From Sphingomonadaceae bacterium (GTDB lineage: Bacteria > Pseudomonadota > Alphaproteobacteria > Sphingomonadales > Sphingomonadaceae): a stretch of DNA of 64,000 nucleotides. How positions within the stretch are numbered: position 1 is the stretch's first letter; each line of letters starts with the position of its first letter. This document shows, piece after piece, positions 1-64,000 of the stretch. The notes below the pieces were generated by a model, which had not been told where the DNA came from, did not search any database, and saw nothing but the letters and a program-made list of their open reading frames with translations. The stretch is from positions 39,405-103,404 of the forward strand of contig CANGJB010000004.1 of the NCBI GenBank assembly GCA_947453945.1, read 5' to 3'. A program made the position numbers and the translations under genes.

Positions 1-1
1 G

Positions 2-928
2 CTGCGCGATCTGGGCATCGAGACGCGTTTCGTCGATCCGGCAGACGTGGAGGGTTTCCGCCGGGCGACGGACGACAAGACCCGCGCGTATTACGCCGAA
101 TCGCTGCCCAATCCGAAGCTGGAAGTGTTCCCCATCGCCGAAGTGGCCGCGATCGGGCGTGAATACGGCATCCCGCTGATCATGGACAACACCGCCGCGC
201 CGCAGCTGATCAAGCCGTTCGAGCACGGAGCGGCCGTGGTGGTCTATTCCGCCACCAAGTACATCGGCGGGCACGGCACCTCGATCGGCGGCCTGATCAT
301 CGATGGCGGCAACTTCGATTGGGAAGCCTTCCCCGAACGCCAGCCGCATCTCAACACGCCGGACGCCAGCTATCACGGCGCGGTCTGGGCGCGTGACATC
401 AAGCCGCTGGGGCCGATTGCCTATATCATCCGCGCGCGGGTGATCCTGCTGCGTGATCTTGGCAACGCGCTCTCGCCGTTCAACGCGTTCCAGCTGATCC
501 AGGGGCTGGAGACGCTGCCGCTGCGCATCGAGCGCCACTGCGAGAACGCAGTGAAGGTGGCCTCCTTCCTCAAGAACCATCCCAAGGTTTCCGCGGTGAT
601 CCATCCCTCGGTCGCCACCGGCCGCGCGGCGGAGCTGGCTGCCAAGTACCTGACCCGCGGCCAGGGTGGCCTCGTTGGTTTCGAACTCAAGGACGGGGCG
701 GAAGCGGGCAAGCGCTTCATCGATGCGCTGCAGCTGTTCTACCACGTGGCGAACATCGGCGATGCGCGCAGCCTCGCGATCCATCCCGCCTCCACCACGC
801 ACTCGCAGCTTTCGGCCGAGGAGCAGGCGGCGAGCGGCGTGACGCCGGGCTATGTGCGCCTTTCCATCGGCATCGAACATATCGACGATATCCTCGCCGA
901 TCTGGGCGCGGCGCTGGATGCGGCGTAA
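2..928 (+). CDS. metY: O-acetylhomoserine sulfhydrylase family PLP enzyme (5' end outside window)
   Basis: This is the C-terminal part of a Cys/Met-metabolism PLP enzyme that makes homocysteine from O-acetylhomoserine and sulfide in the cytoplasm. The frame is open from base 2, so the GTG at base 47 in the ORF track is internal and the true start lies upstream. The pyridoxal-phosphate lysine sits in the motif SATKYIGGHG. The later blocks SPFNAF, QGLETL, a HP-x-V stretch and STTHSQL are characteristic of the MetY branch rather than of cystathionine gamma-synthase. No frame break is seen to the TAA. It converges on the ggt operon, with a large inverted repeat between them. The family is secure; exact sulfur donor specificity is not. 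Confidence 0.9.
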   Translation: MRDLGIETRFVDPADVEGFRRATDDKTRAYYAESLPNPKLEVFPIAEVAAIGREYGIPLIMDNTAAPQLIKPFEHGAAVVVYSATKYIGGHGTSIGGLIIDGGNFDWEAFPERQPHLNTPDASYHGAVWARDIKPLGPIAYIIRARVILLRDLGNALSPFNAFQLIQGLETLPLRIERHCENAVKVASFLKNHPKVSAVIHPSVATGRAAELAAKYLTRGQGGLVGFELKDGAEAGKRFIDALQLFYHVANIGDARSLAIHPASTTHSQLSAEEQAASGVTPGYVRLSIGIEHIDDILADLGAALDAA

Positions 929-947
929 CCCGCACCGATTGCCTTAA

Positions 948-1057
948 CCCCCAAACCTTCGTCATTGCGAGGAGCGTAGCGACGAAGCAACCCAGAGCGG
1001 CTATGCATGGCGCTCTGGGTTGCTTCGCTGCGCTCGCAATGACGAAGGTTTGGGGGT
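948..1057. repeat. Long interrupted palindrome between convergent genes
   Basis: The left arm begins CCCCCAAACCTTCGTCATTG and the right arm ends with its reverse complement. About 45 of 50 positions pair around a short centre, with one internal patch that differs (AGGAGCGTAGCGA against AGCGCAG). The core GTCATTGCGAGGAGCG resembles the dispersed palindromic repeats common in proteobacterial genomes. It fills the gap between the convergent metY-like and ggt-like genes, so it may act as a two-way terminator. Confidence 0.85.
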
Positions 1058-1111
1058 TTAGGTTTTAGGTTTGGAGATTTGGATGCGGTGGCTTGGTGGC
1101 GGAGCTAAGTC

Positions 1112-2818
1112 CTAGTACCCCACCGCCATACCGTCCTTGCGGTGGTCCGAACCGCCGCGATAGGCGCCGGTCTTCGGATCGATCTGGATGCCCTGATAGC
1201 CGCCCATTTCCGAGCCATCGGTGCGCTGGACCTTGTGGCCGCGCGCGGCAAGATCAGCGCCGACGATATCGTAGAGCCCGCTTTCAAGGTGCAGCACGTT
1301 GTCCGCTTGCGTGTGGTTGAACCGCGCGGCATCGCTGGCGCTCTGCACATTGGCCCCGAAGGCGAGGAGATTGGCGAGGACTTGCGCCTGCCCTTGCGCC
1401 TGCTGGCCGCCCTGCATCACGCCGAAGGAGAAGAAGGGCTTGCCGTCCTTCGTCACAAAGCCGGGAATGATTGTGTAGAACGGGCGCTTGCCGGGCGCGA
1501 TGGCGTTGGGGCTGGCGGGATCGAGCGAGAAGGCATTGCCTCGGTTGCTGAGCACGAAGCCGTAGCCGGGCACGGTGACGCCCGAGCCGAAGAAATCGTA
1601 GACCGAGTAGATCAGCGAGACGACGTTGCCGTCCTTGTCTGCCGCGGTGATATAGGCCGTGCCGCCGAGCGCGGGGGCATCCGGGCCAATGGCAGCGGCT
1701 TTCTTCATGTCGATCCGGCTGCACTGCGCGGCGGCGTATTCCTTCGAGATCAGCCGCGCGACGGGGATCGCCGAATAATCGGGATCGCCGTTGAAGCGCT
1801 TGAGATCGGCGTAGGCGAGCTTCTTGGCCTCTACCATCAGGTGCCAGTAATCGGCCGAGCGGGGGCCGAGTTTGGCGGGATCGAGGCCGAGCCTGGCCGG
1901 GCAGACTTCGAGCATGTTCATGATCTGGAGCACGGCGAAGCCTTGCGTGCTGGGCGGCATTTCGTGGATCGTGGTGCCCAGATACGTGGTGCTGATGGGT
2001 TCGACCCAGCGAGCGTGGATGGCATCGAAATCGCCGGGCTGGAACGAACCACCGAGCGCCTGCGACTTGGCGAGAATCGCCTGCGCAATCGGCCCCTTGT
2101 AGAAGGCATCGCGCGCGCCATCGGCGATGAGGCGCAAGGCCTTGGCGAGATCGGGATTGCGGAAGATGTCTCCCCAGCCCAGCGATTTGCCGCCGGGCAT
2201 ATAGGTTTTGGCGGAATCCGGGTCTTTGGCGAGCAGCCGGGCGCTCACTTGCCATTCGCCGCCGATCCGTTCGGTAAGCGGGAAGCCTTGTTCGGCAATG
2301 CGGATGGCGGGCTGGAGCGCCGGGCCGAGGCCAAGCTTGCCATAGCGTTCAAGCAGCACCGACCAGCCATCGACCGCGCCGGGGACGAGCGCGGTGTGGA
2401 TGCCTTCCTCCGGCATCGCCGCGCCGAACAACTTGCGGTAGCGCGCAAGGGTGGCGCCGCCGGGGGCGCGGCCTGCCGCATCAAGCGCAACAAGGCGCTT
2501 TTCCTTGGCAGACCATGCAATGACGAACATGTCACCGCCGATCCCGGTCGCCTCGGGCTCCACCACATTGATCGCGGCGGCGGCGGCGATGGCGGCATCG
2601 AAGGCATTGCCGCCCGCATGAAGCACTTCGAGCCCGGCTTCGGCGGCGAGCGGCTGGCTGGTGGCGACCATGCCGTTCATCGCCATGACTTCGGAGCGGC
2701 TCTGCGCGGTCCAGCCCCCTGCCCTATCACCCCGAACGGCATCGAAAGGCGCGGGATCGGCGGCGAGCGCCGGTGCGGCGAGAACGGCGAGCGCGGTGGC
2801 GGCGAGCAGGCGGCGCAT
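1112..2818 (-). CDS. ggt: Gamma-glutamyltransferase-family periplasmic hydrolase
   Basis: This is an N-terminal-nucleophile hydrolase of 568 residues that would process itself and cleave gamma-glutamyl or related amides in the periplasm. The ATG at 2818 is chosen because it forms an ATGA overlap with the upstream stop, and it opens directly onto a signal peptide (MRRLLAATALAVLAAPALA). The ORF track start at 2833 is five codons too early. The expected nucleophile is Thr387 in LGGTAYITAADKDGN, and the substrate arginine is in LDAAGRAPG near residue 117. The C-terminal GVMQGGQQAQGQAQVL form resembles the GGT-like and cephalosporin-acylase-like branch more than E. coli GGT, so glutathione may not be the substrate. 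It is the last gene of the minus-strand operon. Confidence 0.88.
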   Translation of the reverse strand: MRRLLAATALAVLAAPALAADPAPFDAVRGDRAGGWTAQSRSEVMAMNGMVATSQPLAAEAGLEVLHAGGNAFDAAIAAAAAINVVEPEATGIGGDMFVIAWSAKEKRLVALDAAGRAPGGATLARYRKLFGAAMPEEGIHTALVPGAVDGWSVLLERYGKLGLGPALQPAIRIAEQGFPLTERIGGEWQVSARLLAKDPDSAKTYMPGGKSLGWGDIFRNPDLAKALRLIADGARDAFYKGPIAQAILAKSQALGGSFQPGDFDAIHARWVEPISTTYLGTTIHEMPPSTQGFAVLQIMNMLEVCPARLGLDPAKLGPRSADYWHLMVEAKKLAYADLKRFNGDPDYSAIPVARLISKEYAAAQCSRIDMKKAAAIGPDAPALGGTAYITAADKDGNVVSLIYSVYDFFGSGVTVPGYGFVLSNRGNAFSLDPASPNAIAPGKRPFYTIIPGFVTKDGKPFFSFGVMQGGQQAQGQAQVLANLLAFGANVQSASDAARFNHTQADNVLHLESGLYDIVGADLAARGHKVQRTDGSEMGGYQGIQIDPKTGAYRGGSDHRKDGMAVGY

Positions 2819-3243
2819 CAGGCCTTCTTCCAATCGTGCGAGAGGAGCTTCACGGTGACTTTGCCGGTAGCAACAACAACGCCGTCTGCATCGAGCATCG
2901 GGAATTCGGCAAGGTAGCCCGCGCTGCCCTTACGCTCCAGATCGGCAAGCAAGGCTTCGAGGGTGGGTTCATCGAGGGCGAATTCGGCGAAGACATCGGT
3001 GGCGGCCATCTTGTGGAACGAAACCGCGATATCCTTGATGATCGGATAGAAGCGCGCGGTATCGAGGATCGAGATGCCGGGGATGGCGGCGGTCGCCTCT
3101 GCCAGCACGGTGAACGCGCCCATGTACATCACGCCGACGTGGTTCTCGTTTCCGGCAAGCGGCATGCGGTAGCGCGCGTGGCCGCGGGTGCCTTCAAGCA
3201 GCTGAAGGCCGGTGCGCTCTACGAATTCGACGCGGTAGGTCAT
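2818..3243 (-). CDS. Hotdog-fold thioesterase (DUF4442-like)
   Basis: The protein is 141 residues from ATG 3243; the ORF track extends it upstream without support. It has the length and pattern of a PaaI/YiiD-type hotdog domain, with a central helix (GVMYMGAFTVLAEATAAI) followed by beta strands. Such proteins hydrolyse acyl-CoA thioesters in the cytoplasm, but the acyl group cannot be read from the sequence. It sits 10 nt downstream of the amidohydrolase gene and overlaps ggt by ATGA, so the three are one transcript. No lipid genes are adjacent. Confidence 0.75.
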   Translation of the reverse strand: MTYRVEFVERTGLQLLEGTRGHARYRMPLAGNENHVGVMYMGAFTVLAEATAAIPGISILDTARFYPIIKDIAVSFHKMAATDVFAEFALDEPTLEALLADLERKGSAGYLAEFPMLDADGVVVATGKVTVKLLSHDWKKA

Positions 3244-3253
3244 GGGTGGGTCC

Positions 3254-5014
3254 TTATGCCTTGTAGCGGACTTCGCCGCCGACGAGGGTCTGCTGCACGC
3301 GGATGTCCTTGATCTTTTCGGGATCGATGGTGGCGGGATCGCCATCGAGGATCACCATATCGGCCAGCTTGCCGGGGGTGAGCGTACCCTTGAGGTCTTC
3401 CTCGAACGAGGCATGGGCGCCGTTGGCGGAGAGGACTTTCAGCCCCTCCATCACGGTGATCTTCTGGCTGGGGCCCCATACTTCGCCGTTCCAGCCCTTG
3501 CGCGTGACCATGCCCTGCAGGCCCATCAGCGGCGCGAACGGGCCGGGCGGGAAATCGGAGCCCGCGCAAACAGGGACGCCCGCATCGATGAGCATCCGGT
3601 AGGCCATCATGTGTTCCATCATCTCTGCGCCGTAGAAGTGGAACTTGTCCGCGTTGTAATAGGCATAGCTGGTGAACAGCGCGGGGACGACGCCGAGCGC
3701 CTTGATCCGCGCGACCAGCGCAGGCGAGACATTGGTGCAGTGGGTGATCTTGGGCCGCCGGTCTTTGCCCGGCACCAGCTTCGTGCCGCGTTCGTAGGCG
3801 GTGAGGACCATGCCGATCGCCACATCGCCATTGGCGTGGAAATTGGGTTGGATCCCGGCGCGCAGCTGCTTTTCAACCAGCGCGTCGAGCCCCTCCTGCG
3901 TCTGCGTGAGGTTGCCGTAATAGGGCGGGGTGCGGCCCGGATAGGGCGTGGCGCGCGACATCGTGCGTTCGGAGAAAGAGCCATCGGAGAACTGCTCTGC
4001 CGTGGCGCCAATGCGGATCCATTCATCGCCAAAGCCGGTGCGCACACCATTGGCGATCATGGCATCGAGCAAGGCGCCCGAGGTTTCATACGTGACGCGG
4101 TGGAGCAGCCGCCCCTCGCGCCGGATCTGCTGGAGCGCGGAGAGATCATCGGCGGTGGAGGTTCCGGCTGCGACCAGCCCCGGTGCGGTGTGGCACACGC
4201 TGGTGAGGCCATAGCGCACGAATTCGGCGCTGATCTTCGCGGCCCCGGCGATGGCGCGGGCGCGCAGTTGCTCTGGCGTGAGATCGGGCTCCTTCGTCTG
4301 CGCCTTGATCGGATCAATGGCCAGATCGGTTACGCGGCCGGTGAGATTGCCATTGGCATCGCGGTCATAGGTGCCGCCGAAGGGATTGGGCGTATCGCGC
4401 GTGATCCCCGCAAGCTTCAACGCATACCTATTAACAACATAGGTATGCCCACCGCGATGCGTGACGATGACCGGATGTTCGCTGGAAACCCGATCGAGAT
4501 CGGCCATGGTGAGCGGGCGGCCATCCTTGATCTTGGTATCGTCATAAAACTCGCCACGCACGAGGCGGCCCGGCGGGGTCTGCGCGGCGCGCTCCCTGAG
4601 GCGGGCGACAATGGTATCGATGGTGAGGAACTCGACCTCGAACGGATTGCCGACGAGGACATCGCCCAGCAGGCTCTCACCCACCGCATGGAGATGCGCA
4701 TCGTTGAAGCCGGGGACGATGGTCTGCCCGCCAAGGTCGATCACTTGCGTGCGGGCGCTCGCGAGCGTTTTCAGTTCGGCCCAGGTGCCGACGCCGACGA
4801 TGCGGCTGCCGGCGATGGCAATGGCATCGGCAGAGGGCACGGCGGGATCGAGCGTGTGGATGCGCGCGCCGCGATAGATCAGCGTGGGCGCGGGATCGAG
4901 CATGGCCGCCATGGCACGCGGAGATAGCCCGGCCAGCGCGAGCGCCCCGCCCGATCCGATCAGCCCGCGCCGCGTGATTGCCAGTGATCCTGTGATTGCC
5001 CGTGACCCTGCCAT
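3254..5014 (-). CDS. Tat-exported amidohydrolase (YtcJ/Amidohydrolase_3 type)
   Basis: The protein is a metal-dependent amidohydrolase of 586 residues. ATG 5014 is preferred because a GGGGGAGG ribosome-binding site lies about 8 nt upstream; the track start at 5083 adds 23 unsupported residues. A twin-arginine signal, TRRGLIGSGGALALAGLSP, lies near residues 15-33, so the folded metalloenzyme would be exported. The HxH metal motif is in GFNDAHLHAVGE, with further histidines in VTHRGGHTYV and NFHANGD, and a late Asp in CAGSDFPPG. Substrates of this family (imides, amidines, N-acyl amino acids) cannot be predicted. It leads the operon with the thioesterase and the GGT-like enzyme, which suggests export-side breakdown of amide compounds. 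Confidence 0.85.
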   Translation of the reverse strand: MAGSRAITGSLAITRRGLIGSGGALALAGLSPRAMAAMLDPAPTLIYRGARIHTLDPAVPSADAIAIAGSRIVGVGTWAELKTLASARTQVIDLGGQTIVPGFNDAHLHAVGESLLGDVLVGNPFEVEFLTIDTIVARLRERAAQTPPGRLVRGEFYDDTKIKDGRPLTMADLDRVSSEHPVIVTHRGGHTYVVNRYALKLAGITRDTPNPFGGTYDRDANGNLTGRVTDLAIDPIKAQTKEPDLTPEQLRARAIAGAAKISAEFVRYGLTSVCHTAPGLVAAGTSTADDLSALQQIRREGRLLHRVTYETSGALLDAMIANGVRTGFGDEWIRIGATAEQFSDGSFSERTMSRATPYPGRTPPYYGNLTQTQEGLDALVEKQLRAGIQPNFHANGDVAIGMVLTAYERGTKLVPGKDRRPKITHCTNVSPALVARIKALGVVPALFTSYAYYNADKFHFYGAEMMEHMMAYRMLIDAGVPVCAGSDFPPGPFAPLMGLQGMVTRKGWNGEVWGPSQKITVMEGLKVLSANGAHASFEEDLKGTLTPGKLADMVILDGDPATIDPEKIKDIRVQQTLVGGEVRYKA

Positions 5015-5197
5015 GCCCAGCCCTCCCCCTTGCCATGCGATCAGCGTCTGGACCGCCAGACGCGGATCGACACCGCACGGCAATGGTGCTGGCCGGACAG
5101 ATACAATGCAAGCGCGATTGCAGGCTGGATGCGGGGGTGGGAGATGTGCCGGGCGGGGCCGGTCACTGGTGTGGCATCTAGTTTCCTATCACTAAGC

Positions 5198-5210
5198 AAC
5201 TAACCTAGTT
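5198..5210. promoter_or_regulatory. Small palindrome upstream of the amidohydrolase operon
   Basis: AACTA-ACC-TAGTT is a perfect 5-bp inverted repeat about 185 bp upstream of the operon start. A related CTAGTT half-site lies 30 bp away. It could be an operator for the minus-strand operon. This is inference from symmetry only. Confidence 0.25.
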
Positions 5211-5235
5211 ATCGTGAAGCGATGGTGCACAATCC

Positions 5236-5258
5236 GCAGCAGGCAAAAAGCCTGCTGC
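5236..5258. repeat. Perfect 9-bp hairpin
   Basis: GCAGCAGGC and GCCTGCTGC pair exactly around an AAAAA loop. No T run follows in either direction, so it is not a typical rho-independent terminator. Its function is unknown. Confidence 0.6.
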
Positions 5259-5709
5259 AAAATGTACCCGGGTCAGCGGGAAGGGCACCTGCCGGCACCC
5301 AACGGATAGCAGCTGCCGCGACCGCCCAAGCCTTCGGCAACCCTCATGAGCAATGGCCAATCCGCCTATCGCAATGCGATGCTTCGCAAATTCGGCGCCG
5401 GATTACAGTGGCGCTGGGCGACCAGTTTTATACCATAATGGGGGTTACATTTAGGCCGATCACACAAAGGGGACCCTCAAAATTAACTAGAGAAACTAGA
5501 GAAATCTCTATCAAGCACATAACAGACGTTAGGGAAACTGAGCAAAGCGGCGAACTCCTAGATTTTTGCTATAGCATATCTACTTATTTTCCAAACAATT
5601 AAACCATTGCGGACAAATCAAACCCCATTATTATCACAAGCCAACCACCCGGCGCCTGCCAGATTTGAAATCTATTCAATTCATACTGAACAGGCAAAAG
5701 GAATAATAA

Positions 5710-6162
5710 ATGGCAGAAACATAAGTACTTGCCTTAAAAAAGAATCTAACTCGACGCCAATTAGAATGCGTCGAACTTGCAATCAGGGGTATGAGTTCAA
5801 AGGAAATTGCAAGGAAATTAGAGATTTCGCCTTCTACGGTTGATAATCATATTTCCGCAGCAATGCACATTTATAGACTACGCAACCGGGCCGCACTTGC
5901 AAGATACTTCAGCGACAAAACATTTAATTTTCACACTGAAGATACCGAACCGCTGGTGATCAAAAGAGATATCGGCACCATCGATGTACGCGACACTGCC
6001 AAAAACACCTGCGATTGTCTGTATTGCAGGGGAGCCCGGCTGGCGAAGCGTACCCTGCCCACATCGATAACGATCGCTGTGATGGCCTTTATCCTGTTCA
6101 CCATAATAGACCTGGCGATCCGCTTCGCGGTTCTGCGTCTGGGTGGTTGGCGCCCGCAATAG
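5710..6162 (+). pseudogene. LuxR/GerE-type HTH protein with C-terminal membrane segment, interrupted by an in-frame stop
   Basis: From 5725 the frame reads a complete GerE helix-turn-helix: LTRRQLECVELAIRGMSSKE, then IARKLEISPSTVDNHI. After it come a linker and one hydrophobic segment (ITIAVMAFILFTIIDLAIRF). The only upstream ATG in frame with a ribosome-binding site (AAAAGGA, start at 5710) reads M-A-E-T followed by TAA before the domain begins. The ORF track start at 5791 would cut off the first helices. It is therefore probably a pseudogene, or a gene read from a start I cannot see. Small HTH proteins of this kind sit beside winged-helix regulators in sphingomonads, as here. The DNA is AT-richer than its neighbours. 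Confidence 0.55.
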
Positions 6163-6247
6163 AGACGCGCCGCTGGTGCAGGATTCCAGCCGCATTCGGC
6201 CCGGCACACCCAGCCTTTCGGAAATTGACAGCAGCGAGGAACTGGCC

Positions 6248-7249
6248 ATGCCAGAAGACCCCACCAGCCTTGAAAGCCATCAGGACCACCCGTTCCATAC
6301 CGCCGAGCCTGCAGGCAAAACGTTGCTGGCGGCGATCCTTTCAGACCGCTCGCACCTGCGGGCTGATCTGGCCGACGATATCATAGCCGCCGGCATCGCG
6401 GTTGCCGATGATCGATCGTTTTCGGAATTCTGCGAAGAGACTGCCGCAAACGGCCTGACTGCGCCCGTGGCCGGACACATCATCCTGGCGGACTGCCCGG
6501 CGGTTGGCGGGAGCGAAGCTGCCGCGCTGCGACGACTGGCGAACGCCGTGCAGCAGGGCGGCCAGCGCCTCATCCTATCCACAACGCTCGATGCGCTGGA
6601 CGAAGTCCGCGCGGTTCTCGGCTCATGCGAGGCCGATCTGCTGGTAGCCCCGGGCCGCAGCGAATGGCTGCTGGCGCTGGCGCGCGCGGCGGCGGAAACC
6701 GGGAAACAGGCCCGGCAAGGTGTTGAAGAGAGCCGGCTGTTGCTGCTGCAACTGACCGAGCAGATCAGCAGGCTTTCGCGCCGGGTCGAGACGTTTTCAG
6801 GCATGGCGCCAGAAGCGCAGGGCGCCGACGCCGCAGGCGATCACGCAAGCCGGGCGACAATGGGCGAAACGGACGATCCGGAGCCGCCGGTCCATGCGGC
6901 GCTGCCCGATCCGCAATTGGTGCGCCGCATCATCCGCCAGCGCCAGATGCGCGGGCGGTTCTTCGATGCCACACTCCTCACCGATCCGGTGTGGGACATG
7001 GTGCTGGATCTGACGGCAGCCCGCGCGGAACGCAAATCGGTGACGGTCACATCGCTCTGCATCGCATCGGGCGCCCCGCCCAGCACGGCCGTGCGCTGGA
7101 TCGGCCAATTGATCGATGCCGGTATGCTGGAACGCCGAACCAATCCGCACGATCGGCGCAGCGCCTATATCGACCTTACCAGCAAGGCCGTCGAAGCTGT
7201 CAGCCGCTACTTCGAGGCGGTTGGCCGGCAGGCGGTGGCGCTGGCCTGA
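6248..7249 (+). CDS. Winged-helix (MarR-like) DNA-binding protein
   Basis: The protein is 333 residues from ATG 6248, which has GAGGA nine bases upstream; the track start at 6143 lies inside the previous gene. The N-terminal 170 residues resemble a degenerate receiver-like alpha/beta domain (GHIILADCP, LILSTTLDALDEV). A helical stretch follows, and the C-terminal 90 residues are a winged helix (SVTVTSLCIASGAPPSTAVR, then ERRTNPHDRRSAYIDLT). The winged helix is the MarR-like form common in sphingomonads. It lies directly after the broken LuxR-type gene and may once have worked with it. Its targets are unknown. It converges on the GT2 gene. Confidence 0.75.
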   Translation: MPEDPTSLESHQDHPFHTAEPAGKTLLAAILSDRSHLRADLADDIIAAGIAVADDRSFSEFCEETAANGLTAPVAGHIILADCPAVGGSEAAALRRLANAVQQGGQRLILSTTLDALDEVRAVLGSCEADLLVAPGRSEWLLALARAAAETGKQARQGVEESRLLLLQLTEQISRLSRRVETFSGMAPEAQGADAAGDHASRATMGETDDPEPPVHAALPDPQLVRRIIRQRQMRGRFFDATLLTDPVWDMVLDLTAARAERKSVTVTSLCIASGAPPSTAVRWIGQLIDAGMLERRTNPHDRRSAYIDLTSKAVEAVSRYFEAVGRQAVALA

Positions 7250-7285
7250 ACTGCGGCGCAGCGGCAGGGCAGCGGGGGGACCGCT

Positions 7286-8722
7286 TCAGGCCTGATGTTC
7301 GAGCGCGCTGCGCGTGGCGCGGGTCCAGGTCTGGCTGCCGGTGAGGAACGCGTACCACCCCAGCACCGCCCCGGTGTGGCGCAGGACCTGAAAGCTGAAC
7401 GGTTCGGCCAGCGCGGCGATCAGCGCGGGCAGCAGGCGCAGGCCCTCCGGCCGGCCGGTCCAGCGCTTGTAGATGCCCAGCGACCAGAGGTGGAAGGTGA
7501 GGTCAATCACGATCTTGGCGACCATCACGAGCAGGATCGGAAAAGCGAGGTAAAAGCGGCCCGTGGCGACCAGCCAGATCAGGATGGCAAACGCGGCAAG
7601 CCCATAGACCGGCTGGAGCGTATCGAGCGCTTTCACCGGCAGCATGCGCGTGCCGAGCAGGCCGTAGCGGCTGTTGCCCACCATATCGCGGTTCCAGTGC
7701 TGGGTCTGCAGGAAGCCGCCGAACCAGCGCTGGCGCTGCTTGAGAAAGCCGCGAATGGTGGCCGGCGCATCGGTGCGGGCCAGCGCGCCGCCGACGACAC
7801 TGACGTTCCAGCCGAGGCCGTGATCATGGCTGTGCCGGTGCAGCCGGTGGATGAGTTCGTAATCCTCCACCATGCAATCGGAATCGAACCCGCCGACCGC
7901 GATCACCGCCTCGCGCCGGAACGCGGCAAAGGCGCCCGAGATCAGCAGCAGGCCGTTCAATTGCATCCACGCATGGCGCGAGAGGAAATTGCGCACATAT
8001 TCGTAAGACTGGAACCATTCGAACAAGCGGCCCGAAAGCGAAGGGCCGCAGATCGGCTGGAGCACGCCGGTGGCGGCAACTAGCGAAGGATCGCGCTGGA
8101 AGGCGGTGCGCATCGCCGCGATGGCGCCGGGCTCCAGCAGGGTATCGGCATCGACGGTGAGCACGGCTTCGGTGCGGGCGTGGAGCAGCGCCTGGTTGAG
8201 CGCGCGGGCCTTGCCGCCATGAGGCAGGCGCAGCCATTGCAGGCGGGTGGCACCGATCACGGTTTCAGCCATGCCGCCGATGCAGGGCGCGGCGAGGCCA
8301 TAGGCTTCGAGCATGGCGGCGGGGGTCGCGTCGGTCGAGCCATCATCCGCGATCAGGATCGCCTCGGGCGGCTGGGCCTGCGCGAGGAGGCGGTTCACGG
8401 TAAGACGGATAACGCTGGCTTCGTTGTGCGCGGCGACGATCACACCAAAGGTGGGCGCATCGGTGGCGGGGGGCGCCGGGCGGGCCGCTTCTGCAACCAG
8501 CTTGCGGATTTGCCACGCGGTGAACAGCAGCAGCGCGGTATCATAGAGGATATAGACTACGCCAACCGACCACATGCCGAGGCCCTGCCGGTAGAACGCC
8601 TGCGCTGTGAGCGCGAGGAACAGGAGCGGCGCGGCGATGCGGATCACCCGGCTGACCAGCGGCACGGCACGCGGCGTGAAGCGCGGAGATTCGGCGAGCA
8701 GGACGGCGTTGAGAGACGGCAT
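7286..8722 (-). CDS. Family 2 membrane glycosyltransferase
   Basis: The protein is 478 residues from ATG 8722; the 761-residue track ORF runs back through the opposite-strand cytochrome gene and is not real. Two N-terminal membrane segments are followed by a GT-A domain with ADDGSTDATP, VDADT, the acceptor motif MVEDYE and QRQRWFGG, which is the QxxRW signature of processive beta-glycosyltransferases. Three or four membrane helices close the protein. It probably polymerises an exopolysaccharide or modifies an envelope glycan at the inner membrane. No partner polysaccharide genes lie beside it, and the sugar cannot be named. Confidence 0.85.
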   Translation of the reverse strand: MPSLNAVLLAESPRFTPRAVPLVSRVIRIAAPLLFLALTAQAFYRQGLGMWSVGVVYILYDTALLLFTAWQIRKLVAEAARPAPPATDAPTFGVIVAAHNEASVIRLTVNRLLAQAQPPEAILIADDGSTDATPAAMLEAYGLAAPCIGGMAETVIGATRLQWLRLPHGGKARALNQALLHARTEAVLTVDADTLLEPGAIAAMRTAFQRDPSLVAATGVLQPICGPSLSGRLFEWFQSYEYVRNFLSRHAWMQLNGLLLISGAFAAFRREAVIAVGGFDSDCMVEDYELIHRLHRHSHDHGLGWNVSVVGGALARTDAPATIRGFLKQRQRWFGGFLQTQHWNRDMVGNSRYGLLGTRMLPVKALDTLQPVYGLAAFAILIWLVATGRFYLAFPILLVMVAKIVIDLTFHLWSLGIYKRWTGRPEGLRLLPALIAALAEPFSFQVLRHTGAVLGWYAFLTGSQTWTRATRSALEHQA

Positions 8723-8818
8723 CCCTCGCCCATAGCCAGCGCTTTCTGAACCGGCTATTGCGTTTGAGGGGTAGTTACGTGAACAATCGGCAATGGTTCG
8801 AGCGGAGCACAGAAGATC

Positions 8819-9373
8819 ATGATCAAGAAATACAGCGGCATAGCGATTGCGCTCCACTGGATCATCGCTCTTGGCATTCTGGCGAACCTGCTGCTGCCCA
8901 ACATCTGGGAAGCCGTGAGTGATGAAAACGTGCGCCCGCTGATCGATGCGCACAAGTCCATCGGGGTGACCGTGCTGGGCCTTGCGGCGATGCGGCTGCT
9001 GTGGCGGCTGACGCACACGCCCCCTGCCCTGCCCGCCAGCTACAAGCCGTGGGAAGTGAAGGCGAGCCACGTGGCGCACTGGGCGCTCTATGCCATGATC
9101 TTTGCCATGCCGCTGACCGGGTGGATCATGGATTCGGCGTGGAAGGACGCTGCGACCCATCCGATGCAGTGGTTCGGCCTGTTTGAATGGCCGCGCATCG
9201 GCATGGTTATGGGGCTGGACGAAGTGACCAAGAAATCGGTCCACGACAGCTTTGGCGAGGCGCACGAAGTGCTGGGCTATGTGCTGTGGGCGCTGTTTGC
9301 AGCGCACGTGATCGGCGCGCTGAAGCACCAGTGGATCGATGGCGAGAAAGAACTGCAGCGCATGATGCCGTAA
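8819..9373 (+). CDS. Cytochrome b561 family protein
   Basis: The protein is 184 residues with four predicted membrane helices. Histidines suited to bind two b-type hemes are in IALHWIIAL, DAHKSIG, SHVAHWALYA and EAHEVLGYVL. Bacterial b561 proteins pass electrons from ubiquinol or superoxide to periplasmic or membrane partners. Divergently arranged with the GT2 gene, with about 96 bp between them. No dedicated partner is adjacent. The call is firm at family level. Confidence 0.88.
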   Translation: MIKKYSGIAIALHWIIALGILANLLLPNIWEAVSDENVRPLIDAHKSIGVTVLGLAAMRLLWRLTHTPPALPASYKPWEVKASHVAHWALYAMIFAMPLTGWIMDSAWKDAATHPMQWFGLFEWPRIGMVMGLDEVTKKSVHDSFGEAHEVLGYVLWALFAAHVIGALKHQWIDGEKELQRMMP

Positions 9374-9377
9374 GGCG

Positions 9378-9908
9378 CTAGATGATCGCTGCTGCCGCGG
9401 CATCGAAGGCGGCTTCAAGCGCCGGATTGGTGCCGCGCAGCCCAGCCACGACCTCGCCGGCCCAGCGAACATAGTCTGCTTTGCGGGCCTGATCCCAGTC
9501 TGCCGGCGGCGAAACGGCAAGATCGCGCAAGTTGGCGATCTTGTCCGCAAGCTTGACCAGCTTAGCACCATGCGACTTGCCCGGCGCGTGCGCGATCTGG
9601 AGTTGCTTGCGTTCGGCCTTGGGCAGCAACTTGTCGTCGGTCACCTCAGCGACCATTCCGGCCACGCGTGTACCAAAGCGCACTTCAAGTTCGGCAGGCG
9701 TAGTTTCGGTGTCCTCCACAGTATCATGAAGCAGGGCGGCGGCGATCACGTCGGCATCGGCAACACCACCTTCGCGCGCGAGGATCGTGGCGAGCACGAG
9801 CGGATGGTTGATATAGGGCGTTGCCTCAGCGTCCTTGCGGCGCTGGCGGCGGTGCTTTTCGGCTGCGAACGCGGCAGCATCGAGGACGAGCACGAGATCG
9901 GGATTCAT
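9378..9908 (-). CDS. HD-domain phosphohydrolase (RelA/SpoT- or MESH1-like)
   Basis: The start is ATG 9908, with AAGGAA nine bases upstream; the protein has 176 residues. It shows the HD signature ALLHDTVEDTETT, an upstream metal histidine in YINHPLVLATIL, and the later KLVKLADKIANLRDL, all typical of the hydrolase half of SpoT and of the stand-alone MESH1 family. No synthetase or regulatory domain is present. It may hydrolyse (p)ppGpp or a related nucleotide; the substrate is inferred from the family. It nearly abuts the convergent cytochrome b561 gene. Confidence 0.82.
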   Translation of the reverse strand: MNPDLVLVLDAAAFAAEKHRRQRRKDAEATPYINHPLVLATILAREGGVADADVIAAALLHDTVEDTETTPAELEVRFGTRVAGMVAEVTDDKLLPKAERKQLQIAHAPGKSHGAKLVKLADKIANLRDLAVSPPADWDQARKADYVRWAGEVVAGLRGTNPALEAAFDAAAAAII

Positions 9909-10091
9909 GGTGGTTTCCTTTGCAGGATTGGCCGGCGCATACATTCAGAAGGCCAAATACGACCTTTCGGGACTATGCTGTCACGGTGGGGCTGAAAAAC
10001 GGTGGGACGAGCCAAGATTGGCGTGCTGCAGCTTGACAGCAAAGACCCTGCGCTTACGCCTTGGACTTAACGGTGGTTCGGGGGTATTGCA

Positions 10092-11816
10092 ATGAGGAAA
10101 CTGGCTGTTTCGGGCACTCTGGCGCTGGTGCTTGCGGCGACTTCGGCGGAGGCGAAAACCGCGCCTGCCGATACCGTGCTGCATCATGGCACGATCCTGA
10201 CCGTGGATGCCAAGGACCGCGTGGTTCAGGCCATGGCGATCCGCGGCGGGCGCATTGTCGCGCTGGGGAGCGACAAGGCGGTTGCGGCTTTCATCGGCAA
10301 GCGCACCAAGGTGATCGATCTGGCGGGCAAGACTGCCACGCCGGGGATGATCGACGCCCATGCTCATGCGCTGGAAGGCGGGATCGACGAAGTTGCCAAC
10401 CTCCAGCTGGGCGAGGCTTCGAGCGTTGCGGATTTCCTGGCGCGGGTGAAGGCGCGCGCGGCGGAATTGCCGGCGGGCGCGTGGCTGACGGGTTCAGGCT
10501 GGAACGAGAGCCGCATTGCCGAGCACCGGCCGCCGAGCCTGGCCGAACTGGACGCGGTATCGGGCGGCCATCCGGTCGCGCTGGGGAACACGACAGGACA
10601 TTATACGCTGGTGAACAGCGCGGTGCTCACGCTGGCGGGGGTGACGGCGGCGACGCCCGATCCGGCGGGGGGGCGCTTTGACAAGGACGCCAGCGGCTCG
10701 CTGACCGGGGTGATCTATGACAGCGCACAGGATGTGCTCGACAAGCTGGTGCCGCCGGTGGACGCGGCGACGCGGACCAAGGGGCTGACGCATGTTATCG
10801 AAGGGGCGCTGTCTGAAGGGCTGACGGGCTTCAAGGACCCGCGCACCGGGCGCTTGCAGTGGGATGTCTATGCCGCAGCGGCCAAGCAGGCGCCGCTGAA
10901 CGTGCATGTCTGCACGCTCACGTTCGCGCAGACCGACATGACGGCGGCGCGCGCGGCGGTGGACGATTATCGCCAGCGCAAGCGGGAACTGGCGGGCCTC
11001 AAGGGCCGCAACCTTGATGTGTGCGGTGTGAAGATCTTCCTCGACGGATCGGGCGCGGGGCGCACGGCTTGGGTTTACCAGCCGTTCGAGACCGACGCTG
11101 CGCATGCCAATCCGGGCACGGGCTTTCCGATGATGGGGGCCGATGTCTATCGCCAGATGGTGGACCTCTTCACCAAGGAAGGCATGCCGATCGGTACCCA
11201 TGCCATCGGTGACCGGGCGATTGACACCGTGGTCGATGCCTATGCCGAGGCGCTGAAGGCGTGGCCCAAGCAGGGTCTGCGCCACAGCCTGATCCACGCC
11301 AATCTGCCGACCGATCATGCCATCGACGTGATGGCCGACCTTCAGAAGAAGTACGATTCCGGCTATCCCGAAGCGCAGGCGGAATTCCTGTGGTTTCTGG
11401 GCGATGCGCTGGCCGCCGGATGGGGGCCGCAGCGCAGCGCGCGGATGATGCCCTACGCGACTTACGTGAAGCGCGGGATCATCTACAGCGATGGGTCGGA
11501 CTATCCGGTGACGCCTTATGCGCCGCGCTATGGCTTGTGGTCATCCGTGGCGCGTGAGCCTGATGGGGACCGCTTTGGCAAGGCGCCGTTCGGCTTGGGC
11601 GAAGCGGTGGACATTCACACTGCGATGAAGAGCCACACGATCTGGGCGGCGCGGCAGCTGTTTCTCGAAAAGGAGACGGGCTCGCTCGAAGTGGGCAAGC
11701 TGGCCGATGTGGCGGTGTGGGACCGCAATCCTTATGCCGTGCCGACCGCCGATCTCAAGGACATGCGCTGCATGATGACCCTGTTTGGCGGCAGGATCGT
11801 GTTTGTGAGGAAGTAA
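10092..11816 (+). CDS. Secreted amidohydrolase (Amidohydrolase_3)
   Basis: The protein is 574 residues with a signal peptide (MRKLAVSGTLALVLAATSAEA). Metal ligands are visible in GMIDAHAHALEGG, a mid-chain lysine region (CGVKIFLDGSGAG), GTHAIGDRAID, SLIHANLP and the late Asp of YSDGSDYPV. It belongs to the same YtcJ-like group as the 3254-5014 protein but uses the Sec pathway instead of Tat, and the two are clearly diverged. The stop overlaps the next start as TAATG. It probably hydrolyses an amide or imide in the periplasm; the substrate is unknown. Confidence 0.85.
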   Translation: MRKLAVSGTLALVLAATSAEAKTAPADTVLHHGTILTVDAKDRVVQAMAIRGGRIVALGSDKAVAAFIGKRTKVIDLAGKTATPGMIDAHAHALEGGIDEVANLQLGEASSVADFLARVKARAAELPAGAWLTGSGWNESRIAEHRPPSLAELDAVSGGHPVALGNTTGHYTLVNSAVLTLAGVTAATPDPAGGRFDKDASGSLTGVIYDSAQDVLDKLVPPVDAATRTKGLTHVIEGALSEGLTGFKDPRTGRLQWDVYAAAAKQAPLNVHVCTLTFAQTDMTAARAAVDDYRQRKRELAGLKGRNLDVCGVKIFLDGSGAGRTAWVYQPFETDAAHANPGTGFPMMGADVYRQMVDLFTKEGMPIGTHAIGDRAIDTVVDAYAEALKAWPKQGLRHSLIHANLPTDHAIDVMADLQKKYDSGYPEAQAEFLWFLGDALAAGWGPQRSARMMPYATYVKRGIIYSDGSDYPVTPYAPRYGLWSSVAREPDGDRFGKAPFGLGEAVDIHTAMKSHTIWAARQLFLEKETGSLEVGKLADVAVWDRNPYAVPTADLKDMRCMMTLFGGRIVFVRK

Positions 11817-12541
11817 TGGCGGCCGCCGTGCTGCCTGCCGCCATCTGCCTTGCATTAACTCAGCCCTATGCCGGGGAGCCCCCTGCCCTGCGCGCCGCCG
11901 CGCCCGCCATTCCGGCGGCGGCGTCATCTGCCCAAGGGTTTGCCCCGCCGGGCTGGGAGGTCGCGGCCACGGCGGAGGGCGATCTCGACTTCGACGGGCA
12001 CAGCGATCTGGCGGTGATCCTGAAAGGCAATGATCCCGGCTGCATCGTTGACACCGGGAGCGCGGGCGAGCCGCTGGATACCAACCCGCGCGTGCTGCTG
12101 ATCGCCTTTGCGCGGCCTGAGCACTTCGTGCTGCAGGTGACCAATCCGGCAGTCATCCCGCGCAAGGATGATCCCTTTATGGACGATCCGCTGACCCCTG
12201 ATGCGTTCACCATCAAGAACGGGGTGCTGCGACTGGGGCTGACCTACTGGCGCAGCATGGGCGGCTGGACCACGTATAGCACGTCGCTTTCGTTCCGCTG
12301 GAACGAGCACGCCTTTGCGCTGATCGGCTATGACCGCCAGACGGTGAACCGCGCCAGCGGCGAGACCGAGACGGTGAGCGTGAACTATCCGGCGCGCCGT
12401 GCCTTCACCGCCAAGGGTTCGATCGAGGACGACAAGCCCGGGCCAAAACGCTGGCAGCGGATCCTGCCGCAAAAAAAGTCGGAAACCTTGGCTTCCATCG
12501 GCGACGGGCTGGCCTTCGAGCCAAAGCTGGCGAAGCGCTAG
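11816..12541 (+). CDS. Exported protein of unknown function
   Basis: The protein is 241 residues from ATG 11816, which overlaps the previous stop (TAATG) and has GAGGAAG just upstream. A hydrophobic N-terminus (MAAAVLPAAICLALTQPYA) suggests export. The motif LDFDGHSDLAVILKG is an FG-GAP or EF-hand-like Asp-rich loop that may bind calcium. The rest is beta-rich with an aromatic block (TYWRSMGGWTTYSTSLSFRW). I do not recognise a catalytic family. Its coupling to the amidohydrolase suggests a role in the same periplasmic process. Confidence 0.7.
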   Translation: MAAAVLPAAICLALTQPYAGEPPALRAAAPAIPAAASSAQGFAPPGWEVAATAEGDLDFDGHSDLAVILKGNDPGCIVDTGSAGEPLDTNPRVLLIAFARPEHFVLQVTNPAVIPRKDDPFMDDPLTPDAFTIKNGVLRLGLTYWRSMGGWTTYSTSLSFRWNEHAFALIGYDRQTVNRASGETETVSVNYPARRAFTAKGSIEDDKPGPKRWQRILPQKKSETLASIGDGLAFEPKLAKR

Positions 12542-12544
12542 CCC

Positions 12545-12910
12545 TCAGCCGAAAATCACATGCTCCTCGCCCAGCCAGAGCGGGGAGCGCGGCAGATCGA
12601 TGAACTTGCGTTCGTCTTCCAGCAGCAGCGCGCCCGCGCGGATGGCTTCGGGCGAGCTGGAGGCGAGGTCTTCCACGCTGTCCCACCACAGCTGCGCCAC
12701 GCCGTCATAGGGCTCGGGCGCACCGCGGGCCACGGCGAAGGGCGCGTTTTCCGTATCGGGCAGCGAGTGCAACTGGACATAGCGGCGGATTTTCAGGTCC
12801 TCTCGCACACTGGCCACCAATGGTCCGTGGGTGTTCAGCCAGTAGTCCTGAAATTCCGCGCGGCTGAGGTGCGGCAGGCGGTGCAGGCAGAATGTGAGCT
12901 TGATCATCAT
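12545..12910 (-). CDS. EthD domain protein
   Basis: The protein is 121 residues with an EthD/dimeric alpha-beta barrel pattern: KLTFCLHRLPHLSRAEFQDY, then WLNTHGPLV, and a C-terminal WLGEEHVIFG. EthD proteins often accompany oxidative degradation enzymes and small aromatic or ether catabolism. Two adjacent ATGs (12910 and 12907) both follow GGGAG. It lies 12 nt downstream of the old-yellow-enzyme gene on the same strand, so the two are probably cotranscribed. Its specific activity is unknown. Confidence 0.8.
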   Translation of the reverse strand: MMIKLTFCLHRLPHLSRAEFQDYWLNTHGPLVASVREDLKIRRYVQLHSLPDTENAPFAVARGAPEPYDGVAQLWWDSVEDLASSSPEAIRAGALLLEDERKFIDLPRSPLWLGEEHVIFG

Positions 12911-12922
12911 GCGTTCTCCCGT

Positions 12923-14212
12923 TCAGCCCTTGCGCGCCTTGAGCCATGCTTTCCCGGCCTTTTGAATGCTGAGCAGCGCCGGGAACGGCGATATGCCGAT
13001 GTTGGCCTTGCCGGTGCGGGCGAGCGCATCGATCTGGGCGTAGTACCAGTAGGTGACGGCAAAACCTTCGACCGCGCGCAGCATCTTGAGGCCGCCGAGG
13101 AACGAGAGCCAGGGCGGAAGGAGCTTGAGCTTGTTTTCCCAGCGATCAAGTTCCTCGGCGCCTGCCAGCAGCTTGGCGGGGCCGGCGGTATCGACGCAGA
13201 GCGGACGGCCGAGGCCGATGACGTCAGCGCCGCCGGTTTCCAGCGCGGTGTTCATCGCGCGGCGGGTGCGAAAACCCCCGGTGACGAGGAGCGGCATGGT
13301 GAGCGAGGCGCGCATGGTCTTGGCGAAATCGACGAAATAAGCCTCGCGCGCAGCGGTTGAGGCCTTCTGCGGTGAGGGCATGTCGGGCGCTTGCATGCCA
13401 TGAATGTCCATCATCGCGGGCTGTTCGTAGGAGCCGCCAGAGATTTCGAGCAGATCGACGCCCGCATCCTGCAGCCAGCGCGCCACGATCACGCTTTCTT
13501 CGAAAGCGAATCCGCCCTTCTGGAAATCGGCAGAATTGAGCTTCACGCCAATGGGGAATTCGGGGCCGACCCCGGCGCGGACGCGGGCGACGACGGCCAT
13601 GAGCATCCGCGCGCGGTTTTCTAGCGCGCCGCCCCACTGATCGCTGCGCAAGTTGGCGCGCGGGCTGAGGAACTGCGAGAGGAGGTAGCCGTGCGCGGCG
13701 TGGATCTGGACGCCGGTGTAGCCAGTGGCCTTCGCCACTTCGGCGGCATGGCCGAAGCGTTCGATGAGATCGAGGATCTCGGGCTCGGTCAGCGCTTCGG
13801 GCAGACCGAACTGCTTGCCGGGGAGGCCGACAGCGACGGCAGAGGGCGCCTTGGGGTGCGGGTTTACGGTGACCTGCGTCTGGCGGCCAGCGTGGCTGAT
13901 CTGCATCCAGATGTGGCCGCCCGCACGCACGCCTGCAGCAGCCATGGCGCGAAGCCCCGCCAGCGCGGCTGCGTCTTGCGGGCCTTGAATGATCACGTTG
14001 CCGGGGCGCTCCAGATGATCGCGGTCAATCTGGACGTTGCCGGTGATGAGGAGGCCCGAGCCGCCATCGGCCCAGAGGCCATAGAGCCGCGTGAGTTCTG
14101 CCGTGGCGCGGCCTTGCGGATCGGCCAGCCCCTCGGTCATCGCGGCCTTGGCGAGGCGGTTGGGCAGAACGGCGCCGCAGGGGAGGACGAGGGGATCGGC
14201 GATGGACGGCAT
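12923..14212 (-). CDS. NADH:flavin oxidoreductase (old yellow enzyme family)
   Basis: The protein is 429 residues from ATG 14212, preceded by GGGAGAG; the track start at 14461 is an unsupported extension. It has an FMN-binding TIM barrel with the substrate motif QIHAAHGYLLSQFLSP, the flavin region HIWMQISHAGRQ, and the phosphate-binding VTGGFRT and GLGRPLCVD. The iron-sulfur and second nucleotide domain of 2,4-dienoyl-CoA reductase are absent, so this is a short OYE form. It would reduce activated C=C bonds. It is transcribed away from the FAD oxidoreductase gene, with a 127-bp divergent gap. Confidence 0.87.
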   Translation of the reverse strand: MPSIADPLVLPCGAVLPNRLAKAAMTEGLADPQGRATAELTRLYGLWADGGSGLLITGNVQIDRDHLERPGNVIIQGPQDAAALAGLRAMAAAGVRAGGHIWMQISHAGRQTQVTVNPHPKAPSAVAVGLPGKQFGLPEALTEPEILDLIERFGHAAEVAKATGYTGVQIHAAHGYLLSQFLSPRANLRSDQWGGALENRARMLMAVVARVRAGVGPEFPIGVKLNSADFQKGGFAFEESVIVARWLQDAGVDLLEISGGSYEQPAMMDIHGMQAPDMPSPQKASTAAREAYFVDFAKTMRASLTMPLLVTGGFRTRRAMNTALETGGADVIGLGRPLCVDTAGPAKLLAGAEELDRWENKLKLLPPWLSFLGGLKMLRAVEGFAVTYWYYAQIDALARTGKANIGISPFPALLSIQKAGKAWLKARKG

Positions 14213-14339
14213 TTTGCGAGCTCTCCCGGATGGGCCGCGCTTGTGGGGCCCTTTCACGGCGCCCCTTAAGCCTTGTTGATCGGGCTGTTGCAAGCGCCGG
14301 GTAAATCGCGTTTGCTGCGGGCGCATGGTTTTTGGGGGA

Positions 14340-15677
14340 ATGATGGTGCGCGAGATCAAGGCCGACGTTCTGGTAATCGGCGGCGGCACGGCGGGCTTTG
14401 GTGCGGCGCTGGGCGCAGCGCGGCAGGGCGCGAAGGTCAGGCTCATCGAGGGGACGAGCAAGATCGGCGGGGTGATGGCGTTCTGCCCGGGGATGCCCTG
14501 GGGCGGCGGCTATCCCACCGGGCGCAGCATCGGCGGGGTTTTCGGCGAGCTGACCGAGCAGCTTTGCGCGATGGAGCCGCCGATGGCCGAGGTGCGGCCC
14601 TCGACGCTGGAGAACTTCGGGCATGAAGTGATCTATGACCATGAAGCGGCTGTCTTCGCGATGTTCCAGATGCTGGAAGATGCGGGCGTCGAGGTGCATC
14701 TCAATACTTTTGCGGGCGCGCCGCGGCTTGAGGCGGGGCGCATCACCAGCGTGGATTGCACCGACCGCACCGGGCCGATGGTGATCGAGGCGGGGATGGT
14801 GATCGACTGTTCGGGCGACGGCGACACCTCGGCGCGCGCGGGCGTGCCGTTCATGGTGGGCGATGGGCGCGGCAACATGATGGGGGTGACGCTCTCATTC
14901 TCCATGATCGGCGCGGACTGGGGGCGCGTGTTTGCGCATGGCGATCCCTATTTCGAGGAAGAAGCCGCAGCCGGGATCGCGGCGGGGCTGCTCCATCCCG
15001 ATCTCGCCAAGCTCTATCTGATGAAGGGCTTTCATCCCGATATGGTGTTCTGCAATTCGGTGCACATCCGGGGCGTGGACGGCACTGATCCGCAGGCGGT
15101 AGCGAAGGCGACGCAGGAAGGACGGCGGCGCTGCCACCAGCTGGCTCGGTTCCTCGTGAGCCATGTGCCTGGCTTCGAGCACGCGCGGATGAGCGAGCTG
15201 GGCCCGACGGTGGGCGTGCGCGAGACGCGCAAGCTGGAGGCGGTGCACCGCATTCTGGCAAGCGATCTGCGCGCCGGGGCCAAGCCCGAGGACGGGATCG
15301 TAGCCTGCGACAACCCGATCGATGACGTGATGCGAGGGGATGCCGAAATGACCCACGATGCGATCGTGTCGGAGGGCGATTACTACACCATCCCCTTCCG
15401 CGCGATGGTGCCCGAGGGGCCCGCCAACCTGCTGTTTGCCGGGCGGCTGGTCTGCGCCGATCCGGCGGCCTTCGCCTCTGTGCGCGGGATGCCGCAGTGC
15501 ATGGCGATGGGACAAGCTGCAGGAACGGCGGCGGCGATGGCGCTAGCGGAAGGCGCCGCGGTGCAGGCGCTTGATCCGGCGCGGGTGGTGGCGGCGCTCG
15601 CGGCGCAAGGGATGCGCGGGATCGGCGGCGATGCGCTGAAGCGGTATGAGCGGGCGCTGGAGAGCATGGAGGGCTAA
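14340..15677 (+). CDS. FAD-dependent oxidoreductase
   Basis: A Rossmann fold opens the protein (ADVLVIGGGTAGFGAALGAA) and ends strand two in LIEGT. A second FAD-contact block (MVIDCSGDGDTSARAG) lies near residue 150, and the C-terminal segment (FAGRLVCADPAAFASVRG) is typical of the FAD_oxidored group. The start is uncertain among ATG 14325, 14340, 14343 and GTG 14346: GGGGGA precedes 14340 immediately, so a start at 14343 or 14346 would be better spaced. Length is about 445 residues. The acylase gene begins 4 nt after its stop. Substrate is unknown. Confidence 0.82.
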   Translation: MMVREIKADVLVIGGGTAGFGAALGAARQGAKVRLIEGTSKIGGVMAFCPGMPWGGGYPTGRSIGGVFGELTEQLCAMEPPMAEVRPSTLENFGHEVIYDHEAAVFAMFQMLEDAGVEVHLNTFAGAPRLEAGRITSVDCTDRTGPMVIEAGMVIDCSGDGDTSARAGVPFMVGDGRGNMMGVTLSFSMIGADWGRVFAHGDPYFEEEAAAGIAAGLLHPDLAKLYLMKGFHPDMVFCNSVHIRGVDGTDPQAVAKATQEGRRRCHQLARFLVSHVPGFEHARMSELGPTVGVRETRKLEAVHRILASDLRAGAKPEDGIVACDNPIDDVMRGDAEMTHDAIVSEGDYYTIPFRAMVPEGPANLLFAGRLVCADPAAFASVRGMPQCMAMGQAAGTAAAMALAEGAAVQALDPARVVAALAAQGMRGIGGDALKRYERALESMEG

Positions 15678-15681
15678 GGCG

Positions 15682-18081
15682 ATGGACGGGGGGCGCTTGA
15701 TCCTTGCGCTGGTGCTGGCGGGGATGCCAGCGGGGGCGCAGGCCGGAGAGGCGGCGCCCTCCCCCGTGCGGATCGACCGCGATGCGTTTGGCGTGCCGCA
15801 TGTGTTTGGCGAGACTTCGGAAGGCGTGCTTTACGGTGCAGGCTATGCCGAGGCGCAGGACCGGCTGGCCGAAATGGAGCAATCGCGGCGGCGGGCGCTG
15901 GGCCGGCTGGCGGAACTGCTCGGGCCATCGGCTGTGGAATCGGACGTGGTCTCGCGCCAGCGGCTGCTGGACCGGGCCGAGCTTTTGCGGATGTATGCGG
16001 CGCTGGGAGGCGAGTATCAGCGGATGATCGCGGCCTATGTGGCGGGCGTGAACCGCGCGATTGCCGAGATCGAGGCGGACCCGGTGCACAAGACGCCTTA
16101 TGAGTTCACCCAATGGGGCGCGAAGCCCGAGCGCTGGGTGCTGACCGATTTCCTCGCCATGATCGCGAGTTTCCCGCGCGGGCGCGGCGGATCGGAGGTT
16201 ACCAACCTGGCCTTCCTGCAGGCGATGACCGCCAAGCATGGCGAGGCCAAGGGACGGCAGCTGTTCAATGATCTGGTGCCGGTCAGCGATCCCGAAACGC
16301 CGACGGTGATCCCACCGGGCGAGGATCTGGCCCCTGCCCAGCCGATGCCGCAGGCGACGTTTCTGACGCTCGCGCCTCTCGGCAAGGCTGCCGAGCCGAT
16401 CCCGGCACCGGGGAAGGATCATAGCCGCTGCCTCGTGCTGGGGCCGCAGCATACCGCGAGCGGGCAGGTGATGATGATGGAGGCGACGGCGGACGGGCCG
16501 GAAATCCATCTGCACGGCGGCGGGTTTGATAGCGCAGGCTTCACGATCCCGGCCTTTGGCGTGCCGATCATGGGGCGCGCGGCGCATCACGGCTGGCTGG
16601 TGACATCGGGCCATGGCGATACGACCGATACATTTGCCGAGAAGCTCGATCCCGCAAATCCGGACCGATACTGGTTCAAGGGCCGGTGGCGGCAGATGGT
16701 GCGGCAGGTGCAGACCATTGCCGTCAAAGGCGCAGGCCCCGTGGCGCGCGTGCTGCGCTGGACAGTGCACGGGCCGGTGGTGAGCGAAGACAAGGCCAGC
16801 GGCGTTGCCTACGCCCAGCGGTTCGCGATGCGCGGGCATGAGCTGGAGAACTGGGCGGCCTTCGTCGACATGCAGCGCGCGCGCTCGCTGGCCGAATTTG
16901 ACGCGGCGATGGGCCGGGTCTCGACCAATTTCGGCATTTGTTATGGCGATGAGAGCGGGCAGATCGGCTTCTGGGAGACAGGGCTGATGCCGCGCCGCGC
17001 GCCAGGCACAGACCCGCGCCTGCCCACCCCCGGCACTGGCGAATACGAGTGGCAGGACTTTCTGACGCCTGCCGAGCGGCCACACATGGTGAACCCCAAG
17101 CAGGGCTGGATCCATGCGTGGAACAGCAAGGCGACCACATGGAGCCGCGAAGGCGATGACGCGCGCATGGGGGCAACTTTCCGCACGTGGCTGGGAGCGA
17201 AGCTGGCGGCGGGTTCCGAGGGCGCGACCTTGGCGGATATGGCGGACTACAACCGGCAGATCTGGAACGGCTTTGGCGCGCGCGACCGGGCCAATGCGCC
17301 GCCGTATTTTTTCGCGCCGTTCCTGCGCGCGGCGGCGGCGAGCGCGAACGATCCCGAGGTTACGCAGGCGGTGGACCTGATGACCGCGTGGAACGGGCTC
17401 TACGAGGACCGGGACGGTGATGAGCGCTATGACAGCGCGGGCCTCACGCTGTTTCGCGCGTGGCTGGAAATGGCGCCCAAGGTGGTGCTGGAGCCAGCGA
17501 TGGGCCCATGGTGGAAGGACATCGACGCCAAGCGCTATCAGAAATACCGCACCGCGCTGCTTTACCGCGTGCTGCAGGGGCCAGCAGCGAGTCTGCCGGT
17601 GGCGTTCGACTATCTGCAAGGGCGGACGCGCGAGGCTGTGGTGGCGGAGACGGTGCGGCAGGCGATCGCAGCGGTGCGGCCGCAGTTCGGCGCTGCCGCG
17701 ATGGCCGATTGGAAACGGCCGATCTTCTGGAAATACTTTACGGAAGGTGCCGAAGATCCGGTCCGCCCGCCGCTGCCCGATGATGACGAGCGCGGCAAGG
17801 CGCTGTGGGGCGAGCTGGGCCTGGGGCCGAAGATGGTGCCGCTGAACGGGGGCGAAGGCTGGGTGGGAATGATGGAGCTGACCCCCGGCGCGCCCGCGAT
17901 TTACACCATCACCGAAGTGGGCGGGCAGAACCAGTTCATCGATCCGGCGCGGCGCGGGACGGCGCACCTGACCGATCAGGTGCAGATGCACGCGCAGAAC
18001 CGCTTCAAGCGGATCGATCTTGCGCCCGGGACCATTGCCGCGGGGCGGGAGAGTTCGGTGACGCTGACGTACGTGCCCTGA
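15682..18081 (+). CDS. Penicillin acylase family (Ntn) amidase
   Basis: The protein has 799 residues from ATG 15682, with a signal peptide ([19 protein letters not shown]). The family layout is alpha subunit, spacer, then a beta subunit starting with a catalytic Ser. The alpha part has [13 protein letters not shown] and [19 protein letters not shown]. The predicted beta start is [15 protein letters not shown] near residue 250, where the usual Ser-Asn is Ser-Arg. The oxyanion and late Asn regions are present ([26 protein letters not shown]). Family members cleave acyl-homoserine lactones, beta-lactams or related amides in the periplasm. Four bases separate it from the FAD oxidoreductase gene. 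Confidence 0.84.
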
Positions 18082-18139
18082 AGTCCTTTGCGCGCACCCG
18101 GCTTGCCATGAGCGGAGGCACGAACGGAACAGGCGGGAA

Positions 18140-18168
18140 TTGACTTCGACCAGTCGGTCGAATACAGT
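18140..18168 (+). promoter_or_regulatory. Sigma-70-type promoter of hpd
   Basis: TTGACT, a 17-bp spacer and TACAGT give a near-consensus housekeeping promoter about 25 bp upstream of the hpd ATG. The ORF track begins hpd at the TTG of this -35 box, which is not a start codon. Confidence 0.7.
18145..18162. promoter_or_regulatory. TetR-like operator in the hpd promoter spacer
   Basis: TTCGACC-AGTC-GGTCGAA is a perfect 7-bp inverted repeat that fills the whole spacer between the -35 and -10 boxes. The GACC...GGTC form is usual for TetR-family operators. A repressor bound here would block RNA polymerase. No TetR gene is adjacent; the nearest in the window are at 49.8 and 62 kb. Confidence 0.6.
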
Positions 18169-18193
18169 TTCAAATGATACTATTTGGGATCAG

Positions 18194-19291
18194 ATGATGC
18201 TGCCGGACAATCCATTGGGCCTCGACGGGTTCGAGTTCATCGAGTTTTCCGCGCCCGCACCGGGCCTGCTGGAGCCGGTGTTTGCGGCGATGGGCTTTGC
18301 CCATGTCGCCAACCACCGTTCCAAGGCGGTGCAGCTGTGGCGGCAGGGCGGGATCAACCTGATTGCCAATTATGAGCCGAAGAGCCCGGCGGCGTGGTTT
18401 GCCGCAGAGCACGGCCCTTCGGCCTGCGGCATGGGCTGGCGCGTGCGCAATGCGGCGGAGGCTTATGCGCGGGCGCTGGAGCGCGGGGCCGAGCCGGTCG
18501 AGGTACGCACCGGGCCGATGGAGCTGCGCCTACCCGCGATCCGGGGCATTGGCGGTTCGATCATCTATCTGATCGACCGCTACGCCGGATCGCCGATGGG
18601 CGACCTTTCGATCTATGACATTGATTTCGTCTATCTGCCGGGCGTGGAGCGCGAGCCGGCGGGCGCTGGCTTCCACACGATCGATCACCTGACGCACAAC
18701 GTCTATGGCGGGCGCATGGCGCACTGGGCGGCGTTTTACGAGCGGATCTTCAACTTCCGCGAGATCCGCTATTTCGACATCAAGGGGGAGTATACCGGGC
18801 TCACCAGCCGGGCGATGACCGCGCCCGATGGCAAGATCCGCATTCCCCTGAACGAAGAGGCGCAAGCGGGCGGCGGGCAGATCGAGGAATTCCTGCGCGC
18901 CTACAACGGCGAGGGCATCCAGCACATCGCCTTTGCCTGCGATGATCTGCTGGGCGCCTGGGACAAGCTGAAAGCAAGCGGCACGCCGTTCATGACCGCG
19001 CCTCCGGCCACCTATTACGAGATGCTGGAGGAGCGCCTGCCCGGGCACGGCGAGCCTGTGGCGGAATTGCAGAAGCGCGGCATCCTGCTGGATGGTTCGA
19101 CCGAGGCGGGCGATCCCCGGCTGCTGCTGCAGATCTTTTCCGAAACGCAGATCGGCCCGGTGTTCTTCGAATTCATCCAGCGCAAGAAGGACGAAGGCTT
19201 TGGCGAGGGCAACTTCACCGCGCTGTTTCAATCGATGGAGCGCGACCAGATGCGGCGCGGAGTGCTGAACGTGGAAGGAGCAACCGCATGA
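18194..19291 (+). CDS. hpd: 4-hydroxyphenylpyruvate dioxygenase
   Basis: The enzyme converts 4-hydroxyphenylpyruvate to homogentisate, the entry step of tyrosine breakdown. The 365-residue length fits the family. ATG 18194 (or 18197) is chosen because upstream codons form the promoter. Iron ligands are the His of [11 protein letters not shown], the His of [10 protein letters not shown] and the Glu of [18 protein letters not shown]. Both vicinal-oxygen-chelate halves are complete. It overlaps the next VOC gene by ATGA. The homogentisate dioxygenase and fumarylacetoacetase genes are not in this window. The operator in its promoter suggests repression that is relieved by a ligand. Confidence 0.9.
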
Positions 19292-19827
19292 TCCCGGCCC
19301 TGAAGCGCATCCACCACGTGGCCTACCGGTGCCGCGATGCAAAGGAAACGGTGGCATGGTACGAGCGGGTGATGGGCATGCGCTATACCACCGCCTTTGC
19401 CGAGGACACCGTGCCTTCGACCGGCGAGCATGATCCCTACATGCACGTGTTCCTCGATTGCAGCGGGGGAAATGTGCTGGCATTCTTCGAGCTGCCGAAC
19501 CAGCCGGAGATGGGCCGCGACCCCAATACGCCGGCCTGGGTGCAGCATCTGGCATTCGAAGTAGCGGACGAGGCGGCGCTTCATGCCGCGAAAGCGCATC
19601 TGGAGGCAGAGGGCATCGAGGTTCTCGGGCCAACCTATCACGGCATCTTCCGCTCGATCTATTTCTTCGATCCCAACGGACACCGGCTGGAGCTGGCCTG
19701 CAATATCGGCACGCCGGCACAGCACGAGGAGCTGGCCGCGCTGGCCCCGGTCATGCTGGAGGAATGGAGCCGCACGAAGCGCGCGCCGCGCCACGCCGAG
19801 TGGCTGCACAAGGATCCGGAGGCCTAG
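19288..19827 (+). CDS. VOC (glyoxalase/extradiol) family protein
   Basis: The protein is 179 residues, about one VOC module pair. It begins with a metal-site block ([19 protein letters not shown]) and continues with [14 protein letters not shown] and a C-terminal [12 protein letters not shown], giving the His/His/Glu pattern of VOC metal sites. The ATGA overlap with hpd implies coupled translation. Possible roles include a ring-cleavage or isomerase step linked to aromatic amino acid breakdown, but the reaction cannot be read from the sequence. Confidence 0.8.
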
Positions 19828-19887
19828 TCCTCGTCCCGACCCCGCGAGGGGCCGGGAGGGCTGTGCTGTGCCGCGGGGCCGGGCAGG

Positions 19888-20070
19888 CTATTTGTTGAGC
19901 GTATCGCGCGCGGCATCCTTCATGCGGCCCGCCGCATTCCTGATCTTGCCGAGCGCCTGCTCTGCCTCACCCTCGACAACCATCTTGGTGTTGCCGGTGA
20001 CTTTGCCGATGCCTTCCTTGATGAAGCCCTTGGCCTGCTCGGCCGATCCGGCGATCCTGTCTTTGTCCAT
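19888..20070 (-). CDS. CsbD family stress protein
   Basis: The protein is 60 residues and matches the CsbD pattern: DRIAGSAEQAKGFIKEGIGK, then VTGNTKMVVEGEAEQALGK. CsbD proteins are small soluble proteins of the general stress response with no known enzyme activity. The stress-associated 16-bp element lies 80-95 bp upstream on the same strand. It is followed by no other minus-strand gene. Confidence 0.9.
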   Translation of the reverse strand: MDKDRIAGSAEQAKGFIKEGIGKVTGNTKMVVEGEAEQALGKIRNAAGRMKDAARDTLNK

Positions 20071-20148
20071 GGCGAGAACTCCTGCATCGGGGCTGCGAAA
20101 TGCTGCGCCCGCCGCGATGGGTTAGGCCCGGCTGCAGAGCGCTTCACG

Positions 20149-20164
20149 CCTCGGAAACTACCCA
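20149..20164 (-). promoter_or_regulatory. Stress-regulon element upstream of csbD
   Basis: Reads TGGGTAGTTTCCGAGG on the minus strand, identical to the ompA copy. It overlaps the stop codon of the 51-residue ORF behind sodB and faces csbD. Confidence 0.7.
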
Positions 20165-20313
20165 GTCCGGTCCGGTTCGGCCGGATGCGGTTCGAGCGGC
20201 GCGGCGGGATCTGCCGTGAGGCGCGGGGCGGGCGCGCCGCCTTCGTTGTCCCAGCGGGCAAGCGCCGCCCGCGCCTGTTTGTCTGCCGCAGGGCGCGCGC
20301 GAAGGCGCCGCAT
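20158..20313 (-). CDS. 51-residue protein coupled to sodB
   Basis: This ORF is too short for the track. Its ATG overlaps the sodB stop by one base (TGATG), which is a usual coupling arrangement. It encodes a basic, proline-rich protein with RAALARWDNEGGAPAP in the middle. I recall similar short ARWDNEGG proteins in sphingomonads, but cannot check this. It has no signal peptide or membrane segment. Function is unknown. Confidence 0.5.
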   Translation of the reverse strand: MRRLRARPAADKQARAALARWDNEGGAPAPRLTADPAAPLEPHPAEPDRTG

Positions 20314-20924
20314 CAGCCCTGATCCCCGCGCGACAGCCCTTCGCTATCGAGGTTCATGGCGACGAAGGTCCAGTTGACGAGGTGGGCCATGACCGCGGCG
20401 ATGTAATCGCGCCGGGCATCGCGGCGATCCACGTAATATGCGTGCTCCCACAGATCGAGCGTGAACAGCGGGACCATCCCTTCGTGGAGCGCTGGTGTAT
20501 CGCCGTCATGCAGCGCGGTGATGCGCAGCGCCGAACCATCGAGCACCAGCCAGGCCCAGCCGCTGCCAAAATGCGCGGTGGCCACAGCGGAGAATGCCTC
20601 GATCAGACCTGCGTGCGAGCCGAACCCCTGTTCGATGAGCATCGCCAGCTGGTCGGTTGGCGGGCGCTCATCCGGGGACAGGCATTGCCAGAAGAAGCTG
20701 TGGTTCCAGACCTGCCCGGCGATCTGGCACAAGGGACCCGGCGGCGCGGCCCGGATCACACCAAGCAGCGAGTGGCTGCCGAGGCCCGCTTCCTCCGCCA
20801 GCGCATTGGCACGATCGACATAGGCGCGGTGGTGCCGGCCATGGTGATAATCCAGCGTTTCGGCCGAGATGTGCGGTGCGAGCGCATCGCGGTCATAAGG
20901 TAGTGGCGGCAATGTGAAGGCCAT
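20313..20924 (-). CDS. sodB: Fe/Mn superoxide dismutase
   Basis: The enzyme turns superoxide into hydrogen peroxide and oxygen in the cytoplasm. It has 203 residues from ATG 20924; the track start at 21032 runs through the promoter. Metal ligands are the His of SAETLDYHHGRHH, the His of QVWNHSFFW, and the Asp and His of LDLWEHAYYVD. FGSGWAWLV is present in place of the more usual form. I cannot decide between iron and manganese. A stress-regulon element lies about 90 bp upstream, divergent from the ompA copy. Confidence 0.93.
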   Translation of the reverse strand: MAFTLPPLPYDRDALAPHISAETLDYHHGRHHRAYVDRANALAEEAGLGSHSLLGVIRAAPPGPLCQIAGQVWNHSFFWQCLSPDERPPTDQLAMLIEQGFGSHAGLIEAFSAVATAHFGSGWAWLVLDGSALRITALHDGDTPALHEGMVPLFTLDLWEHAYYVDRRDARRDYIAAVMAHLVNWTFVAMNLDSEGLSRGDQG

Positions 20925-21009
20925 TGGGGGGTATCCTGTGATCGGCTGGCCCGCGAATGCGTGCCCAGCCTTGCCCGCAGGATTAAGGTCCGAGGCTGCC
21001 CCGGCGCAG

Positions 21010-21025
21010 CCTCGGAATGTACCCA
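21010..21025 (-). promoter_or_regulatory. Stress-regulon element upstream of sodB
   Basis: Reads TGGGTACATTCCGAGG on the minus strand, 86 bp upstream of the sodB ATG. With the plus-strand copy at 21037 it forms a divergent pair whose flanks extend the match to CAGCCTCGGAA and TTCCGAGGCTG. Confidence 0.65.
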
Positions 21026-21036
21026 GCCGCACGGCA

Positions 21037-21052
21037 TGGGTAGTTTCCGAGG
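21037..21052 (+). promoter_or_regulatory. Stress-regulon element, plus strand, toward ompA
   Basis: Reads TGGGTAGTTTCCGAGG. It lies 264 bp upstream of the OmpA-like gene, further than the other copies, with a terminator-like hairpin in between. Confidence 0.7.
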
Positions 21053-21057
21053 CTGTG

Positions 21058-21222
21058 CCCGTTCCAGCAAGCGGCCTAGTTCAAATCTCGATGCCGGCGG
21101 TGGCCCTTACCCCCCAAGGTTTAAAGGGTCCGCTCGCAGCGGTGAGGTTTTGCGACCCGACCTTAATTCCGCAGCATCACACCTTGGGCCGACGGTTGCT
21201 TGCAACCGTCGGCTTGCTTTTC
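21058..21222 (+). ncRNA. Candidate small RNA between sodB and ompA
   Basis: The region starts after a promoter-like stress element and ends in a strong hairpin with a T-rich tail (21188-21221). It has no open reading frame of note. It carries a TTACCCCCCAAGG stretch that could pair with ribosome-binding sites. An RNA of about 150 nt is inferred; a leader of the ompA messenger with a built-in attenuator is the main alternative. Confidence 0.35.
21188..21221 (+). terminator. Rho-independent terminator upstream of ompA
   Basis: GCCGACGGTTG and CAACCGTCGGC pair perfectly over 11 bp around CTTG and are followed by TTGCTTTT. It lies 95 bp before the ompA ATG, where no upstream gene on this strand needs terminating. 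Confidence 0.7.
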
Positions 21223-21315
21223 CCGATGTGCGGCGATCCGGGCCAGTTCTTCCCCCATCCCCCTCTTACCCCGTGGCCGCATTGTGCGAAGCCACCAAGA
21301 ATGAACGGATATCTC

Positions 21316-22440
21316 ATGAGGAAAATCATCGTCAGCTTGTTGCTGGCTTCCAGTGCGCTGGGCGCAAGTGCCCACGCGAATGAAACCGGCCCCTACATCA
21401 CCATCGAGGGCGGCGCAGTCAAACAGGAGCACGTCGACATCTCCACCGCGGTCGGCCCGAACTATACCGACCGGTTCAAGACCGGCTGGGAAGTCGGCGG
21501 CGCGTTGGGTTATGATCTTGGAAAGATCCGGTTCGAGGCAGAAGGCTTCTATTCCCGCTCGATGCTGCGCGATCAGGACCGCCCGCTCGGCGCGCCGACG
21601 CCCAACGGTAGCTTCACGAACGCAAACGGTCTCTCCGGCCGGCTGAGCACATATGCCGCGATGGCCAACGTGCTGATCGGCCTTGGCCACTGGGGCGGAA
21701 TCAAGGCTTATGCAGGTGCCGGCGGCGGCTATGCCAGCAGCAAGCTGATTGAAAGCCTGCCTTCGGCTGTCAGGGTTCAGGACCGGGCCAGTGGCCTTGC
21801 CTGGCAGGCCCTGGCCGGTGTGACCGTGCCAATCAGCCACAATGTCGATCTGGGTGTGAAGTATCGCTACTTCCGTCCCGACGGCGCGGATCGCTTCGTC
21901 GCCGATGATGGCAGTTCGCGGGAAGCCCGGCTGCGCTCGCATGCCTTGCTGGCAACGCTGACCTTCAACTTTGGCGGAAAGGCCGCCGAGCCTGAGCCAG
22001 AACCAGCCCAGTTGCCACCTCCCCCGCCGCCCGCACCGATGCCCGCTCCTCCCCCGCCGCCGCCTGCGCCCCTTCCTTATGTCGAAGCTTGCAACAAGGG
22101 CCCCTTCATCGTGTTCTTCGATTGGGACAGGGCCGACGTTTCGCCGGAAGCAGCCAGCGTTCTCGACAACGCGGTGCAGGCTTACGGGAACTGCGGCAAT
22201 ATCGGCATCATGCTGGCCGGCCATACCGACAGCTCGGGCTCGCCGCGCTACAACCTGGGTCTTTCGTCACGGCGCGATAGTGCGGTTCAGAGCTATCTGA
22301 CCGGGCATGGCGTTTCCGCCGGGGCGATTTCCAGCCAGGCCTTTGGCGAAACCAACCAGAGGGTGCCCACCGCCGACGGTGTGCGCGAAGTGCAGAACCG
22401 CCGCGTGGAGATCAGCTACGGCCCGGGTTCGGGTTCCTGA
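21316..22440 (+). CDS. OmpA-family outer membrane porin
   Basis: The protein is 374 residues from ATG 21316, with the signal peptide MRKIIVSLLLASSALGASAHA; ATG 21301 is the in-frame alternative. The N-terminal half is an eight-stranded OmpA-type barrel with alternating strands. A proline-rich linker (PEPEPAQLPPPPPPAP) follows. The C-terminal domain is peptidoglycan-binding, with FIVFFDWDRADVSPEAASVL, AGHTDSSGSPRYNLGLSSRR and the closing NRRVEISYG. It would anchor the outer membrane to the cell wall. A stress element and a terminator-like hairpin lie in its long upstream region, so its expression may be attenuated. Confidence 0.9.
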   Translation: MRKIIVSLLLASSALGASAHANETGPYITIEGGAVKQEHVDISTAVGPNYTDRFKTGWEVGGALGYDLGKIRFEAEGFYSRSMLRDQDRPLGAPTPNGSFTNANGLSGRLSTYAAMANVLIGLGHWGGIKAYAGAGGGYASSKLIESLPSAVRVQDRASGLAWQALAGVTVPISHNVDLGVKYRYFRPDGADRFVADDGSSREARLRSHALLATLTFNFGGKAAEPEPEPAQLPPPPPPAPMPAPPPPPPAPLPYVEACNKGPFIVFFDWDRADVSPEAASVLDNAVQAYGNCGNIGIMLAGHTDSSGSPRYNLGLSSRRDSAVQSYLTGHGVSAGAISSQAFGETNQRVPTADGVREVQNRRVEISYGPGSGS

Positions 22441-22567
22441 TCACAGGCTGACAGATCGGGTCCATGGGGACCACAGGAAATGGGGTCGGCACGTTGCCGG
22501 CCCCATTGCCGTTTCAGGATGGCCGCAGAACGAGAGCCGGCTTTGGCCTGACGCGCAGGACAGCCGA

Positions 22568-25500
22568 TCAGGCCTCGATCATCAGAACCTTGCGGGCGAG
22601 TTCGGGAAGCGAGCGCACCTCCATCCGGTGCATGATCTCGGCCCGGTGATTTTCGACCGTGCGCTGGCTGATGCCCAGATCTGCCGCGATGTTCTTGCTG
22701 GGGTGCCCGGCAAGGACCATGTCCATCACTTCCTTCTGCCGCGCGGTGAGCGCGCCGTAGCACAGAGCTGCCTCGGCCTTCGCGACATCGGCGATGTTGG
22801 TTCCCAGCGATTGTTCGGTCGCGCGGTCGATGCTGCCCAGCAATGCTTCGCGCCCCACCGGCTTGGTGATGAAATCGCAGGCGCCCCCGCGCATGGCCGC
22901 CACGGCCAGCCCGGTATCGTCATCGCCGGTGATCAGGATGACCGGCAAGTGATCACCACGCGCACGCAGCTTGCCCAGCAGATCAATGCCGCTGAGGCCG
23001 GGCAGATGGGCATCGACCAGCAGGCATCCCGGCCGGCCTGCGCGATAGGCGGCTAGAAAGTCCTCCGCAGAGCCGAAGTCTTCCACATCGCGGCCATGCG
23101 AGACGAGGAGTTCGCGGATCGCGGCAAGAACCTGCGGTTCATCATCCACCACATAGATCACCGGCTGCGCCTGCGGATCACCACCAGAGAGCACGGTCGC
23201 AGCCGCCCCTAGCGCGGGCGGACAAAGCCGTTCCACCTCGCGCAGCAGCACAGCGGGAACGACCGGCTTCTTGAGATGAACGCAATCGGCGTCCACGATG
23301 ATTGACTGTGCCGCGGTGGAGATATCGCCGGTGAGGACAATTGCCGGCAGCGGTCGCTCCAGCTGGGCGCGCAGGGCCATCAGCAAATCCACCCCGCTTC
23401 GGCCCGAAGGCAGATTGTAGTCCGTCAGCAGCAGATCCGGCCTGATAGCGCCCGCCGCAATCAGCCGCAGCGCCTCGGCGCCATCGGGTGCGCAGCTGAC
23501 GATATGGCCCTTTTCACGCAGCAGAAGCGCGATGAGATCAAGCAAATCGGGATCATCTTCGACCACCATGATCACCGAAGGCCGCGCGGCAGGTTCGGGT
23601 TCGGGTTCGGGTTCGGGCGCAGGATCCGGCCCGAGCGCGGGTGGAAGGCGCGGCGCATCAACGCGGCGCGGCACGGTGATCGCAAACAGCGAACCGCGCC
23701 CGGGCACAGAGCGGACATCGACCGGATGACGCAGAAGCCGGCCCAGCCGCCACACGATCGAAAGCCCCAGCCCGCTTTCGCGCGCGGGATTATCCACTTG
23801 ATGGAATTCCTCGAAGATCCGGTCGAGTTGATCGGCCTCGATGCCGATCCCGGTATCCCAAACCTCGATCCGAAGATCGCTGCCGCGCCGCCGACAGCCC
23901 AGCAGGATCCGGCCCGTGCGCGTGTACTTCACCGCATTGCCAAGGAGGTTGCGGATCATCTGTTCCAGCAGGCGCGGATCGCTTTCGACCCACGCCGCAC
24001 TGGGCATGAACCGCAGCGAGAGATCGCGCGCTTCCGCCAGGGCGAGGAATTCGCCGTGGAGCCGTTCCAGCACATCGGCCACCGGAAACCGCTCGATCTG
24101 CGGGCGGACCGCACCGGCCTCGATCTGGCTGATGTTGAGCAGGACATCGAGCATCCCCGAAAGCGCGCCCAGCGTCTTGTCGAAACGGAGCATGAGTTCG
24201 CCGGCCCGATCGCCCGAGACATTGGGCGCGAGAAAATCCTTAAGCAGCGCGAGAGCCTGAAGCGGCTGGCGCAGATCATGGCTGGCCGCGGCGAGGAACC
24301 GCGACTTGGCGGCATTGGCGCGTTCGGCCTCCAGCTTGGCCTCTTCGAGGGCAGAGGTCGTGCGCTTGCGATCGGTGATATCGGCAAAGGTGATCACCAC
24401 GCCCTCGATCAGGCTATCGTGCGCGCGGTAGGGAAAGATGCGGCGGACAAACCAGGTATCGTCCGGCGCCCTGACCTCGCGCTCGATGGGTGCCTCGTTG
24501 CCCAGCACGCGCTGCGCATCGCCCAGCAACTGGGGATCATCGGCAATGGGCCTGAGATCGGCCAGCGGCCGGCCGATATCGCCTGCAATCACGTTGTAGA
24601 GCGGACTGATCGCCGGCGTGAAGAAGCGGATCTTGAGCGCCGCATCGAGGAACATCGTGCCGACATTGGTGCTGAACAGCACGTTCTGAAGATCGTCCGA
24701 GGCCAGGCGCTGGCGGTCGAGCGTTTCCTGCAGCTGGCTGTTGAGCGCGGTCAGTTCCTCGTTGAGTGACTGGAGTTCCTCTTTCGAGGTGAGCAGTTCC
24801 TCGTTGGTGGACTGGAACTCCTCGTTGATCGACAAGGCCTCTTCGTTGATCGCCTTCTGCTCCTGATTGGCGATTTCCCGGTCGTGGATCGAGGCCTGCA
24901 ATTCGGCCTGCGTTTCAAGGAGCTCGCGCTCCAGTTCGCCCACCCGTTCGGTCTCTTCAGGGGCGAGGCCGTCTGCTGCTGCGCCGCGGCCCGCCGCTTC
25001 TTCGGCGAAGCAGACCAGCAGCAGTTCTTCCGCCGCATCGGCGATGTGTTCAACGGTAATGCGGAAGTGGGCCGGTTCTCCATCAATCGTCAGCCGCGCA
25101 AGCCCGCCATCGACATGGGGCGTATCCGGGCCAACCCGGCTGATCGCCAGACGCAGCCGGGTGCGCAGCGCGGGCGAGGCCATGGCGAGCAGATCCTGCG
25201 TGGGATAGCCCGGCATGATCCGCAGGAAGCGGTGCGTCGGCCCCATCGAGAACAGGCAATCGTGGTGGCGGTTGATCAGCACCGCGGCCGGCGCATGGCT
25301 GGCCAGAACCGCGCGCTCGCATATCTCGGCCAGACTGCGCCGCACCGTGGGCACATCGCGCCCCACTGTGGCCAGCTGCGGCAGCTTCCCATCGAAGTTG
25401 AACGGAAATCCGGCCTCACCCGGCCGGGTTTTGGCGCCGTGGCGGTAGAAGCATTCGGCCGGCGCCATGAGCTCGAACCGGCCATCTGCCTTGCCGATCG

Positions 25501-26902
25501 TTTCAGCCATCCCCAGCATCAGCATGCCGCCTTCGCGCAAGGCGAAGTGGAACAGCGCGATGACCCGGGCCTGCGCGGCGCTATCGAGATAGATGAGGAG
25601 ATTGCGGCAGGCGATCAGGTCCAGCCGCGAAAACGGCGGGTCGGTGAGCACATCCTGCACCGAGAACACGACATGCCCGCGCAGCGCTGCCACCACACGG
25701 TAGCCGTTCTCTTGCCAGGTGAAGTACCGCTCCAGCCGCTCGGGCGAAATGGCGGCAGCGACATCGTGCGAGTAAAGCCCTTCGCGTGCGGCAGCGACAG
25801 CATCGGCATCGAGATCGGACGCGAAGATCTGCAGCTTCACATCGCGATTGAGGCGCGCAAGCACGTCCTGGCAGACCATCGCGATGGAATAGGCCTCTTC
25901 GCCGGTGCTGCATCCCGCCACCCAGATGCGCAAGGCCTGCCCGTCGGTCAGCCGTTCGACCAGTTCGGGCAGGACGAGAGTCTCGAGATTTTCGAAGACC
26001 TTGGGATCGCGGAAGAAAGCGGTCACGTTGATGAGCAGATCGCTCGCCAGCAAAGCGCACTCCGCAGGATCGCCGCGCAGCCGTTCGGCATAAGCCGCCA
26101 TGTCGCCAGTGGTCATCGCCAGCAAGGCCATGCGCCGCGCGATGCGACGGGATATCGTGCCGGGCTTGTACTGGCTGAAATCCTGGCCCGGTGTGTGCTT
26201 CAGCGCCGCGATGATCGCGGCCAGCCCCTCGGCCCCATCAAGCGGGGCGACCGGGCCTGCCACGAAGCCGGGGCGCGTGACGCGCGCGGCAAAGGCCGTG
26301 ATCGCATCGGGCATGGCGGCAATCGGCAGGGCCGCATCGGCCAGCCCGGTATCGAGCGCGGCTTGCGGCATCTCGGGATGCTCAGCCTCGGTGATCGCCT
26401 GGACAAGGATCAGCCCGCCCGCCGCATGGAGCGCGGCCAAACCGCCACTGCCATCGCCGCCGTTGCCGGACAGGACAACCGCCGCGGTTTGCTTGCCGCA
26501 CGAGGCTGCAAGCGAGCGGATCAGCCCATCGAACGGCAGGCGCGCGCCGTGGCCCACTTCGGGCGCGGAAAGCCGCAAGGTGCCCGCACTGACGGAAAGA
26601 TACCGGCCGGGAGGGATGACATAAACATGGTCCGCCGCCAGCGGGCAGCCATGCGCGGCTTCGGCCACGGGCATGGCGGTGTGATCGCCCAGCAAGCTGA
26701 CCATCATACTTTCGTGGTTCGGATCGAGATGCTGGACAACAATGAAGGCGCAGCCGGTGGCGGCCGGCAGCGCATCGAACAGACGCGACGCTGCCTCCAG
26801 CCCTCCAGCCGACGCGCCGATGGCAATGATCGGAAGCACTTGTCTTGGCGGCAAGTCTTTCCGCTGCGATGCGCCGATGGCTTCGCGCAGTGTGCTTACC
26901 AC
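22568..26902 (-). CDS. CheB-CheR-PAS hybrid histidine kinase with two receivers and a LuxR-type HTH
   Basis: This 1444-residue protein joins, in order: CheB methylesterase (22-207, catalytic Ser in IIAIGASAGG, His in VVQHLDPNH, Asp in SGNGGDG); CheR methyltransferase (244-484); a coiled coil (654-734, repeated NEE/KEE heptads); PAS (740-827); HisKA (867-940, acceptor His in ASHDLRQP); HATPase (990-1067, GNAVKYTRTG and GLGLSIVWRLG); a PEPEPEPEP linker; receiver 1 (1108-1220, VVEDDPD); receiver 2 (1245-1360, VVDDEPQ); and a FixJ/LuxR-type HTH (1382-1444, LTARQKEVMDMVLAG). All catalytic residues seem present, so it could sense, phosphorylate itself and bind DNA in one chain. The start is GTG 26902. 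No chemotaxis genes are nearby, so the CheB/CheR part probably serves sensing rather than swimming. Confidence 0.9.
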   Translation of the reverse strand: MVSTLREAIGASQRKDLPPRQVLPIIAIGASAGGLEAASRLFDALPAATGCAFIVVQHLDPNHESMMVSLLGDHTAMPVAEAAHGCPLAADHVYVIPPGRYLSVSAGTLRLSAPEVGHGARLPFDGLIRSLAASCGKQTAAVVLSGNGGDGSGGLAALHAAGGLILVQAITEAEHPEMPQAALDTGLADAALPIAAMPDAITAFAARVTRPGFVAGPVAPLDGAEGLAAIIAALKHTPGQDFSQYKPGTISRRIARRMALLAMTTGDMAAYAERLRGDPAECALLASDLLINVTAFFRDPKVFENLETLVLPELVERLTDGQALRIWVAGCSTGEEAYSIAMVCQDVLARLNRDVKLQIFASDLDADAVAAAREGLYSHDVAAAISPERLERYFTWQENGYRVVAALRGHVVFSVQDVLTDPPFSRLDLIACRNLLIYLDSAAQARVIALFHFALREGGMLMLGMAETIGKADGRFELMAPAECFYRHGAKTRPGEAGFPFNFDGKLPQLATVGRDVPTVRRSLAEICERAVLASHAPAAVLINRHHDCLFSMGPTHRFLRIMPGYPTQDLLAMASPALRTRLRLAISRVGPDTPHVDGGLARLTIDGEPAHFRITVEHIADAAEELLLVCFAEEAAGRGAAADGLAPEETERVGELERELLETQAELQASIHDREIANQEQKAINEEALSINEEFQSTNEELLTSKEELQSLNEELTALNSQLQETLDRQRLASDDLQNVLFSTNVGTMFLDAALKIRFFTPAISPLYNVIAGDIGRPLADLRPIADDPQLLGDAQRVLGNEAPIEREVRAPDDTWFVRRIFPYRAHDSLIEGVVITFADITDRKRTTSALEEAKLEAERANAAKSRFLAAASHDLRQPLQALALLKDFLAPNVSGDRAGELMLRFDKTLGALSGMLDVLLNISQIEAGAVRPQIERFPVADVLERLHGEFLALAEARDLSLRFMPSAAWVESDPRLLEQMIRNLLGNAVKYTRTGRILLGCRRRGSDLRIEVWDTGIGIEADQLDRIFEEFHQVDNPARESGLGLSIVWRLGRLLRHPVDVRSVPGRGSLFAITVPRRVDAPRLPPALGPDPAPEPEPEPEPAARPSVIMVVEDDPDLLDLIALLLREKGHIVSCAPDGAEALRLIAAGAIRPDLLLTDYNLPSGRSGVDLLMALRAQLERPLPAIVLTGDISTAAQSIIVDADCVHLKKPVVPAVLLREVERLCPPALGAAATVLSGGDPQAQPVIYVVDDEPQVLAAIRELLVSHGRDVEDFGSAEDFLAAYRAGRPGCLLVDAHLPGLSGIDLLGKLRARGDHLPVILITGDDDTGLAVAAMRGGACDFITKPVGREALLGSIDRATEQSLGTNIADVAKAEAALCYGALTARQKEVMDMVLAGHPSKNIAADLGISQRTVENHRAEIMHRMEVRSLPELARKVLMIEA

Positions 26903-27083
26903 CGGGCGGCCGAGGCGTAAAACCTCGTGGGCCGGAGGGCTGTGGGCCGCAGGGCCGTTTGCCAGAGGGGCTTGCGCCAGAGGGCCGTGCGATGGAGTCG
27001 CTGTGTCATGTCATGCCCCTTGTGATAGGTATGACTACCATAGTCGCAGGCGAACACCCCACTCCGAATGGTGTCATGGTCAT

Positions 27084-27116
27084 GCGGCCTCCGCACGCGC
27101 CGCGTGCGGAGGCCGC
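27084..27116. repeat. 15-bp perfect hairpin
   Basis: GCGGCCTCCGCACGC and GCGTGCGGAGGCCGC pair exactly around GCC. It lies between the Thivi_2564 gene and the sensor kinase start, both on the minus strand. Without a T tract, it may be a processing site or a partial terminator. Confidence 0.6.
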
Positions 27117-27139
27117 TGGAAATCGCATCGGCGCATTTG

Positions 27140-27328
27140 CTAGCCGAGACGGACGCCATCCAGCGAGGACAGCAGGCCGAACACCCGGAGCAGCCACAGC
27201 ACCACCGCAATCACGACCACGCCGTTGAGGATGGCTTTGATCTTGCCGTCCATCGGCAGATAGGTGTTGATCAGCCAGAGAATGACCCCGACCACGACCA
27301 GAACGAGAATGAGATTGATCAGCGGCAT
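27140..27328 (-). CDS. Thivi_2564 family small membrane protein
   Basis: The protein is 62 residues with two hydrophobic helices: INLILVLVVVGVILWLIN, then VVVIAVVLWLLRVF. Between them is the family motif TYLPMDGKIKAILN. The family is widespread in proteobacteria and of unknown function, and its members sit in the inner membrane. AGGAGA precedes the ATG. The gene may be read with the sensor kinase, although a 15-bp hairpin and 237 bases separate them. Confidence 0.85.
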   Translation of the reverse strand: MPLINLILVLVVVGVILWLINTYLPMDGKIKAILNGVVVIAVVLWLLRVFGLLSSLDGVRLG

Positions 27329-27385
27329 GATGGTGTTCTCCTAGGCGGGCCTCAGCGTTCGAGAGCCCGTGGTGGATGGGAAGAC

Positions 27386-27423
27386 CGCGCCGGAAATTCT
27401 GCCGAAGCAGGAATTCCGGCGCG
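27386..27423 (-). terminator. Hairpin with UUCG loop after the first SH3 protein gene
   Basis: On the minus strand the arms CGCGCCGGAATTCCTGC and GCAGAATTTCCGGCGCG pair over 17 positions with two mismatches around a TTCG loop, followed by GTCTTCCC. It lies just downstream of the 27480-28160 gene. A near copy follows the paralogous gene at 28200-28236. Confidence 0.6.
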
Positions 27424-27479
27424 ATCCCGGACGCGCCGATTCGATCTGGCGGGAGGGGGTGTCAGATCGGACTGGCGCA

Positions 27480-28160
27480 TCACTTCGAGGTCTGGGATTT
27501 TTGCCTGAGAACGCCGCTATCCTTCGCGGCGTCCTGCGCAGAGCTCGTCATCATCGGGCCAGACAGCCTGGGCTTGCTGTCTTTGCCCTGCAGATTCTCG
27601 AACGCGTGACTTGGAAAGGCATAGGGCGCCATCGGGACGTGCGCTTGATCGCCGCCGCCAAGTCCTGCCTGTTCCTGATCGGCGACGCCCGGCACCGACC
27701 AGCCCTGACTTTGCCGACCATCGCTGCGCAGGTACCGCTTACCCCATTCCGGGCGATGGTCCCGTTCATAGCGGTTCTGCCAGAACTGGCGCTGGTCATA
27801 GAACGCCCGGCTGCGATAGTTGCTGGCCCAGTACGGCTCGAACAGGAACGACGTGACCGCGATGCCCCTGCCGGCCGCAATCCCGCGGCGGTGCCCCGTC
27901 TCGCTGACGCGCAGAGCCGTTGCTGCAATCCAGCCGCGATTGGAGCGGTAGGTGACATCGCACCAGCTCCAATCGCGCAGGCAGCCGTGAAGCTGCAGCG
28001 CAGCGCCGTCTCTGACGGAGCGAACGCTCGGAAAATCGCGAAGCGGACCGGCGTGGAGCTCAACCGCGTAGGCTGTATAGCCCAGCCGTGTCTGCACAGC
28101 GGAAGCCGCAGAGGGCATTGCGGCGGCGGCAAGCACCGCGCCGATCATAGTGAAGCGCAT
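27480..28160 (-). CDS. Exported SH3-like domain protein (paralogue 1)
   Basis: The protein is 226 residues from ATG 28160 (AAGGA about 10 nt upstream; ATG 28181 is the alternative). A signal peptide (MRFTMIGAVLAAAAMPSAASA) is followed by a bacterial SH3 domain (residues 25-80) with HGCLRDWSWCDVTYRSNRGW and two cysteines that could form a disulfide. The middle has FEPYWASNYRSRAFYDQR, and the tail is low-complexity. Such SH3 domains bind cell-wall peptides. It is a tandem paralogue of the 28295-28990 gene and shares a 64-bp identical DNA block with it. Confidence 0.82.
   Translation of the reverse strand: MRFTMIGAVLAAAAMPSAASAVQTRLGYTAYAVELHAGPLRDFPSVRSVRDGAALQLHGCLRDWSWCDVTYRSNRGWIAATALRVSETGHRRGIAAGRGIAVTSFLFEPYWASNYRSRAFYDQRQFWQNRYERDHRPEWGKRYLRSDGRQSQGWSVPGVADQEQAGLGGGDQAHVPMAPYAFPSHAFENLQGKDSKPRLSGPMMTSSAQDAAKDSGVLRQKSQTSK
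27926..27989. repeat. 64-bp block identical to 28756-28819
   Basis: This block is identical, base for base, to the same part of the paralogous gene, while the surrounding coding DNA has diverged strongly. It encodes the SH3 core. Confidence 0.9.
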
Positions 28161-28199
28161 GCAGATTGCGTCCTTCGTCATGACGATGGGCTGCAAGAC

Positions 28200-28236
28200 C
28201 GCGCCGGAACTCTGCCAGGGCAAGAATTCCGGCGCG
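28200..28236 (-). terminator. Hairpin after the second SH3 protein gene
   Basis: On the minus strand CGCGCCGGAATTCTTG pairs with the matching GAGTTCCGGCGCG and is followed by GTCTTGC. It is a near copy of the hairpin at 27386-27423, so each SH3 gene carries the same 3' structure. Confidence 0.55.
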
Positions 28237-28294
28237 GCCCCGCGTGTCCGGTCCGATAGTGCGGGGGGGAGGGCAAATCGCACCGGAGAGCTCT

Positions 28295-28990
28295 TCAGTT
28301 GTGCGGGGGACGAGCAACATTGCCATGGGCGTTGTGTTCGCCTCCGCCCGGCGTTGCTGGCGCATGACCCCGGATCTGGGGGGCCTTGCGGATGATCTGC
28401 TGCTGCACCTGAGCTGGCCGGTTCGGCCAGGCCTGCTGCGGAACTAGCTGCGCATTGCTGCGCGGCCTTTCACGTTGACGGTCCGCACGCGGATGATCAT
28501 CGCCGGGGCGGTTGTAGCTTGGCCGGTCGTAGCCTGGCCGGTTGTCGCCGCGCCTGTCCTGATCCCGCACGCCCCATTCCGGGCGATACCCTGTCTGATA
28601 CTGCGTCTGCCAGCGATCACGATTGCCGTAGAAGCTGCGGCCACGATAGTAGTTGTCCCAGTAGGACCCGAACGAGAACGAGATCACGCCGATGCCCATT
28701 TCGGCGGCAAGGTTACGGCGGCGCCCAGCGTAGCTTATGCGCAGGGCATTGCCCACAATCCAGCCGCGATTGGAGCGGTAGGTGACATCGCACCAGCTCC
28801 AATCGCGCAGGCAGCCGTGCAAACTGACCCTGACGCCGCGGCTGACATAGCGCACGCCTGGATAATCGCGTTGCGGGCCTGCATAAAGCCGGGCCGCGCT
28901 CACCGTATAGGCGCTCGTGGTTTGCGCCGCTGCGGGTGCCAGCGGCACTGCAGCGGCGACGAGCGCCGCCATGGTCATGATAGAGCGCAT
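28295..28990 (-). CDS. Exported SH3-like domain protein (paralogue 2)
   Basis: The protein is 231 residues from ATG 28990, with AAGGAG eight bases upstream. The signal peptide is MRSIMTMAALVAAAVPLAPAAAQ, and the SH3 domain (residues 25-80) has RLYAGPQRDYPGVRYV and HGCLRDWSWCDVTYRSNRGW. The segment SFGSYWDNYYRGRSFYGNRD is followed by a repetitive RPGYDRPSYNRPGDDHPR tail rich in Arg, Pro and Tyr. It is most likely periplasmic or surface-attached. It lies upstream of its paralogue on the same strand, which suggests a tandem duplication. Confidence 0.82.
   Translation of the reverse strand: MRSIMTMAALVAAAVPLAPAAAQTTSAYTVSAARLYAGPQRDYPGVRYVSRGVRVSLHGCLRDWSWCDVTYRSNRGWIVGNALRISYAGRRRNLAAEMGIGVISFSFGSYWDNYYRGRSFYGNRDRWQTQYQTGYRPEWGVRDQDRRGDNRPGYDRPSYNRPGDDHPRADRQRERPRSNAQLVPQQAWPNRPAQVQQQIIRKAPQIRGHAPATPGGGEHNAHGNVARPPHN
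28756..28819. repeat. 64-bp block identical to 27926-27989
   Basis: This is the second copy of the identical coding block described at 27926. The two lie 830 bp apart in the same orientation. Confidence 0.9.
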
Positions 28991-29046
28991 GAAGTTGGCT
29001 CCTTTTTCTGATGATCGGAACGGTGCGGAGGGCACGGGATGATGCC

Positions 29047-29457
29047 TCAGCGGCAGCGGGCAGACTGCCGACCGCGATCGATCTGGCGGCCGGCCACACC
29101 GCCGACAACGCCGCCGAGCACCGTGCCGAGTGTCTTCGATCCGCCCGGGGCAATCACGTTGCCAAGGACGCCTCCGGTTATCGCGCCGACCACGAGCCCG
29201 GTGGTCCCGTCTGACCGGCGGCAATAGTAGCGCCCGTCGTTGCCTCGATAGAGCCGCTCGGAATTGCTCATGCGCCGTTCGCGGTAGCGGGCGGTATCCT
29301 CGCGGTAGTAGCGCTCAGCCTGATAATCGCCGTAGCCGGGATCGGGGCGGTTGTAGTCGTAGTTTCTCCACTGCGAATTCACGGATTGGCCGCCGCCATA
29401 ATCGGCGCAGCCCGCCAGGAGACCGGTGGCGGCAAGGCCCAGAACAAATAGGCGCAT
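29047..29457 (-). CDS. Glycine-zipper outer membrane lipoprotein
   Basis: The protein is 136 residues from ATG 29457, with AAGGAAA upstream. It opens with a lipoprotein signal (MRLFVLGLAATGLLAGC), so the mature protein begins at the lipidated Cys. A Tyr/Arg/Asp-rich middle (RPDPGYGDYQAERYYRED) is followed by a two-helix glycine zipper (GLVVGAITGGVLGNVI and GTVLGGVVGGVAGRQID) of the 17-kDa antigen type. It probably sits in the outer membrane. A stress-regulon element lies about 115 bp upstream. Confidence 0.85.
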   Translation of the reverse strand: MRLFVLGLAATGLLAGCADYGGGQSVNSQWRNYDYNRPDPGYGDYQAERYYREDTARYRERRMSNSERLYRGNDGRYYCRRSDGTTGLVVGAITGGVLGNVIAPGGSKTLGTVLGGVVGGVAGRQIDRGRQSARCR

Positions 29458-29572
29458 TGGATGGTTTCCTTGTAAGGCGAAGCTGGATCGGGCGGCCAAA
29501 CTGAGCGGAACGCATCAGGAGGTCGCCGCATCGGGCCACATAGACCTAGGCCCCGCCAAGGATGCGCGACAG

Positions 29573-29588
29573 GATCGGAAAATACCCA
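29573..29588 (-). promoter_or_regulatory. Stress-regulon element upstream of the glycine-zipper lipoprotein
   Basis: Reads TGGGTATTTTCCGATC on the minus strand, 116 bp before the ATG. It is divergent from the copy at 29640. Confidence 0.65.
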
Positions 29589-29639
29589 GTCGGCTCCGCC
29601 CGGCCCGGATGCCCGGAAAGCGGGGCCCTGCGCGCTGTC

Positions 29640-29655
29640 AGCGTAGATTCCGAGG
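29640..29655 (+). promoter_or_regulatory. Stress-regulon element upstream of the GT4/GH130 operon
   Basis: Reads AGCGTAGATTCCGAGG, 64 bp before the start of the glycosyltransferase gene. It is a weaker match in its first three bases. Confidence 0.5.
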
Positions 29656-29718
29656 GCAGACGCAGCGCTCGCAAGAGGCCACCTGAGCCTTGCCTCCCAC
29701 AAAAAGGAAACCGGCACC

Positions 29719-32070
29719 TTGGCCGATCCGACTGTCTCTTTCATCCGGCTTCACGCCTCGGCCAACCGCTTGCCCAAGAGCAAGCCCCCCCGCACCGGAC
29801 GGGACAATGATCCATCCGCACCGATGCGCATCGTGTTCATCGGCAATGCCCTGCCCCGGCGCTGCGGCATTGCCACGTTCACCACCGATCTAGAGCTGGC
29901 GATGCGCGATCAGGCCGATGTGGCCGAGACCGCGGTCGTGGCGATGTGCGATCCGGGCGGCCCTTCCGGCTATGCCGAACCGGTGCGCTGGAACATCGCG
30001 CAGGACGATCCCGGCGCCTATCTGGAAGCAGCCGACTACATCAATAGCGCAGGCTTCGACGTTGCCTCGCTCCAGCATGAATTCGGCATCTTCGGCGGCG
30101 AGGCGGGCAACTATCTGCTGGGCCTGATCGCGGCCTTGCGCATTCCGCTCGTCACCACCCTGCACACGGTTCTGGACAAGCCAACCGAGGCGCAGCGCGC
30201 GGTGATGATGTCCATTCTCGCCGCCTCGGCGCGGGTCGTGGTCATGGCCCGCAAGGCCCGCGCGATCCTTGTGGACACCTATGGCGCCGATCCCGCGCTC
30301 ATCACGGTGATACCGCACGGCATTCCCGATGTGCCGCTGGCCGCCTCAGGCGATGCCAAGCGCAAGCTGGGCTTTGCCGAACGCCGGGTCATCCTCACGT
30401 TCGGCCTGATCAGCCCGAACAAGGGCATCGAGGTGATGATCGAGGCCATGCCCCTGGTGCTCGCCGCCGCGCCCGATGCGGTCTATGTCGTGATGGGCGC
30501 GACGCATCCCGCGCTGCTGCGCAGCGAAGGCGAAGCCTATCGCGAAAGCCTCATCGCACGCGTCCATGCGCTCGGGCTCGATGGCCATGTGGTGTTCCTC
30601 AACCGCTTTGCCGACCGGCCTGAACTGCTCGAACATATCCGCATGTGCGACATCTACGTGACGCCCTACCTCGTCGAAACGCAGATGACATCGGGCACTC
30701 TGGCCTATTCGCACGGGCTTGGCCGGCCCGTGGTATCGACGCCTTATTGGCATGCGGCCGAACTACTTGCCGATGGCTCGGGCGTGCTGGTTCCCTTCAA
30801 CGATCCCGCCAGCCTCGGCGCCGCTGTGGCAGGCCTGCTGACCGACGATACGGCGCGCCTTGCCATGGGGCAGGCCGCCTACCGGGCAAGCCGGCCGATG
30901 ACCTGGGCCAGTACCGCCGCCGACTACCGCGCGGCGTTTCGGGCTGCGTGCTTGCGGCCGGAGCCGGCGCTGCCTGCTTTGCCGCTCACACATTTTGCCA
31001 CGATGTGCGACGATACCGGCCTGTTTCAGCATGCCATCGGCGGCATCCCCGATCGCCATCACGGTTATTGCATCGATGACAACGCCCGGGCGCTGCTAGT
31101 TTGCAACGCACTTGGCAACACGCCCCTTGGCGCAACACCGACCATCCAGCCGCTGCGCTTTGCCGCCTTTATCCAGCATGGCTGGAACCCGGATCGTGCG
31201 CGTTTCCGCAATTTCATGGGCTTTGACCGGCGCTGGCTGGAAGAGTTCGGATCAGAGGACAGCCACGGCCGGACCTTGTGGGCGCTGGGCAACACCGCCG
31301 CCGAAAGCACGGACACCGACCTTGCGCAGTGGGCAACCGACTTGTTTGCCAAGGCTCTGGAGCCGGTCGAGGCGTTCACATCACCGCGCGCCTGGGCCTT
31401 CACCTTGCTGGGCCTGCACGGCTATTGCGCGCGGCGCCCGTTTGATCGCAAGGCGCGGCACATCGGCCTCATGCTTGCCGAACGGCTGCAGGACTTGCTG
31501 CTGAACTGCCGCCGCGAGGACTGGATCTGGTTCGAAGATCGGCTGACATATGACAATGCGCGCCTGTGCGAAGCGCTGATCAAGACCGGACGGGACTGCG
31601 CGGCGCCAGACCTCATCGAGGCGGGGCTTGATACGCTGCGCTGGCTGATGGCGCAGCAGACCGCGCCCGGCGGCCATTTCCGCCCGGTGGGATCGGCGGG
31701 CTTCCTGCTAACCACGCGCGAACCGCACCACTTCGACCAGCAACCGCTGGAAGCCTGCGCCACCGTTGCTGCGTGCCTTGCCGCCAGCGCGGCCGAGCCG
31801 GGACCGTTCTGGCAGGCCGAGGCGGCGCGCGCCTTTGCCTGGTTCGCCGGTGCCAATGATCTTGGCGAAGTCCTTGTCGACCCTCTCACCGGAAGCTGCC
31901 GCGATGGCCTGCATCCTGATCGCGCCAACGAAAACCGGGGCGCGGAATCGCTGCTGTCCTACCTCATGGCGCTGGCCGACATGCACCGCTTCCCGGCTGT
32001 GATGGCCCAGCACCCCGCAGCCGCCATCAGTAGCCGGCCCAATGCCTTCACGGCCAGCGCCCAGGCATGA
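29719..32070 (+). CDS. GT4 glycosyltransferase with C-terminal alpha/alpha-barrel domain
   Basis: The protein is 783 residues. TTG 29719 follows AAAAAGGAAA at a good distance; ATG 29824 (MRIVFIGNALPRRCGIATF) is the alternative and begins exactly at the domain. Residues 36-400 form a GT-B glycosyltransferase of family 4 (SLQHEFGIFGGEAGNYLLG, VIPHGIPDV, TFGLISPNKGIEVMIEA, VTPYLVETQMTSGTLAYSHG). Residues 430-760 look like an (alpha/alpha)6 barrel with DDNARALLVCNALGN and YDNARLCEALIKTGRD. It probably makes or trims a mannose-type glycan. The next gene, a GH130 enzyme, overlaps by ATGA. Confidence 0.85.
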   Translation: MADPTVSFIRLHASANRLPKSKPPRTGRDNDPSAPMRIVFIGNALPRRCGIATFTTDLELAMRDQADVAETAVVAMCDPGGPSGYAEPVRWNIAQDDPGAYLEAADYINSAGFDVASLQHEFGIFGGEAGNYLLGLIAALRIPLVTTLHTVLDKPTEAQRAVMMSILAASARVVVMARKARAILVDTYGADPALITVIPHGIPDVPLAASGDAKRKLGFAERRVILTFGLISPNKGIEVMIEAMPLVLAAAPDAVYVVMGATHPALLRSEGEAYRESLIARVHALGLDGHVVFLNRFADRPELLEHIRMCDIYVTPYLVETQMTSGTLAYSHGLGRPVVSTPYWHAAELLADGSGVLVPFNDPASLGAAVAGLLTDDTARLAMGQAAYRASRPMTWASTAADYRAAFRAACLRPEPALPALPLTHFATMCDDTGLFQHAIGGIPDRHHGYCIDDNARALLVCNALGNTPLGATPTIQPLRFAAFIQHGWNPDRARFRNFMGFDRRWLEEFGSEDSHGRTLWALGNTAAESTDTDLAQWATDLFAKALEPVEAFTSPRAWAFTLLGLHGYCARRPFDRKARHIGLMLAERLQDLLLNCRREDWIWFEDRLTYDNARLCEALIKTGRDCAAPDLIEAGLDTLRWLMAQQTAPGGHFRPVGSAGFLLTTREPHHFDQQPLEACATVAACLAASAAEPGPFWQAEAARAFAWFAGANDLGEVLVDPLTGSCRDGLHPDRANENRGAESLLSYLMALADMHRFPAVMAQHPAAAISSRPNAFTASAQA

Positions 32071-33362
32071 CCGACAGCCCCTTTTTCAACCGCCATCCGC
32101 TCCACCTCCAGCCCGATCCCTCACGCGTGATCGTGCGCGCGTTCCGCCCCGCGATCGAGCCGCGCGATTACAACCCCATCGATACGACCCGCGCCAATCA
32201 CATTGTCGCAAGGGTTATGGCGCTGGACCATGCCGAGGCGCAGGCGGTGCTGGCTACCGTGCTCGACAACTTCGACGATCCGCCCCGCAATCTGGTGGAC
32301 ACCTTCGAACGGCGGGCTGCCGAGATGGACCGGGTCTTTGCCAGCCATACGGCCTTCACGCCTACGCAGCGCTGCCTGATCGGTGCCTATTTTCTCAATG
32401 AATACAGCTTCGAAGCGGCAGCCCTGTTCAATCCCAGCATCGTGCCCCACCCGGACCAGACCGCCGTGGAGCCGGGCAGCATGCGCTTCATCCTTTCGCT
32501 GCGCGCGGTGGGCGAAGGGCATATCTCCTCCCTCACGTTCCGGCGCGGCACGATCAGCGGCGAAGGCGAGATCAGCATCGAGCCGCCCGTGCGACTGGCC
32601 TGCCTGCCCGAAGTCACGCGGCGCGTCGGCGATACCATCGACCTCGCCTTCGGTGCCGAAACCAATATCTCGCAGCGCGTGATCTTCCCTGTCACCGAAG
32701 CGCAGTCCAACGGGATCGAGGATGCCCGCTTTGTCGCCTTCGAGGATCATGGGCATACCCGGTATTACGCCACCTACACTGCCTACAACGGGCGGGAAAT
32801 TCGCTCCGAACTGATCGAGACGGAGGACTTTGTCTCGTTCCGCCTCACCCCGCTCACGGGCCCGGCTGCGGTCAACAAGGGCATGGCGCTGTTTCCGCGC
32901 AAGATCGGCGGCCGCTATGCCATGATCGCGCGCTACGACAACGAGAGCCTGCATCTGGTCTATTCGGACAACCTGTTCGATTGGGGCCTCGGCACGCCGA
33001 TCCTGCGCCCGGAATATCCGTGGGAGTTCGTCCAGATCGGCAATTGCGGCTCTCCCATCGAACTCGACGAGGGCTGGCTCCTGCTCACCCATGGCGTGGG
33101 GCCGATCCGCCGCTATTCGATCGGCGCCGTCCTGCTCGACAAGCAGGACCCCTCCCGCGTCATCGGCCGCGCCCGCGTGCCGCTGGTGCAGCCCGAAAAG
33201 TCAGAGCGCGAAGGTTATGTGCCCAATGTCGTCTATTCCTGCGGGGCGATGAAAGTCGGCAGCCGGATCGTGCTGCCTTATGCCATTTCCGACACGTTCT
33301 CGACCATCGCCACGGTCAAGATCGACAAGCTGCTTGAAGTGCTGCTGCCCCTTCCCGCCTGA
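32067..33362 (+). CDS. GH130 family glycoside phosphorylase or hydrolase
   Basis: The protein is 431 residues with the five-bladed propeller pattern of GH130. It shows NPSIVPHPD, SNGIEDARFVAFEDHG, MALFPRKIGGRYAMIARYD and GNCGSPIELDEGWLLLTHGVG, and the catalytic Asp is expected in the IEDARF segment. GH130 members phosphorolyse or hydrolyse beta-mannosides, including beta-1,2-mannans. The ATGA overlap with the GT4 gene suggests the pair makes and recycles one mannoside, possibly a storage or osmolyte glycan. This is inferred from context. Confidence 0.85.
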   Translation: MTDSPFFNRHPLHLQPDPSRVIVRAFRPAIEPRDYNPIDTTRANHIVARVMALDHAEAQAVLATVLDNFDDPPRNLVDTFERRAAEMDRVFASHTAFTPTQRCLIGAYFLNEYSFEAAALFNPSIVPHPDQTAVEPGSMRFILSLRAVGEGHISSLTFRRGTISGEGEISIEPPVRLACLPEVTRRVGDTIDLAFGAETNISQRVIFPVTEAQSNGIEDARFVAFEDHGHTRYYATYTAYNGREIRSELIETEDFVSFRLTPLTGPAAVNKGMALFPRKIGGRYAMIARYDNESLHLVYSDNLFDWGLGTPILRPEYPWEFVQIGNCGSPIELDEGWLLLTHGVGPIRRYSIGAVLLDKQDPSRVIGRARVPLVQPEKSEREGYVPNVVYSCGAMKVGSRIVLPYAISDTFSTIATVKIDKLLEVLLPLPA

Positions 33363-33384
33363 GCGGGATAGGCGCGCGGCCCGT

Positions 33385-34908
33385 TCAGGCAGTGCCCAGC
33401 TTCGCCCAAGCCAACCAAGCGAATTCGCACAGGAGCGGGCGCGTATCGCGCGGGTCTATAATGTCTTCCACGCCGTAGTGTTCCGCGGTGCGGAAGGGCG
33501 AGCGAACCCTGTCCAGCCGGTCGCGGATCGCCGCAAGATGCGCCGCCGGGTCTTCGGCCTGTTCGAGCTCGGACTTGTAGGCGACTTCGATCCCGCCTTC
33601 GATCGGCAGGCTTCCCCAATCGCCCGATGGCCAGGCGAAGCGGTACTGGAAGGCATCGGCATTGCTCATCGCACTGCCGGCAATGCCATAAGCGCGCCGC
33701 ACGATTACCGAGGCGAGCGGAACTTTCGCGCGGTAGATCGCATTCATCGCCTGCACGCCGTAGCGGATCGTGCCGCTGGTTTCAGCGGCAAGGCCGATCA
33801 TGAAGCCGGGGTTGTCCACCAGATGGATGATCGGCAGGCGGAACTGATCGGCCAGCTTCACGAAACGCTCGACCTTTTCTGAGGTGCGCGCTTCCCACGA
33901 TCCGCCGAGAAAGCTGGGATCGCTGGCAAGCAGCGCCACCGGCCAGCCATCGAACCGGGCAAAGGCGGTGATCGCAGCGCGGCCCCACTGGCGGCCCATT
34001 TCAAACACGCTGCCCTTGTCGGCCACGGCTTCGGCCACGCGGCGCATCGAATAGACCTGCTTGGGATCACGCGGGACGGCGGACAGCAGAAAGTCCTCGC
34101 GGCGCTCCACCGGATCGCGCGGCTTGGTGCGCGGCGCGCTCTGGCCGGCACGACTGGGGAGATAGGAAAGGAAACGGCGCGCGCGCTGGAAGGCTTCGGC
34201 TTCGCTGGCGACCTCTTCGTCCACCACGCCGTTGCGGGTGTGGATGGCGCTGCCGCCAAGGCTTTCTTTGTCGCTCGCCTCACCCAAAGCCTCGACCACC
34301 GCAGGGCCGGCGGCGAAGAGCTGCGAGAGGCCCTTGACCATGATCGAATAGTGGCTCGCCACAACCCGCGCCGCGCCCAGACCCGCTGTCGGCCCCAGCG
34401 CCAGCGCGACCACGGGGACGCTATCGAGGTTGTGGATGACATCGGACCAGCCGGGCACGGCGGGAACATAAGTCGCGCCGATGTCCTCCAGCGTGCGCAC
34501 AGAGCCGCCGCCGCCCGTGCCGTCGATCATGCGGATGATCGGAATGCCCAGCGTATGCGCCATCTTCTCGCACTGGGTGAACTTGCGATAGATGGCCGCG
34601 TCCGCCGCCCCGCCGCGCACGGTGAAATCATCTGCCGATGCAACCACCGGGCGGCCTTCGATATCGGCGCGGCCGAAGATCAGGTTCGAGGGGCTGAGGC
34701 TGGTGAGATGGCCATCGCCGTCATAGTGGCCCTTGCCGGCGATCTTGCCGATCTCGCGAAACGATCCGGCATCGACAAGGCCCGCGATCCGCGCCCGCGC
34801 ATCCAGTTTTCCGCGCCCGTGCTGGCGCGCAACCTTTTCGGCGCCGCCCATCTTCTCGGCCATCGCCTCACGGCGGCGCAGTTCATCGATTTCGGCTTGC
34901 CAGCTCAT
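33385..34908 (-). CDS. Acyl-CoA carboxylase beta (carboxyltransferase) subunit
   Basis: The protein is 507 residues, the usual length for PccB/AccD5-type subunits. It has GRGKLDARARIAGLVD, the CoA-binding glycine pair in DGTGGGGSVRTLED, and the C-terminal domain with FLGGSWEARTSEKVERFVKL and HLVDNPGFMIGLAAE. It would move CO2 from carboxybiotin to an acyl-CoA such as propionyl- or methylcrotonyl-CoA. The biotin-carboxylase subunit is not in the window. The gene is divergent from the HDAC-like gene, separated by 341 bases. Confidence 0.88.
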   Translation of the reverse strand: MSWQAEIDELRRREAMAEKMGGAEKVARQHGRGKLDARARIAGLVDAGSFREIGKIAGKGHYDGDGHLTSLSPSNLIFGRADIEGRPVVASADDFTVRGGAADAAIYRKFTQCEKMAHTLGIPIIRMIDGTGGGGSVRTLEDIGATYVPAVPGWSDVIHNLDSVPVVALALGPTAGLGAARVVASHYSIMVKGLSQLFAAGPAVVEALGEASDKESLGGSAIHTRNGVVDEEVASEAEAFQRARRFLSYLPSRAGQSAPRTKPRDPVERREDFLLSAVPRDPKQVYSMRRVAEAVADKGSVFEMGRQWGRAAITAFARFDGWPVALLASDPSFLGGSWEARTSEKVERFVKLADQFRLPIIHLVDNPGFMIGLAAETSGTIRYGVQAMNAIYRAKVPLASVIVRRAYGIAGSAMSNADAFQYRFAWPSGDWGSLPIEGGIEVAYKSELEQAEDPAAHLAAIRDRLDRVRSPFRTAEHYGVEDIIDPRDTRPLLCEFAWLAWAKLGTA

Positions 34909-35249
34909 TGCTCACGCTCTCCCGCCCAGCGATGTGGCATGTCCGGCGGCCGGGTGGAAGGGGGCTGGACGGCGGCTGCCCCGCCGCAGGGCTGTGCCCG
35001 CTGCTGCGCAGAATGGCCGCTTCGGCCAAGCCAGAGCGCGCGCCGCCCATGCCTTATGGCCGCAAAGCGCAATCCGGCAGGTTCGGCCACCCCCTGCCCT
35101 TATCGAAAACGCGGGCCGCTTCTTCCGAGCCGGTGCCGCACACGCTCTTCGATTTCAGAGTTTCCGGCCCGGATCCGGCGATTATACCGGTTTCGCAAAA
35201 TGCACCCGGCCAAGGTGCGGATAACCATACAATACGAGGGAGAGACCAC
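34909..35249. other. Divergent intergenic region
   Basis: These 341 bases separate two divergent genes and must carry both promoters. A GAGGGAGAG ribosome-binding site precedes the HDAC-like ATG. I see no operator palindrome, repeat or small ORF that stands out. The in-frame extension of the HDAC ORF back to 34908 has no family features. Confidence 0.6.
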
Positions 35250-36362
35250 ATGAGCGACGCAACGCTGTTTCTGACCGACGAGCGCACTTTCTGGCACTGC
35301 ACCGGTGTGCAGGCGCTGTTTTTCCCGATCGGTGATTGGGTCGAGCCGCCTTCGGGCAGCTATGGTGCCGATACACCGGCCTCGAAGCGCCGTCTGCTCA
35401 ATCTGGTGCGCGCCTCAGGGCTCGACCAGCATCTCGAGGTCCGCAGCGCAGCGCATGCCACGCGTGAGGATCTGCTGCGCATCCATCCCGCCAGCTATAT
35501 CGACGAATTCAAGCGCGTGAGCGACGCGGGCGGCGGCGAACTCGGCCTCTTTGCACCCTTCAGCAAGGGCGGCTTCGAGCTTGCGACGCTTTCGGCAGGG
35601 CTTGCCATCGAAGCGGTGGACGCGGTGGTGACGGGCCGCGCACGCAATTCCTATGCGCTGTGCCGCCCGGCTGGGCATCACTGCCTTGCCGATCAGCCGA
35701 TGGGTTTCTGCCTTCTCGCTAACATTCCCATCGCCATCGACGCCGCCAAGGCGCGGCACGGCCTTGGTAAAGTGGCAGTGGTCGATTGGGACGTGCACCA
35801 TGGCAACGGCACACAGAGCATCTTCTATGACCGGGGCGATGTGCTGACGATCTCGATCCATCAGGACCGCTGCTTCCCGCCGGGCTACAGCGGCCATGAA
35901 GATCGCGGTGAAGGGGACGGCCTTGGCGCCAATCTCAACGTGCCGCTTCCCGCCGGAAGTGGCCACGAGACCTATCTGCGCGCGCTCGACCGCGTGGTGA
36001 TCCCGGCGCTGCAGCGCTACCAGCCCGATCTGATCGTGATTGCCAGCGGCCTTGATGCCAATGCCGCCGATCCGCTGGCGCGGCAGATGCTGCATTCGGA
36101 AAGCTACCGCGCGATGACCGAGCGCATGATCAAGGTGGCGGACGAGCTGTGCGGCGGCCGCCTCGCGGTGGTGCACGAAGGCGGCTATTCGGAAGCCTAT
36201 GTGCCGTTCTGCGGCCACTCGCTGATCGAGGCGCTGGCGGGTGTGCGGACCGAAGTGGTCGATCCCGAAATGGACTTCTTCGGGCCGCAGCAGCCGGACG
36301 ACCGGATGCTGGCGTTCCACTTCGAGTTGATCGAGGAAATTCGGGCGGGCGCAGGGCTCTGA
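35250..36362 (+). CDS. Class II histone-deacetylase-family amidohydrolase
   Basis: The protein is 370 residues from ATG 35250, preceded by GAGGGAGAG. It has the zinc-site blocks of the HDAC/acetylpolyamine-hydrolase family: LCRPAGHHCLADQPMGFCLL, VVDWDVHHGNGTQSIFYD and VHEGGYSEAYVPFCG. The third zinc Asp is in ASGLDANAADPL, where the family usually has GFDAH. Bacterial members deacetylate small amides such as acetylpolyamines. It lies just upstream of the BVMO gene on the same strand, so a role in the catabolic block is possible. Confidence 0.86.
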   Translation: MSDATLFLTDERTFWHCTGVQALFFPIGDWVEPPSGSYGADTPASKRRLLNLVRASGLDQHLEVRSAAHATREDLLRIHPASYIDEFKRVSDAGGGELGLFAPFSKGGFELATLSAGLAIEAVDAVVTGRARNSYALCRPAGHHCLADQPMGFCLLANIPIAIDAAKARHGLGKVAVVDWDVHHGNGTQSIFYDRGDVLTISIHQDRCFPPGYSGHEDRGEGDGLGANLNVPLPAGSGHETYLRALDRVVIPALQRYQPDLIVIASGLDANAADPLARQMLHSESYRAMTERMIKVADELCGGRLAVVHEGGYSEAYVPFCGHSLIEALAGVRTEVVDPEMDFFGPQQPDDRMLAFHFELIEEIRAGAGL

Positions 36363-36542
36363 CGCCGAGGGGCCGGCTCTGCACGGGCCGGCCCGTTTCC
36401 CAGGCATTCAATCGGAATGGCGGGCCCGGCCAGTTTGTTGGCGGCTTGCGACGTTGCATCCCGCGCCGTCATGGCGAAATTCGGACAAGATATCCGGCGC
36501 GATCCGATACGCAGCCGGGAACAGGCCGAATGGGAGTGTGAT

Positions 36543-38051
36543 GTGACCGAAGTTATGGAAAGACCGCAGCAGGATGCGGGCAGCAAGGTTCAGGATTTCG
36601 ATGTCCTGATCATCGGCGCCGGCATTTCCGGCATCGGCAGCGCGTATCACCTCAAGACCCAAAACCCCGACAAGAGCTTCGCCATCCTTGAGGCGAAGGA
36701 CGACATCGGCGGCACGTGGCACACGCACAAGTACCCGGGCGTCCGGTCGGATTCCGATCTCTATACCTTCGGCTACCGCTTCAAGCCCTGGGTCGGCCCG
36801 CCAATCGCCACCGCCGAGGAAATCCGCAAGTATCTGCGCGATGTGCTGACCGAGAACGATCTCGCCAGTTCGATCCGCTTCGGCACGCTGATCACGCGCT
36901 GTTCGTGGTCGACCGCCGAGAAGCTGTGGACCGTTGAAACCCGCACCAGCGAAGGCGGAGTGGGGCCGACCTACCGCGCCAACTTCCTGTGGATGTGCCA
37001 AGGGTACTACGACCACCACAACCCCTACACACCGGCATGGCCGGGCATGGAAAACTACAAGGGCCTGCTGGTCCACGCCCAGAAGTGGGATGACAGCATC
37101 GACTATGCGGGCAAGAAGGTCGTGGTCATCGGCTCGGGCGCGACCGCGGCCACGGTGATCCCGGTGCTGGCGCAAAAGGCCGAGCACGTGACCATGCTGC
37201 AGCGCTCGCCTACCTATTTCTATTGCTACCCCAATCGCAGCGACCTTGCGGACCGGCTGCGCGAAATCGGCGTGGACGAGGATACGGTGCACCGCTGTGT
37301 GCGGCTCGACTACCTCTACAACCTCAAGCAACTCGACCGCCGGGCCCGCGAGGAACCGGACCTGGTGTTCGAGGAACTTAAGGCGCTGATCCGCGAGTAT
37401 GCCGGGCCGGACTTCGAGTTCGAGCCAGACTTTACCCCGCGCTACAGGCCTTGGCAGCAGCGCCTGGCCTTCATTCCCGATGGCGACATGTTCACCGCGA
37501 TCCGCGAGGGCAAAGTCAGCGCCGTCACCGATACGATCGACCACTTCACCCCCGGCGGCATCCATCTCGGATCGGGCGGGGATCTGGAGGCAGACATCGT
37601 GATGGCTGCAACCGGCTTCAATCTGCTGGTCATGGGCGGCATCACGTTCGAAGTGGACGGAGTGGCGGTCGATTGGTCACAGAAGGCGACCTATCGCGGC
37701 ATGATGTTCGAAGGCGTGCCCAACATGGCCTGGGTCTTCGGCTATTTCCGCGCGGCCTGGACGCTGCGGGTCGATCTGCTGGGCGATTTCGTGTGCGGCA
37801 TGCTGCGGCACATGGACGCCAAGGGCATGTCTGAAGTGAACATCGTGATCCCGCCCGCGCTGGCTGGCGAAACGCTTCAGCCCTGGATCGAGGACGACAA
37901 CTTCAACCCCAGCTACCTCGTGCGCGATATGGACAAGCTGCCCAAGCGACTGGGCGATCAGCCCGAATGGCGCCACACGCAGGACTACTGGCGCGAAGCC
38001 GTCGATATCCCGGCGATCAATCTGGACGGCGAAGAGTTCGCCTATAGCTGA
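36543..38051 (+). CDS. Baeyer-Villiger-type flavin monooxygenase
   Basis: The enzyme inserts oxygen next to a ketone, giving an ester or lactone, with FAD and NADPH. The protein has 502 residues from GTG 36543, preceded by GGGAG; the track start at 36417 adds an unsupported stretch. It has two Rossmann motifs (IIGAGISGIG and VIGSGATAAT) with the BVMO fingerprint form YKGLLVHAQKWD between them, and the early GGTWHTHKYPGVRSDSDLY. It faces the AraC gene and shares a bidirectional terminator with it. Substrate is unknown. Confidence 0.87.
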   Translation: MTEVMERPQQDAGSKVQDFDVLIIGAGISGIGSAYHLKTQNPDKSFAILEAKDDIGGTWHTHKYPGVRSDSDLYTFGYRFKPWVGPPIATAEEIRKYLRDVLTENDLASSIRFGTLITRCSWSTAEKLWTVETRTSEGGVGPTYRANFLWMCQGYYDHHNPYTPAWPGMENYKGLLVHAQKWDDSIDYAGKKVVVIGSGATAATVIPVLAQKAEHVTMLQRSPTYFYCYPNRSDLADRLREIGVDEDTVHRCVRLDYLYNLKQLDRRAREEPDLVFEELKALIREYAGPDFEFEPDFTPRYRPWQQRLAFIPDGDMFTAIREGKVSAVTDTIDHFTPGGIHLGSGGDLEADIVMAATGFNLLVMGGITFEVDGVAVDWSQKATYRGMMFEGVPNMAWVFGYFRAAWTLRVDLLGDFVCGMLRHMDAKGMSEVNIVIPPALAGETLQPWIEDDNFNPSYLVRDMDKLPKRLGDQPEWRHTQDYWREAVDIPAINLDGEEFAYS

Positions 38052-38059
38052 GAAGGACC

Positions 38060-38090
38060 GGCCGGGCGTTAAAGCGTCCGGCCGCCTTTG
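38060..38090. terminator. Bidirectional terminator between BVMO and AraC genes
   Basis: GGCCGGGCG and CGTCCGGCC pair with one G-T around TTAAAG, and outer AAGG/CCTT bases extend the stem. The loop contains the stop codon of the AraC gene. A CCTTT tail follows in the plus direction. Confidence 0.5.
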
Positions 38091-39115
38091 TCCTGGGTCT
38101 GCCGCCGGTATTCCAGCGCGCCCATGCCCGACCAGCGCTTGAATGCGCGGGAAAAGCTCGATGGTTCGGCAAAGCCGACCGCCGTCGCAATCCGTTCGAT
38201 GGAAACGCGCCCGTCCATCAGCAGTTCGCGCGCGCGGCCATAGCGCGCCTCATCGACCATGGCCGAAAAGCGTGTGCCTTCTTCGGCGAGGCGACGGTGC
38301 AGCGTCCTCTCGGACAAAGCGAGCATCCGCGCCGCTTCGCCTGCCGTGAGAAACTCGCTTTCGCAATTCCTGAGCCGCGCGGCCAGCCGCCCCTTGATCG
38401 TGCTGTCCGCCTGGGCACGCCGCAACATGATATCGCAGCGCGAGCTGTAGAGCGTCACCAGATCGCTATCGGCCATCGGCAGCGGCAGATTGGCCGCACC
38501 CGGCTTGAAGACCCACTGCGTGAGGTCTGCATTGAATTCGACCGGGCAGGAAAAGTGGCGGCGCTGCAGGGCCCAGTCCGGCGGCGGGGGCGTGGTCAGG
38601 GTTACGCGTTCGAGCGGCAGTTCGCCGCCCATGAGATCGGCCACCAAAGTGCGGATCGCGCCAAGATCACGATAGTGCGTGAAATCGTGCATCTGCTCGC
38701 TCAGCTTGTCGCAGCTGCCGATCATCGCAAACGCGCCATTGGGAGCAGCGACATAGCGGTAGTTGATCAGGGAGTAGGTCAGCGACTGGCAGCGGCAGGC
38801 AATCTGGAGCGCCTCGCCCAGCGTGCGCGCGGTCATCATCGCGAGGCCAAGCTCGCCATACTTGATCGCGCGATAGCGCAGGCCGACATCGAACCAGATA
38901 TTGCGCGCGTTCGCGGTGCAATCGGCGAACGCCTTCTGCAGCAGCATCTCTTCCTGCGCCAGCAGATCGCGCGCCTGTTCGTCAAACCGAACCGGACGGA
39001 CATGGCTGCTACGGCAGAACTCGTCCCAATCGACCTTTGCTTCGCTGACCAAGGCGTTGCGCATGATCCGCGCGCTCAGATCCGGCAACGTTGCGTAGAG
39101 TGCGTTGGAGTCCAT
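38069..39115 (-). CDS. AraC family transcriptional regulator
   Basis: The protein is 348 residues. The N-terminal two thirds match the Arabinose_bd-type ligand domain (DVGLRYRAIKYGELGLAMM). The C-terminal AraC double HTH has FLTAGEAARMLALSERTLHR and SIERIATAVGFAEPSSFSRA. Family members with this layout (OruR type) activate catabolic genes. It is divergent from the esterase-TonB receptor genes and convergent with the BVMO gene, so it is the likely local activator. A palindrome at 39248-39276 lies in the shared promoter region. Confidence 0.88.
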   Translation of the reverse strand: MDSNALYATLPDLSARIMRNALVSEAKVDWDEFCRSSHVRPVRFDEQARDLLAQEEMLLQKAFADCTANARNIWFDVGLRYRAIKYGELGLAMMTARTLGEALQIACRCQSLTYSLINYRYVAAPNGAFAMIGSCDKLSEQMHDFTHYRDLGAIRTLVADLMGGELPLERVTLTTPPPPDWALQRRHFSCPVEFNADLTQWVFKPGAANLPLPMADSDLVTLYSSRCDIMLRRAQADSTIKGRLAARLRNCESEFLTAGEAARMLALSERTLHRRLAEEGTRFSAMVDEARYGRARELLMDGRVSIERIATAVGFAEPSSFSRAFKRWSGMGALEYRRQTQDKGGRTL

Positions 39116-39417
39116 GACCCATCCCTCTCCTGATTGTCGTTATGCTGCCTTTTTGCTGCAGCCTAGCGTTCGCTGGCCACATCCGTCAATAACTTGGCGC
39201 GCAGCGTCATGGCGCCGCCCCGGAACTTCGCCTAACTTTTCCGGTAGATAAGAAAAAAATCCGGAGAGTTTCTTATTTTACAGACACTTGACGCGACAAC
39301 GGTGTATGCCGGGTCGCGCATTCGGCAGCAGGTCCTGCTGCCGCACGGTTTCGCTCTCCCTCGCGCCTGTGCATCGCACGGGCTTGGTCTGTTTTTGCAG
39401 AAGGCAGGAACCCTTTG
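39116..39417. other. Divergent promoter region, AraC/esterase
   Basis: About 300 bases hold no gene. An AT-rich stretch at 39238-39290 carries the inverted repeat ATAAGAAA...TTTCTTAT and a TTGACG -35-like box about 130 bp before the esterase. AGGAA precedes the esterase ATG. Confidence 0.5.
39248..39276. promoter_or_regulatory. Inverted repeat in the AraC/esterase promoter region
   Basis: ATAAGAAA and TTTCTTAT form a perfect 8-bp inverted repeat with a 13-bp spacer. Just downstream lies TTGACG at about 39288. It is a plausible binding site for the neighbouring AraC regulator. Confidence 0.45.
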
Positions 39418-40344
39418 ATGGAACAACCCTTCGTTCTTCCCGAAACTGCGGCGGTGCTCGCCGGCATTGCCGCGCAAGGCGGCCCGCATCTGGCGGATAT
39501 GTCGGCAGCCGACATGCGGGCCACTTACCTCCAGATGGGCGCCCTGTTCGATACACCGCCCGAGGCCAGCGTGCGCTGGACCGATCTGGCCGGCGGCCCA
39601 TGCCCGCTGCGCGCCTATTTTCCGGGCGATGCCGTGGCGGGACCGGTCATCCTCTACATGCACGGCGGCGGCTGGGTGATCGGGGACCTGGAAACGCACC
39701 ACCCGGTGTGCACCACGATCGCGGCCTTGACCGGCCTGCGCGTGGTGGCGGTGGACTATCGCATGGGGCCTGAAGCCCCCTTCCCCGCCGCGCATGACGA
39801 TTGCCTTGCGGCGGCGCAGTTCGTGCTGGGTAGCCCCGCCGGGCTGGAGGCACCGGTTACCGGGCTTGCCGCCTCGGGCGACAGCGCGGGCGGCAATCTG
39901 GCGTTCTACGTCGCTGCCACGCTGGGCTCCGACACGGTCAAGGCGCAGCTTCTGATCTACCCCTGGCTCGATTGCACGGCGCCCGACAAGGGCTCGTACA
40001 AGGCGTTTGGCGAAGGGTTCATCCTCGATGCCAAGCTGCTGGCGCGCTTTGCCGCGGATTACCTGCCCGAGGCAGGCATGGCCGCGGGCGCTGCCGCATC
40101 GCCGCTGTTGCACCCGATGCCGGCGGATCTTCCGCCGACCGTGATCCTGACCGCGGGGCTCGATCCGCTGCGCGATCAGGGCCGGGCCATGGTTGGCCGC
40201 ATCGCGGAGCTGGGCATGGAGGTCCAATTCATCGAGGCCAAGGGCCTGATCCACGGGCTGGCGACGATGCGCGCCGCCTTCCCCACGGCCGACCGCATTC
40301 TGCGGCGCGCGATCACCGCCTTTGGAGACTTGCTCCACGGCTGA
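39418..40344 (+). CDS. Alpha/beta hydrolase (HSL-type carboxylesterase)
   Basis: The protein is 308 residues from ATG 39418, with AGGAA upstream. It has the oxyanion motif HGGGW, the nucleophile in ASGDSAGGNLAFY, and acid and base residues in AGLDPLRDQG and LIHGLATM. These fit the hormone-sensitive-lipase group, which cleaves small esters. It could hydrolyse the ester or lactone made by the nearby BVMO. The TonB receptor gene follows 55 bases later on the same strand. Confidence 0.88.
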   Translation: MEQPFVLPETAAVLAGIAAQGGPHLADMSAADMRATYLQMGALFDTPPEASVRWTDLAGGPCPLRAYFPGDAVAGPVILYMHGGGWVIGDLETHHPVCTTIAALTGLRVVAVDYRMGPEAPFPAAHDDCLAAAQFVLGSPAGLEAPVTGLAASGDSAGGNLAFYVAATLGSDTVKAQLLIYPWLDCTAPDKGSYKAFGEGFILDAKLLARFAADYLPEAGMAAGAAASPLLHPMPADLPPTVILTAGLDPLRDQGRAMVGRIAELGMEVQFIEAKGLIHGLATMRAAFPTADRILRRAITAFGDLLHG

Positions 40345-40399
40345 CCGCCGCCACCTGTTTCAACGACAACGATAAAACGACACACCAAAGGAGAGGGAA

Positions 40400-42808
40400 A
40401 TGAACAAGATCCGGCGCAGCGTTCTGGCTGCATCCACCGCAATCGGCATCGCCAGCATTGCGCAGCCCGCATACGCGGCCCCCGCTGCTGAAGCTGCTGC
40501 GGCAGAAGAGGCCCCCGTCGGCGAAATCATCGTGACGGCCAACAAGCGCAACGAAAGCATCAGCAAGGTCGGCGCCAGCGTCGTCGCGTTCGACACGACC
40601 CTGCTCGACAAGCGCGGCATCGTGCGTCTGGACGAACTGGCCAAGGCGGTTCCCAACCTTGCGCTGGCCCCCTCCACCCACGGCACGCCGGTGTTCACCC
40701 TGCGCGGCATCGGTTTCAACGCGGACTCGCTCGGCGTTTACCCCGCTGTCAGCCTCTCGCTCGATCAGGCGCCGATGCCTTTCCCGGTGCTCGCCGGCCA
40801 TTCGATGTATGATCTGGAGCGCGTCGAAGTGCTCAAGGGTCCGCAGGGCACTCTGTTCGGCCAGAACTCGACCGGCGGTGCGATCAACTTTGTTGCCGCC
40901 AAGCCCACCAAGGAGCTGCAGGCCGGCTTCAACCTGGACTACGGCCGCTTCAACGAAGTGCACGGCACGATGTTCATGAGCGGCCCGATCAGCGAGACGG
41001 TCGGCATGCGCCTCGCCGTCGATGCGATGCACCGCGACGATTGGCAGTACAACTTCACGCGGGCCGACAAGAACGGCGAGCAGAACTACATTGCCGCCCG
41101 CCTGATCACCGATTGGCAGGCCTCGGACAATCTCAAGTTCGAGCTGAACCTCAATGGTTCGGTCGACCGTTCGGACCCGCAGGCGCTGCAGATCATTGCC
41201 TCGCTGCCTTCGAACCCGGCAGCGCCGACGCCTGAAGAACTCAACGCTCCCCTCGCCCCGCGTGATCTTCGCGCGGCAAACTGGTCCAATTCGGGCCGCC
41301 GCGGTGTGGGCACGCAGTCTGACACCGAATCCGGCCGTCCGCGCGGCAATCGCAAGCTGTTCCAGGCTTTCCTGCGCGCCGACTACAACGTGACCGACGA
41401 CGTTGCCGTGACCTCGATCACCACCTTCAACCACCTTACGCAGAAGATGGCGTTCGACCTCGACGGTTCGCAGTATGAACTCGTCGACAACCCGCGCGGC
41501 GAGGGCACGATCGACGACTTCAACCAGGAACTGCGCATCTCGAACGCTTCGGCATCGGGGACACGTTTCCGCTGGACGGTGGGTGCGAACTACAACCACA
41601 GCAAGGTCAACGAGCTTCAGATCATCACCTATGGTGACAACTCGCTGAGCAACGCCGGCACCAACTTCATCCACGAATCCAACGTGCAGAACCGCGGCCG
41701 GATGGACAACATCGCCGCCTTTGCCAACGGCGAATACGATCTGACCGAGCAGCTGACCTTCAAGGCCGGCATCCGCTACACCAGCTCGAAGAACAAGAAC
41801 CGCATGTGCGGTTCGGACACGACGGGCGACCAGCAGCTTTCATCGCTGTTCCGCCTGCTCGGCAATCTGCTGGGCGGAAAGGACATCCCGATCGGCCCCG
41901 GCGATTGCATCTCGCTCAACGCCCAGAGCCTGCCGGGCGATCCGATCAACATCACGCTGAAGGAAGACAACGTTTCCTGGCGCGCGGGCCTCGATTTCAA
42001 GCCCAACAACACGACGCTGCTCTATGCGAACATCTCGCGCGGCTACAAGGCGGGTGCGTTCCCGGTGATCACCGGCGCAACGCAGGAAGTGTTCAAGCCG
42101 GCCAAGCAGGAATCGGTGACGTCGTATGAAGCGGGCGTGAAGACCCGGCTTGCAGACAACGCCATCTCGCTTGCGGGTGCGGTGTTCTATCAGGACTACC
42201 GCGACAAGCAGATCCAGGGCACGGTCAACACCGCACTGTTCGGCCTGCTGCAGCGGCTCGACAACGTGCCCAAGTCGCACATCTTCGGTGTCGAGGCAGA
42301 AGTGACCGTGCGCCCGACCGCCGGGCTGACGCTTTCGGGATCGATGAGCTACCTCAAGACCAAGGTCGACGAGTACTCGGGCATCACGGTGTTCGGCGCG
42401 CAGAAGAACTTTGCCGGCAGCCGCCTGCCCTTCGCGCCGTCGTGGTCGCTGGTTGGCGACATCGACTACCGCATGCCCACCAGCGCGGGAGGCGAGGTGT
42501 TCGTTGGCGCAGGCATCAACTATCGCACCTATCAGGATGCCTACATCGCGGGCAGCGATCTGCAGATCCCCAACAATGGCGTGAACCGCTGGCTGGACCG
42601 CACCGCGTTCCGGATCGACGGCTATGCGCTGGTCGATGCCCGCATCGGCTACACCTTCCCGGGTGAGCGTCTGACGGTCTCGGCATGGGGCAAGAACGTG
42701 TTCAACACGTTCAACGTGCAGAACAAGATCTCGTACAACAACATCATCACGCAGGCGACCGGCATGCCGGCAACCTATGGCGTGTCGCTCAAGGTGCGCC
42801 TCAAGTAA
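40400..42808 (+). CDS. TonB-dependent outer membrane receptor
   Basis: The protein is 802 residues with a signal peptide (MNKIRRSVLAASTAIGIASIAQPAYA). A TonB-box-like stretch precedes the plug (VGEIIVTANKRNESISKVGA), and plug motifs DLERVEVLKGPQGTLFGQNSTGGAINF follow. The barrel ends in aromatic-rich strands (YGVSLKVRLK). It belongs to the sphingomonad receptor group that takes up organic substrates rather than siderophores, as suggested by the catabolic genes around it. AAAGGAGAGG is a strong ribosome-binding site. A classical terminator follows. Confidence 0.9.
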   Translation: MNKIRRSVLAASTAIGIASIAQPAYAAPAAEAAAAEEAPVGEIIVTANKRNESISKVGASVVAFDTTLLDKRGIVRLDELAKAVPNLALAPSTHGTPVFTLRGIGFNADSLGVYPAVSLSLDQAPMPFPVLAGHSMYDLERVEVLKGPQGTLFGQNSTGGAINFVAAKPTKELQAGFNLDYGRFNEVHGTMFMSGPISETVGMRLAVDAMHRDDWQYNFTRADKNGEQNYIAARLITDWQASDNLKFELNLNGSVDRSDPQALQIIASLPSNPAAPTPEELNAPLAPRDLRAANWSNSGRRGVGTQSDTESGRPRGNRKLFQAFLRADYNVTDDVAVTSITTFNHLTQKMAFDLDGSQYELVDNPRGEGTIDDFNQELRISNASASGTRFRWTVGANYNHSKVNELQIITYGDNSLSNAGTNFIHESNVQNRGRMDNIAAFANGEYDLTEQLTFKAGIRYTSSKNKNRMCGSDTTGDQQLSSLFRLLGNLLGGKDIPIGPGDCISLNAQSLPGDPINITLKEDNVSWRAGLDFKPNNTTLLYANISRGYKAGAFPVITGATQEVFKPAKQESVTSYEAGVKTRLADNAISLAGAVFYQDYRDKQIQGTVNTALFGLLQRLDNVPKSHIFGVEAEVTVRPTAGLTLSGSMSYLKTKVDEYSGITVFGAQKNFAGSRLPFAPSWSLVGDIDYRMPTSAGGEVFVGAGINYRTYQDAYIAGSDLQIPNNGVNRWLDRTAFRIDGYALVDARIGYTFPGERLTVSAWGKNVFNTFNVQNKISYNNIITQATGMPATYGVSLKVRLK

Positions 42809-42824
42809 GCATACGTTTTGCGAA

Positions 42825-42860
42825 GGGAGCAGCGCGTGATTGCGCTGCTCCCTTTTTTTT
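42825..42860 (+). terminator. Rho-independent terminator of the TonB receptor gene
   Basis: GGGAGCAGCGC and GCGCTGCTCCC pair perfectly around GTGATT and are followed by eight T residues. Confidence 0.92.
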
Positions 42861-42904
42861 GCCTTCTGCACACGTGACCTCCCTGTCTGAACCGAAAGCG
42901 CCAC

Positions 42905-44476
42905 ATGAACCCGGATCCAATCGCCCCCCTGCCTGATGCGGTCATTGCCCGGGCCCGGACCCAATCGCTTTCGGCCATGCTGGCCCGCGCGGCCGAACGT
43001 CACGGGGAGCGCACCGCGATCATCTGCGGCGATGTGACATGGAGCTATGCCGAGTTTCGCCGCGAGGTGGACCGGCTGGCCTCCGGCCTGCGCCGTCTTG
43101 GTATTGCGCCCGGCGACCGGGTCGCGATTCTGGCGCGCAACAGCCATGCCTTCATCGCGCTGCGCTTTGCCATTGCGCGGGCCGATGCCGTGCTGGTGCC
43201 GATCAATTTCATGCTGAACGCCGATGACGTGCGCTTCATCCTCGATCACTCAGGCGCGCGGGTGCTGTTTGTGGATCAAACCACTGCCGAAGTCGGACTT
43301 GCTGCGCGCAGCGAGCAAGTTGAGCACGTACTGGGCATCGATGGCGAGAATGTGCCGCCCCCCGCCGGCATGCATTCATGGACATCGCTGCTCTGCGACG
43401 ATCCACTCGAACCTGAAACGCGCGGCGGCGAGGACTTGCTGCAGATCGTCTATACCAGCGGGACGGAATCCCGGCCCAAGGGCGCGATGCTTTCGCACAA
43501 CAGCGTGCTCTGGGAGTATCAGAGCTGCATCATCGATTGCGAATGGACGCGTGATACAGTCGCGCTCCATGCCATGCCGCTGTTCCACTGCGCGCAGCTT
43601 GATTGTATGATCGGGCCGGCGCTGCATGTCGGCGCGCGCAACGTGATTACCGGCTCGCCTGCTGCGCACAATGTGCTGCAGCTTCTGACGCAGCATGAGA
43701 TCACCTCGTTCTTCGCGCCGCCGACGGTGTGGATATCGCTGCTGCGCGCACCTGCGATGGCTAGCTGCGATCTCTCGGCGCTGGAAAAGGGCTACTACGG
43801 CGCCTCGATCATGCCGGTCGAAGTGCTGCGCGAACTGGGCGAGCGGCTGCCGCAATTGCGCCTGTGGAACCTCTATGGCCAGACCGAGATTGCGCCGGTC
43901 GCGACGATCCTGTTTCCCGAGGAACACGCTGCGCGGCTGGGCTCGGCCGGCCGCCCGACACTGCATGTCGAGACGCAAATCGTCGATGATGCAATGGTGC
44001 CGGTGGCGCCCGGCGAGATCGGCGAGATTGTGCACCGCTCGCCGCAATTGCTCAGCGGATACTGGAACGATCCGCAGCGCACCGCCGAAGCCTTTGCAGG
44101 CGGCTGGTTCCACAGCGGCGATCTCGGCGTAGCGGATGCGGAAGGCTACATCACCGTCGTCGACCGCAAGAAGGACATGATCAAGACCGGCGGCGAAAAC
44201 GTCGCCTCACGCGAGGTGGAGGAAGTGCTCTACCAACACGCCGCGATCAGCGAAGTGGCAGTGATCGGCATGCCCGATCCCAAATGGATCGAGGCGGTCA
44301 CCGCAGTGATCGTGCTGCGCGAGGGGCACACCCTCGACGTGCAGGGCGTGCTGGAACACTGCGCTGGCCACCTCTCGGGCTTCAAGATCCCCAAGCAGGT
44401 GGTGTTCGCCGAGAATCTGCCGCGCAACGCCAGCGGCAAGATCCTCAAGCGCGAACTGCGACACTCGCTGCTTTAA
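42905..44476 (+). CDS. Acyl-CoA synthetase (AMP-binding)
   Basis: The protein is 523 residues, in the FadD/CoA-ligase group. The AMP signature is YTSGTESRPKGAMLSHN. Further motifs are WNLYGQTEIAP, the adenylate-binding HSGDLGVADAEGYITVVDRKKDMI, and the catalytic Lys in NASGKILKREL. It would activate a carboxylic acid with ATP and CoA. It begins after the TonB terminator, and its own 3' end faces an SDR gene through an inverted repeat. The acid substrate is not predictable. Confidence 0.9.
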   Translation: MNPDPIAPLPDAVIARARTQSLSAMLARAAERHGERTAIICGDVTWSYAEFRREVDRLASGLRRLGIAPGDRVAILARNSHAFIALRFAIARADAVLVPINFMLNADDVRFILDHSGARVLFVDQTTAEVGLAARSEQVEHVLGIDGENVPPPAGMHSWTSLLCDDPLEPETRGGEDLLQIVYTSGTESRPKGAMLSHNSVLWEYQSCIIDCEWTRDTVALHAMPLFHCAQLDCMIGPALHVGARNVITGSPAAHNVLQLLTQHEITSFFAPPTVWISLLRAPAMASCDLSALEKGYYGASIMPVEVLRELGERLPQLRLWNLYGQTEIAPVATILFPEEHAARLGSAGRPTLHVETQIVDDAMVPVAPGEIGEIVHRSPQLLSGYWNDPQRTAEAFAGGWFHSGDLGVADAEGYITVVDRKKDMIKTGGENVASREVEEVLYQHAAISEVAVIGMPDPKWIEAVTAVIVLREGHTLDVQGVLEHCAGHLSGFKIPKQVVFAENLPRNASGKILKRELRHSLL

Positions 44477-44586
44477 CAATCACTTTCGTCATTCCCGCGC
44501 AGGCGGGAAACCAGGGCGGCACAAGCCGGCGGAAGCGCCCGCCGCTCTGGACCCCCGCCTTCGCGGGGGTGACGAGTTATTGTTAA
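44477..44586. repeat. Inverted repeat element between convergent genes
   Basis: The ends are TTTAACAAT and ATTGTTAA. Inside are CGTCATTCCCGC and a matching GGGGGTGACG, with CCAGGG and CTCTGG nearer the centre. The pattern resembles dispersed palindromic elements of GC-rich proteobacteria. It fills the gap between the convergent ligase and SDR genes and may terminate both. Confidence 0.75.
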
Positions 44587-45323
44587 GCCGCGAGATACGC
44601 CCCGCCGGTGACGAACACCACTTGCCCCTGGATCATCGCGGCTGAGGGGCTGGCGAGATATTCGATCAGGCTGCAATAATCGTCATCGACGACATTGCGC
44701 CCGCTGGGGCTGGCGGCCGCGGACTGGCGCATGATCTCTTCGGTCTGGGCGCCATAGACCTGCCGCAGCGCCTCGGTATCGACCGCGCTGGGCGCGACGC
44801 AGTTTGCCCGTACGCCCAGCGGCGCGAGTTCCTGCGCAAGGTAGCGGATCAGACTTTCCGCCAGCGACTTGCCCGCACCGACCGCTGCATAGTTCGGGAT
44901 GACGGTGCGGCTGCCCCGGCTCGACAGGAAAAACACGGTGCTGCCGTGCCGAAACAACGGCACTGCGGCCTGCGCCAGATAGACCAGCGCCGTGCCGTTG
45001 AGGTTGATCGCCTCGGTAAAGGCGACCGGATCGATGGTGAGGAGCGGTTCGGGAAGCACCTTCACAGCGCAGTGCACCAGCTGGTCCAGCCGGTCGGTCT
45101 GCGCGGCAACAGCGGCGAGCACCGCCTTGGCACCCTCGGGCGTGCTCACATCGCCCTGAATGAGATGGCAGCGCGCGCCCGCCGCCTCGATCTCCGTCTT
45201 CGCCGTGGCCGCCGCATCCTGATCGGCGCGGAAGTTCAGAAAGACATCTGTATCGGGCTTCGCAAAGCGCCGCGCGATGGCAAGGCCGATACCCTTGGTA
45301 CCGCCGGTGACGAGAATGGACAT
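44583..45323 (-). CDS. SDR oxidoreductase, FabL-like (enoyl-reductase type)
   Basis: The protein is 246 residues from ATG 45323. The nucleotide motif is TGGTKGIG. The catalytic Tyr and Lys are spaced Y-x6-K (NYAAVGAGKSLAES), as in FabI/FabL enoyl reductases, rather than the Y-x3-K of most SDRs. The C-terminal stretch AMIQGQVVFVTGGAYL also resembles FabL. It may reduce an enoyl thioester or carbonyl in the catabolic path. It lies 12 bases downstream of the EthD-type gene. Confidence 0.78.
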   Translation of the reverse strand: MSILVTGGTKGIGLAIARRFAKPDTDVFLNFRADQDAAATAKTEIEAAGARCHLIQGDVSTPEGAKAVLAAVAAQTDRLDQLVHCAVKVLPEPLLTIDPVAFTEAINLNGTALVYLAQAAVPLFRHGSTVFFLSSRGSRTVIPNYAAVGAGKSLAESLIRYLAQELAPLGVRANCVAPSAVDTEALRQVYGAQTEEIMRQSAAASPSGRNVVDDDYCSLIEYLASPSAAMIQGQVVFVTGGAYLAA

Positions 45324-45334
45324 GGTGCCCGCGC

Positions 45335-45652
45335 CTAGCCGTCGTGGCCGACGGACGAGGTCAGCGTCACGCCGAAACGCTCGATCATCCCGCCAGCATC
45401 GGTGCGCAGCGCGAGCCATTCCGGCGTCTGCTCATCACGCTCCATCGCGGCCTTGTCCGCCCAGGTCATGATCGCAAAACGGTAGGCGTCTGCCGGCACG
45501 CCTTCGAGGCCCTCGCTGACCAGGATGGTATCGAGGCTGGTGAGGTTTGGCAGCGCGCGGGCGAGCGGCGCATGCACATTGGCATAGGCGGTTTCAAAGG
45601 CATCGCGGTCTTCGGGCTTTGGCGCCGACCACACGGCAACAAGCTTCAGCAT
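45335..45652 (-). CDS. EthD-like small protein
   Basis: The protein is 105 residues. It has the EthD-type opening LKLVAVWSAPKPEDRDAFET, then ANVHAPLARALPNL and MTWADKAAMERD. Such dimeric alpha-beta barrel proteins accompany oxygenases in degradation clusters, here lying divergently from a P450. It is cotranscribed with the SDR. Its reaction is unknown. Confidence 0.7.
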   Translation of the reverse strand: MLKLVAVWSAPKPEDRDAFETAYANVHAPLARALPNLTSLDTILVSEGLEGVPADAYRFAIMTWADKAAMERDEQTPEWLALRTDAGGMIERFGVTLTSSVGHDG

Positions 45653-45798
45653 CTCTTTTCTCCCGCGGCGCTTGTGCTTGGGTGTTGCGGGCCCTGCCCG
45701 CCTGCCTTGCGCCTTGACGGGATGCTACCAAACAAGCGATTGCTATGGCAAGAGCCGGGTGATAGCCAAAGGACGAAATTCGGAGCTTTCCAACCATT

Positions 45799-47019
45799 AT
45801 GCCCACCACAAGTCTGGTCTTCGATCCGCGCGATCCGAACGTCATCCAGCGCCCGCTGGAGACGTTGCTGCGCTTGCAAGCCGAAGACCCGGTGCACTGG
45901 TCGCCGCTGCTCAAGGGCTGGGTGCTGACACGGCATGACGATGTGAAGTCGGTGCAGATGAACAGCGGGGTTACGTCGGACCGGCTGACCCCGTTTTTCG
46001 AAAGCCAGCAGGGCGAAGAGCGCGCGCGCCTGAACGACCTGATCCGCTATCTCAACACCTGGGTCGTGTTCAAGGATCCGCCCGATCACACCCGGCTGCG
46101 CACCTTGCTCAACAAGGTCGTCACCCCCGCCGTGATGCGCGATCTGGAAGACGGCATCACCGAACTGGCCGACGGTCTGCTGGACCGGATTGCGGCGCGC
46201 AGTGACGGGCAGTTCGAGTGCATCAGCGAATTTGCCAATCCCCTGCCCGCCAGCGTGATTATGGATCTGCTCGGCGTGCCGCGCGAGGATATGGACAACT
46301 TGCGCGACTGGTCGATGCAATTGCAGCCGTTCCTCGGCAATGCGACCGGCACGGGCGACAAATATGAGACCGGGCGCGCCGGGATCGTGGCGATGGCGGA
46401 CTACTTCCGCGCTGCAGCGAGAGAGCGGCTGGCGAGCCCGCGCGGCGATGTGATCTCGCACTTCGTGATGCTGCAGCAGACCGGCCAGATCACCGAGGAC
46501 GAGCTGATCGGCACCTGCATCCTGTTCCTGTTTGCGGGGCACGAGACGACCACCAACCTGATCGGCAACGGTATCCGCGCGCTGCTCGAAAACCCGGACC
46601 AAAAGGCCCGGCTGATCGCGGACCCCACGCTGATTGCCAGCGCGGTGGAGGAAATGCTGCGCTTCGAAGGGCCGACCGGCGCAGTTGTGCGCGTGGTCAA
46701 GTCGCCGTTCGAACTGCGCGGCAAAGTGCTCAAGCAAGGTGACCGGGTCTACGCCATGGTCAACGCGGCGAACCACGATCCGGCGGTGTTCGACGCCGCC
46801 GCAAGCTTCGATATCGGCCGCACGCCAAACCGCCACCTCACCTTCAACCACGGCATCCACTTCTGCCTTGGCGCACCGCTGGCCCGGGCCGAAGCCCGCA
46901 TCGCCATCAGCCGCTTCCTGGCGCGGTTCCCCCATGCGGCCATGGCGACGGACACGGTGGAATACATGGACACGCTGACCATGCGGGGCGTGCGCGAAAT
47001 GCCGATGGTGACCGGGTAA
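45799..47019 (+). CDS. Cytochrome P450
   Basis: The protein is 406 residues, of soluble bacterial class I type. The I-helix has LFLFAGHETTTNLI, the K-helix starts EEMLRFEGP, and the heme loop is FNHGIHFCLGAPLARAEARI with the axial Cys. It would hydroxylate a hydrophobic substrate using ferredoxin and a reductase, neither of which is visible nearby. It starts an operon (P450, ligase, thiolase, TetR) whose genes overlap or lie within 20 bases. Confidence 0.92.
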   Translation: MPTTSLVFDPRDPNVIQRPLETLLRLQAEDPVHWSPLLKGWVLTRHDDVKSVQMNSGVTSDRLTPFFESQQGEERARLNDLIRYLNTWVVFKDPPDHTRLRTLLNKVVTPAVMRDLEDGITELADGLLDRIAARSDGQFECISEFANPLPASVIMDLLGVPREDMDNLRDWSMQLQPFLGNATGTGDKYETGRAGIVAMADYFRAAARERLASPRGDVISHFVMLQQTGQITEDELIGTCILFLFAGHETTTNLIGNGIRALLENPDQKARLIADPTLIASAVEEMLRFEGPTGAVVRVVKSPFELRGKVLKQGDRVYAMVNAANHDPAVFDAAASFDIGRTPNRHLTFNHGIHFCLGAPLARAEARIAISRFLARFPHAAMATDTVEYMDTLTMRGVREMPMVTG

Positions 47020-47025
47020 GCCGCG

Positions 47026-48561
47026 ATGATCGAGACGCCCGCCTTTGGCATGACCAGCATCTGGGCCGCCCACGCCCGTTTCGCGCCGGACCGGATCGCA
47101 GCCATCTGCGGCGACCGCCGGCTGACCTGGGGCGAATTCGACCGCGCGACCAGCCGGGTCGCCAATGCCCTGCGCGCGGTGGGCGTGCGCCATGACGAGC
47201 CTGTGGCGCTGGTCATGACCAACTCGCTTGAAATGCTCGAGGTGATGTTCGGCGTGGTCAAGGCCGGGGCCTGCATGGTGCCGATCAGCGGGCTGCTGAC
47301 AGGCCCTCAGATCGCGACGATGATGGCCGACAGCGGGGCGCAAACCGTATTTGTTTCAGCCGGCAACCGCGCGCTGGTCGAGGCGGCGAAACTGCCGGCA
47401 AGCGTGCGGCGCATCGCCATCGGCTTTGCGGACGAAGGCTGGGTGGACGGCAACGCGCTGCTGGCCGCCGCGCCCAATGGCGATCCCGGCGTGCGCAATC
47501 GCCCGGAAGACCGCTTCAACATCATCTACAGCTCCGGCACCACGGGCCTGCCCAAGGGAATCGTGCAGAGCCATGGCGCGCGCACCCATTTCGCGTGGTC
47601 AAATGCGCTGGAACTGGGCATGTCGCGCGAGAGCGTGGCACTGGTCACCACCGCGCTCTATTCGAACGGCACGATGTTCATGGTGCTGCCGCCGCTGCTG
47701 CTGGGCGCGACCGTGGTGATCATGGAGCAGTTCAGCGCAGCAGGCGCTCTGGCGCTCATCGAGCAGCACAAGGTCAGCCACGCGTTCATGGTGCCCACCC
47801 AGTGCATCGTCACGCTCGACGATCCGGCGCTGGGCCAGCATGACATCTCTAGCCTGCAGTGCCTGCTGTCTGCCGGTTCCTCCCTGCGGCCCGACACGCG
47901 CGAGGCGGTCATCCAGCGGATGACCCCGCATGTTTATGAGCTTTATGGCTTCAGCGAGGGCTTCGCGACCATGCGCAAACCCGGCGATGCGCCCGTGAAG
48001 CCCGGCGCTGTCGGCCGCCCGGTGATCGGCTTCGATCTGCGCATCGTTGGCGGCGACGACCGCGAATGCCCGCGCGGCGAAGTGGGCGAAATCGTCGGCA
48101 CGGGCCTTGGCGCGATGGCCGGATACCACAATCGGCCGGACCTTGATGCGGCGATCCTCTGGCATAGCCCGTCGGGTGAGGCCTTCCTGCGCAGCGGCGA
48201 TCTCGGCTATGTGGATGAAGAGGGCTTCTTGCACATCGTCGACCGCAAGAAGGACATGATCCTATCCGGCGGGTTCAACATTTTTCCGGCAGACCTAGAA
48301 GCGGTGATCGGTGAACACTCGCAAGTGCAGGACGTGACCGTGATCGGCATTCCGCATCCCAAATGGGGGGAAACGCCGCTCGCGCTGGTCATTCCGCGTG
48401 GAGAACCCGATCCGGCGATGCTGCTGGAATGGGCCAATGCCCGGCTTGCGCGCACGCAGCGGCTGTCGGGGCTGGAACTGCGATCCGAATTCCCGCGCAA
48501 TGCGCTGGGCAAAGTGCTGAAGCGGGAGTTGCGCGCACCTTGGTGGGATGAGCCGAAATGA
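47026..48561 (+). CDS. Acyl-CoA synthetase (AMP-binding)
   Basis: The protein is 511 residues. It has the AMP signature YSSGTTGLPKGIVQSHG, ELYGFSEGF, the RSGDLGYVDEEGFLHIVDRKKDMI stretch and the catalytic lysine in NALGKVLKREL. It is only distantly similar to the 42905-44476 ligase, so the cluster probably activates two different acids. It is six bases after the P450 stop and overlaps the thiolase gene by ATGA. Confidence 0.9.
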   Translation: MIETPAFGMTSIWAAHARFAPDRIAAICGDRRLTWGEFDRATSRVANALRAVGVRHDEPVALVMTNSLEMLEVMFGVVKAGACMVPISGLLTGPQIATMMADSGAQTVFVSAGNRALVEAAKLPASVRRIAIGFADEGWVDGNALLAAAPNGDPGVRNRPEDRFNIIYSSGTTGLPKGIVQSHGARTHFAWSNALELGMSRESVALVTTALYSNGTMFMVLPPLLLGATVVIMEQFSAAGALALIEQHKVSHAFMVPTQCIVTLDDPALGQHDISSLQCLLSAGSSLRPDTREAVIQRMTPHVYELYGFSEGFATMRKPGDAPVKPGAVGRPVIGFDLRIVGGDDRECPRGEVGEIVGTGLGAMAGYHNRPDLDAAILWHSPSGEAFLRSGDLGYVDEEGFLHIVDRKKDMILSGGFNIFPADLEAVIGEHSQVQDVTVIGIPHPKWGETPLALVIPRGEPDPAMLLEWANARLARTQRLSGLELRSEFPRNALGKVLKRELRAPWWDEPK

Positions 48562-49808
48562 CAGACGCCTATATCGTCGGCAGCTATTCCAGCAGCTTCG
48601 GCAAGTTCCCCGATCGCAGCCACAAGGATCTGACGCGCGAGGTCTATCTTGGCGTGCTGGCCGATGCGGGCCTCGCAAATGGCAACGATATCGGCATGGC
48701 CTGGTTCGGCAATTGCGGCATGTGGACCGATGGACAGGGCAGCATTCGTGGGCAAGTCTGCCTCACCCCGCTGGTGCGCGAGGGGCTGTTTCCCGAACGC
48801 GTGCCGGTGATCAATGTCGAGGGCGGCTGCGCCACGGCATCCATCGCGCTCCACGGCGCGTGGAAGGACGTGCTGAGCGGCCAGACCGACCTCAGCATCG
48901 CCATCGGCGTCGAAAAGACCTTCAACCCCGGCTCGCCCGAGCGCACCACGGCGCTGTTTGACGGCGGCATCGACCAGTATGACCGTGAGGAATGGCTTTC
49001 CTACTATGCGGCAGCGGGCGAGGCGGCAGGCAAGCCGTTCGAGCCGGGCCCGGGGCGCACGATCTTCATGGACACATACGCCATGCAGGCGGCGTGGCAC
49101 ATGCGCACCCATGGCACCACCGCGCGCCAGATCGCCATCGCCTGCGCCAAGAACCACACAGCGTCTGTCCACAATCCCAAGGCGCAGTACCGCTTTGCCC
49201 TCACCCCTGAGGACGTGCTTGCAGACAGGCCGATAAGCTGGCCCCTCACCCGCGCGATGTGCGCGCCGATTGGGGATGGTGCGGCGGCGGCGCTGGTCTG
49301 CTCTGGCGCATGGCTGGCGCGCCAGCCCGCTGCTGTCCGCGCGCGTGCGGTGCGCATTGCCGCCAGCACGATGACCGCGGGCAAGTATCGCCGTCTGGAT
49401 GAGCCCGGGCTTTCGCAAGCGGCCGCCCAGCGCGCCTATAAGGCCGCCGGGCTGACGGCTGCGGACATCGATCTGGCCGAAGTGCATGACGCGACTTCGT
49501 TCTGCGAGCTTTACCAGTCGGAAATGCTGGGCTTCTGCGGCATTGGCGAAGGCGGCAGGCTGGCCGAAAGTGGCGCGACCGCGCTTGGCGGGTCGATCCC
49601 GATCAACCTTTCGGGCGGCCTTGTCAGCAAGGGGCATCCGGTGGGCGCGACGGGCCTCTCGATGATCGACGAGCTCGTGCTGCAGCTTCGCGGCGAGGCC
49701 GGGGCGCGGCAGGTCAGCGGCGCGCGCACCGCGCTGGCCGAAAACGGCGGCGGTGTGATGGGCTTCGACGAGGCAGCCTGTTCGGTTATCATCCTGCAGC
49801 GCGATTGA
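48558..49808 (+). CDS. Thiolase family protein (SCP-x/acetyl-CoA acetyltransferase type)
   Basis: The protein is 416 residues. The reactive Cys is in VEGGCATASIALHGAWKD. The other active-site motifs are AEVHDATSFCELYQSE and SKGHPVGATGLSMIDELVLQL, which gives the His and matches the SCP-x thiolase branch in which the second Cys is replaced. It would perform thiolytic or retro-Claisen cleavage of a ketoacyl-CoA, including side chains of branched or steroid-like substrates. The P450-ligase-thiolase order suggests side-chain degradation. Confidence 0.88.
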   Translation: MTDAYIVGSYSSSFGKFPDRSHKDLTREVYLGVLADAGLANGNDIGMAWFGNCGMWTDGQGSIRGQVCLTPLVREGLFPERVPVINVEGGCATASIALHGAWKDVLSGQTDLSIAIGVEKTFNPGSPERTTALFDGGIDQYDREEWLSYYAAAGEAAGKPFEPGPGRTIFMDTYAMQAAWHMRTHGTTARQIAIACAKNHTASVHNPKAQYRFALTPEDVLADRPISWPLTRAMCAPIGDGAAAALVCSGAWLARQPAAVRARAVRIAASTMTAGKYRRLDEPGLSQAAAQRAYKAAGLTAADIDLAEVHDATSFCELYQSEMLGFCGIGEGGRLAESGATALGGSIPINLSGGLVSKGHPVGATGLSMIDELVLQLRGEAGARQVSGARTALAENGGGVMGFDEAACSVIILQRD

Positions 49809-49827
49809 GCAGGCAGAGGCAGCACGT

Positions 49828-50442
49828 GTGAGCGTAGCGACGAAAACCCGGATCAAGGAACCGCCAAAGGCCGAAGCGCGCGGCGGCGAGAACCGCCGCG
49901 AGGCCTTGCTGGATGCCGCAGCGGCGATGTTTGCGGCCAAGGGCTATGACGGCACATCGATCCGCGACATTGCCGGCGCGGTCGGGATGCTGCCGGGCTC
50001 GCTGTATTATCACTTCAAATCCAAGGAAGACTTGCTGCTGGCGGTCTACCGCAAGGGCGTGGCGCGGTTCGAAGAGGCTATTGCCGAGGCGCTGGGCCAG
50101 ACCCCTGCCGAGCCCTGGCACGCCATCGAGGCCGCCTGCGCCGCGCATCTTTCAACCCTGCTCGATGGCGGCGACTATGCGCGGATCGTCAGCCCGGAGT
50201 TCGTTCGCTCGTTTCCGCCCGAGGTACTGCCGGTGCTGAACACAGAGCGCGACCGCTATGAGCGCCATTTTGAAAAGCTGATCGCGGCGCTGCCGCTGGG
50301 CGCAGAAACAGACCGCTGGCTGTTCAAGGTCTCACTTTTCGGCAGCCTCAACTGGTCGCAGACGTGGTATCGCAAGGGCCACTACACACCGCGCGACATT
50401 GCCGCCGCGTTCATCGCGATGCTGCGGAACAAGGAAGCGTGA
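49828..50442 (+). CDS. TetR family transcriptional regulator
   Basis: The protein is 204 residues, starting from GTG with AGAGGC upstream. The N-terminal HTH is REALLDAAAAMFAAKGYDGT followed by SIRDIAGAVGMLPGSLYYHF. The C-terminal ligand domain is of the TetR_C_33 or KstR2-like group that often binds acyl-CoA. It is the last gene of the P450 operon and probably controls that operon or the PQQ-ADH gene behind it. Confidence 0.88.
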   Translation: MSVATKTRIKEPPKAEARGGENRREALLDAAAAMFAAKGYDGTSIRDIAGAVGMLPGSLYYHFKSKEDLLLAVYRKGVARFEEAIAEALGQTPAEPWHAIEAACAAHLSTLLDGGDYARIVSPEFVRSFPPEVLPVLNTERDRYERHFEKLIAALPLGAETDRWLFKVSLFGSLNWSQTWYRKGHYTPRDIAAAFIAMLRNKEA

Positions 50443-50511
50443 CACCGACCCTGACAGGATCGGAGAATGGCAAGCAAAGCCAGAAAAATGGCCAGATAAA
50501 TCATCGTGCTG

Positions 50512-50531
50512 TTGCACAGCATATGGTGCAA
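50512..50531. promoter_or_regulatory. Palindrome upstream of the PQQ alcohol dehydrogenase
   Basis: TTGCAC-N8-GTGCAA is a perfect 6-bp inverted repeat 74 bp upstream of the ATG. It could bind the TetR protein encoded just upstream, or another regulator. Confidence 0.5.
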
Positions 50532-50604
50532 TCAGGCAGGGTGGTTTAACCAGTCGATGAACACGGACCCGGACAATGCCGGGCCGCGAGGAGAGGGTTG
50601 GAGT

Positions 50605-52722
50605 ATGCGCATTTCCTTTATGCGAAAGCTTGGCTTGGCATCATCACTTGCGATGGCAGCAGGCGCCATCGCAGTGCCGGGCGCGATGGCGACGGTGACC
50701 GAGGCCATGCTGCGGTCCGTGCCGGGCGCCGAATGGCTGACTTATGGCGGCGATTATGCCGAGCAGCGCTTCTCCCCGCTCACGCAAGTGAACGAATACA
50801 ACGTCGATCAACTGGGCCTCGCCTGGTTTGCCGACATGGATACCGCGCGCGGGCAGGAAGCGACGCCGCTGGTGCATGACGGCGTTCTGTATGTCACCAC
50901 CGCCTGGTCGATGGTGAAGGCCTATGACGCGAAGACTGGCAAGCCGCTCTGGGCCTATGACCCCAAGGTGCCTCGCCAGACGCTGTACCGCGCCTGCTGT
51001 GACGCGGTGAACCGGGGCGTTGCCCTTTATGGTGACAAAGTGTTCGTGGCGGCGCTCGATGGCCGCCTGATCGCGCTTGATCAGAAGACCGGCAAGGTGC
51101 TGTGGGAGAAGGTCACGGTTCCGAACCAGACTGACTACACGATCACCGGCGCACCGCGCATCGTGAAGGGCCGTGTGCTGATCGGCGCGGCAGGTTCGGA
51201 ATACAAGGCGCGCGGCTACATCGCGGCTTATGACACCGAGACCGGCAAGGAAGTGTGGCGCTTCAACACCGTGCCCGGCAACCCGGCGCAGGGCTTCGGC
51301 AAGGAAGGCCTCAACAAGGCCGCGCACGAGGCAGCGGCCAAGACCTGGGGCAACAAGTGGTGGGAACTCGGCGGTGGCGGCACCGTTTGGGATTCGATCA
51401 CGTATGATCCGGAAACCAACCTCGTCCTCTTCGGCACCGGCAACGCCGAGCCGTGGAACCCGGCTGCCAATGGCCGCGAGGGTGACAGCCTTTACACTTC
51501 CTCCATCGTGGCGGTGAATGCCGATACCGGCCAGTACGCCTGGCATTATCAGGAGACGCCGGAAGATCGCTGGGACTTCGATTCGGACCAGCAGATCACG
51601 ATTGCGGACGTGAACATCGGAGGCGCCAAGCGCCATGTCGCGATGCATGCCCCCAAGAACGGGCATGTCTATGTGCTCGATGTGAAGACCGGCAAGTTCA
51701 TCTCGGGAACCCCGTGGGTGCCGGTGAACTGGGCAACGGGCCTCGATCCGGAGACCGGCCGCCCGTCGATCAATCCTGATGCGCGCTACGAGAAGACTGG
51801 CAAGCCCTTCGTCAGCCTCCCCGGCGCAGTCGGCGCACACAGCTGGCAGCCGCAAAGCTACAGCCCCAAGACCGGCTATCTCTATATCCCGACCAACCTC
51901 GCCGCTTATCCTTATGCGGCGGCAAAGGACTGGAAGCCGGGCGGCGTCGGCTGGTCGATCGGGCTTGACGGCTATGCCGTATCGATGCCCGCCGATCTCA
52001 AGGTTCAAGCGGGCGCGAAGGCTGCGACCACCGGCCAGCTGGTGGCGTGGGACGTGGCGAACAAGAAGGCGGCGTGGAAGGTCGATCTCACCGGACCTTC
52101 GAACGGCGGCGTGCTTTCTACCGCGGGCAACCTCGTGTTCCAGGGCACAGCGAGCGGCGATTTCGTCGCCTACACCGCAGACAAGGGTGAGAAGCTCTGG
52201 TCGTTCCCGGCACAGAGCGGCATCATCGCAGCTCCGATGACCTATGCGATCGGCGGCGAACAATACGTCGCGATCCTCGTCGGCTGGGGCGGCGTGTGGG
52301 ATGTGGCCACCGGCGTTCTGGCGAACAAGGGCGGCGCAGGCCACAACATCAGCCGCCTGCTGGTGTTCAAGCTCGGTGCATCGGGCCAGCTGCCTGCAGC
52401 GCCGCCGATGAACCAGATGGTGCTCGATCCGCCGCCGTTCACCGGCACGACCGCACAGGCGACCAAGGGCGGGCAGCTCTACGGCCGGTATTGCGCCATG
52501 TGCCACGGCGACGCGGCGATCTCGGGCAGCCTCAACCCTGACCTGCGCCATTCGGGCGTGATCGGTTCGGCCGAGGCGGTGAAGGCGATCGTGCTGGGCG
52601 GCCAGCTCCATGAACTGGGCATGGTCTCGTTCAAGGCGGCGCTGAAGCCGGCAGATGCCGAGGCCATCCGCATGTACATCATCAAGCGCGCCAACGAGGA
52701 CAAGGCGCTGGGAGCCCACTGA
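50605..52722 (+). CDS. PQQ-dependent quinohemoprotein alcohol dehydrogenase
   Basis: The protein is 705 residues from ATG 50605, with a signal peptide (MRKLGLASSLAMAAGAIAVPGAMA). The eight-bladed PQQ domain contains the vicinal disulfide RACCDAVNRG, the PQQ-contact TGNAEPWN and the catalytic Asp in RWDFDSDQQ. A C-terminal cytochrome c domain has YCAMCHGDA. It would oxidise alcohols in the periplasm and pass electrons to a cytochrome. Terminator-like hairpin follows. PQQ synthesis genes are not in the window. Confidence 0.9.
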   Translation: MRISFMRKLGLASSLAMAAGAIAVPGAMATVTEAMLRSVPGAEWLTYGGDYAEQRFSPLTQVNEYNVDQLGLAWFADMDTARGQEATPLVHDGVLYVTTAWSMVKAYDAKTGKPLWAYDPKVPRQTLYRACCDAVNRGVALYGDKVFVAALDGRLIALDQKTGKVLWEKVTVPNQTDYTITGAPRIVKGRVLIGAAGSEYKARGYIAAYDTETGKEVWRFNTVPGNPAQGFGKEGLNKAAHEAAAKTWGNKWWELGGGGTVWDSITYDPETNLVLFGTGNAEPWNPAANGREGDSLYTSSIVAVNADTGQYAWHYQETPEDRWDFDSDQQITIADVNIGGAKRHVAMHAPKNGHVYVLDVKTGKFISGTPWVPVNWATGLDPETGRPSINPDARYEKTGKPFVSLPGAVGAHSWQPQSYSPKTGYLYIPTNLAAYPYAAAKDWKPGGVGWSIGLDGYAVSMPADLKVQAGAKAATTGQLVAWDVANKKAAWKVDLTGPSNGGVLSTAGNLVFQGTASGDFVAYTADKGEKLWSFPAQSGIIAAPMTYAIGGEQYVAILVGWGGVWDVATGVLANKGGAGHNISRLLVFKLGASGQLPAAPPMNQMVLDPPPFTGTTAQATKGGQLYGRYCAMCHGDAAISGSLNPDLRHSGVIGSAEAVKAIVLGGQLHELGMVSFKAALKPADAEAIRMYIIKRANEDKALGAH

Positions 52723-52782
52723 GAAATCGCCGGTCCCTGGCAAGCACCAAGGGGCTGGATTCAAGTAATGCATTGAAAAGTT

Positions 52783-52821
52783 GGGGGCTTCGTCGCTTTG
52801 ATGAAGCCCCCTCCCCTTTCC
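52783..52821 (+). terminator. Terminator after the PQQ-ADH gene
   Basis: GGGGGCTTC and GAAGCCCCC pair around an 11-base loop and are followed by TCCCCTTTCC. It closes the catabolic block. Confidence 0.6.
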
Positions 52822-52939
52822 GAGAAGATGGGTGCGGACTGCCTGAGCACGCAGGGCACCCGTTCTTGAGGCCCTTAAACAACCTGGCTTTCCGCAAAGT
52901 GGCCGCACGCGATATCGGTTCTCGAAAGGCGTGTTCCCA

Positions 52940-54361
52940 ATGTTCGACCTTTCCAACGCGATGGCAGTGCTCGGGTCGGTTCTTGTAACGGGTGGCTGGC
53001 TGATCCGCGTTGTCATGCTAGGCATCTTGCCGCTGAAGCGTTCACCGCAGGCCGCGACAAGTTGGCTTCTGCTGATCTTTCTATGGCCTGTGCCGGGATT
53101 GATCCTGTTTCTGGCGATAGGCCGCGTGCGGGGTTCCCGATCCCGCCACGAGCGCATTCTGAAGCTTGCGCCGTTCCTTGCCGAAACCGCCGCCGCCATC
53201 GCGCAGGTCGGGCCGCCCATGCCAGATGGACCGCACGACGTCCCCGACCTTGCCGCAAGACTTGGCGGCTTTCCGGCTGTTGGGGGCAACGCGCTGGAAT
53301 TTCTGGACGAGTACGATGGCGTGATCGAACGCCTGATCGCCGATATCGACAGCGCGCGCGACCATGTGCGGATCATGGCCTATATCTTCGCCCACGATGA
53401 CACCGGCTCGCGAGTGACCGCGGCCCTTGCAAGGGCGGTCCAGCGCGGTGTTGTCTGCCATGTGCTCATTGACCCGGTCGGATCGCATCGCTGGCGGCGC
53501 CAGACACTGGCCGCACTGGTGCAGGCGGGCGTCAACGCGCAGGAAACCCTGCCGGTGTCGTTCCTGAACCTGCGCCGACGTAGCGACATGCGCAACCATC
53601 GCAAACTGTTCATCATCGACGGGGTGATCGGCTACGCGGGATCGCAGAATCTGGTCAACAAGACTTTCCGCCCGGGCATCACCAATCAGGAAATGGTCGT
53701 GCGCACAGCGGGCCCGTTGGTCGCAGCGATGACCGCGGTGTTCGTGGCGGATTGGTATTGCGAAACCGAAGTGCTCCTCCAGCCCCTTCCCTGCATTGCG
53801 CCACGCCGTGGGGACATGACCGCGCTGCTTCTGCCTAGCGGCGCGGAATATCCGTTGCGAGGCTTCGAGACGATGCTGATCTGGTTGATCCATTCCGCCC
53901 GCGAGCGCGTGATCCTCACCACCCCCTATTTCATTCCCGACGAGGCGCTGCAGAACGCGATGCAGATTGCCATCGCGCGCGGGGTGGAGGTGATCCTCAT
54001 TGTCTCCGCGGTCACGGACCAGCCCCTCGTGCGCCTGGCCCAATGCTCGTACTATGATGATCTGCTCTGCGCCGGCGTGCGCATCATGTGCTTTCCGGAG
54101 CGCCTGCTGCACGCCAAGAATGTCAGCATCGATGGCCGCGTGGGTATTGTGGGATCGAGCAATATCGACATCCGCTCGTTCCAGCTCAACGAGGAAGTCA
54201 GCCTCCTGTTGTTCGATCCGGGCTCGGTGGGCGAACTCGTCGCACGGCAGGAACAAGCCATTGCGGCTAGCGAACAGCTCGATCTGGCAACATGGCGGCA
54301 GCGATCAAAGCTGCGGCAACTGGGCGAAGGCGTGGCGCGTCTTGTGAGCCCGCTGCTGTAA
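52940..54361 (+). CDS. Cardiolipin synthase-type phospholipase D
   Basis: The protein is 473 residues from ATG 52940 (AAAGG upstream; GTG 52931 is the alternative). Two N-terminal membrane segments (PLDc_N) are followed by two HKD motifs, RNHRKLFIIDGVIGYAGSQN and LLHAKNVSIDGRVGIVGSSN, so both catalytic halves are intact. It would join phosphatidylglycerol molecules into cardiolipin at the inner membrane. The stop overlaps the start of the EEP gene (TAATG). Such pairs are often stress-linked. Confidence 0.9.
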   Translation: MFDLSNAMAVLGSVLVTGGWLIRVVMLGILPLKRSPQAATSWLLLIFLWPVPGLILFLAIGRVRGSRSRHERILKLAPFLAETAAAIAQVGPPMPDGPHDVPDLAARLGGFPAVGGNALEFLDEYDGVIERLIADIDSARDHVRIMAYIFAHDDTGSRVTAALARAVQRGVVCHVLIDPVGSHRWRRQTLAALVQAGVNAQETLPVSFLNLRRRSDMRNHRKLFIIDGVIGYAGSQNLVNKTFRPGITNQEMVVRTAGPLVAAMTAVFVADWYCETEVLLQPLPCIAPRRGDMTALLLPSGAEYPLRGFETMLIWLIHSARERVILTTPYFIPDEALQNAMQIAIARGVEVILIVSAVTDQPLVRLAQCSYYDDLLCAGVRIMCFPERLLHAKNVSIDGRVGIVGSSNIDIRSFQLNEEVSLLLFDPGSVGELVARQEQAIAASEQLDLATWRQRSKLRQLGEGVARLVSPLL

Positions 54362-55086
54362 TGCCCTCTGCGCCCCAGATCACCGTGGCGAGCTATAACA
54401 TCCACAAGGCCATCGGCACGGATGGACGTTATGAACCCGAGCGCATTCTGGCCGTTCTGGCGGAGATCGGTGCCGACGTGGTCCTGCTGCAGGAGGCCGA
54501 CAAGCGCTTCGGCCCGCGCACCACGGTGCTGCCTTTCGCCATGATCGCAGCGCGCACCGGCTACCGGCCCGTGAGCATCGGTGCGCACCCGCATGGCCTT
54601 GGCTGGCATGGCAATGCGGTGCTCGTCTCCGAGAGGGTGACGATCACTGCGGCTCTTCCGCTGGTGCTGCCCTCGCTCGAGCCGCGCGGGGCGATCCTTG
54701 TGGAAACCCTCGTCGAGGGCCGCGCGCTGCGCCTGGGCGGGATGCACCTTGATCTGACCGGCCTGCGGCGGCGGCGGCAAGCCCGCGCGATCATCACGCA
54801 AATGGCAGCGCGGCCCGATCCGATGCCAACCGTGCTGATGGGCGATCTCAACGAATGGCGCCGGCACAGCGGCTGCCTGATCGATTTTGACCGGACTTAT
54901 GCCATCGCCCCGACCGAGCCGAGCTTTCCCGCGGGCAGGCCGCTTGCACGGCTGGACCGGATCATGGCCGGCCCCGGTATCGAGATCGCGGGCTCCGGCA
55001 CGCACCGCACGGCCCTTTCACGGATCGCATCGGATCATCTGCCGGTATGGGCGGCACTGCAGTTCAGCCCGGACGAGCGGGAGTGA
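54361..55086 (+). CDS. Endonuclease/exonuclease/phosphatase (EEP) family hydrolase
   Basis: The protein is 241 residues from ATG 54361, which overlaps the previous stop. EEP motifs are ASYNIHKAIG, LLQEAD, GMHLDLTGLRRRRQAR, MGDLNEWR and RIASDHLPVWA, giving the Asn, Glu and Asp-His metal residues. No signal peptide is visible. It may act on a phospholipid-derived or nucleotide phosphodiester; coupling to cardiolipin synthase favours a lipid role. Confidence 0.85.
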   Translation: MPSAPQITVASYNIHKAIGTDGRYEPERILAVLAEIGADVVLLQEADKRFGPRTTVLPFAMIAARTGYRPVSIGAHPHGLGWHGNAVLVSERVTITAALPLVLPSLEPRGAILVETLVEGRALRLGGMHLDLTGLRRRRQARAIITQMAARPDPMPTVLMGDLNEWRRHSGCLIDFDRTYAIAPTEPSFPAGRPLARLDRIMAGPGIEIAGSGTHRTALSRIASDHLPVWAALQFSPDERE

Positions 55087-55099
55087 GTAGTTTCCGAGG
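55084..55099 (+). promoter_or_regulatory. Stress-regulon element upstream of the cupin gene
   Basis: Reads TGAGTAGTTTCCGAGG. It overlaps the stop codon of the EEP gene and lies 117 bp before the cupin ATG. Confidence 0.65.
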
Positions 55100-55215
55100 C
55101 TGCTTCACAAGCCCTTGGCGCGCTTAGCTATCCGTATATGGCGCAGCCCGCAGGACCTCGTCGATGCCATCTTCAAGATGAATCGCTGAACGGCCGCCCA
55201 ACAACGGAGTTGAAG

Positions 55216-55683
55216 ATGACCATTCAGGATATCGGCCCGAAGCCGCAATCGTTCGATATCGAAGGCGCGACGCAGGAAAACCGGAACTATCGTTCGGTTG
55301 CGTGGAGCGGGCGCTATTTGCAGGTAACCTTGATGTCGATCCCGGTGGGCGGCGATATCGGGCTGGAAATGCATGCCGAAACCGACCAGTTCCTGAGGCT
55401 GGATGCGGGCAGCGGACTGGCCGAGATGGGCCCGGCTCGGGATCAGTTGACGTTCCGCCGTGAGGTGAAGGATGGCTGGTGCATTCTGGTGCCGGCGGGA
55501 ACGTGGCACAACGTCACCAATACCGGTGACGAACCGATGCAGGTCTACACGATCTATGCGCCGGCCCATCACGCACCCGGAAGGATCCAGAAAACGGCTG
55601 CAGATGCCGCTGCGGACACCGGCGATGAACCGGCCGAATGGTCGGTGCAGCCGGCCCATGCGACAGCCGACCGCCACGGCTGA
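55216..55683 (+). CDS. Cupin domain protein
   Basis: The protein is 155 residues from ATG 55216, with GGAG upstream; the track start at 55138 is early. It has the cupin barrel with DIGLEMHAETDQFLRLDAGSG (motif 1 His and Glu) and PAGTWHNVTNTGDEPMQVYTIY (motif 2 His). The C-terminal tail is charged. It resembles mannose-6-phosphate isomerase-like cupins. Its ligand is unknown. The stress element lies about 115 bp upstream. Confidence 0.83.
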   Translation: MTIQDIGPKPQSFDIEGATQENRNYRSVAWSGRYLQVTLMSIPVGGDIGLEMHAETDQFLRLDAGSGLAEMGPARDQLTFRREVKDGWCILVPAGTWHNVTNTGDEPMQVYTIYAPAHHAPGRIQKTAADAAADTGDEPAEWSVQPAHATADRHG

Positions 55684-55712
55684 GGGCGCATTCCCCGGCC
55701 CCTGCCGGATTG

Positions 55713-55728
55713 TAGGTAGATGCCGATT
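55713..55728 (+). promoter_or_regulatory. Stress-regulon element upstream of the HlyD/ABC operon
   Basis: Reads TAGGTAGATGCCGATT, a weaker match, 58 bp before the HlyD ATG. Confidence 0.45.
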
Positions 55729-55786
55729 CTGTCAGGCCTGTGCCGATCACGCCTAGACCCGGCAGCGTGGCCCAGATGACGCAACC

Positions 55787-57064
55787 ATGATGACCGGCGA
55801 AACCGGATTGTCGGCGCCGGAACCCGAGGCAGGCGTGCCAGCGACGAGGCCGATCCGCGCGTTCCTTGTTGCCTACAAATGGTCGATTATCATGGGCCTG
55901 GCCGCGCTTGGCGCAACGCTCTGGGCCACGTTTGCCTACCTGCGCGGCACTGAGGTCCGATTGGAAACCGTGCGCCGGGGCGATCTGGTAGAAACCGTGG
56001 TGGCCAGTGGTCACGTCGAATCCCGGTTCCGGGTGGCAATTGCCAGCCAGATGACCGGGACTGTCGCGCAAGTGCCCGTGCAGGAAGGCGAGACAGTGCG
56101 CGCCGGGCAGACCCTGCTCGTGCTGGGCTCGGGCGAACTCGCCAATGCCTCCACGCAGGCGCGCGGCGTGGTCGCACAGGCTGAAGCGCAGATGCGCCGC
56201 ATGCGCGAGCTTTCGCTGCCCGCTGCGCGTGAGGCCCAGCGCTCGGCTGCGGCCAGCCTGCGCGGCATGCAAGCGATCTATGACCGGACCGCGACGCTGA
56301 TGCGCAAAGGCTTTCTAACCCGCGCCCAATTCGACGAAGCGCAGAAGAATCTGGATGTGGCGCGGGCCCAACTGGCGACTGCATCTGCTGAGGTTAGCGG
56401 CGCGCAGGCTGGCGGCAGCGACTATGCCGTGGCGCAGTCGCAGCTCGGGCAGGCTAGCGCAGGGTATGCAGCCGCCACATCGCGCCTCGCCTACACGCGG
56501 ATTGCGGCGCCGAGGGACGGCGTGCTGATTGGCCGCAGCGTCGAACAGGGCACGGTGGTTACACCGGGCCAGGTGCTGATGGTGCTGGCGCCTGCAGGGG
56601 GTGTTCAGCTCGTCATGCAGATCGACGAGCGCAATCTGGGCAAGCTCGCCATCGGTCAGCCGGCGCTGGCATCGGCCGATGCCTATCCCGGGCAGCACTT
56701 TGCCGCGACCATCGCCTTCATCAACCCTGGCATCGATATCGCCCGCGCTTCTGCCGCGGTGAAGCTCACGGTCCCGAACCCGCCGGCCTATCTGCGGCAG
56801 GACATGACCGTTTCGGTTGATATCGAGACCGCACGGAGGAGGACGGCGCTGGTGCTCCCGATTGCGGCAGTTCACGATGTGCTGACTGCAAGTCCCTGGG
56901 TGCTGGTGGTGCAAGGCGGCCGCGCTGTGCGCCGCGCGGTGACGCTCGGGCTGGTAGGCAATCTGCAGGTCCAGATCCTCACCGGGCTGGCGGCGGGTGA
57001 TGCCGTGATCCCGGCCACTTCGGCAATTGCGGCGGGCGCGCGGGTCCACGCGGCGGCGCCATGA
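55787..57064 (+). CDS. HlyD/MacA-type periplasmic adaptor
   Basis: The protein is 425 residues with one N-terminal membrane segment ([20 protein letters not shown]). The lipoyl-like half has [21 protein letters not shown], and a helical hairpin ([24 protein letters not shown]) runs to residue 210. The second lipoyl half has [18 protein letters not shown], followed by a beta barrel. It would link an inner membrane ABC transporter to the periplasm. The next gene overlaps by ATGA. Confidence 0.87.
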
Positions 57065-58401
57065 ACCGCTTCTTGCCGTTCGAATGGATTGCCGCCGTGC
57101 GTTTCTTGCGCGAAGGTCGGCTCCAGACCGCGTTCATCATCCTTGGGATCACCATCGGGGTGGCGGTGATCGTGTTCATGTCCGCACTGCTTTCGGGCCT
57201 TCAGGTCAATTTCCTCAGCCGGGTGTTGACCTCCTCCGCACAGATCCAGCTGCTCCCGCCCGATCAGGTGGCGCGCCCCTTGCGCGGGGCCTCGGGCATG
57301 ATCGAGGACGCGGTGATCCAGCGCCCGGCGCAGCGGATCGTCTCGATCGATCAGTGGCAGAAGATCCGCAAGCGGATGATGACGCTGCCCGGCATCCTCA
57401 TGGCCGCCCCCACGATGTCCGGCTCCGCGCTGGCCGTGCGTGGTGACGCGAGCCGCGCGGTCAGTATCACCGGGGTGGAGCCGGAGAGCTACTTCCGCAT
57501 CATCCGCATTCCGGATTACATCACGGCGGGCAAACCGGCGCTGGCGAGCGACGAGATCATTGTGGGCAAGCAGCTGGCCGATGATCTGGGAGCGGGTCTG
57601 GGCGACAAGCTCAATCTTCAGGCCGCTTCCGGGAACACGGCGGTGCTGCGCATTTCCGGCCTATTCGATCTGGGCAACAAGGCCGCAAACGAGCGCGCCA
57701 CCTATGTTTCTCTGCGCACCGCGCAATCGCTGCTGGGCCGGGTGGGAAGCGTCACCACAATCGAGCTCAAGATCAGCGACATCTATGCCGCAGAAACACT
57801 GGCGCAGCAGATCGCAGCCGCCAATCCGGTCAAGGCGGAAAGCTGGATCGCCACCAATGCGCAGTTCTTCACAGCGGTGCGGGCGCAGCAGTCTTCCAAC
57901 ACGGTCATCAGGCTGTTCGTCGGCCTTTCAGTAGCCTTCGGGATTGCCGCAGTGCTGGTGGTCTCCGTAATTCAGCGATCGAAGGACATCGGCATCCTGC
58001 GCGCCATGGGCACGACGCGGGGCCAGATCCTGCGCATATTCCTGATCCAGGGCGGGCTCCTAGGCCTGATAGGCGCGGTGATTGCCAGCCGCGCGCGCGA
58101 GTTGCTGGTCCAAGTGGGTCTGGGCCATGTGGCAGACAACAAGGCCATGAACATGTCGGGCGGCGAGCAACAGCGGGTCGCCATCGCAAGGGCGCTCGTG
58201 ATGCAGCCTGCGCTGGTGCTGGCTGACGAGCCGACCGGCAATCTTGACAGCCGCTCTGCCGAAAACGTGTTCGATCTGATGCGACAGGTCAATCGCGCCA
58301 GCGGGACCAGCTTCCTGATCGTCACGCACAATCTCGATCTGGCGCAGCGCTGCGACCGCATCATCGATGTTGCTGATGGCCGGTTGGTGGCTCCTCGCTA
58401 G
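57061..58401 (+). CDS. ABC permease (MacB/FtsX type) fused to the C-terminal half of an ABC ATPase
   Basis: Residues 1-341 are a MacB/FtsX-type permease: N-terminal membrane helix ([18 protein letters not shown]), periplasmic domain, then two helices up to GLIGAVIAS. After that the frame continues straight into an ATPase: [20 protein letters not shown], the signature [14 protein letters not shown], Walker [18 protein letters not shown] and the H-loop VTHN. The last permease helices are missing, and so are Walker A and the Q-loop of the ATPase. It looks like an in-frame deletion that joined two adjacent genes. It is unlikely to hydrolyse ATP on its own. It is translationally coupled on both sides. 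Confidence 0.85.
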
Positions 58402-59123
58402 TGTCGGGGCTGTCGGTTGTCGGGATCGGTAAGCGTTATGGCGCGCGTCAGGTTCTTGAGGGCATTTCGCTGCATGTCGAACCGGGGGAGATTGTCGGGC
58501 TGCTGGGCCCGAACGGCGCGGGCAAGACGATCTGCTTCTATGCGATTGTCGGCATGATCGCCGTGGACCAGGGCCACATCCTGCTCGGCAAGACCGATGT
58601 GACCGGTCTCACCATGTCAGCCCGGGCTCTGATGGGGCTTGGCTATCTGCCGCAGGAAGCCTCGATCTTCGGCGGGATGACAGTCGCTGAAAACATCCGC
58701 GCGGTGCTTGAGCTGGTTACCGACGACAAGGCGGCGATCGCTGCCGAATTGGAAAGCCTCTTGCACGAATTTCGCATCGACCAAGTGCGTGACACATCTG
58801 CCATCGCGCTTTCAGGCGGGGAACGGCGGCGCTGCGAGATCGCGCGGGCGGTCGCCGCGCGGCCCAAGGTTCTGCTGCTGGACGAGCCGTTTGCGGGGGT
58901 CGATCCGCTGTCGGTGCTCGATATCAAGGTCATGGTGCGGGATCTGAAGCGCCGGAATATCGGCGTGCTGATCACCGATCACAACGTGCATGAAATGGTC
59001 GAGCTCGTTGACCGCGCCTATGTGATATATCGCGGGCGAATACTGTTCGAGGGGACGCCTGCCGCACTCGTCGCCGATCCTCAGGTGCGCCAACTCTATC
59101 TAGGCGAAGACTACAAGGGCTGA
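58401..59123 (+). CDS. LptB-like ABC transporter ATPase
   Basis: The protein is 240 residues from GTG 58401, overlapping the previous stop (TAGTG). It is a complete ATPase: Walker A GLLGPNGAGKTICFY, signature LSGGERRRCEIARAV, Walker B VLLLDEPFAGVDPLS and ITDHNVHE. The sequence is close to LptB, the LPS-export ATPase, but no lptA, lptC or rpoN neighbours are present, so it is probably a second copy that serves the adjacent HlyD/permease system. It might supply the ATPase function the chimera lacks. Confidence 0.85.
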   Translation: MSGLSVVGIGKRYGARQVLEGISLHVEPGEIVGLLGPNGAGKTICFYAIVGMIAVDQGHILLGKTDVTGLTMSARALMGLGYLPQEASIFGGMTVAENIRAVLELVTDDKAAIAAELESLLHEFRIDQVRDTSAIALSGGERRRCEIARAVAARPKVLLLDEPFAGVDPLSVLDIKVMVRDLKRRNIGVLITDHNVHEMVELVDRAYVIYRGRILFEGTPAALVADPQVRQLYLGEDYKG

Positions 59124-59135
59124 CGCAGGGGCCTC

Positions 59136-59543
59136 TCAGCGCTGGTCGAGATAGGCGGCGAGCGATAGCCCGCACTGCGCCAGCCCTTCTTCCAGATAGT
59201 CGCTGGCAAGGGGAATGCCGATCACATAGCGCGCCGCACCGGCGCGGCCGATATCGTCCCATTCGGCTTCCGCAGCCTTCCATTCGCTGAGATCGAAATC
59301 ACCGCGCCCCATGAGGATCAGGCCGATCAGCTCCCGCTGCTCGTCATCATTGAGATCGCTGATGGCGGAGACGATCTCGTGCTGGGTCTGGTCACCGGGC
59401 CCGAACTCAAGCGCATCTACCCCGCAGTCGTCGCTGGGATTGGAGCCGCTGTCCGGATTGGACTGAGGGACTTTCGCATCGAACTCGCGCACCAGAAGCA
59501 GGATCTCAAACGCCGTTTCAGGCGTCAGGGTCAGGTTTGGCAT
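59136..59543 (-). CDS. DUF3775 family protein
   Basis: The protein is 135 residues, acidic, with TLTPETAFEILLLVREFDAK at the start, EIVSAISDLNDDEQRELIGL in the middle and a C-terminal GIPLASDYLEEGLAQCGLSL, matching DUF3775. Function is unknown. It lies 15 bases downstream of the UspA gene and is probably cotranscribed with it. Confidence 0.82.
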   Translation of the reverse strand: MPNLTLTPETAFEILLLVREFDAKVPQSNPDSGSNPSDDCGVDALEFGPGDQTQHEIVSAISDLNDDEQRELIGLILMGRGDFDLSEWKAAEAEWDDIGRAGAARYVIGIPLASDYLEEGLAQCGLSLAAYLDQR

Positions 59544-59558
59544 GGGACCCGCGCGCCC

Positions 59559-60011
59559 TCAGGCTTCGAGCAGCGATGGCGGGCCATCGCTCGCAATCAG
59601 CAGACTGCAGGGCAGGCTTTCCAGCAATTGTGCGCCGACCGAGCCTTCGAACCAGCGCGCCAAAACCCCCTTGTAGCTATGCCCGATCACGGCAAGATCA
59701 GCTTTTATCTCTTTGATGTAGCCTATGATTTCGGCTGTGGGCCCACCATCGCGGATGCAGATGTTCGTGGGGATTCCGGCATGGGCAAAGACGCGGGCGG
59801 TATCTTCTAGTTTGTCCAGAAGCAGGCGGCGCTCCGCTTCGATGAGTTCGTCCGGCACGTAAGCGGGATCAAGCAGCAGCCCGCCCGATGTGACGACGAT
59901 CCCCAGCAGATGCAGTTCGCCCCGGCACGCCCGTGCCATTTCAGCACCCCGGCGCAAGGCTGCTTCGCTCGCACCGCTGCTTTCATAGGCCACCACGATT
60001 TTCTGGAACAT
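59559..60011 (-). CDS. Universal stress protein (UspA family)
   Basis: The protein is 150 residues from ATG 60011, with AAGGA upstream. It has the Usp fold: KIVVAYESSGASEAALRRGA, VIGHSYKGVLARWFEGSVG and the final SLPCSLLIA. The ATP-binding glycine motif (G-2x-G-9x-G) is only partly present. A stress-regulon element lies about 80 bp upstream, after a run of GCAG-type repeats in the leader. Confidence 0.87.
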   Translation of the reverse strand: MFQKIVVAYESSGASEAALRRGAEMARACRGELHLLGIVVTSGGLLLDPAYVPDELIEAERRLLLDKLEDTARVFAHAGIPTNICIRDGGPTAEIIGYIKEIKADLAVIGHSYKGVLARWFEGSVGAQLLESLPCSLLIASDGPPSLLEA

Positions 60012-60030
60012 GCGATTGTGTCCTTGGCCG

Positions 60031-60054
60031 GCAGGCAAGCAGGCAGGCAGGCAA
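60031..60054. repeat. GCAG tetranucleotide repeat in the usp leader
   Basis: GCAGGCAAGCAGGCAGGCAG continues with GCAA, giving about six GCAG/GCAA units between the stress element and the usp ribosome-binding site. Slippage here would alter leader length, not the reading frame. Confidence 0.7.
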
Positions 60055-60089
60055 ACTTGACCACTAACTGCCAGGCGAGCGCGCGGAAG

Positions 60090-60105
60090 GATCGGAATCT
60101 ACCCA
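60090..60105 (-). promoter_or_regulatory. Stress-regulon element upstream of usp
   Basis: Reads TGGGTAGATTCCGATC on the minus strand, 79 bp before the usp ATG. It is divergent from the copy at 60133. Confidence 0.7.
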
Positions 60106-60132
60106 ATTCGCTCTCAGGCCCGTTCTGGCGCC

Positions 60133-60148
60133 TGGGTAGTTCCCGATG
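60133..60148 (+). promoter_or_regulatory. Stress-regulon element upstream of the HicA-baeRF gene
   Basis: Reads TGGGTAGTTCCCGATG, 120 bp before the ATG at 60268. Confidence 0.65.
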
Positions 60149-60267
60149 GTTTTGCCGTGCGTTTCTGGGGCGCAAACCGGCACGGGAAGATTGCCTAGTC
60201 GGCGCGTCATCGCTCGTCCGGCCAAGATGCGCCTGATCCCACCTTCTGCAACGGAGATCGCTACGCC

Positions 60268-60969
60268 ATGACCAGTACCCACCTCAACGGCCATCACCGC
60301 AAGACCCTTGCGCGCATCTTTGCACATCCGGCGGGGCACAACGTGGAATGGCACGATGTGCTCTCGCTTCTGGGGCATGTCGGCACCGTGACAGACAGGC
60401 ACGGCGGCGGCCATGACGTGACAATCGCCGGTGAGACCATCAGGCTTGGCGCACAGAATGGCCACGACATGACACCAGGCGACATGCGTGATCTGCGCAG
60501 CTTTCTGGCCAGATCGGGTTTCACCGATGCCGGGATGGCGGATGGGGAACCGGACGCGCCCGCAGCGCACACCAACTGCACCGTGTTGATCGATCACCAT
60601 GAGGCCCGCCTGTTCGGTCTGGACGCCAGCGCCGCTCCTTCGCAACCGCGCGTGCTGAAGCCCGAAGATGCCGATGGCGCTATCCGCCGGGTGGAACACA
60701 AGCAGGGGCAGGACGATCACGATGGCGGACACGGACTGGAAGAAGACGCCTGGTACGAGCGCATCGCGGCCGAACTGCAGCCGGCACAACGCATCGTGGT
60801 GCTGAGCGATGGCAAGGGCCGCAGCAATGCCGGATCCTATCTCACCGCCTATCTGAAGCGCCGCCATGCCGCCCTTGCGGCGCGCGTCATCGCCGTCCAG
60901 CGTGTCGACATCGGGCACTTGTCCGATGGCGAAGTCGCCGCGATGGGCCGAGACCTGCTGGCGGCGTGA
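60268..60969 (+). CDS. HicA-like plus baeRF-like (translational machinery) fusion protein
   Basis: The protein is 233 residues from ATG 60268, with GGAGA upstream. The N-terminal part (ARIFAHPAGHNVEWHDVLSL, then TVTDRHGGGHDVTIAG) resembles the HicA-like double-stranded-RNA-binding fold seen in many short hypothetical proteins. From residue 105 it matches bacterial eRF1-like baeRF proteins annotated as translational machinery protein: CTVLIDHHEARLFGLD, then IVVLSDGKGRSNAGSYLTAYL. A role in ribosome stress is possible. The stress element lies 120 bp upstream. Confidence 0.7.
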   Translation: MTSTHLNGHHRKTLARIFAHPAGHNVEWHDVLSLLGHVGTVTDRHGGGHDVTIAGETIRLGAQNGHDMTPGDMRDLRSFLARSGFTDAGMADGEPDAPAAHTNCTVLIDHHEARLFGLDASAAPSQPRVLKPEDADGAIRRVEHKQGQDDHDGGHGLEEDAWYERIAAELQPAQRIVVLSDGKGRSNAGSYLTAYLKRRHAALAARVIAVQRVDIGHLSDGEVAAMGRDLLAA

Positions 60970-61046
60970 GCGTGGGCTTGGCTTGAGCCGGGGTACCAAG
61001 GCGACGAACGCCTTGGCGCACACCGCATCACCCCGGCATCCCCGCC

Positions 61047-61856
61047 TTACGCGGCAGGTGCGCCCGCCATCAGCGCGTAGGGATCGATATTGCGCGAACG
61101 CCAGATCCGGTGGCAGCGGTTGTAAAGCACGGTCTCGCCGATGCCGAGGCGTGCGCGAACATCTGACACCCGCATCGCGAGCAGTTCCAGCACCGGCTCC
61201 TCGATGAGGTGGCGGCAGGTGTGGCCAAGGCGCTGGCCTTCGCGGATCGCGCGCAGCACTGGCGCGCCCCAGCCGCCGCCGGTCAGGATGGTCAGCCCCA
61301 CCGGATAGGCGATGAACAGATTGCCGAGCGATGGCTCCTGCCCATAGGAAAACGCCAGCACGCAGGCCTCGCCCAGCGCATCGCGGCCATAGCCGGTCAG
61401 CACGTGAAGCAGATCGTGCGTGTCGCGCGTGCGGTCCTGCGTCCACTCGGCCAGATCATCGTGGCGCAGGCCCGGCTCGGCGAACTTGTCGTATTCCTCG
61501 ACCAGACCCCTGGCCGAGAGGTTCTCGCACTCCATGAAATCGCAATAGGCATGGGCGAGCGAGCCCAGCGGCATGCGCCGCAGCCGTTCATGATCATCGA
61601 GGATCGCGGGCAAATAGGGCTCCTCGGCGCGGATGCGACGCAAGCGCTCGTCGTTGGCGAAACGTTCGGCGCAATCGCGCAGCCCCGTCCACGGCAGGGC
61701 ATCGAACACGCGGAACACCGCAGCGGTATCGTCCTTGTCCCGTGCGACATCGGCAAAGTGGCGCAGCGCGGCAATCGGGCGCTGGCGCGGCGCGCGCCGG
61801 GCGGCGCTGTAGACGGGCAGATCGGGGCGCAGGCCAATGTAATCGGCAGGGATCAT
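61047..61856 (-). CDS. coq4: COQ4-family ubiquinone biosynthesis protein
   Basis: The protein is 269 residues from ATG 61856, with GGATGAAG upstream; the track start at 61934 is early. It has the family zinc motif HDxxHx(11)E in RDTHDLLHVLTGYGRDALGE. COQ4 helps assemble or catalyse ubiquinone ring modification, in bacteria as a stand-alone protein. It is divergent from the TetR gene, with a 117-bp gap, and may be under its control. Confidence 0.87.
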   Translation of the reverse strand: MIPADYIGLRPDLPVYSAARRAPRQRPIAALRHFADVARDKDDTAAVFRVFDALPWTGLRDCAERFANDERLRRIRAEEPYLPAILDDHERLRRMPLGSLAHAYCDFMECENLSARGLVEEYDKFAEPGLRHDDLAEWTQDRTRDTHDLLHVLTGYGRDALGEACVLAFSYGQEPSLGNLFIAYPVGLTILTGGGWGAPVLRAIREGQRLGHTCRHLIEEPVLELLAMRVSDVRARLGIGETVLYNRCHRIWRSRNIDPYALMAGAPAA

Positions 61857-61973
61857 CGCTTCATCCTTACTCGGCGCACCGCCTTGCCGGATGCATGCTC
61901 CGGCAGGCAGCATTGCTTCAATCACGAGCCGCATTATGATGGATTACTCGCAAAAACTGGACTCGCATTCGGC

Positions 61974-62597
61974 ATGACCCGGCAAACCGCACCAACGCCT
62001 CGGAAAATGCCCAAACAGGCGCGCGCGCAGCACACGGTTGGCGTGATCCTTGAAGCGGCTGCTCGCATTCTTGAGGAACAGGGACTCGAGGCGGCCAACA
62101 CCAATGCAATTGCCGCGCGGGCCGGGATCAGCGTGGGCTCGCTCTATCAGTACTTCGGCAGCAAGGACGCCATTCTGGCAGAGCTCGCCCGCAGCACCGA
62201 GCTGGCCACGGCCGACGAACTGGCCAAGGCCGGCGAGGCTGTGGCCGGCCTGCCGTTTGAGCAGCAGGCCCGAACGCTGATCCATGTCGCCTTCGGCATC
62301 CTCTATGCCCGGCCGCAGCTGGGGCGCATCCTTTCCTACCACGAGGCGCGGATGCGCAAGGATGAGGCGTTCGCTTCCGCCGGGGAGCAGATGGTGGAGA
62401 CGATCACCCGCCTGCTTGAGCGCAACCGCGCCGATCATGCCCGCCACGATTGCGTGACCGCGGCGCGCGATGTGCTGGCGATCGTGGAGGGGATCGCACT
62501 TGCGGCGAACCGGCGCGGCGAAAGCGATTTTGCGCTGCTAGAAGAACGGGTGGCGACCGCCGTGCTGGGCTATCTTGTCCAACCGGGGCCTGCCTGA
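61974..62597 (+). CDS. TetR family transcriptional regulator
   Basis: The protein is 207 residues from ATG 61974 (62007 is the alternative); the track start at 61209 runs through the opposite gene. The HTH has GVILEAAARILEEQGLEAAN and AIAARAGISVGSLYQYFGSK, a classical TetR_N domain. The C-terminal ligand domain is of the general type. Divergent position makes coq4 its likely target. Confidence 0.87.
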   Translation: MTRQTAPTPRKMPKQARAQHTVGVILEAAARILEEQGLEAANTNAIAARAGISVGSLYQYFGSKDAILAELARSTELATADELAKAGEAVAGLPFEQQARTLIHVAFGILYARPQLGRILSYHEARMRKDEAFASAGEQMVETITRLLERNRADHARHDCVTAARDVLAIVEGIALAANRRGESDFALLEERVATAVLGYLVQPGPA

Positions 62598-62891
62598 TTG
62601 CCAGCCGCATTGGTAGTTTCCGATCCCCCTATTCCCGCAAGCACGGGCATTAAATCAGTTGCTGGCTCCCCACATACTGCGTAGAAAACTCAGGCCCTGA
62701 AAAAGCGCTTCGTCCGAAAACACGAACGGTTTAAGCGCCGAATACTCCGCCCCAATTGCCTTACGCCGATTTCGCTTTAACGCTTGAGCGAACACGCCCA
62801 CCAAGCTGGCGTGCTCGACACGGTCGGTGCCCGCCAGAAACCACGCGATGCTTGCCCTAGAGCTTCGGCTTGCACAAAATCTGGAGGTGTC
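62598..62891. other. Intergenic region before the PAS gene
   Basis: About 290 bases. The stress element at 62610 opens it. On the minus strand a frame ending at 62655 encodes a protein-like tail ([20 protein letters not shown], ending LRSMWGASN) with ordinary codon use, but it has no start before it runs into the PAS gene. It may be a gene remnant. GGAGGTGTC precedes the PAS gene ATG. Confidence 0.4.
62610..62625 (+). promoter_or_regulatory. Stress-regulon element upstream of the PAS gene
   Basis: Reads TTGGTAGTTTCCGATC. It lies 267 bp before the PAS ATG, further away than most copies. Confidence 0.6.
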
Positions 62892-63584
62892 ATGACAAGG
62901 GCGGCGACGACTCTGGCAATAGACAAAGCCCACGCTCAACAGTTCAGCGAACTTCGAACGCTGTACGCTGAAGCGCCGCTCGGTCTTGGGATGGTGGACC
63001 GCGACCTGCGGTTCGTGCGGCTGAACCGGGCGCTTGCAGAGACCAATGGTTTTACGATCGAGGAACACCTCGGGCGGACTGTTTGGGAACTGCTGCCAGG
63101 CCTGCGAGCCAGTGCCGAGCCTGCGATGAAGCAGGTTCTGGAGACTGGCCTCCCGCTAAGAGGCCTCGTGATCAGGGGGGAACTCGACATGCTGGTACGC
63201 CTTTATGGCAAACCAGCTTGCATTGTCAGCGACAATGGCACCGAGTTTACCAGTCGGGCGATCCTGGAATGGGCTGGCAAGAACCAGGTCGAATGGCATT
63301 ACATTGATCCGGGCAAGCCCCAGCAGAACGGCTTCATCGAGTCCTTCAACGGCTCATTGCGCGACGAGCTGCTCAACGAGGAGCTGTTCGACAGCCTGGC
63401 TGATGCCCGCCGGAAGTTGGCCATCTGGCGCTATGATTACAACAATGTCCGGCCCCACTCGTCTTTGGGAAATCGGACGCCTGCACAAGCGCGTCGGGCG
63501 TTCGAGCAGGACGAAACCATCACGCCCGACGCGCTTGTGCAGGCGCAGGAGCCGTCGTATTTAACCGCTGGACTCTCGTTATGA
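62892..63584 (+). pseudogene. PAS domain fused in frame to an IS3-family transposase C-terminus
   Basis: ATG 62892 has a perfect GGAGG site. Residues 10-95 form a PAS domain ([20 protein letters not shown], then TVWELLPGL) that would normally lead into a signalling output such as a kinase or GGDEF. At about residue 97 the sequence changes to the IS3 OrfB integrase domain: [37 protein letters not shown] and [14 protein letters not shown]. The Asp and Glu of the DDE triad are partly present, but the first Asp region and the N-terminal half of the transposase are missing. It is best read as a deletion between a PAS gene and an inserted IS. Confidence 0.8.
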
Positions 63585-63610
63585 CTGAGGGATCACCGGG
63601 GGGCAGGTCA
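63180..63610 (+). mobile_element. 3' remnant of an IS3-family insertion sequence
   Basis: The remnant starts at the fusion point and carries the C-terminal transposase domain. It ends at GGGGGGCAGGTCA (63598-63610), whose complement TGACCTGCCCCCC is the usual terminal inverted repeat of one IS3 subgroup. No left end or target-site duplication is present, so the element lost its left part. Confidence 0.75.
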
Positions 63611-63682
63611 GCTCTAAGCAATTAACGATTGCCCCTCACACCTGATGGGCATAATAGTGCAAGCTGAAAAAACGGGGCGAAA

Positions 63683-64000
63683 ATGCAAAAACTTAAAACC
63701 GTAATGGCGAGTGCAATATTGTTTCTGGGCGCAGGATCGCAGGCGTTCGCACAGGCTCAAGAACAAACTACGCAAAACACGAATGCCCAAGCGCCAACAC
63801 TTAATTCTTGTGATATCGAGCTTTGGGTTGCCAAAAAGTATGGATACGAAGGTTCATCTGGCGGTGGGCAGCTGGCATTCGGTTTGCTTGGCGCACTGGT
63901 CGAAGCGGCAGCAAACAAAAAAGGGGACGCTGAGAAAAAATCAGAAATGATGGAGATCATTCCTCCTGAATTTATCAAAGATGTTTTCTTGTCGACCGAC
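63683..64000 (+). CDS. Exported protein of unknown function (3' end outside window)
   Basis: An open frame absent from the track because it runs past the window. ATG 63683 follows GGGGCG. The first 24 residues are a signal peptide (VMASAILFLGAGSQAFAQA), and the mature part begins with QEQTTQNTNAQAPTLNSC. A short glycine-rich stretch (GYEGSSGGGQLAFGLLGALV) follows, then a lysine-rich linker. At 106 codons it is still open. I do not recognise a family. It is AT-richer than the rest of the window and sits just behind the IS remnant, which suggests recently acquired DNA. Confidence 0.75.
   Translation, partial: MQKLKTVMASAILFLGAGSQAFAQAQEQTTQNTNAQAPTLNSCDIELWVAKKYGYEGSSGGGQLAFGLLGALVEAAANKKGDAEKKSEMMEIIPPEFIKDVFLSTD

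Follow-up and report, generated by a model that had tools for sequence, protein, structure and literature searches.

A FixJ-type box repeated in a cluster of putative stress genes of a Sphingomonadaceae genome, and its candidate regulator, a CheB-CheR histidine kinase fused to a FixJ-type DNA-binding domain

Introduction

The locus studied here comes from an alphaproteobacterium of the family Sphingomonadaceae. Accounts of how such bacteria regulate their stress responses usually centre on EcfG/PhyR. Among the FixJ-related regulators, StyR stands alone and controls styrene catabolism. The promoters of EcfG are of the GGAAC-N-GTT type (PMC6599016). The binding sequence of FixJ has been given as the SELEX consensus GTAGTTTCCC, and the FixJ site at fixK of S. 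meliloti is TAAGTAATTTCCCTTA (PMC4999443).

We analysed a stretch of 64,000 nucleotides, called the window below, in which a first-pass annotation had noted a repeated 16-bp element marking an apparent stress regulon. The core of this element, GTAGWTTCCG, has nine of ten bases in common with the SELEX consensus, and the window box aligns base for base with the fixK site over most positions. A constant difference is that the box has an invariant CCG where the FixJ sites have CCC. In the open-access literature we found no account of this box, nor of the protein fusion described below as the owner of a regulon; searches of the same literature for the exact motif strings returned, among the matches listed, unrelated subjects only.

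Results

Occurrence of the element in the window and in the genome

The ten copies reported by the first-pass annotation were all recovered at their positions and on their strands, as were three divergent pairs (21010/21037, 29573/29640 and 60090/60133) and one overlap with a stop codon. It had also allowed for missed weaker copies, and an eleventh candidate was found at 61998(-). The sites are as follows, by pattern and model unless stated otherwise.

20146 to 20164, minus strand: FixJ-type box of csbD (gene 19888-20070, minus strand), with the start codon 78 nt downstream
21007 to 21025, minus strand: FixJ-type box of sodB (ATG 20924, minus strand), divergent with the ompA box
21037 to 21055, plus strand: FixJ-type box of an ompA-like gene (ATG about 21301/21316, plus strand), kept at the orthologous promoter in loci L145-L147
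29570 to 29588, minus strand: FixJ-type box of a glycine-zipper lipoprotein gene (ATG 29457, minus strand), also present at the orthologous promoter of six further genomes
29640 to 29658, plus strand: weaker FixJ-type box of the GT4/GH130 genes (ATG 29824, plus strand), model E 0.003, with no clear -10-like TA
55084 to 55102, plus strand: FixJ-type box of a cupin gene (ATG 55216, plus strand), overlapping the stop codon (TGA) of the nuclease gene upstream
55713 to 55731, plus strand: FixJ-type box of an hlyD/MacB-ABC operon (ATG 55787, plus strand); the orthologous hlyD is boxed in L241
60087 to 60105, minus strand: FixJ-type box of usp-DUF3775 (ATG 60011, minus strand)
60133 to 60151, plus strand: FixJ-type box of an unnamed 233-aa gene (60268, plus strand), with orthologues boxed in L079 and L075
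62610 to 62628, plus strand: FixJ-type box of a PAS-domain gene remnant (62784, plus strand)
61995 to 62013, minus strand: possible eleventh, weaker box of a Coq4-like gene (61047-61934, minus strand), by pattern, lacking a -10-like TA where one would be expected

When up to three mismatches were allowed, the 16-bp element had 12 matches in the window, against a mean of 1.81 and a maximum of 5 in shuffled sequences; none of 100 shuffles reached 12. The copies at 29640 and 61998 differ from the consensus at two positions and that at 55713 at three. Across the 3.26 Mb of the genome (111 contigs, 86% complete), we found 15 matches with no more than two mismatches, 11 of them inside the window, and the reversed pattern had none. 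The genome was also scanned with a 62-column model trained on twelve strong sites (ten in the window and one each on contigs 23 and 75), which returned these twelve and no others at E <0.01. The binomial probability of finding 10 of 12 strong sites within 42 kb of the 3.26 Mb is near 1e-17, a value that describes the clustering and is not a discovery, because the model was built from the same sites. Our results strongly support the claim that an oriented cis element marks a regulon in this region.

Promoter organisation of the box

The element is longer than the 16 bp first assigned to it. When the sites were aligned with their flanks, they gave TGNGTAGWTTCCGAnsCTG, with a T-A step some 21-24 bases beyond it. 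A larger collection of 148 sites from other species sharpened the consensus to TGRGTAGWTTCCGAnsCTGnC. A -10-like TAnnnT begins 40 bases past the first T of the element: TA was present at offset 38-42 in 101 of the 148 sites, versus 11-24 for equally wide control windows, and an additional T was found at offset 45. If the TAnnnT is taken as the -10, the box lies at about -52 to -34 and the CTGnC at -35. The GTAGTTTCC core is then placed near -50 to -35 with a sigma-70-type -10, which is the arrangement of FixJ-box promoters. At the orthologous ompA and glycine-zipper promoters, a comparison also suggested by the first-pass annotation, the box and the CTA are kept and the flanks drift.

The first-pass annotation had left open whether the element is a sigma-factor promoter or an activator site. 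A promoter read by an alternative sigma factor of the ECF type, with the 16-mer as -35 and CTAR as -10, would fit the fixed orientation toward the genes and the constant distance of the -10-like element. However, the conserved block of 19 bp far exceeds an ECF -35, and about 26 bp separate TTCCGA from TAnnnT, so that the core of the block does not have the 16-19 bp spacing of a sigma-type promoter; it is instead the weak 3' CTGnC that stands at the normal 17 bp. In addition, the core matches FixJ sites and the presence of the box follows a FixJ-type helix-turn-helix (HTH) and no sigma gene, as described below. On these four grounds an alternative sigma promoter was rejected, and we regard the ECF-type reading as very improbable. 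An EcfG promoter was rejected as well: no strict match to GGAAC-N16/17-CGTT was found near any box, and the single match in the window, at 51363, is far from the boxes, in line with the earlier remark that the element is not the EcfG signal. Read from the sequence, box and -10 are laid out as in an activator-dependent sigma-70-like promoter and unlike an ECF promoter. Of the two options, the activator site is the better supported.

A FixJ-type operator used for repression was also considered, since the -35 zone, which the box overlaps, is open to repressors too. A position of this kind together with a weak -35 is typical of class-II activation in the FixJ/NarL family. Moreover, a consensus scan found no sigma-70 consensus promoters within 20000-30000, as one would expect where promoters depend on an activator and the genome is GC-rich. 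There is thus very little probability that the box serves repression, and we continue with activation.

Candidate regulator gene

A large gene on the minus strand, open in one frame, is flanked by the sodB/ompA boxes on one side and the glycine-zipper box on the other, and was overlooked by the first-pass annotation. Its features are as follows.

22568 to 26902, minus strand: candidate regulator of 1,444 aa, a CheB-CheR-PAS-HisKA-HATPase-REC-REC-GerE (FixJ-type) fusion, from domain search, alignment and structure matches
24113 to 24310, minus strand: HisKA dimerisation/phospho-acceptor domain with H875, from domain search and alignment
22829 to 23158, minus strand: second receiver (REC2) adjoining the HTH, phospho-acceptor D1297, from domain search and alignment
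22589 to 22750, minus strand: FixJ/LuxR-type HTH (GerE), residues 1385-1438, from domain search, structure matches and alignment

The last 206 residues of the protein match, over REC and HTH, the structures of StyR (1yio, 5e-37) and FixJ (5xso, 8e-32). Pfam assigns Response_reg and GerE to this part, as in FixJ-family response regulators, and D1297 is kept in 36 of 37 aligned proteins. The score for the FixJ equivalog PRK09390 of NCBIfam is 197.5 bits, under the 255-bit cut-off. By these matches, the C-terminus is a relative of FixJ and not FixJ itself. The most conserved stretch is the recognition-helix region ISQRTVENHRA, with an identity of 0.90 to the window protein versus 0.40-0.73 for whole domains.

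The other domains are also well kept. The CheB triad (S31, H58 and D150) is present in 36 of 37 aligned proteins and CheR was found with an E-value of 2e-52, so that the sequence has the S-H-D triad and the fold of predicted chemotaxis-type methylation enzymes. In 36-37 of 37, the histidine of the kinase and the aspartate of each receiver are conserved as well. Between CheR and PAS there are heptad-spaced glutamate pairs (E694/695, 701/702, 708/709 and 715/716), which the relatives retain without exception or almost so. These pairs look like the methylation sites of receptors; that the protein methylates itself there is our speculation.

The row of genes starting at the glycine-zipper box (29573) leads toward the regulator gene. 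There is no box directly upstream of the regulator gene in the window, and autoregulation there would need read-through from 29573.

Association of the box with the DNA-binding domain

Among 61 relatives, the full-length fusion was found in the genome of the window, G003, G026 and G042, and in each of these four our first search model detected clustered boxes on the contig that carries the kinase. Besides them, the fragmentary genome G017 (75% complete) had three box sites and no convincing cognate. In 401 genomes of the family, an E-value search found boxes in 11, with 8 of the 11 complete fusions among them (Fisher p 1.7e-12, with shared ancestry ignored), and a weight matrix added G308 as the ninth complete-fusion genome with boxes. 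In 385 genomes of the class, 16 had the fusion, 12 had boxes and 8 had both (Fisher p 5e-10, again with shared ancestry ignored).

The strongest contrast came from 80 named loci encoding relatives of the kinase. The 41 loci with a fused HTH contained 146 boxes, versus 0 in reversed sequence, and the 33 loci with related HTH-less kinases contained 2 versus 3 in reversed sequence. One of the 41 (L175) overlaps the genomes used for training the matrix and gives only two sites. The glycine-zipper lipoprotein gene was boxed in all six distinct genomes where it stands beside an HTH-fused kinase closely related to that of the window, versus none of three beside an HTH-less kinase; near-duplicates (L171 and L225, L174 and L229, L175 and contig 33 of G042) were counted once. 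A more diverged fusion, in G423, has degenerate sites only (17.3 and 13.1 bits), the glycine-zipper version being that of 13.1 bits.

Several genomes have the motif without the CheB-CheR fusion, and in four of them a FixJ-type gene is found in a stretch with several boxes, often immediately adjoining: PAS-PAS-HK-REC-REC-GerE in G516, PAS-HK-REC-GerE in G522, a stand-alone REC-GerE in G091 and a GerE remnant in G716. In G063, a stand-alone REC-GerE lies beside boxes on another contig than its fusion. Boxes thus persist beside a FixJ-type domain when the CheB-CheR sensor is replaced, which suggests that the box follows the DNA-binding module and not the sensor. There are exceptions in both directions. 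No box was found near the kinase in the fusion genome G349, or within the 1.5-kb kinase flanks in G772 and G700. Motif genomes with no convincing cognate are G796 and G152, the latter having a nearby regulator whose HTH is divergent. In the Caballeronia locus L173, boxes occur together with a kinase that lacks the HTH, and the stretch examined contained no gene of the FixJ type.

These data also bear on whether another, stand-alone regulator of the FixJ/StyR type binds the box, the fusion being merely co-inherited with the cluster. The genome does have other FixJ-like regulators, with different HTHs (one on contig 37 at 32% identity), and in some motif genomes (G091 and G152) the regulators near the boxes are stand-alone only. 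On the other hand, stand-alone FixJ-like regulators are common in box-less genomes, loss of the fused HTH is accompanied by loss of boxes, and the regulators adjoining boxes in G063 and G716 share the SQRTVENHRA helix. We consider this explanation unlikely, and the stand-alone FixJ-like regulators of this genome were rejected as owners of the box for their lower similarity and different helix. The fused HTH is the preferred candidate in what follows.

Target genes

The boxes of the window face genes for CsbD, an Fe/Mn superoxide dismutase, OmpA, a glycine-zipper lipoprotein, GT4/GH130, a cupin, HlyD with a MacB-type ABC transporter, Usp with DUF3775, the unnamed 233-aa protein and the PAS remnant. 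The gene at 60268 had been named HicA-baeRF, which found no support from Pfam or NCBIfam. It had also been stated that eight of the ten genes start 55-120 bp downstream, which was slightly optimistic: seven start at 58-119 nt, whereas the distance is about 168 nt for GT4, about 250-263 nt for ompA and more than 150 nt for the PAS gene. The PAS gene at 62784 continues in one frame into an integrase-type transposase domain and was probably broken by an insertion.

Elsewhere, the first gene after the box (n=116) encoded a single-domain receiver in 13 cases, OmpA in 8, BON in 7, a glycine zipper in 5, LTXXQ in 4, Dps/ferritin, an EcfG/PhyR-like sigma, PRC barrel and YflT in 3 each, and SPFH, 6PGD, Crp and CsbD in 2 each; these genes were picked by a simple coding score and some singletons are wrong. 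The target families make a stress role plausible.

Discussion

What the sequences show is a box with its -10, the clustering of the boxes, their association with the HTH across genomes, the retention of catalytic residues and the persistence of the box at promoters of orthologues. Taken together, the data suggest that the element is most likely a FixJ-type activator box, bound by the phosphorylated REC2 and GerE output of the one-protein phosphorelay encoded at 22568-26902, which would co-induce an envelope and stress cluster. In the following scheme we infer from sequence patterns that the protein binds the box physically and activates rather than represses, and likewise the direction in which phosphate moves, the signal and a role in stress. 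A signal may enter through the CheB-CheR-PAS part and switch the HisKA/HATPase kinase, after which phosphate would move through REC1 and REC2. The HTH dimer would then occupy the box at about -52 to -34 in promoters whose own -35 is weak, and would recruit sigma-70 RNA polymerase in a class-II-like arrangement. The accessory cluster co-induced in this way would comprise csbD, sodB, ompA, the glycine-zipper lipoprotein gene, usp, the cupin gene, HlyD/ABC and GT4/GH130.

FixJ-type regulators, FixJ boxes and CheB-CheR kinases are individually known, and their combination here points to what is apparently an undescribed stress-response circuit. A repeat that had no explanation becomes an operator paired with a candidate regulator, with a promoter code precise enough to be tested, and the pairing of regulator and box spans Sphingomonadales, Acetobacteraceae, Rhodospirillales, Rhizobiales and Caulobacterales. 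The one-protein architecture would tie chemotaxis-type methylation chemistry to transcription. Tentatively, and with rather less than even confidence, we suggest a second, EcfG-independent stress circuit of alphaproteobacteria, in which one polypeptide with methylation enzymes, kinase, two receivers and a FixJ-type HTH may tune its sensitivity through CheR/CheB methylation of the four glutamate pairs in its coiled coil and may feed an EcfG-type sigma factor and a single-domain receiver in some lineages.

Compared with EcfG/PhyR, the target types (csbD, usp, Dps, BON and OmpA) likewise look like general stress genes, and three loci have a box ahead of an EcfG-like sigma gene. The regulator is of another class, and the GGAAC-N-GTT type of promoter (PMC6599016) is absent from the boxes of the window. 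If widespread, a regulon built on FixJ boxes and reaching similar kinds of targets would add a second input beside EcfG/PhyR.

With FixL/FixJ of Rhizobiales and Caulobacterales, the locus shares the FixJ-family REC-GerE output, an identical GTAGTTTCC box core and the placement of the box near -50 to -35 of the target promoter (PMC4999443). It differs in that FixL is a separate protein there, whereas here a CheB-CheR-PAS kinase is fused to its own regulator; in that the present box has the invariant CCGA and the 3' CTG; and in its stress and envelope targets in place of fixK/nifA, no fixK being found among the box targets of the window. StyR, in 1yio, is the closest solved full-length regulator, but it stands alone, while here the receiver-HTH part is fused behind CheB-CheR-HK. 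Finally, the HisKA-HATPase-REC1 segment aligns with the NahK/ErcS-type hybrid kinases (NCBIfam near_NosP_CTERM) at 345 bits, under the 400-bit cut-off, and the protein differs from them by the additional CheB, CheR and C-terminal REC-GerE.

Regulator and neighbouring genes

The fusion kinase encoded at 22568-26902 (-) of the window is the candidate owner of the box, the FixJ-type promoter element with core GTAGWTTCCG. Between its CheR and PAS domains, residues 694-716 contain four glutamate pairs with seven-residue spacing, which are invariant or nearly so across 37 aligned proteins, and these pairs are candidate self-methylation sites. The stretch separating this regulator gene from the glycine-zipper gene holds two similar genes arranged in tandem, apparently a duplication:

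27480-28160 (-), SH3-like secreted protein
28295-28990 (-), SH3-like secreted protein

Genes related to this pair were found at the equivalent place in the near relatives L145-L147.

Boxed genes at 60-64 kb

Two further genes follow boxes:

60268-60969 (+), 233-aa protein
62784-63584 (+), PAS_4 domain and transposase-type integrase core, near the contig end

The first had been labelled HicA-baeRF in the first-pass annotation, a name unsupported by Pfam or NCBIfam, in which the protein matched no family above the cut-off; its orthologues in genomes G003 and G026 are likewise boxed. In the second, the two domains share one reading frame, so an insertion element probably broke the boxed PAS gene.

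Boxes in other genomes

Boxes are very dense in G306 (ten within 20 kb in L236, contig 1, 1-20000) and in G779 (13 strong boxes genome-wide), and both are good genomes for defining the full box regulon. In the betaproteobacterium Caballeronia sordidicola (L173), boxes precede a PRC-barrel gene and a cyclopropane-fatty-acid-synthase-like gene, which adjoin a CheBR kinase without the FixJ-type HTH; horizontal transfer, with the regulator located elsewhere, is possible.

In L158, L160, L164, L165, L166, L176, L203 and other loci, a box is predicted to drive a gene for a single-domain receiver of about 120-165 aa that consists of REC alone; this gene is often oriented divergently to that of the fusion kinase. 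A simple pattern check of these receivers for the FATGY-type motif known from SdrG-like proteins gave no match. In three loci (L149, L159 and L168) the gene for an EcfG/PhyR-like sigma factor also has a box upstream, at a distance of 52-113 nt, for example:

L168:15467-16105 (+), EcfG/PhyR-like sigma factor

Their position suggests that, in some lineages, the general stress response can receive input from the box regulon.
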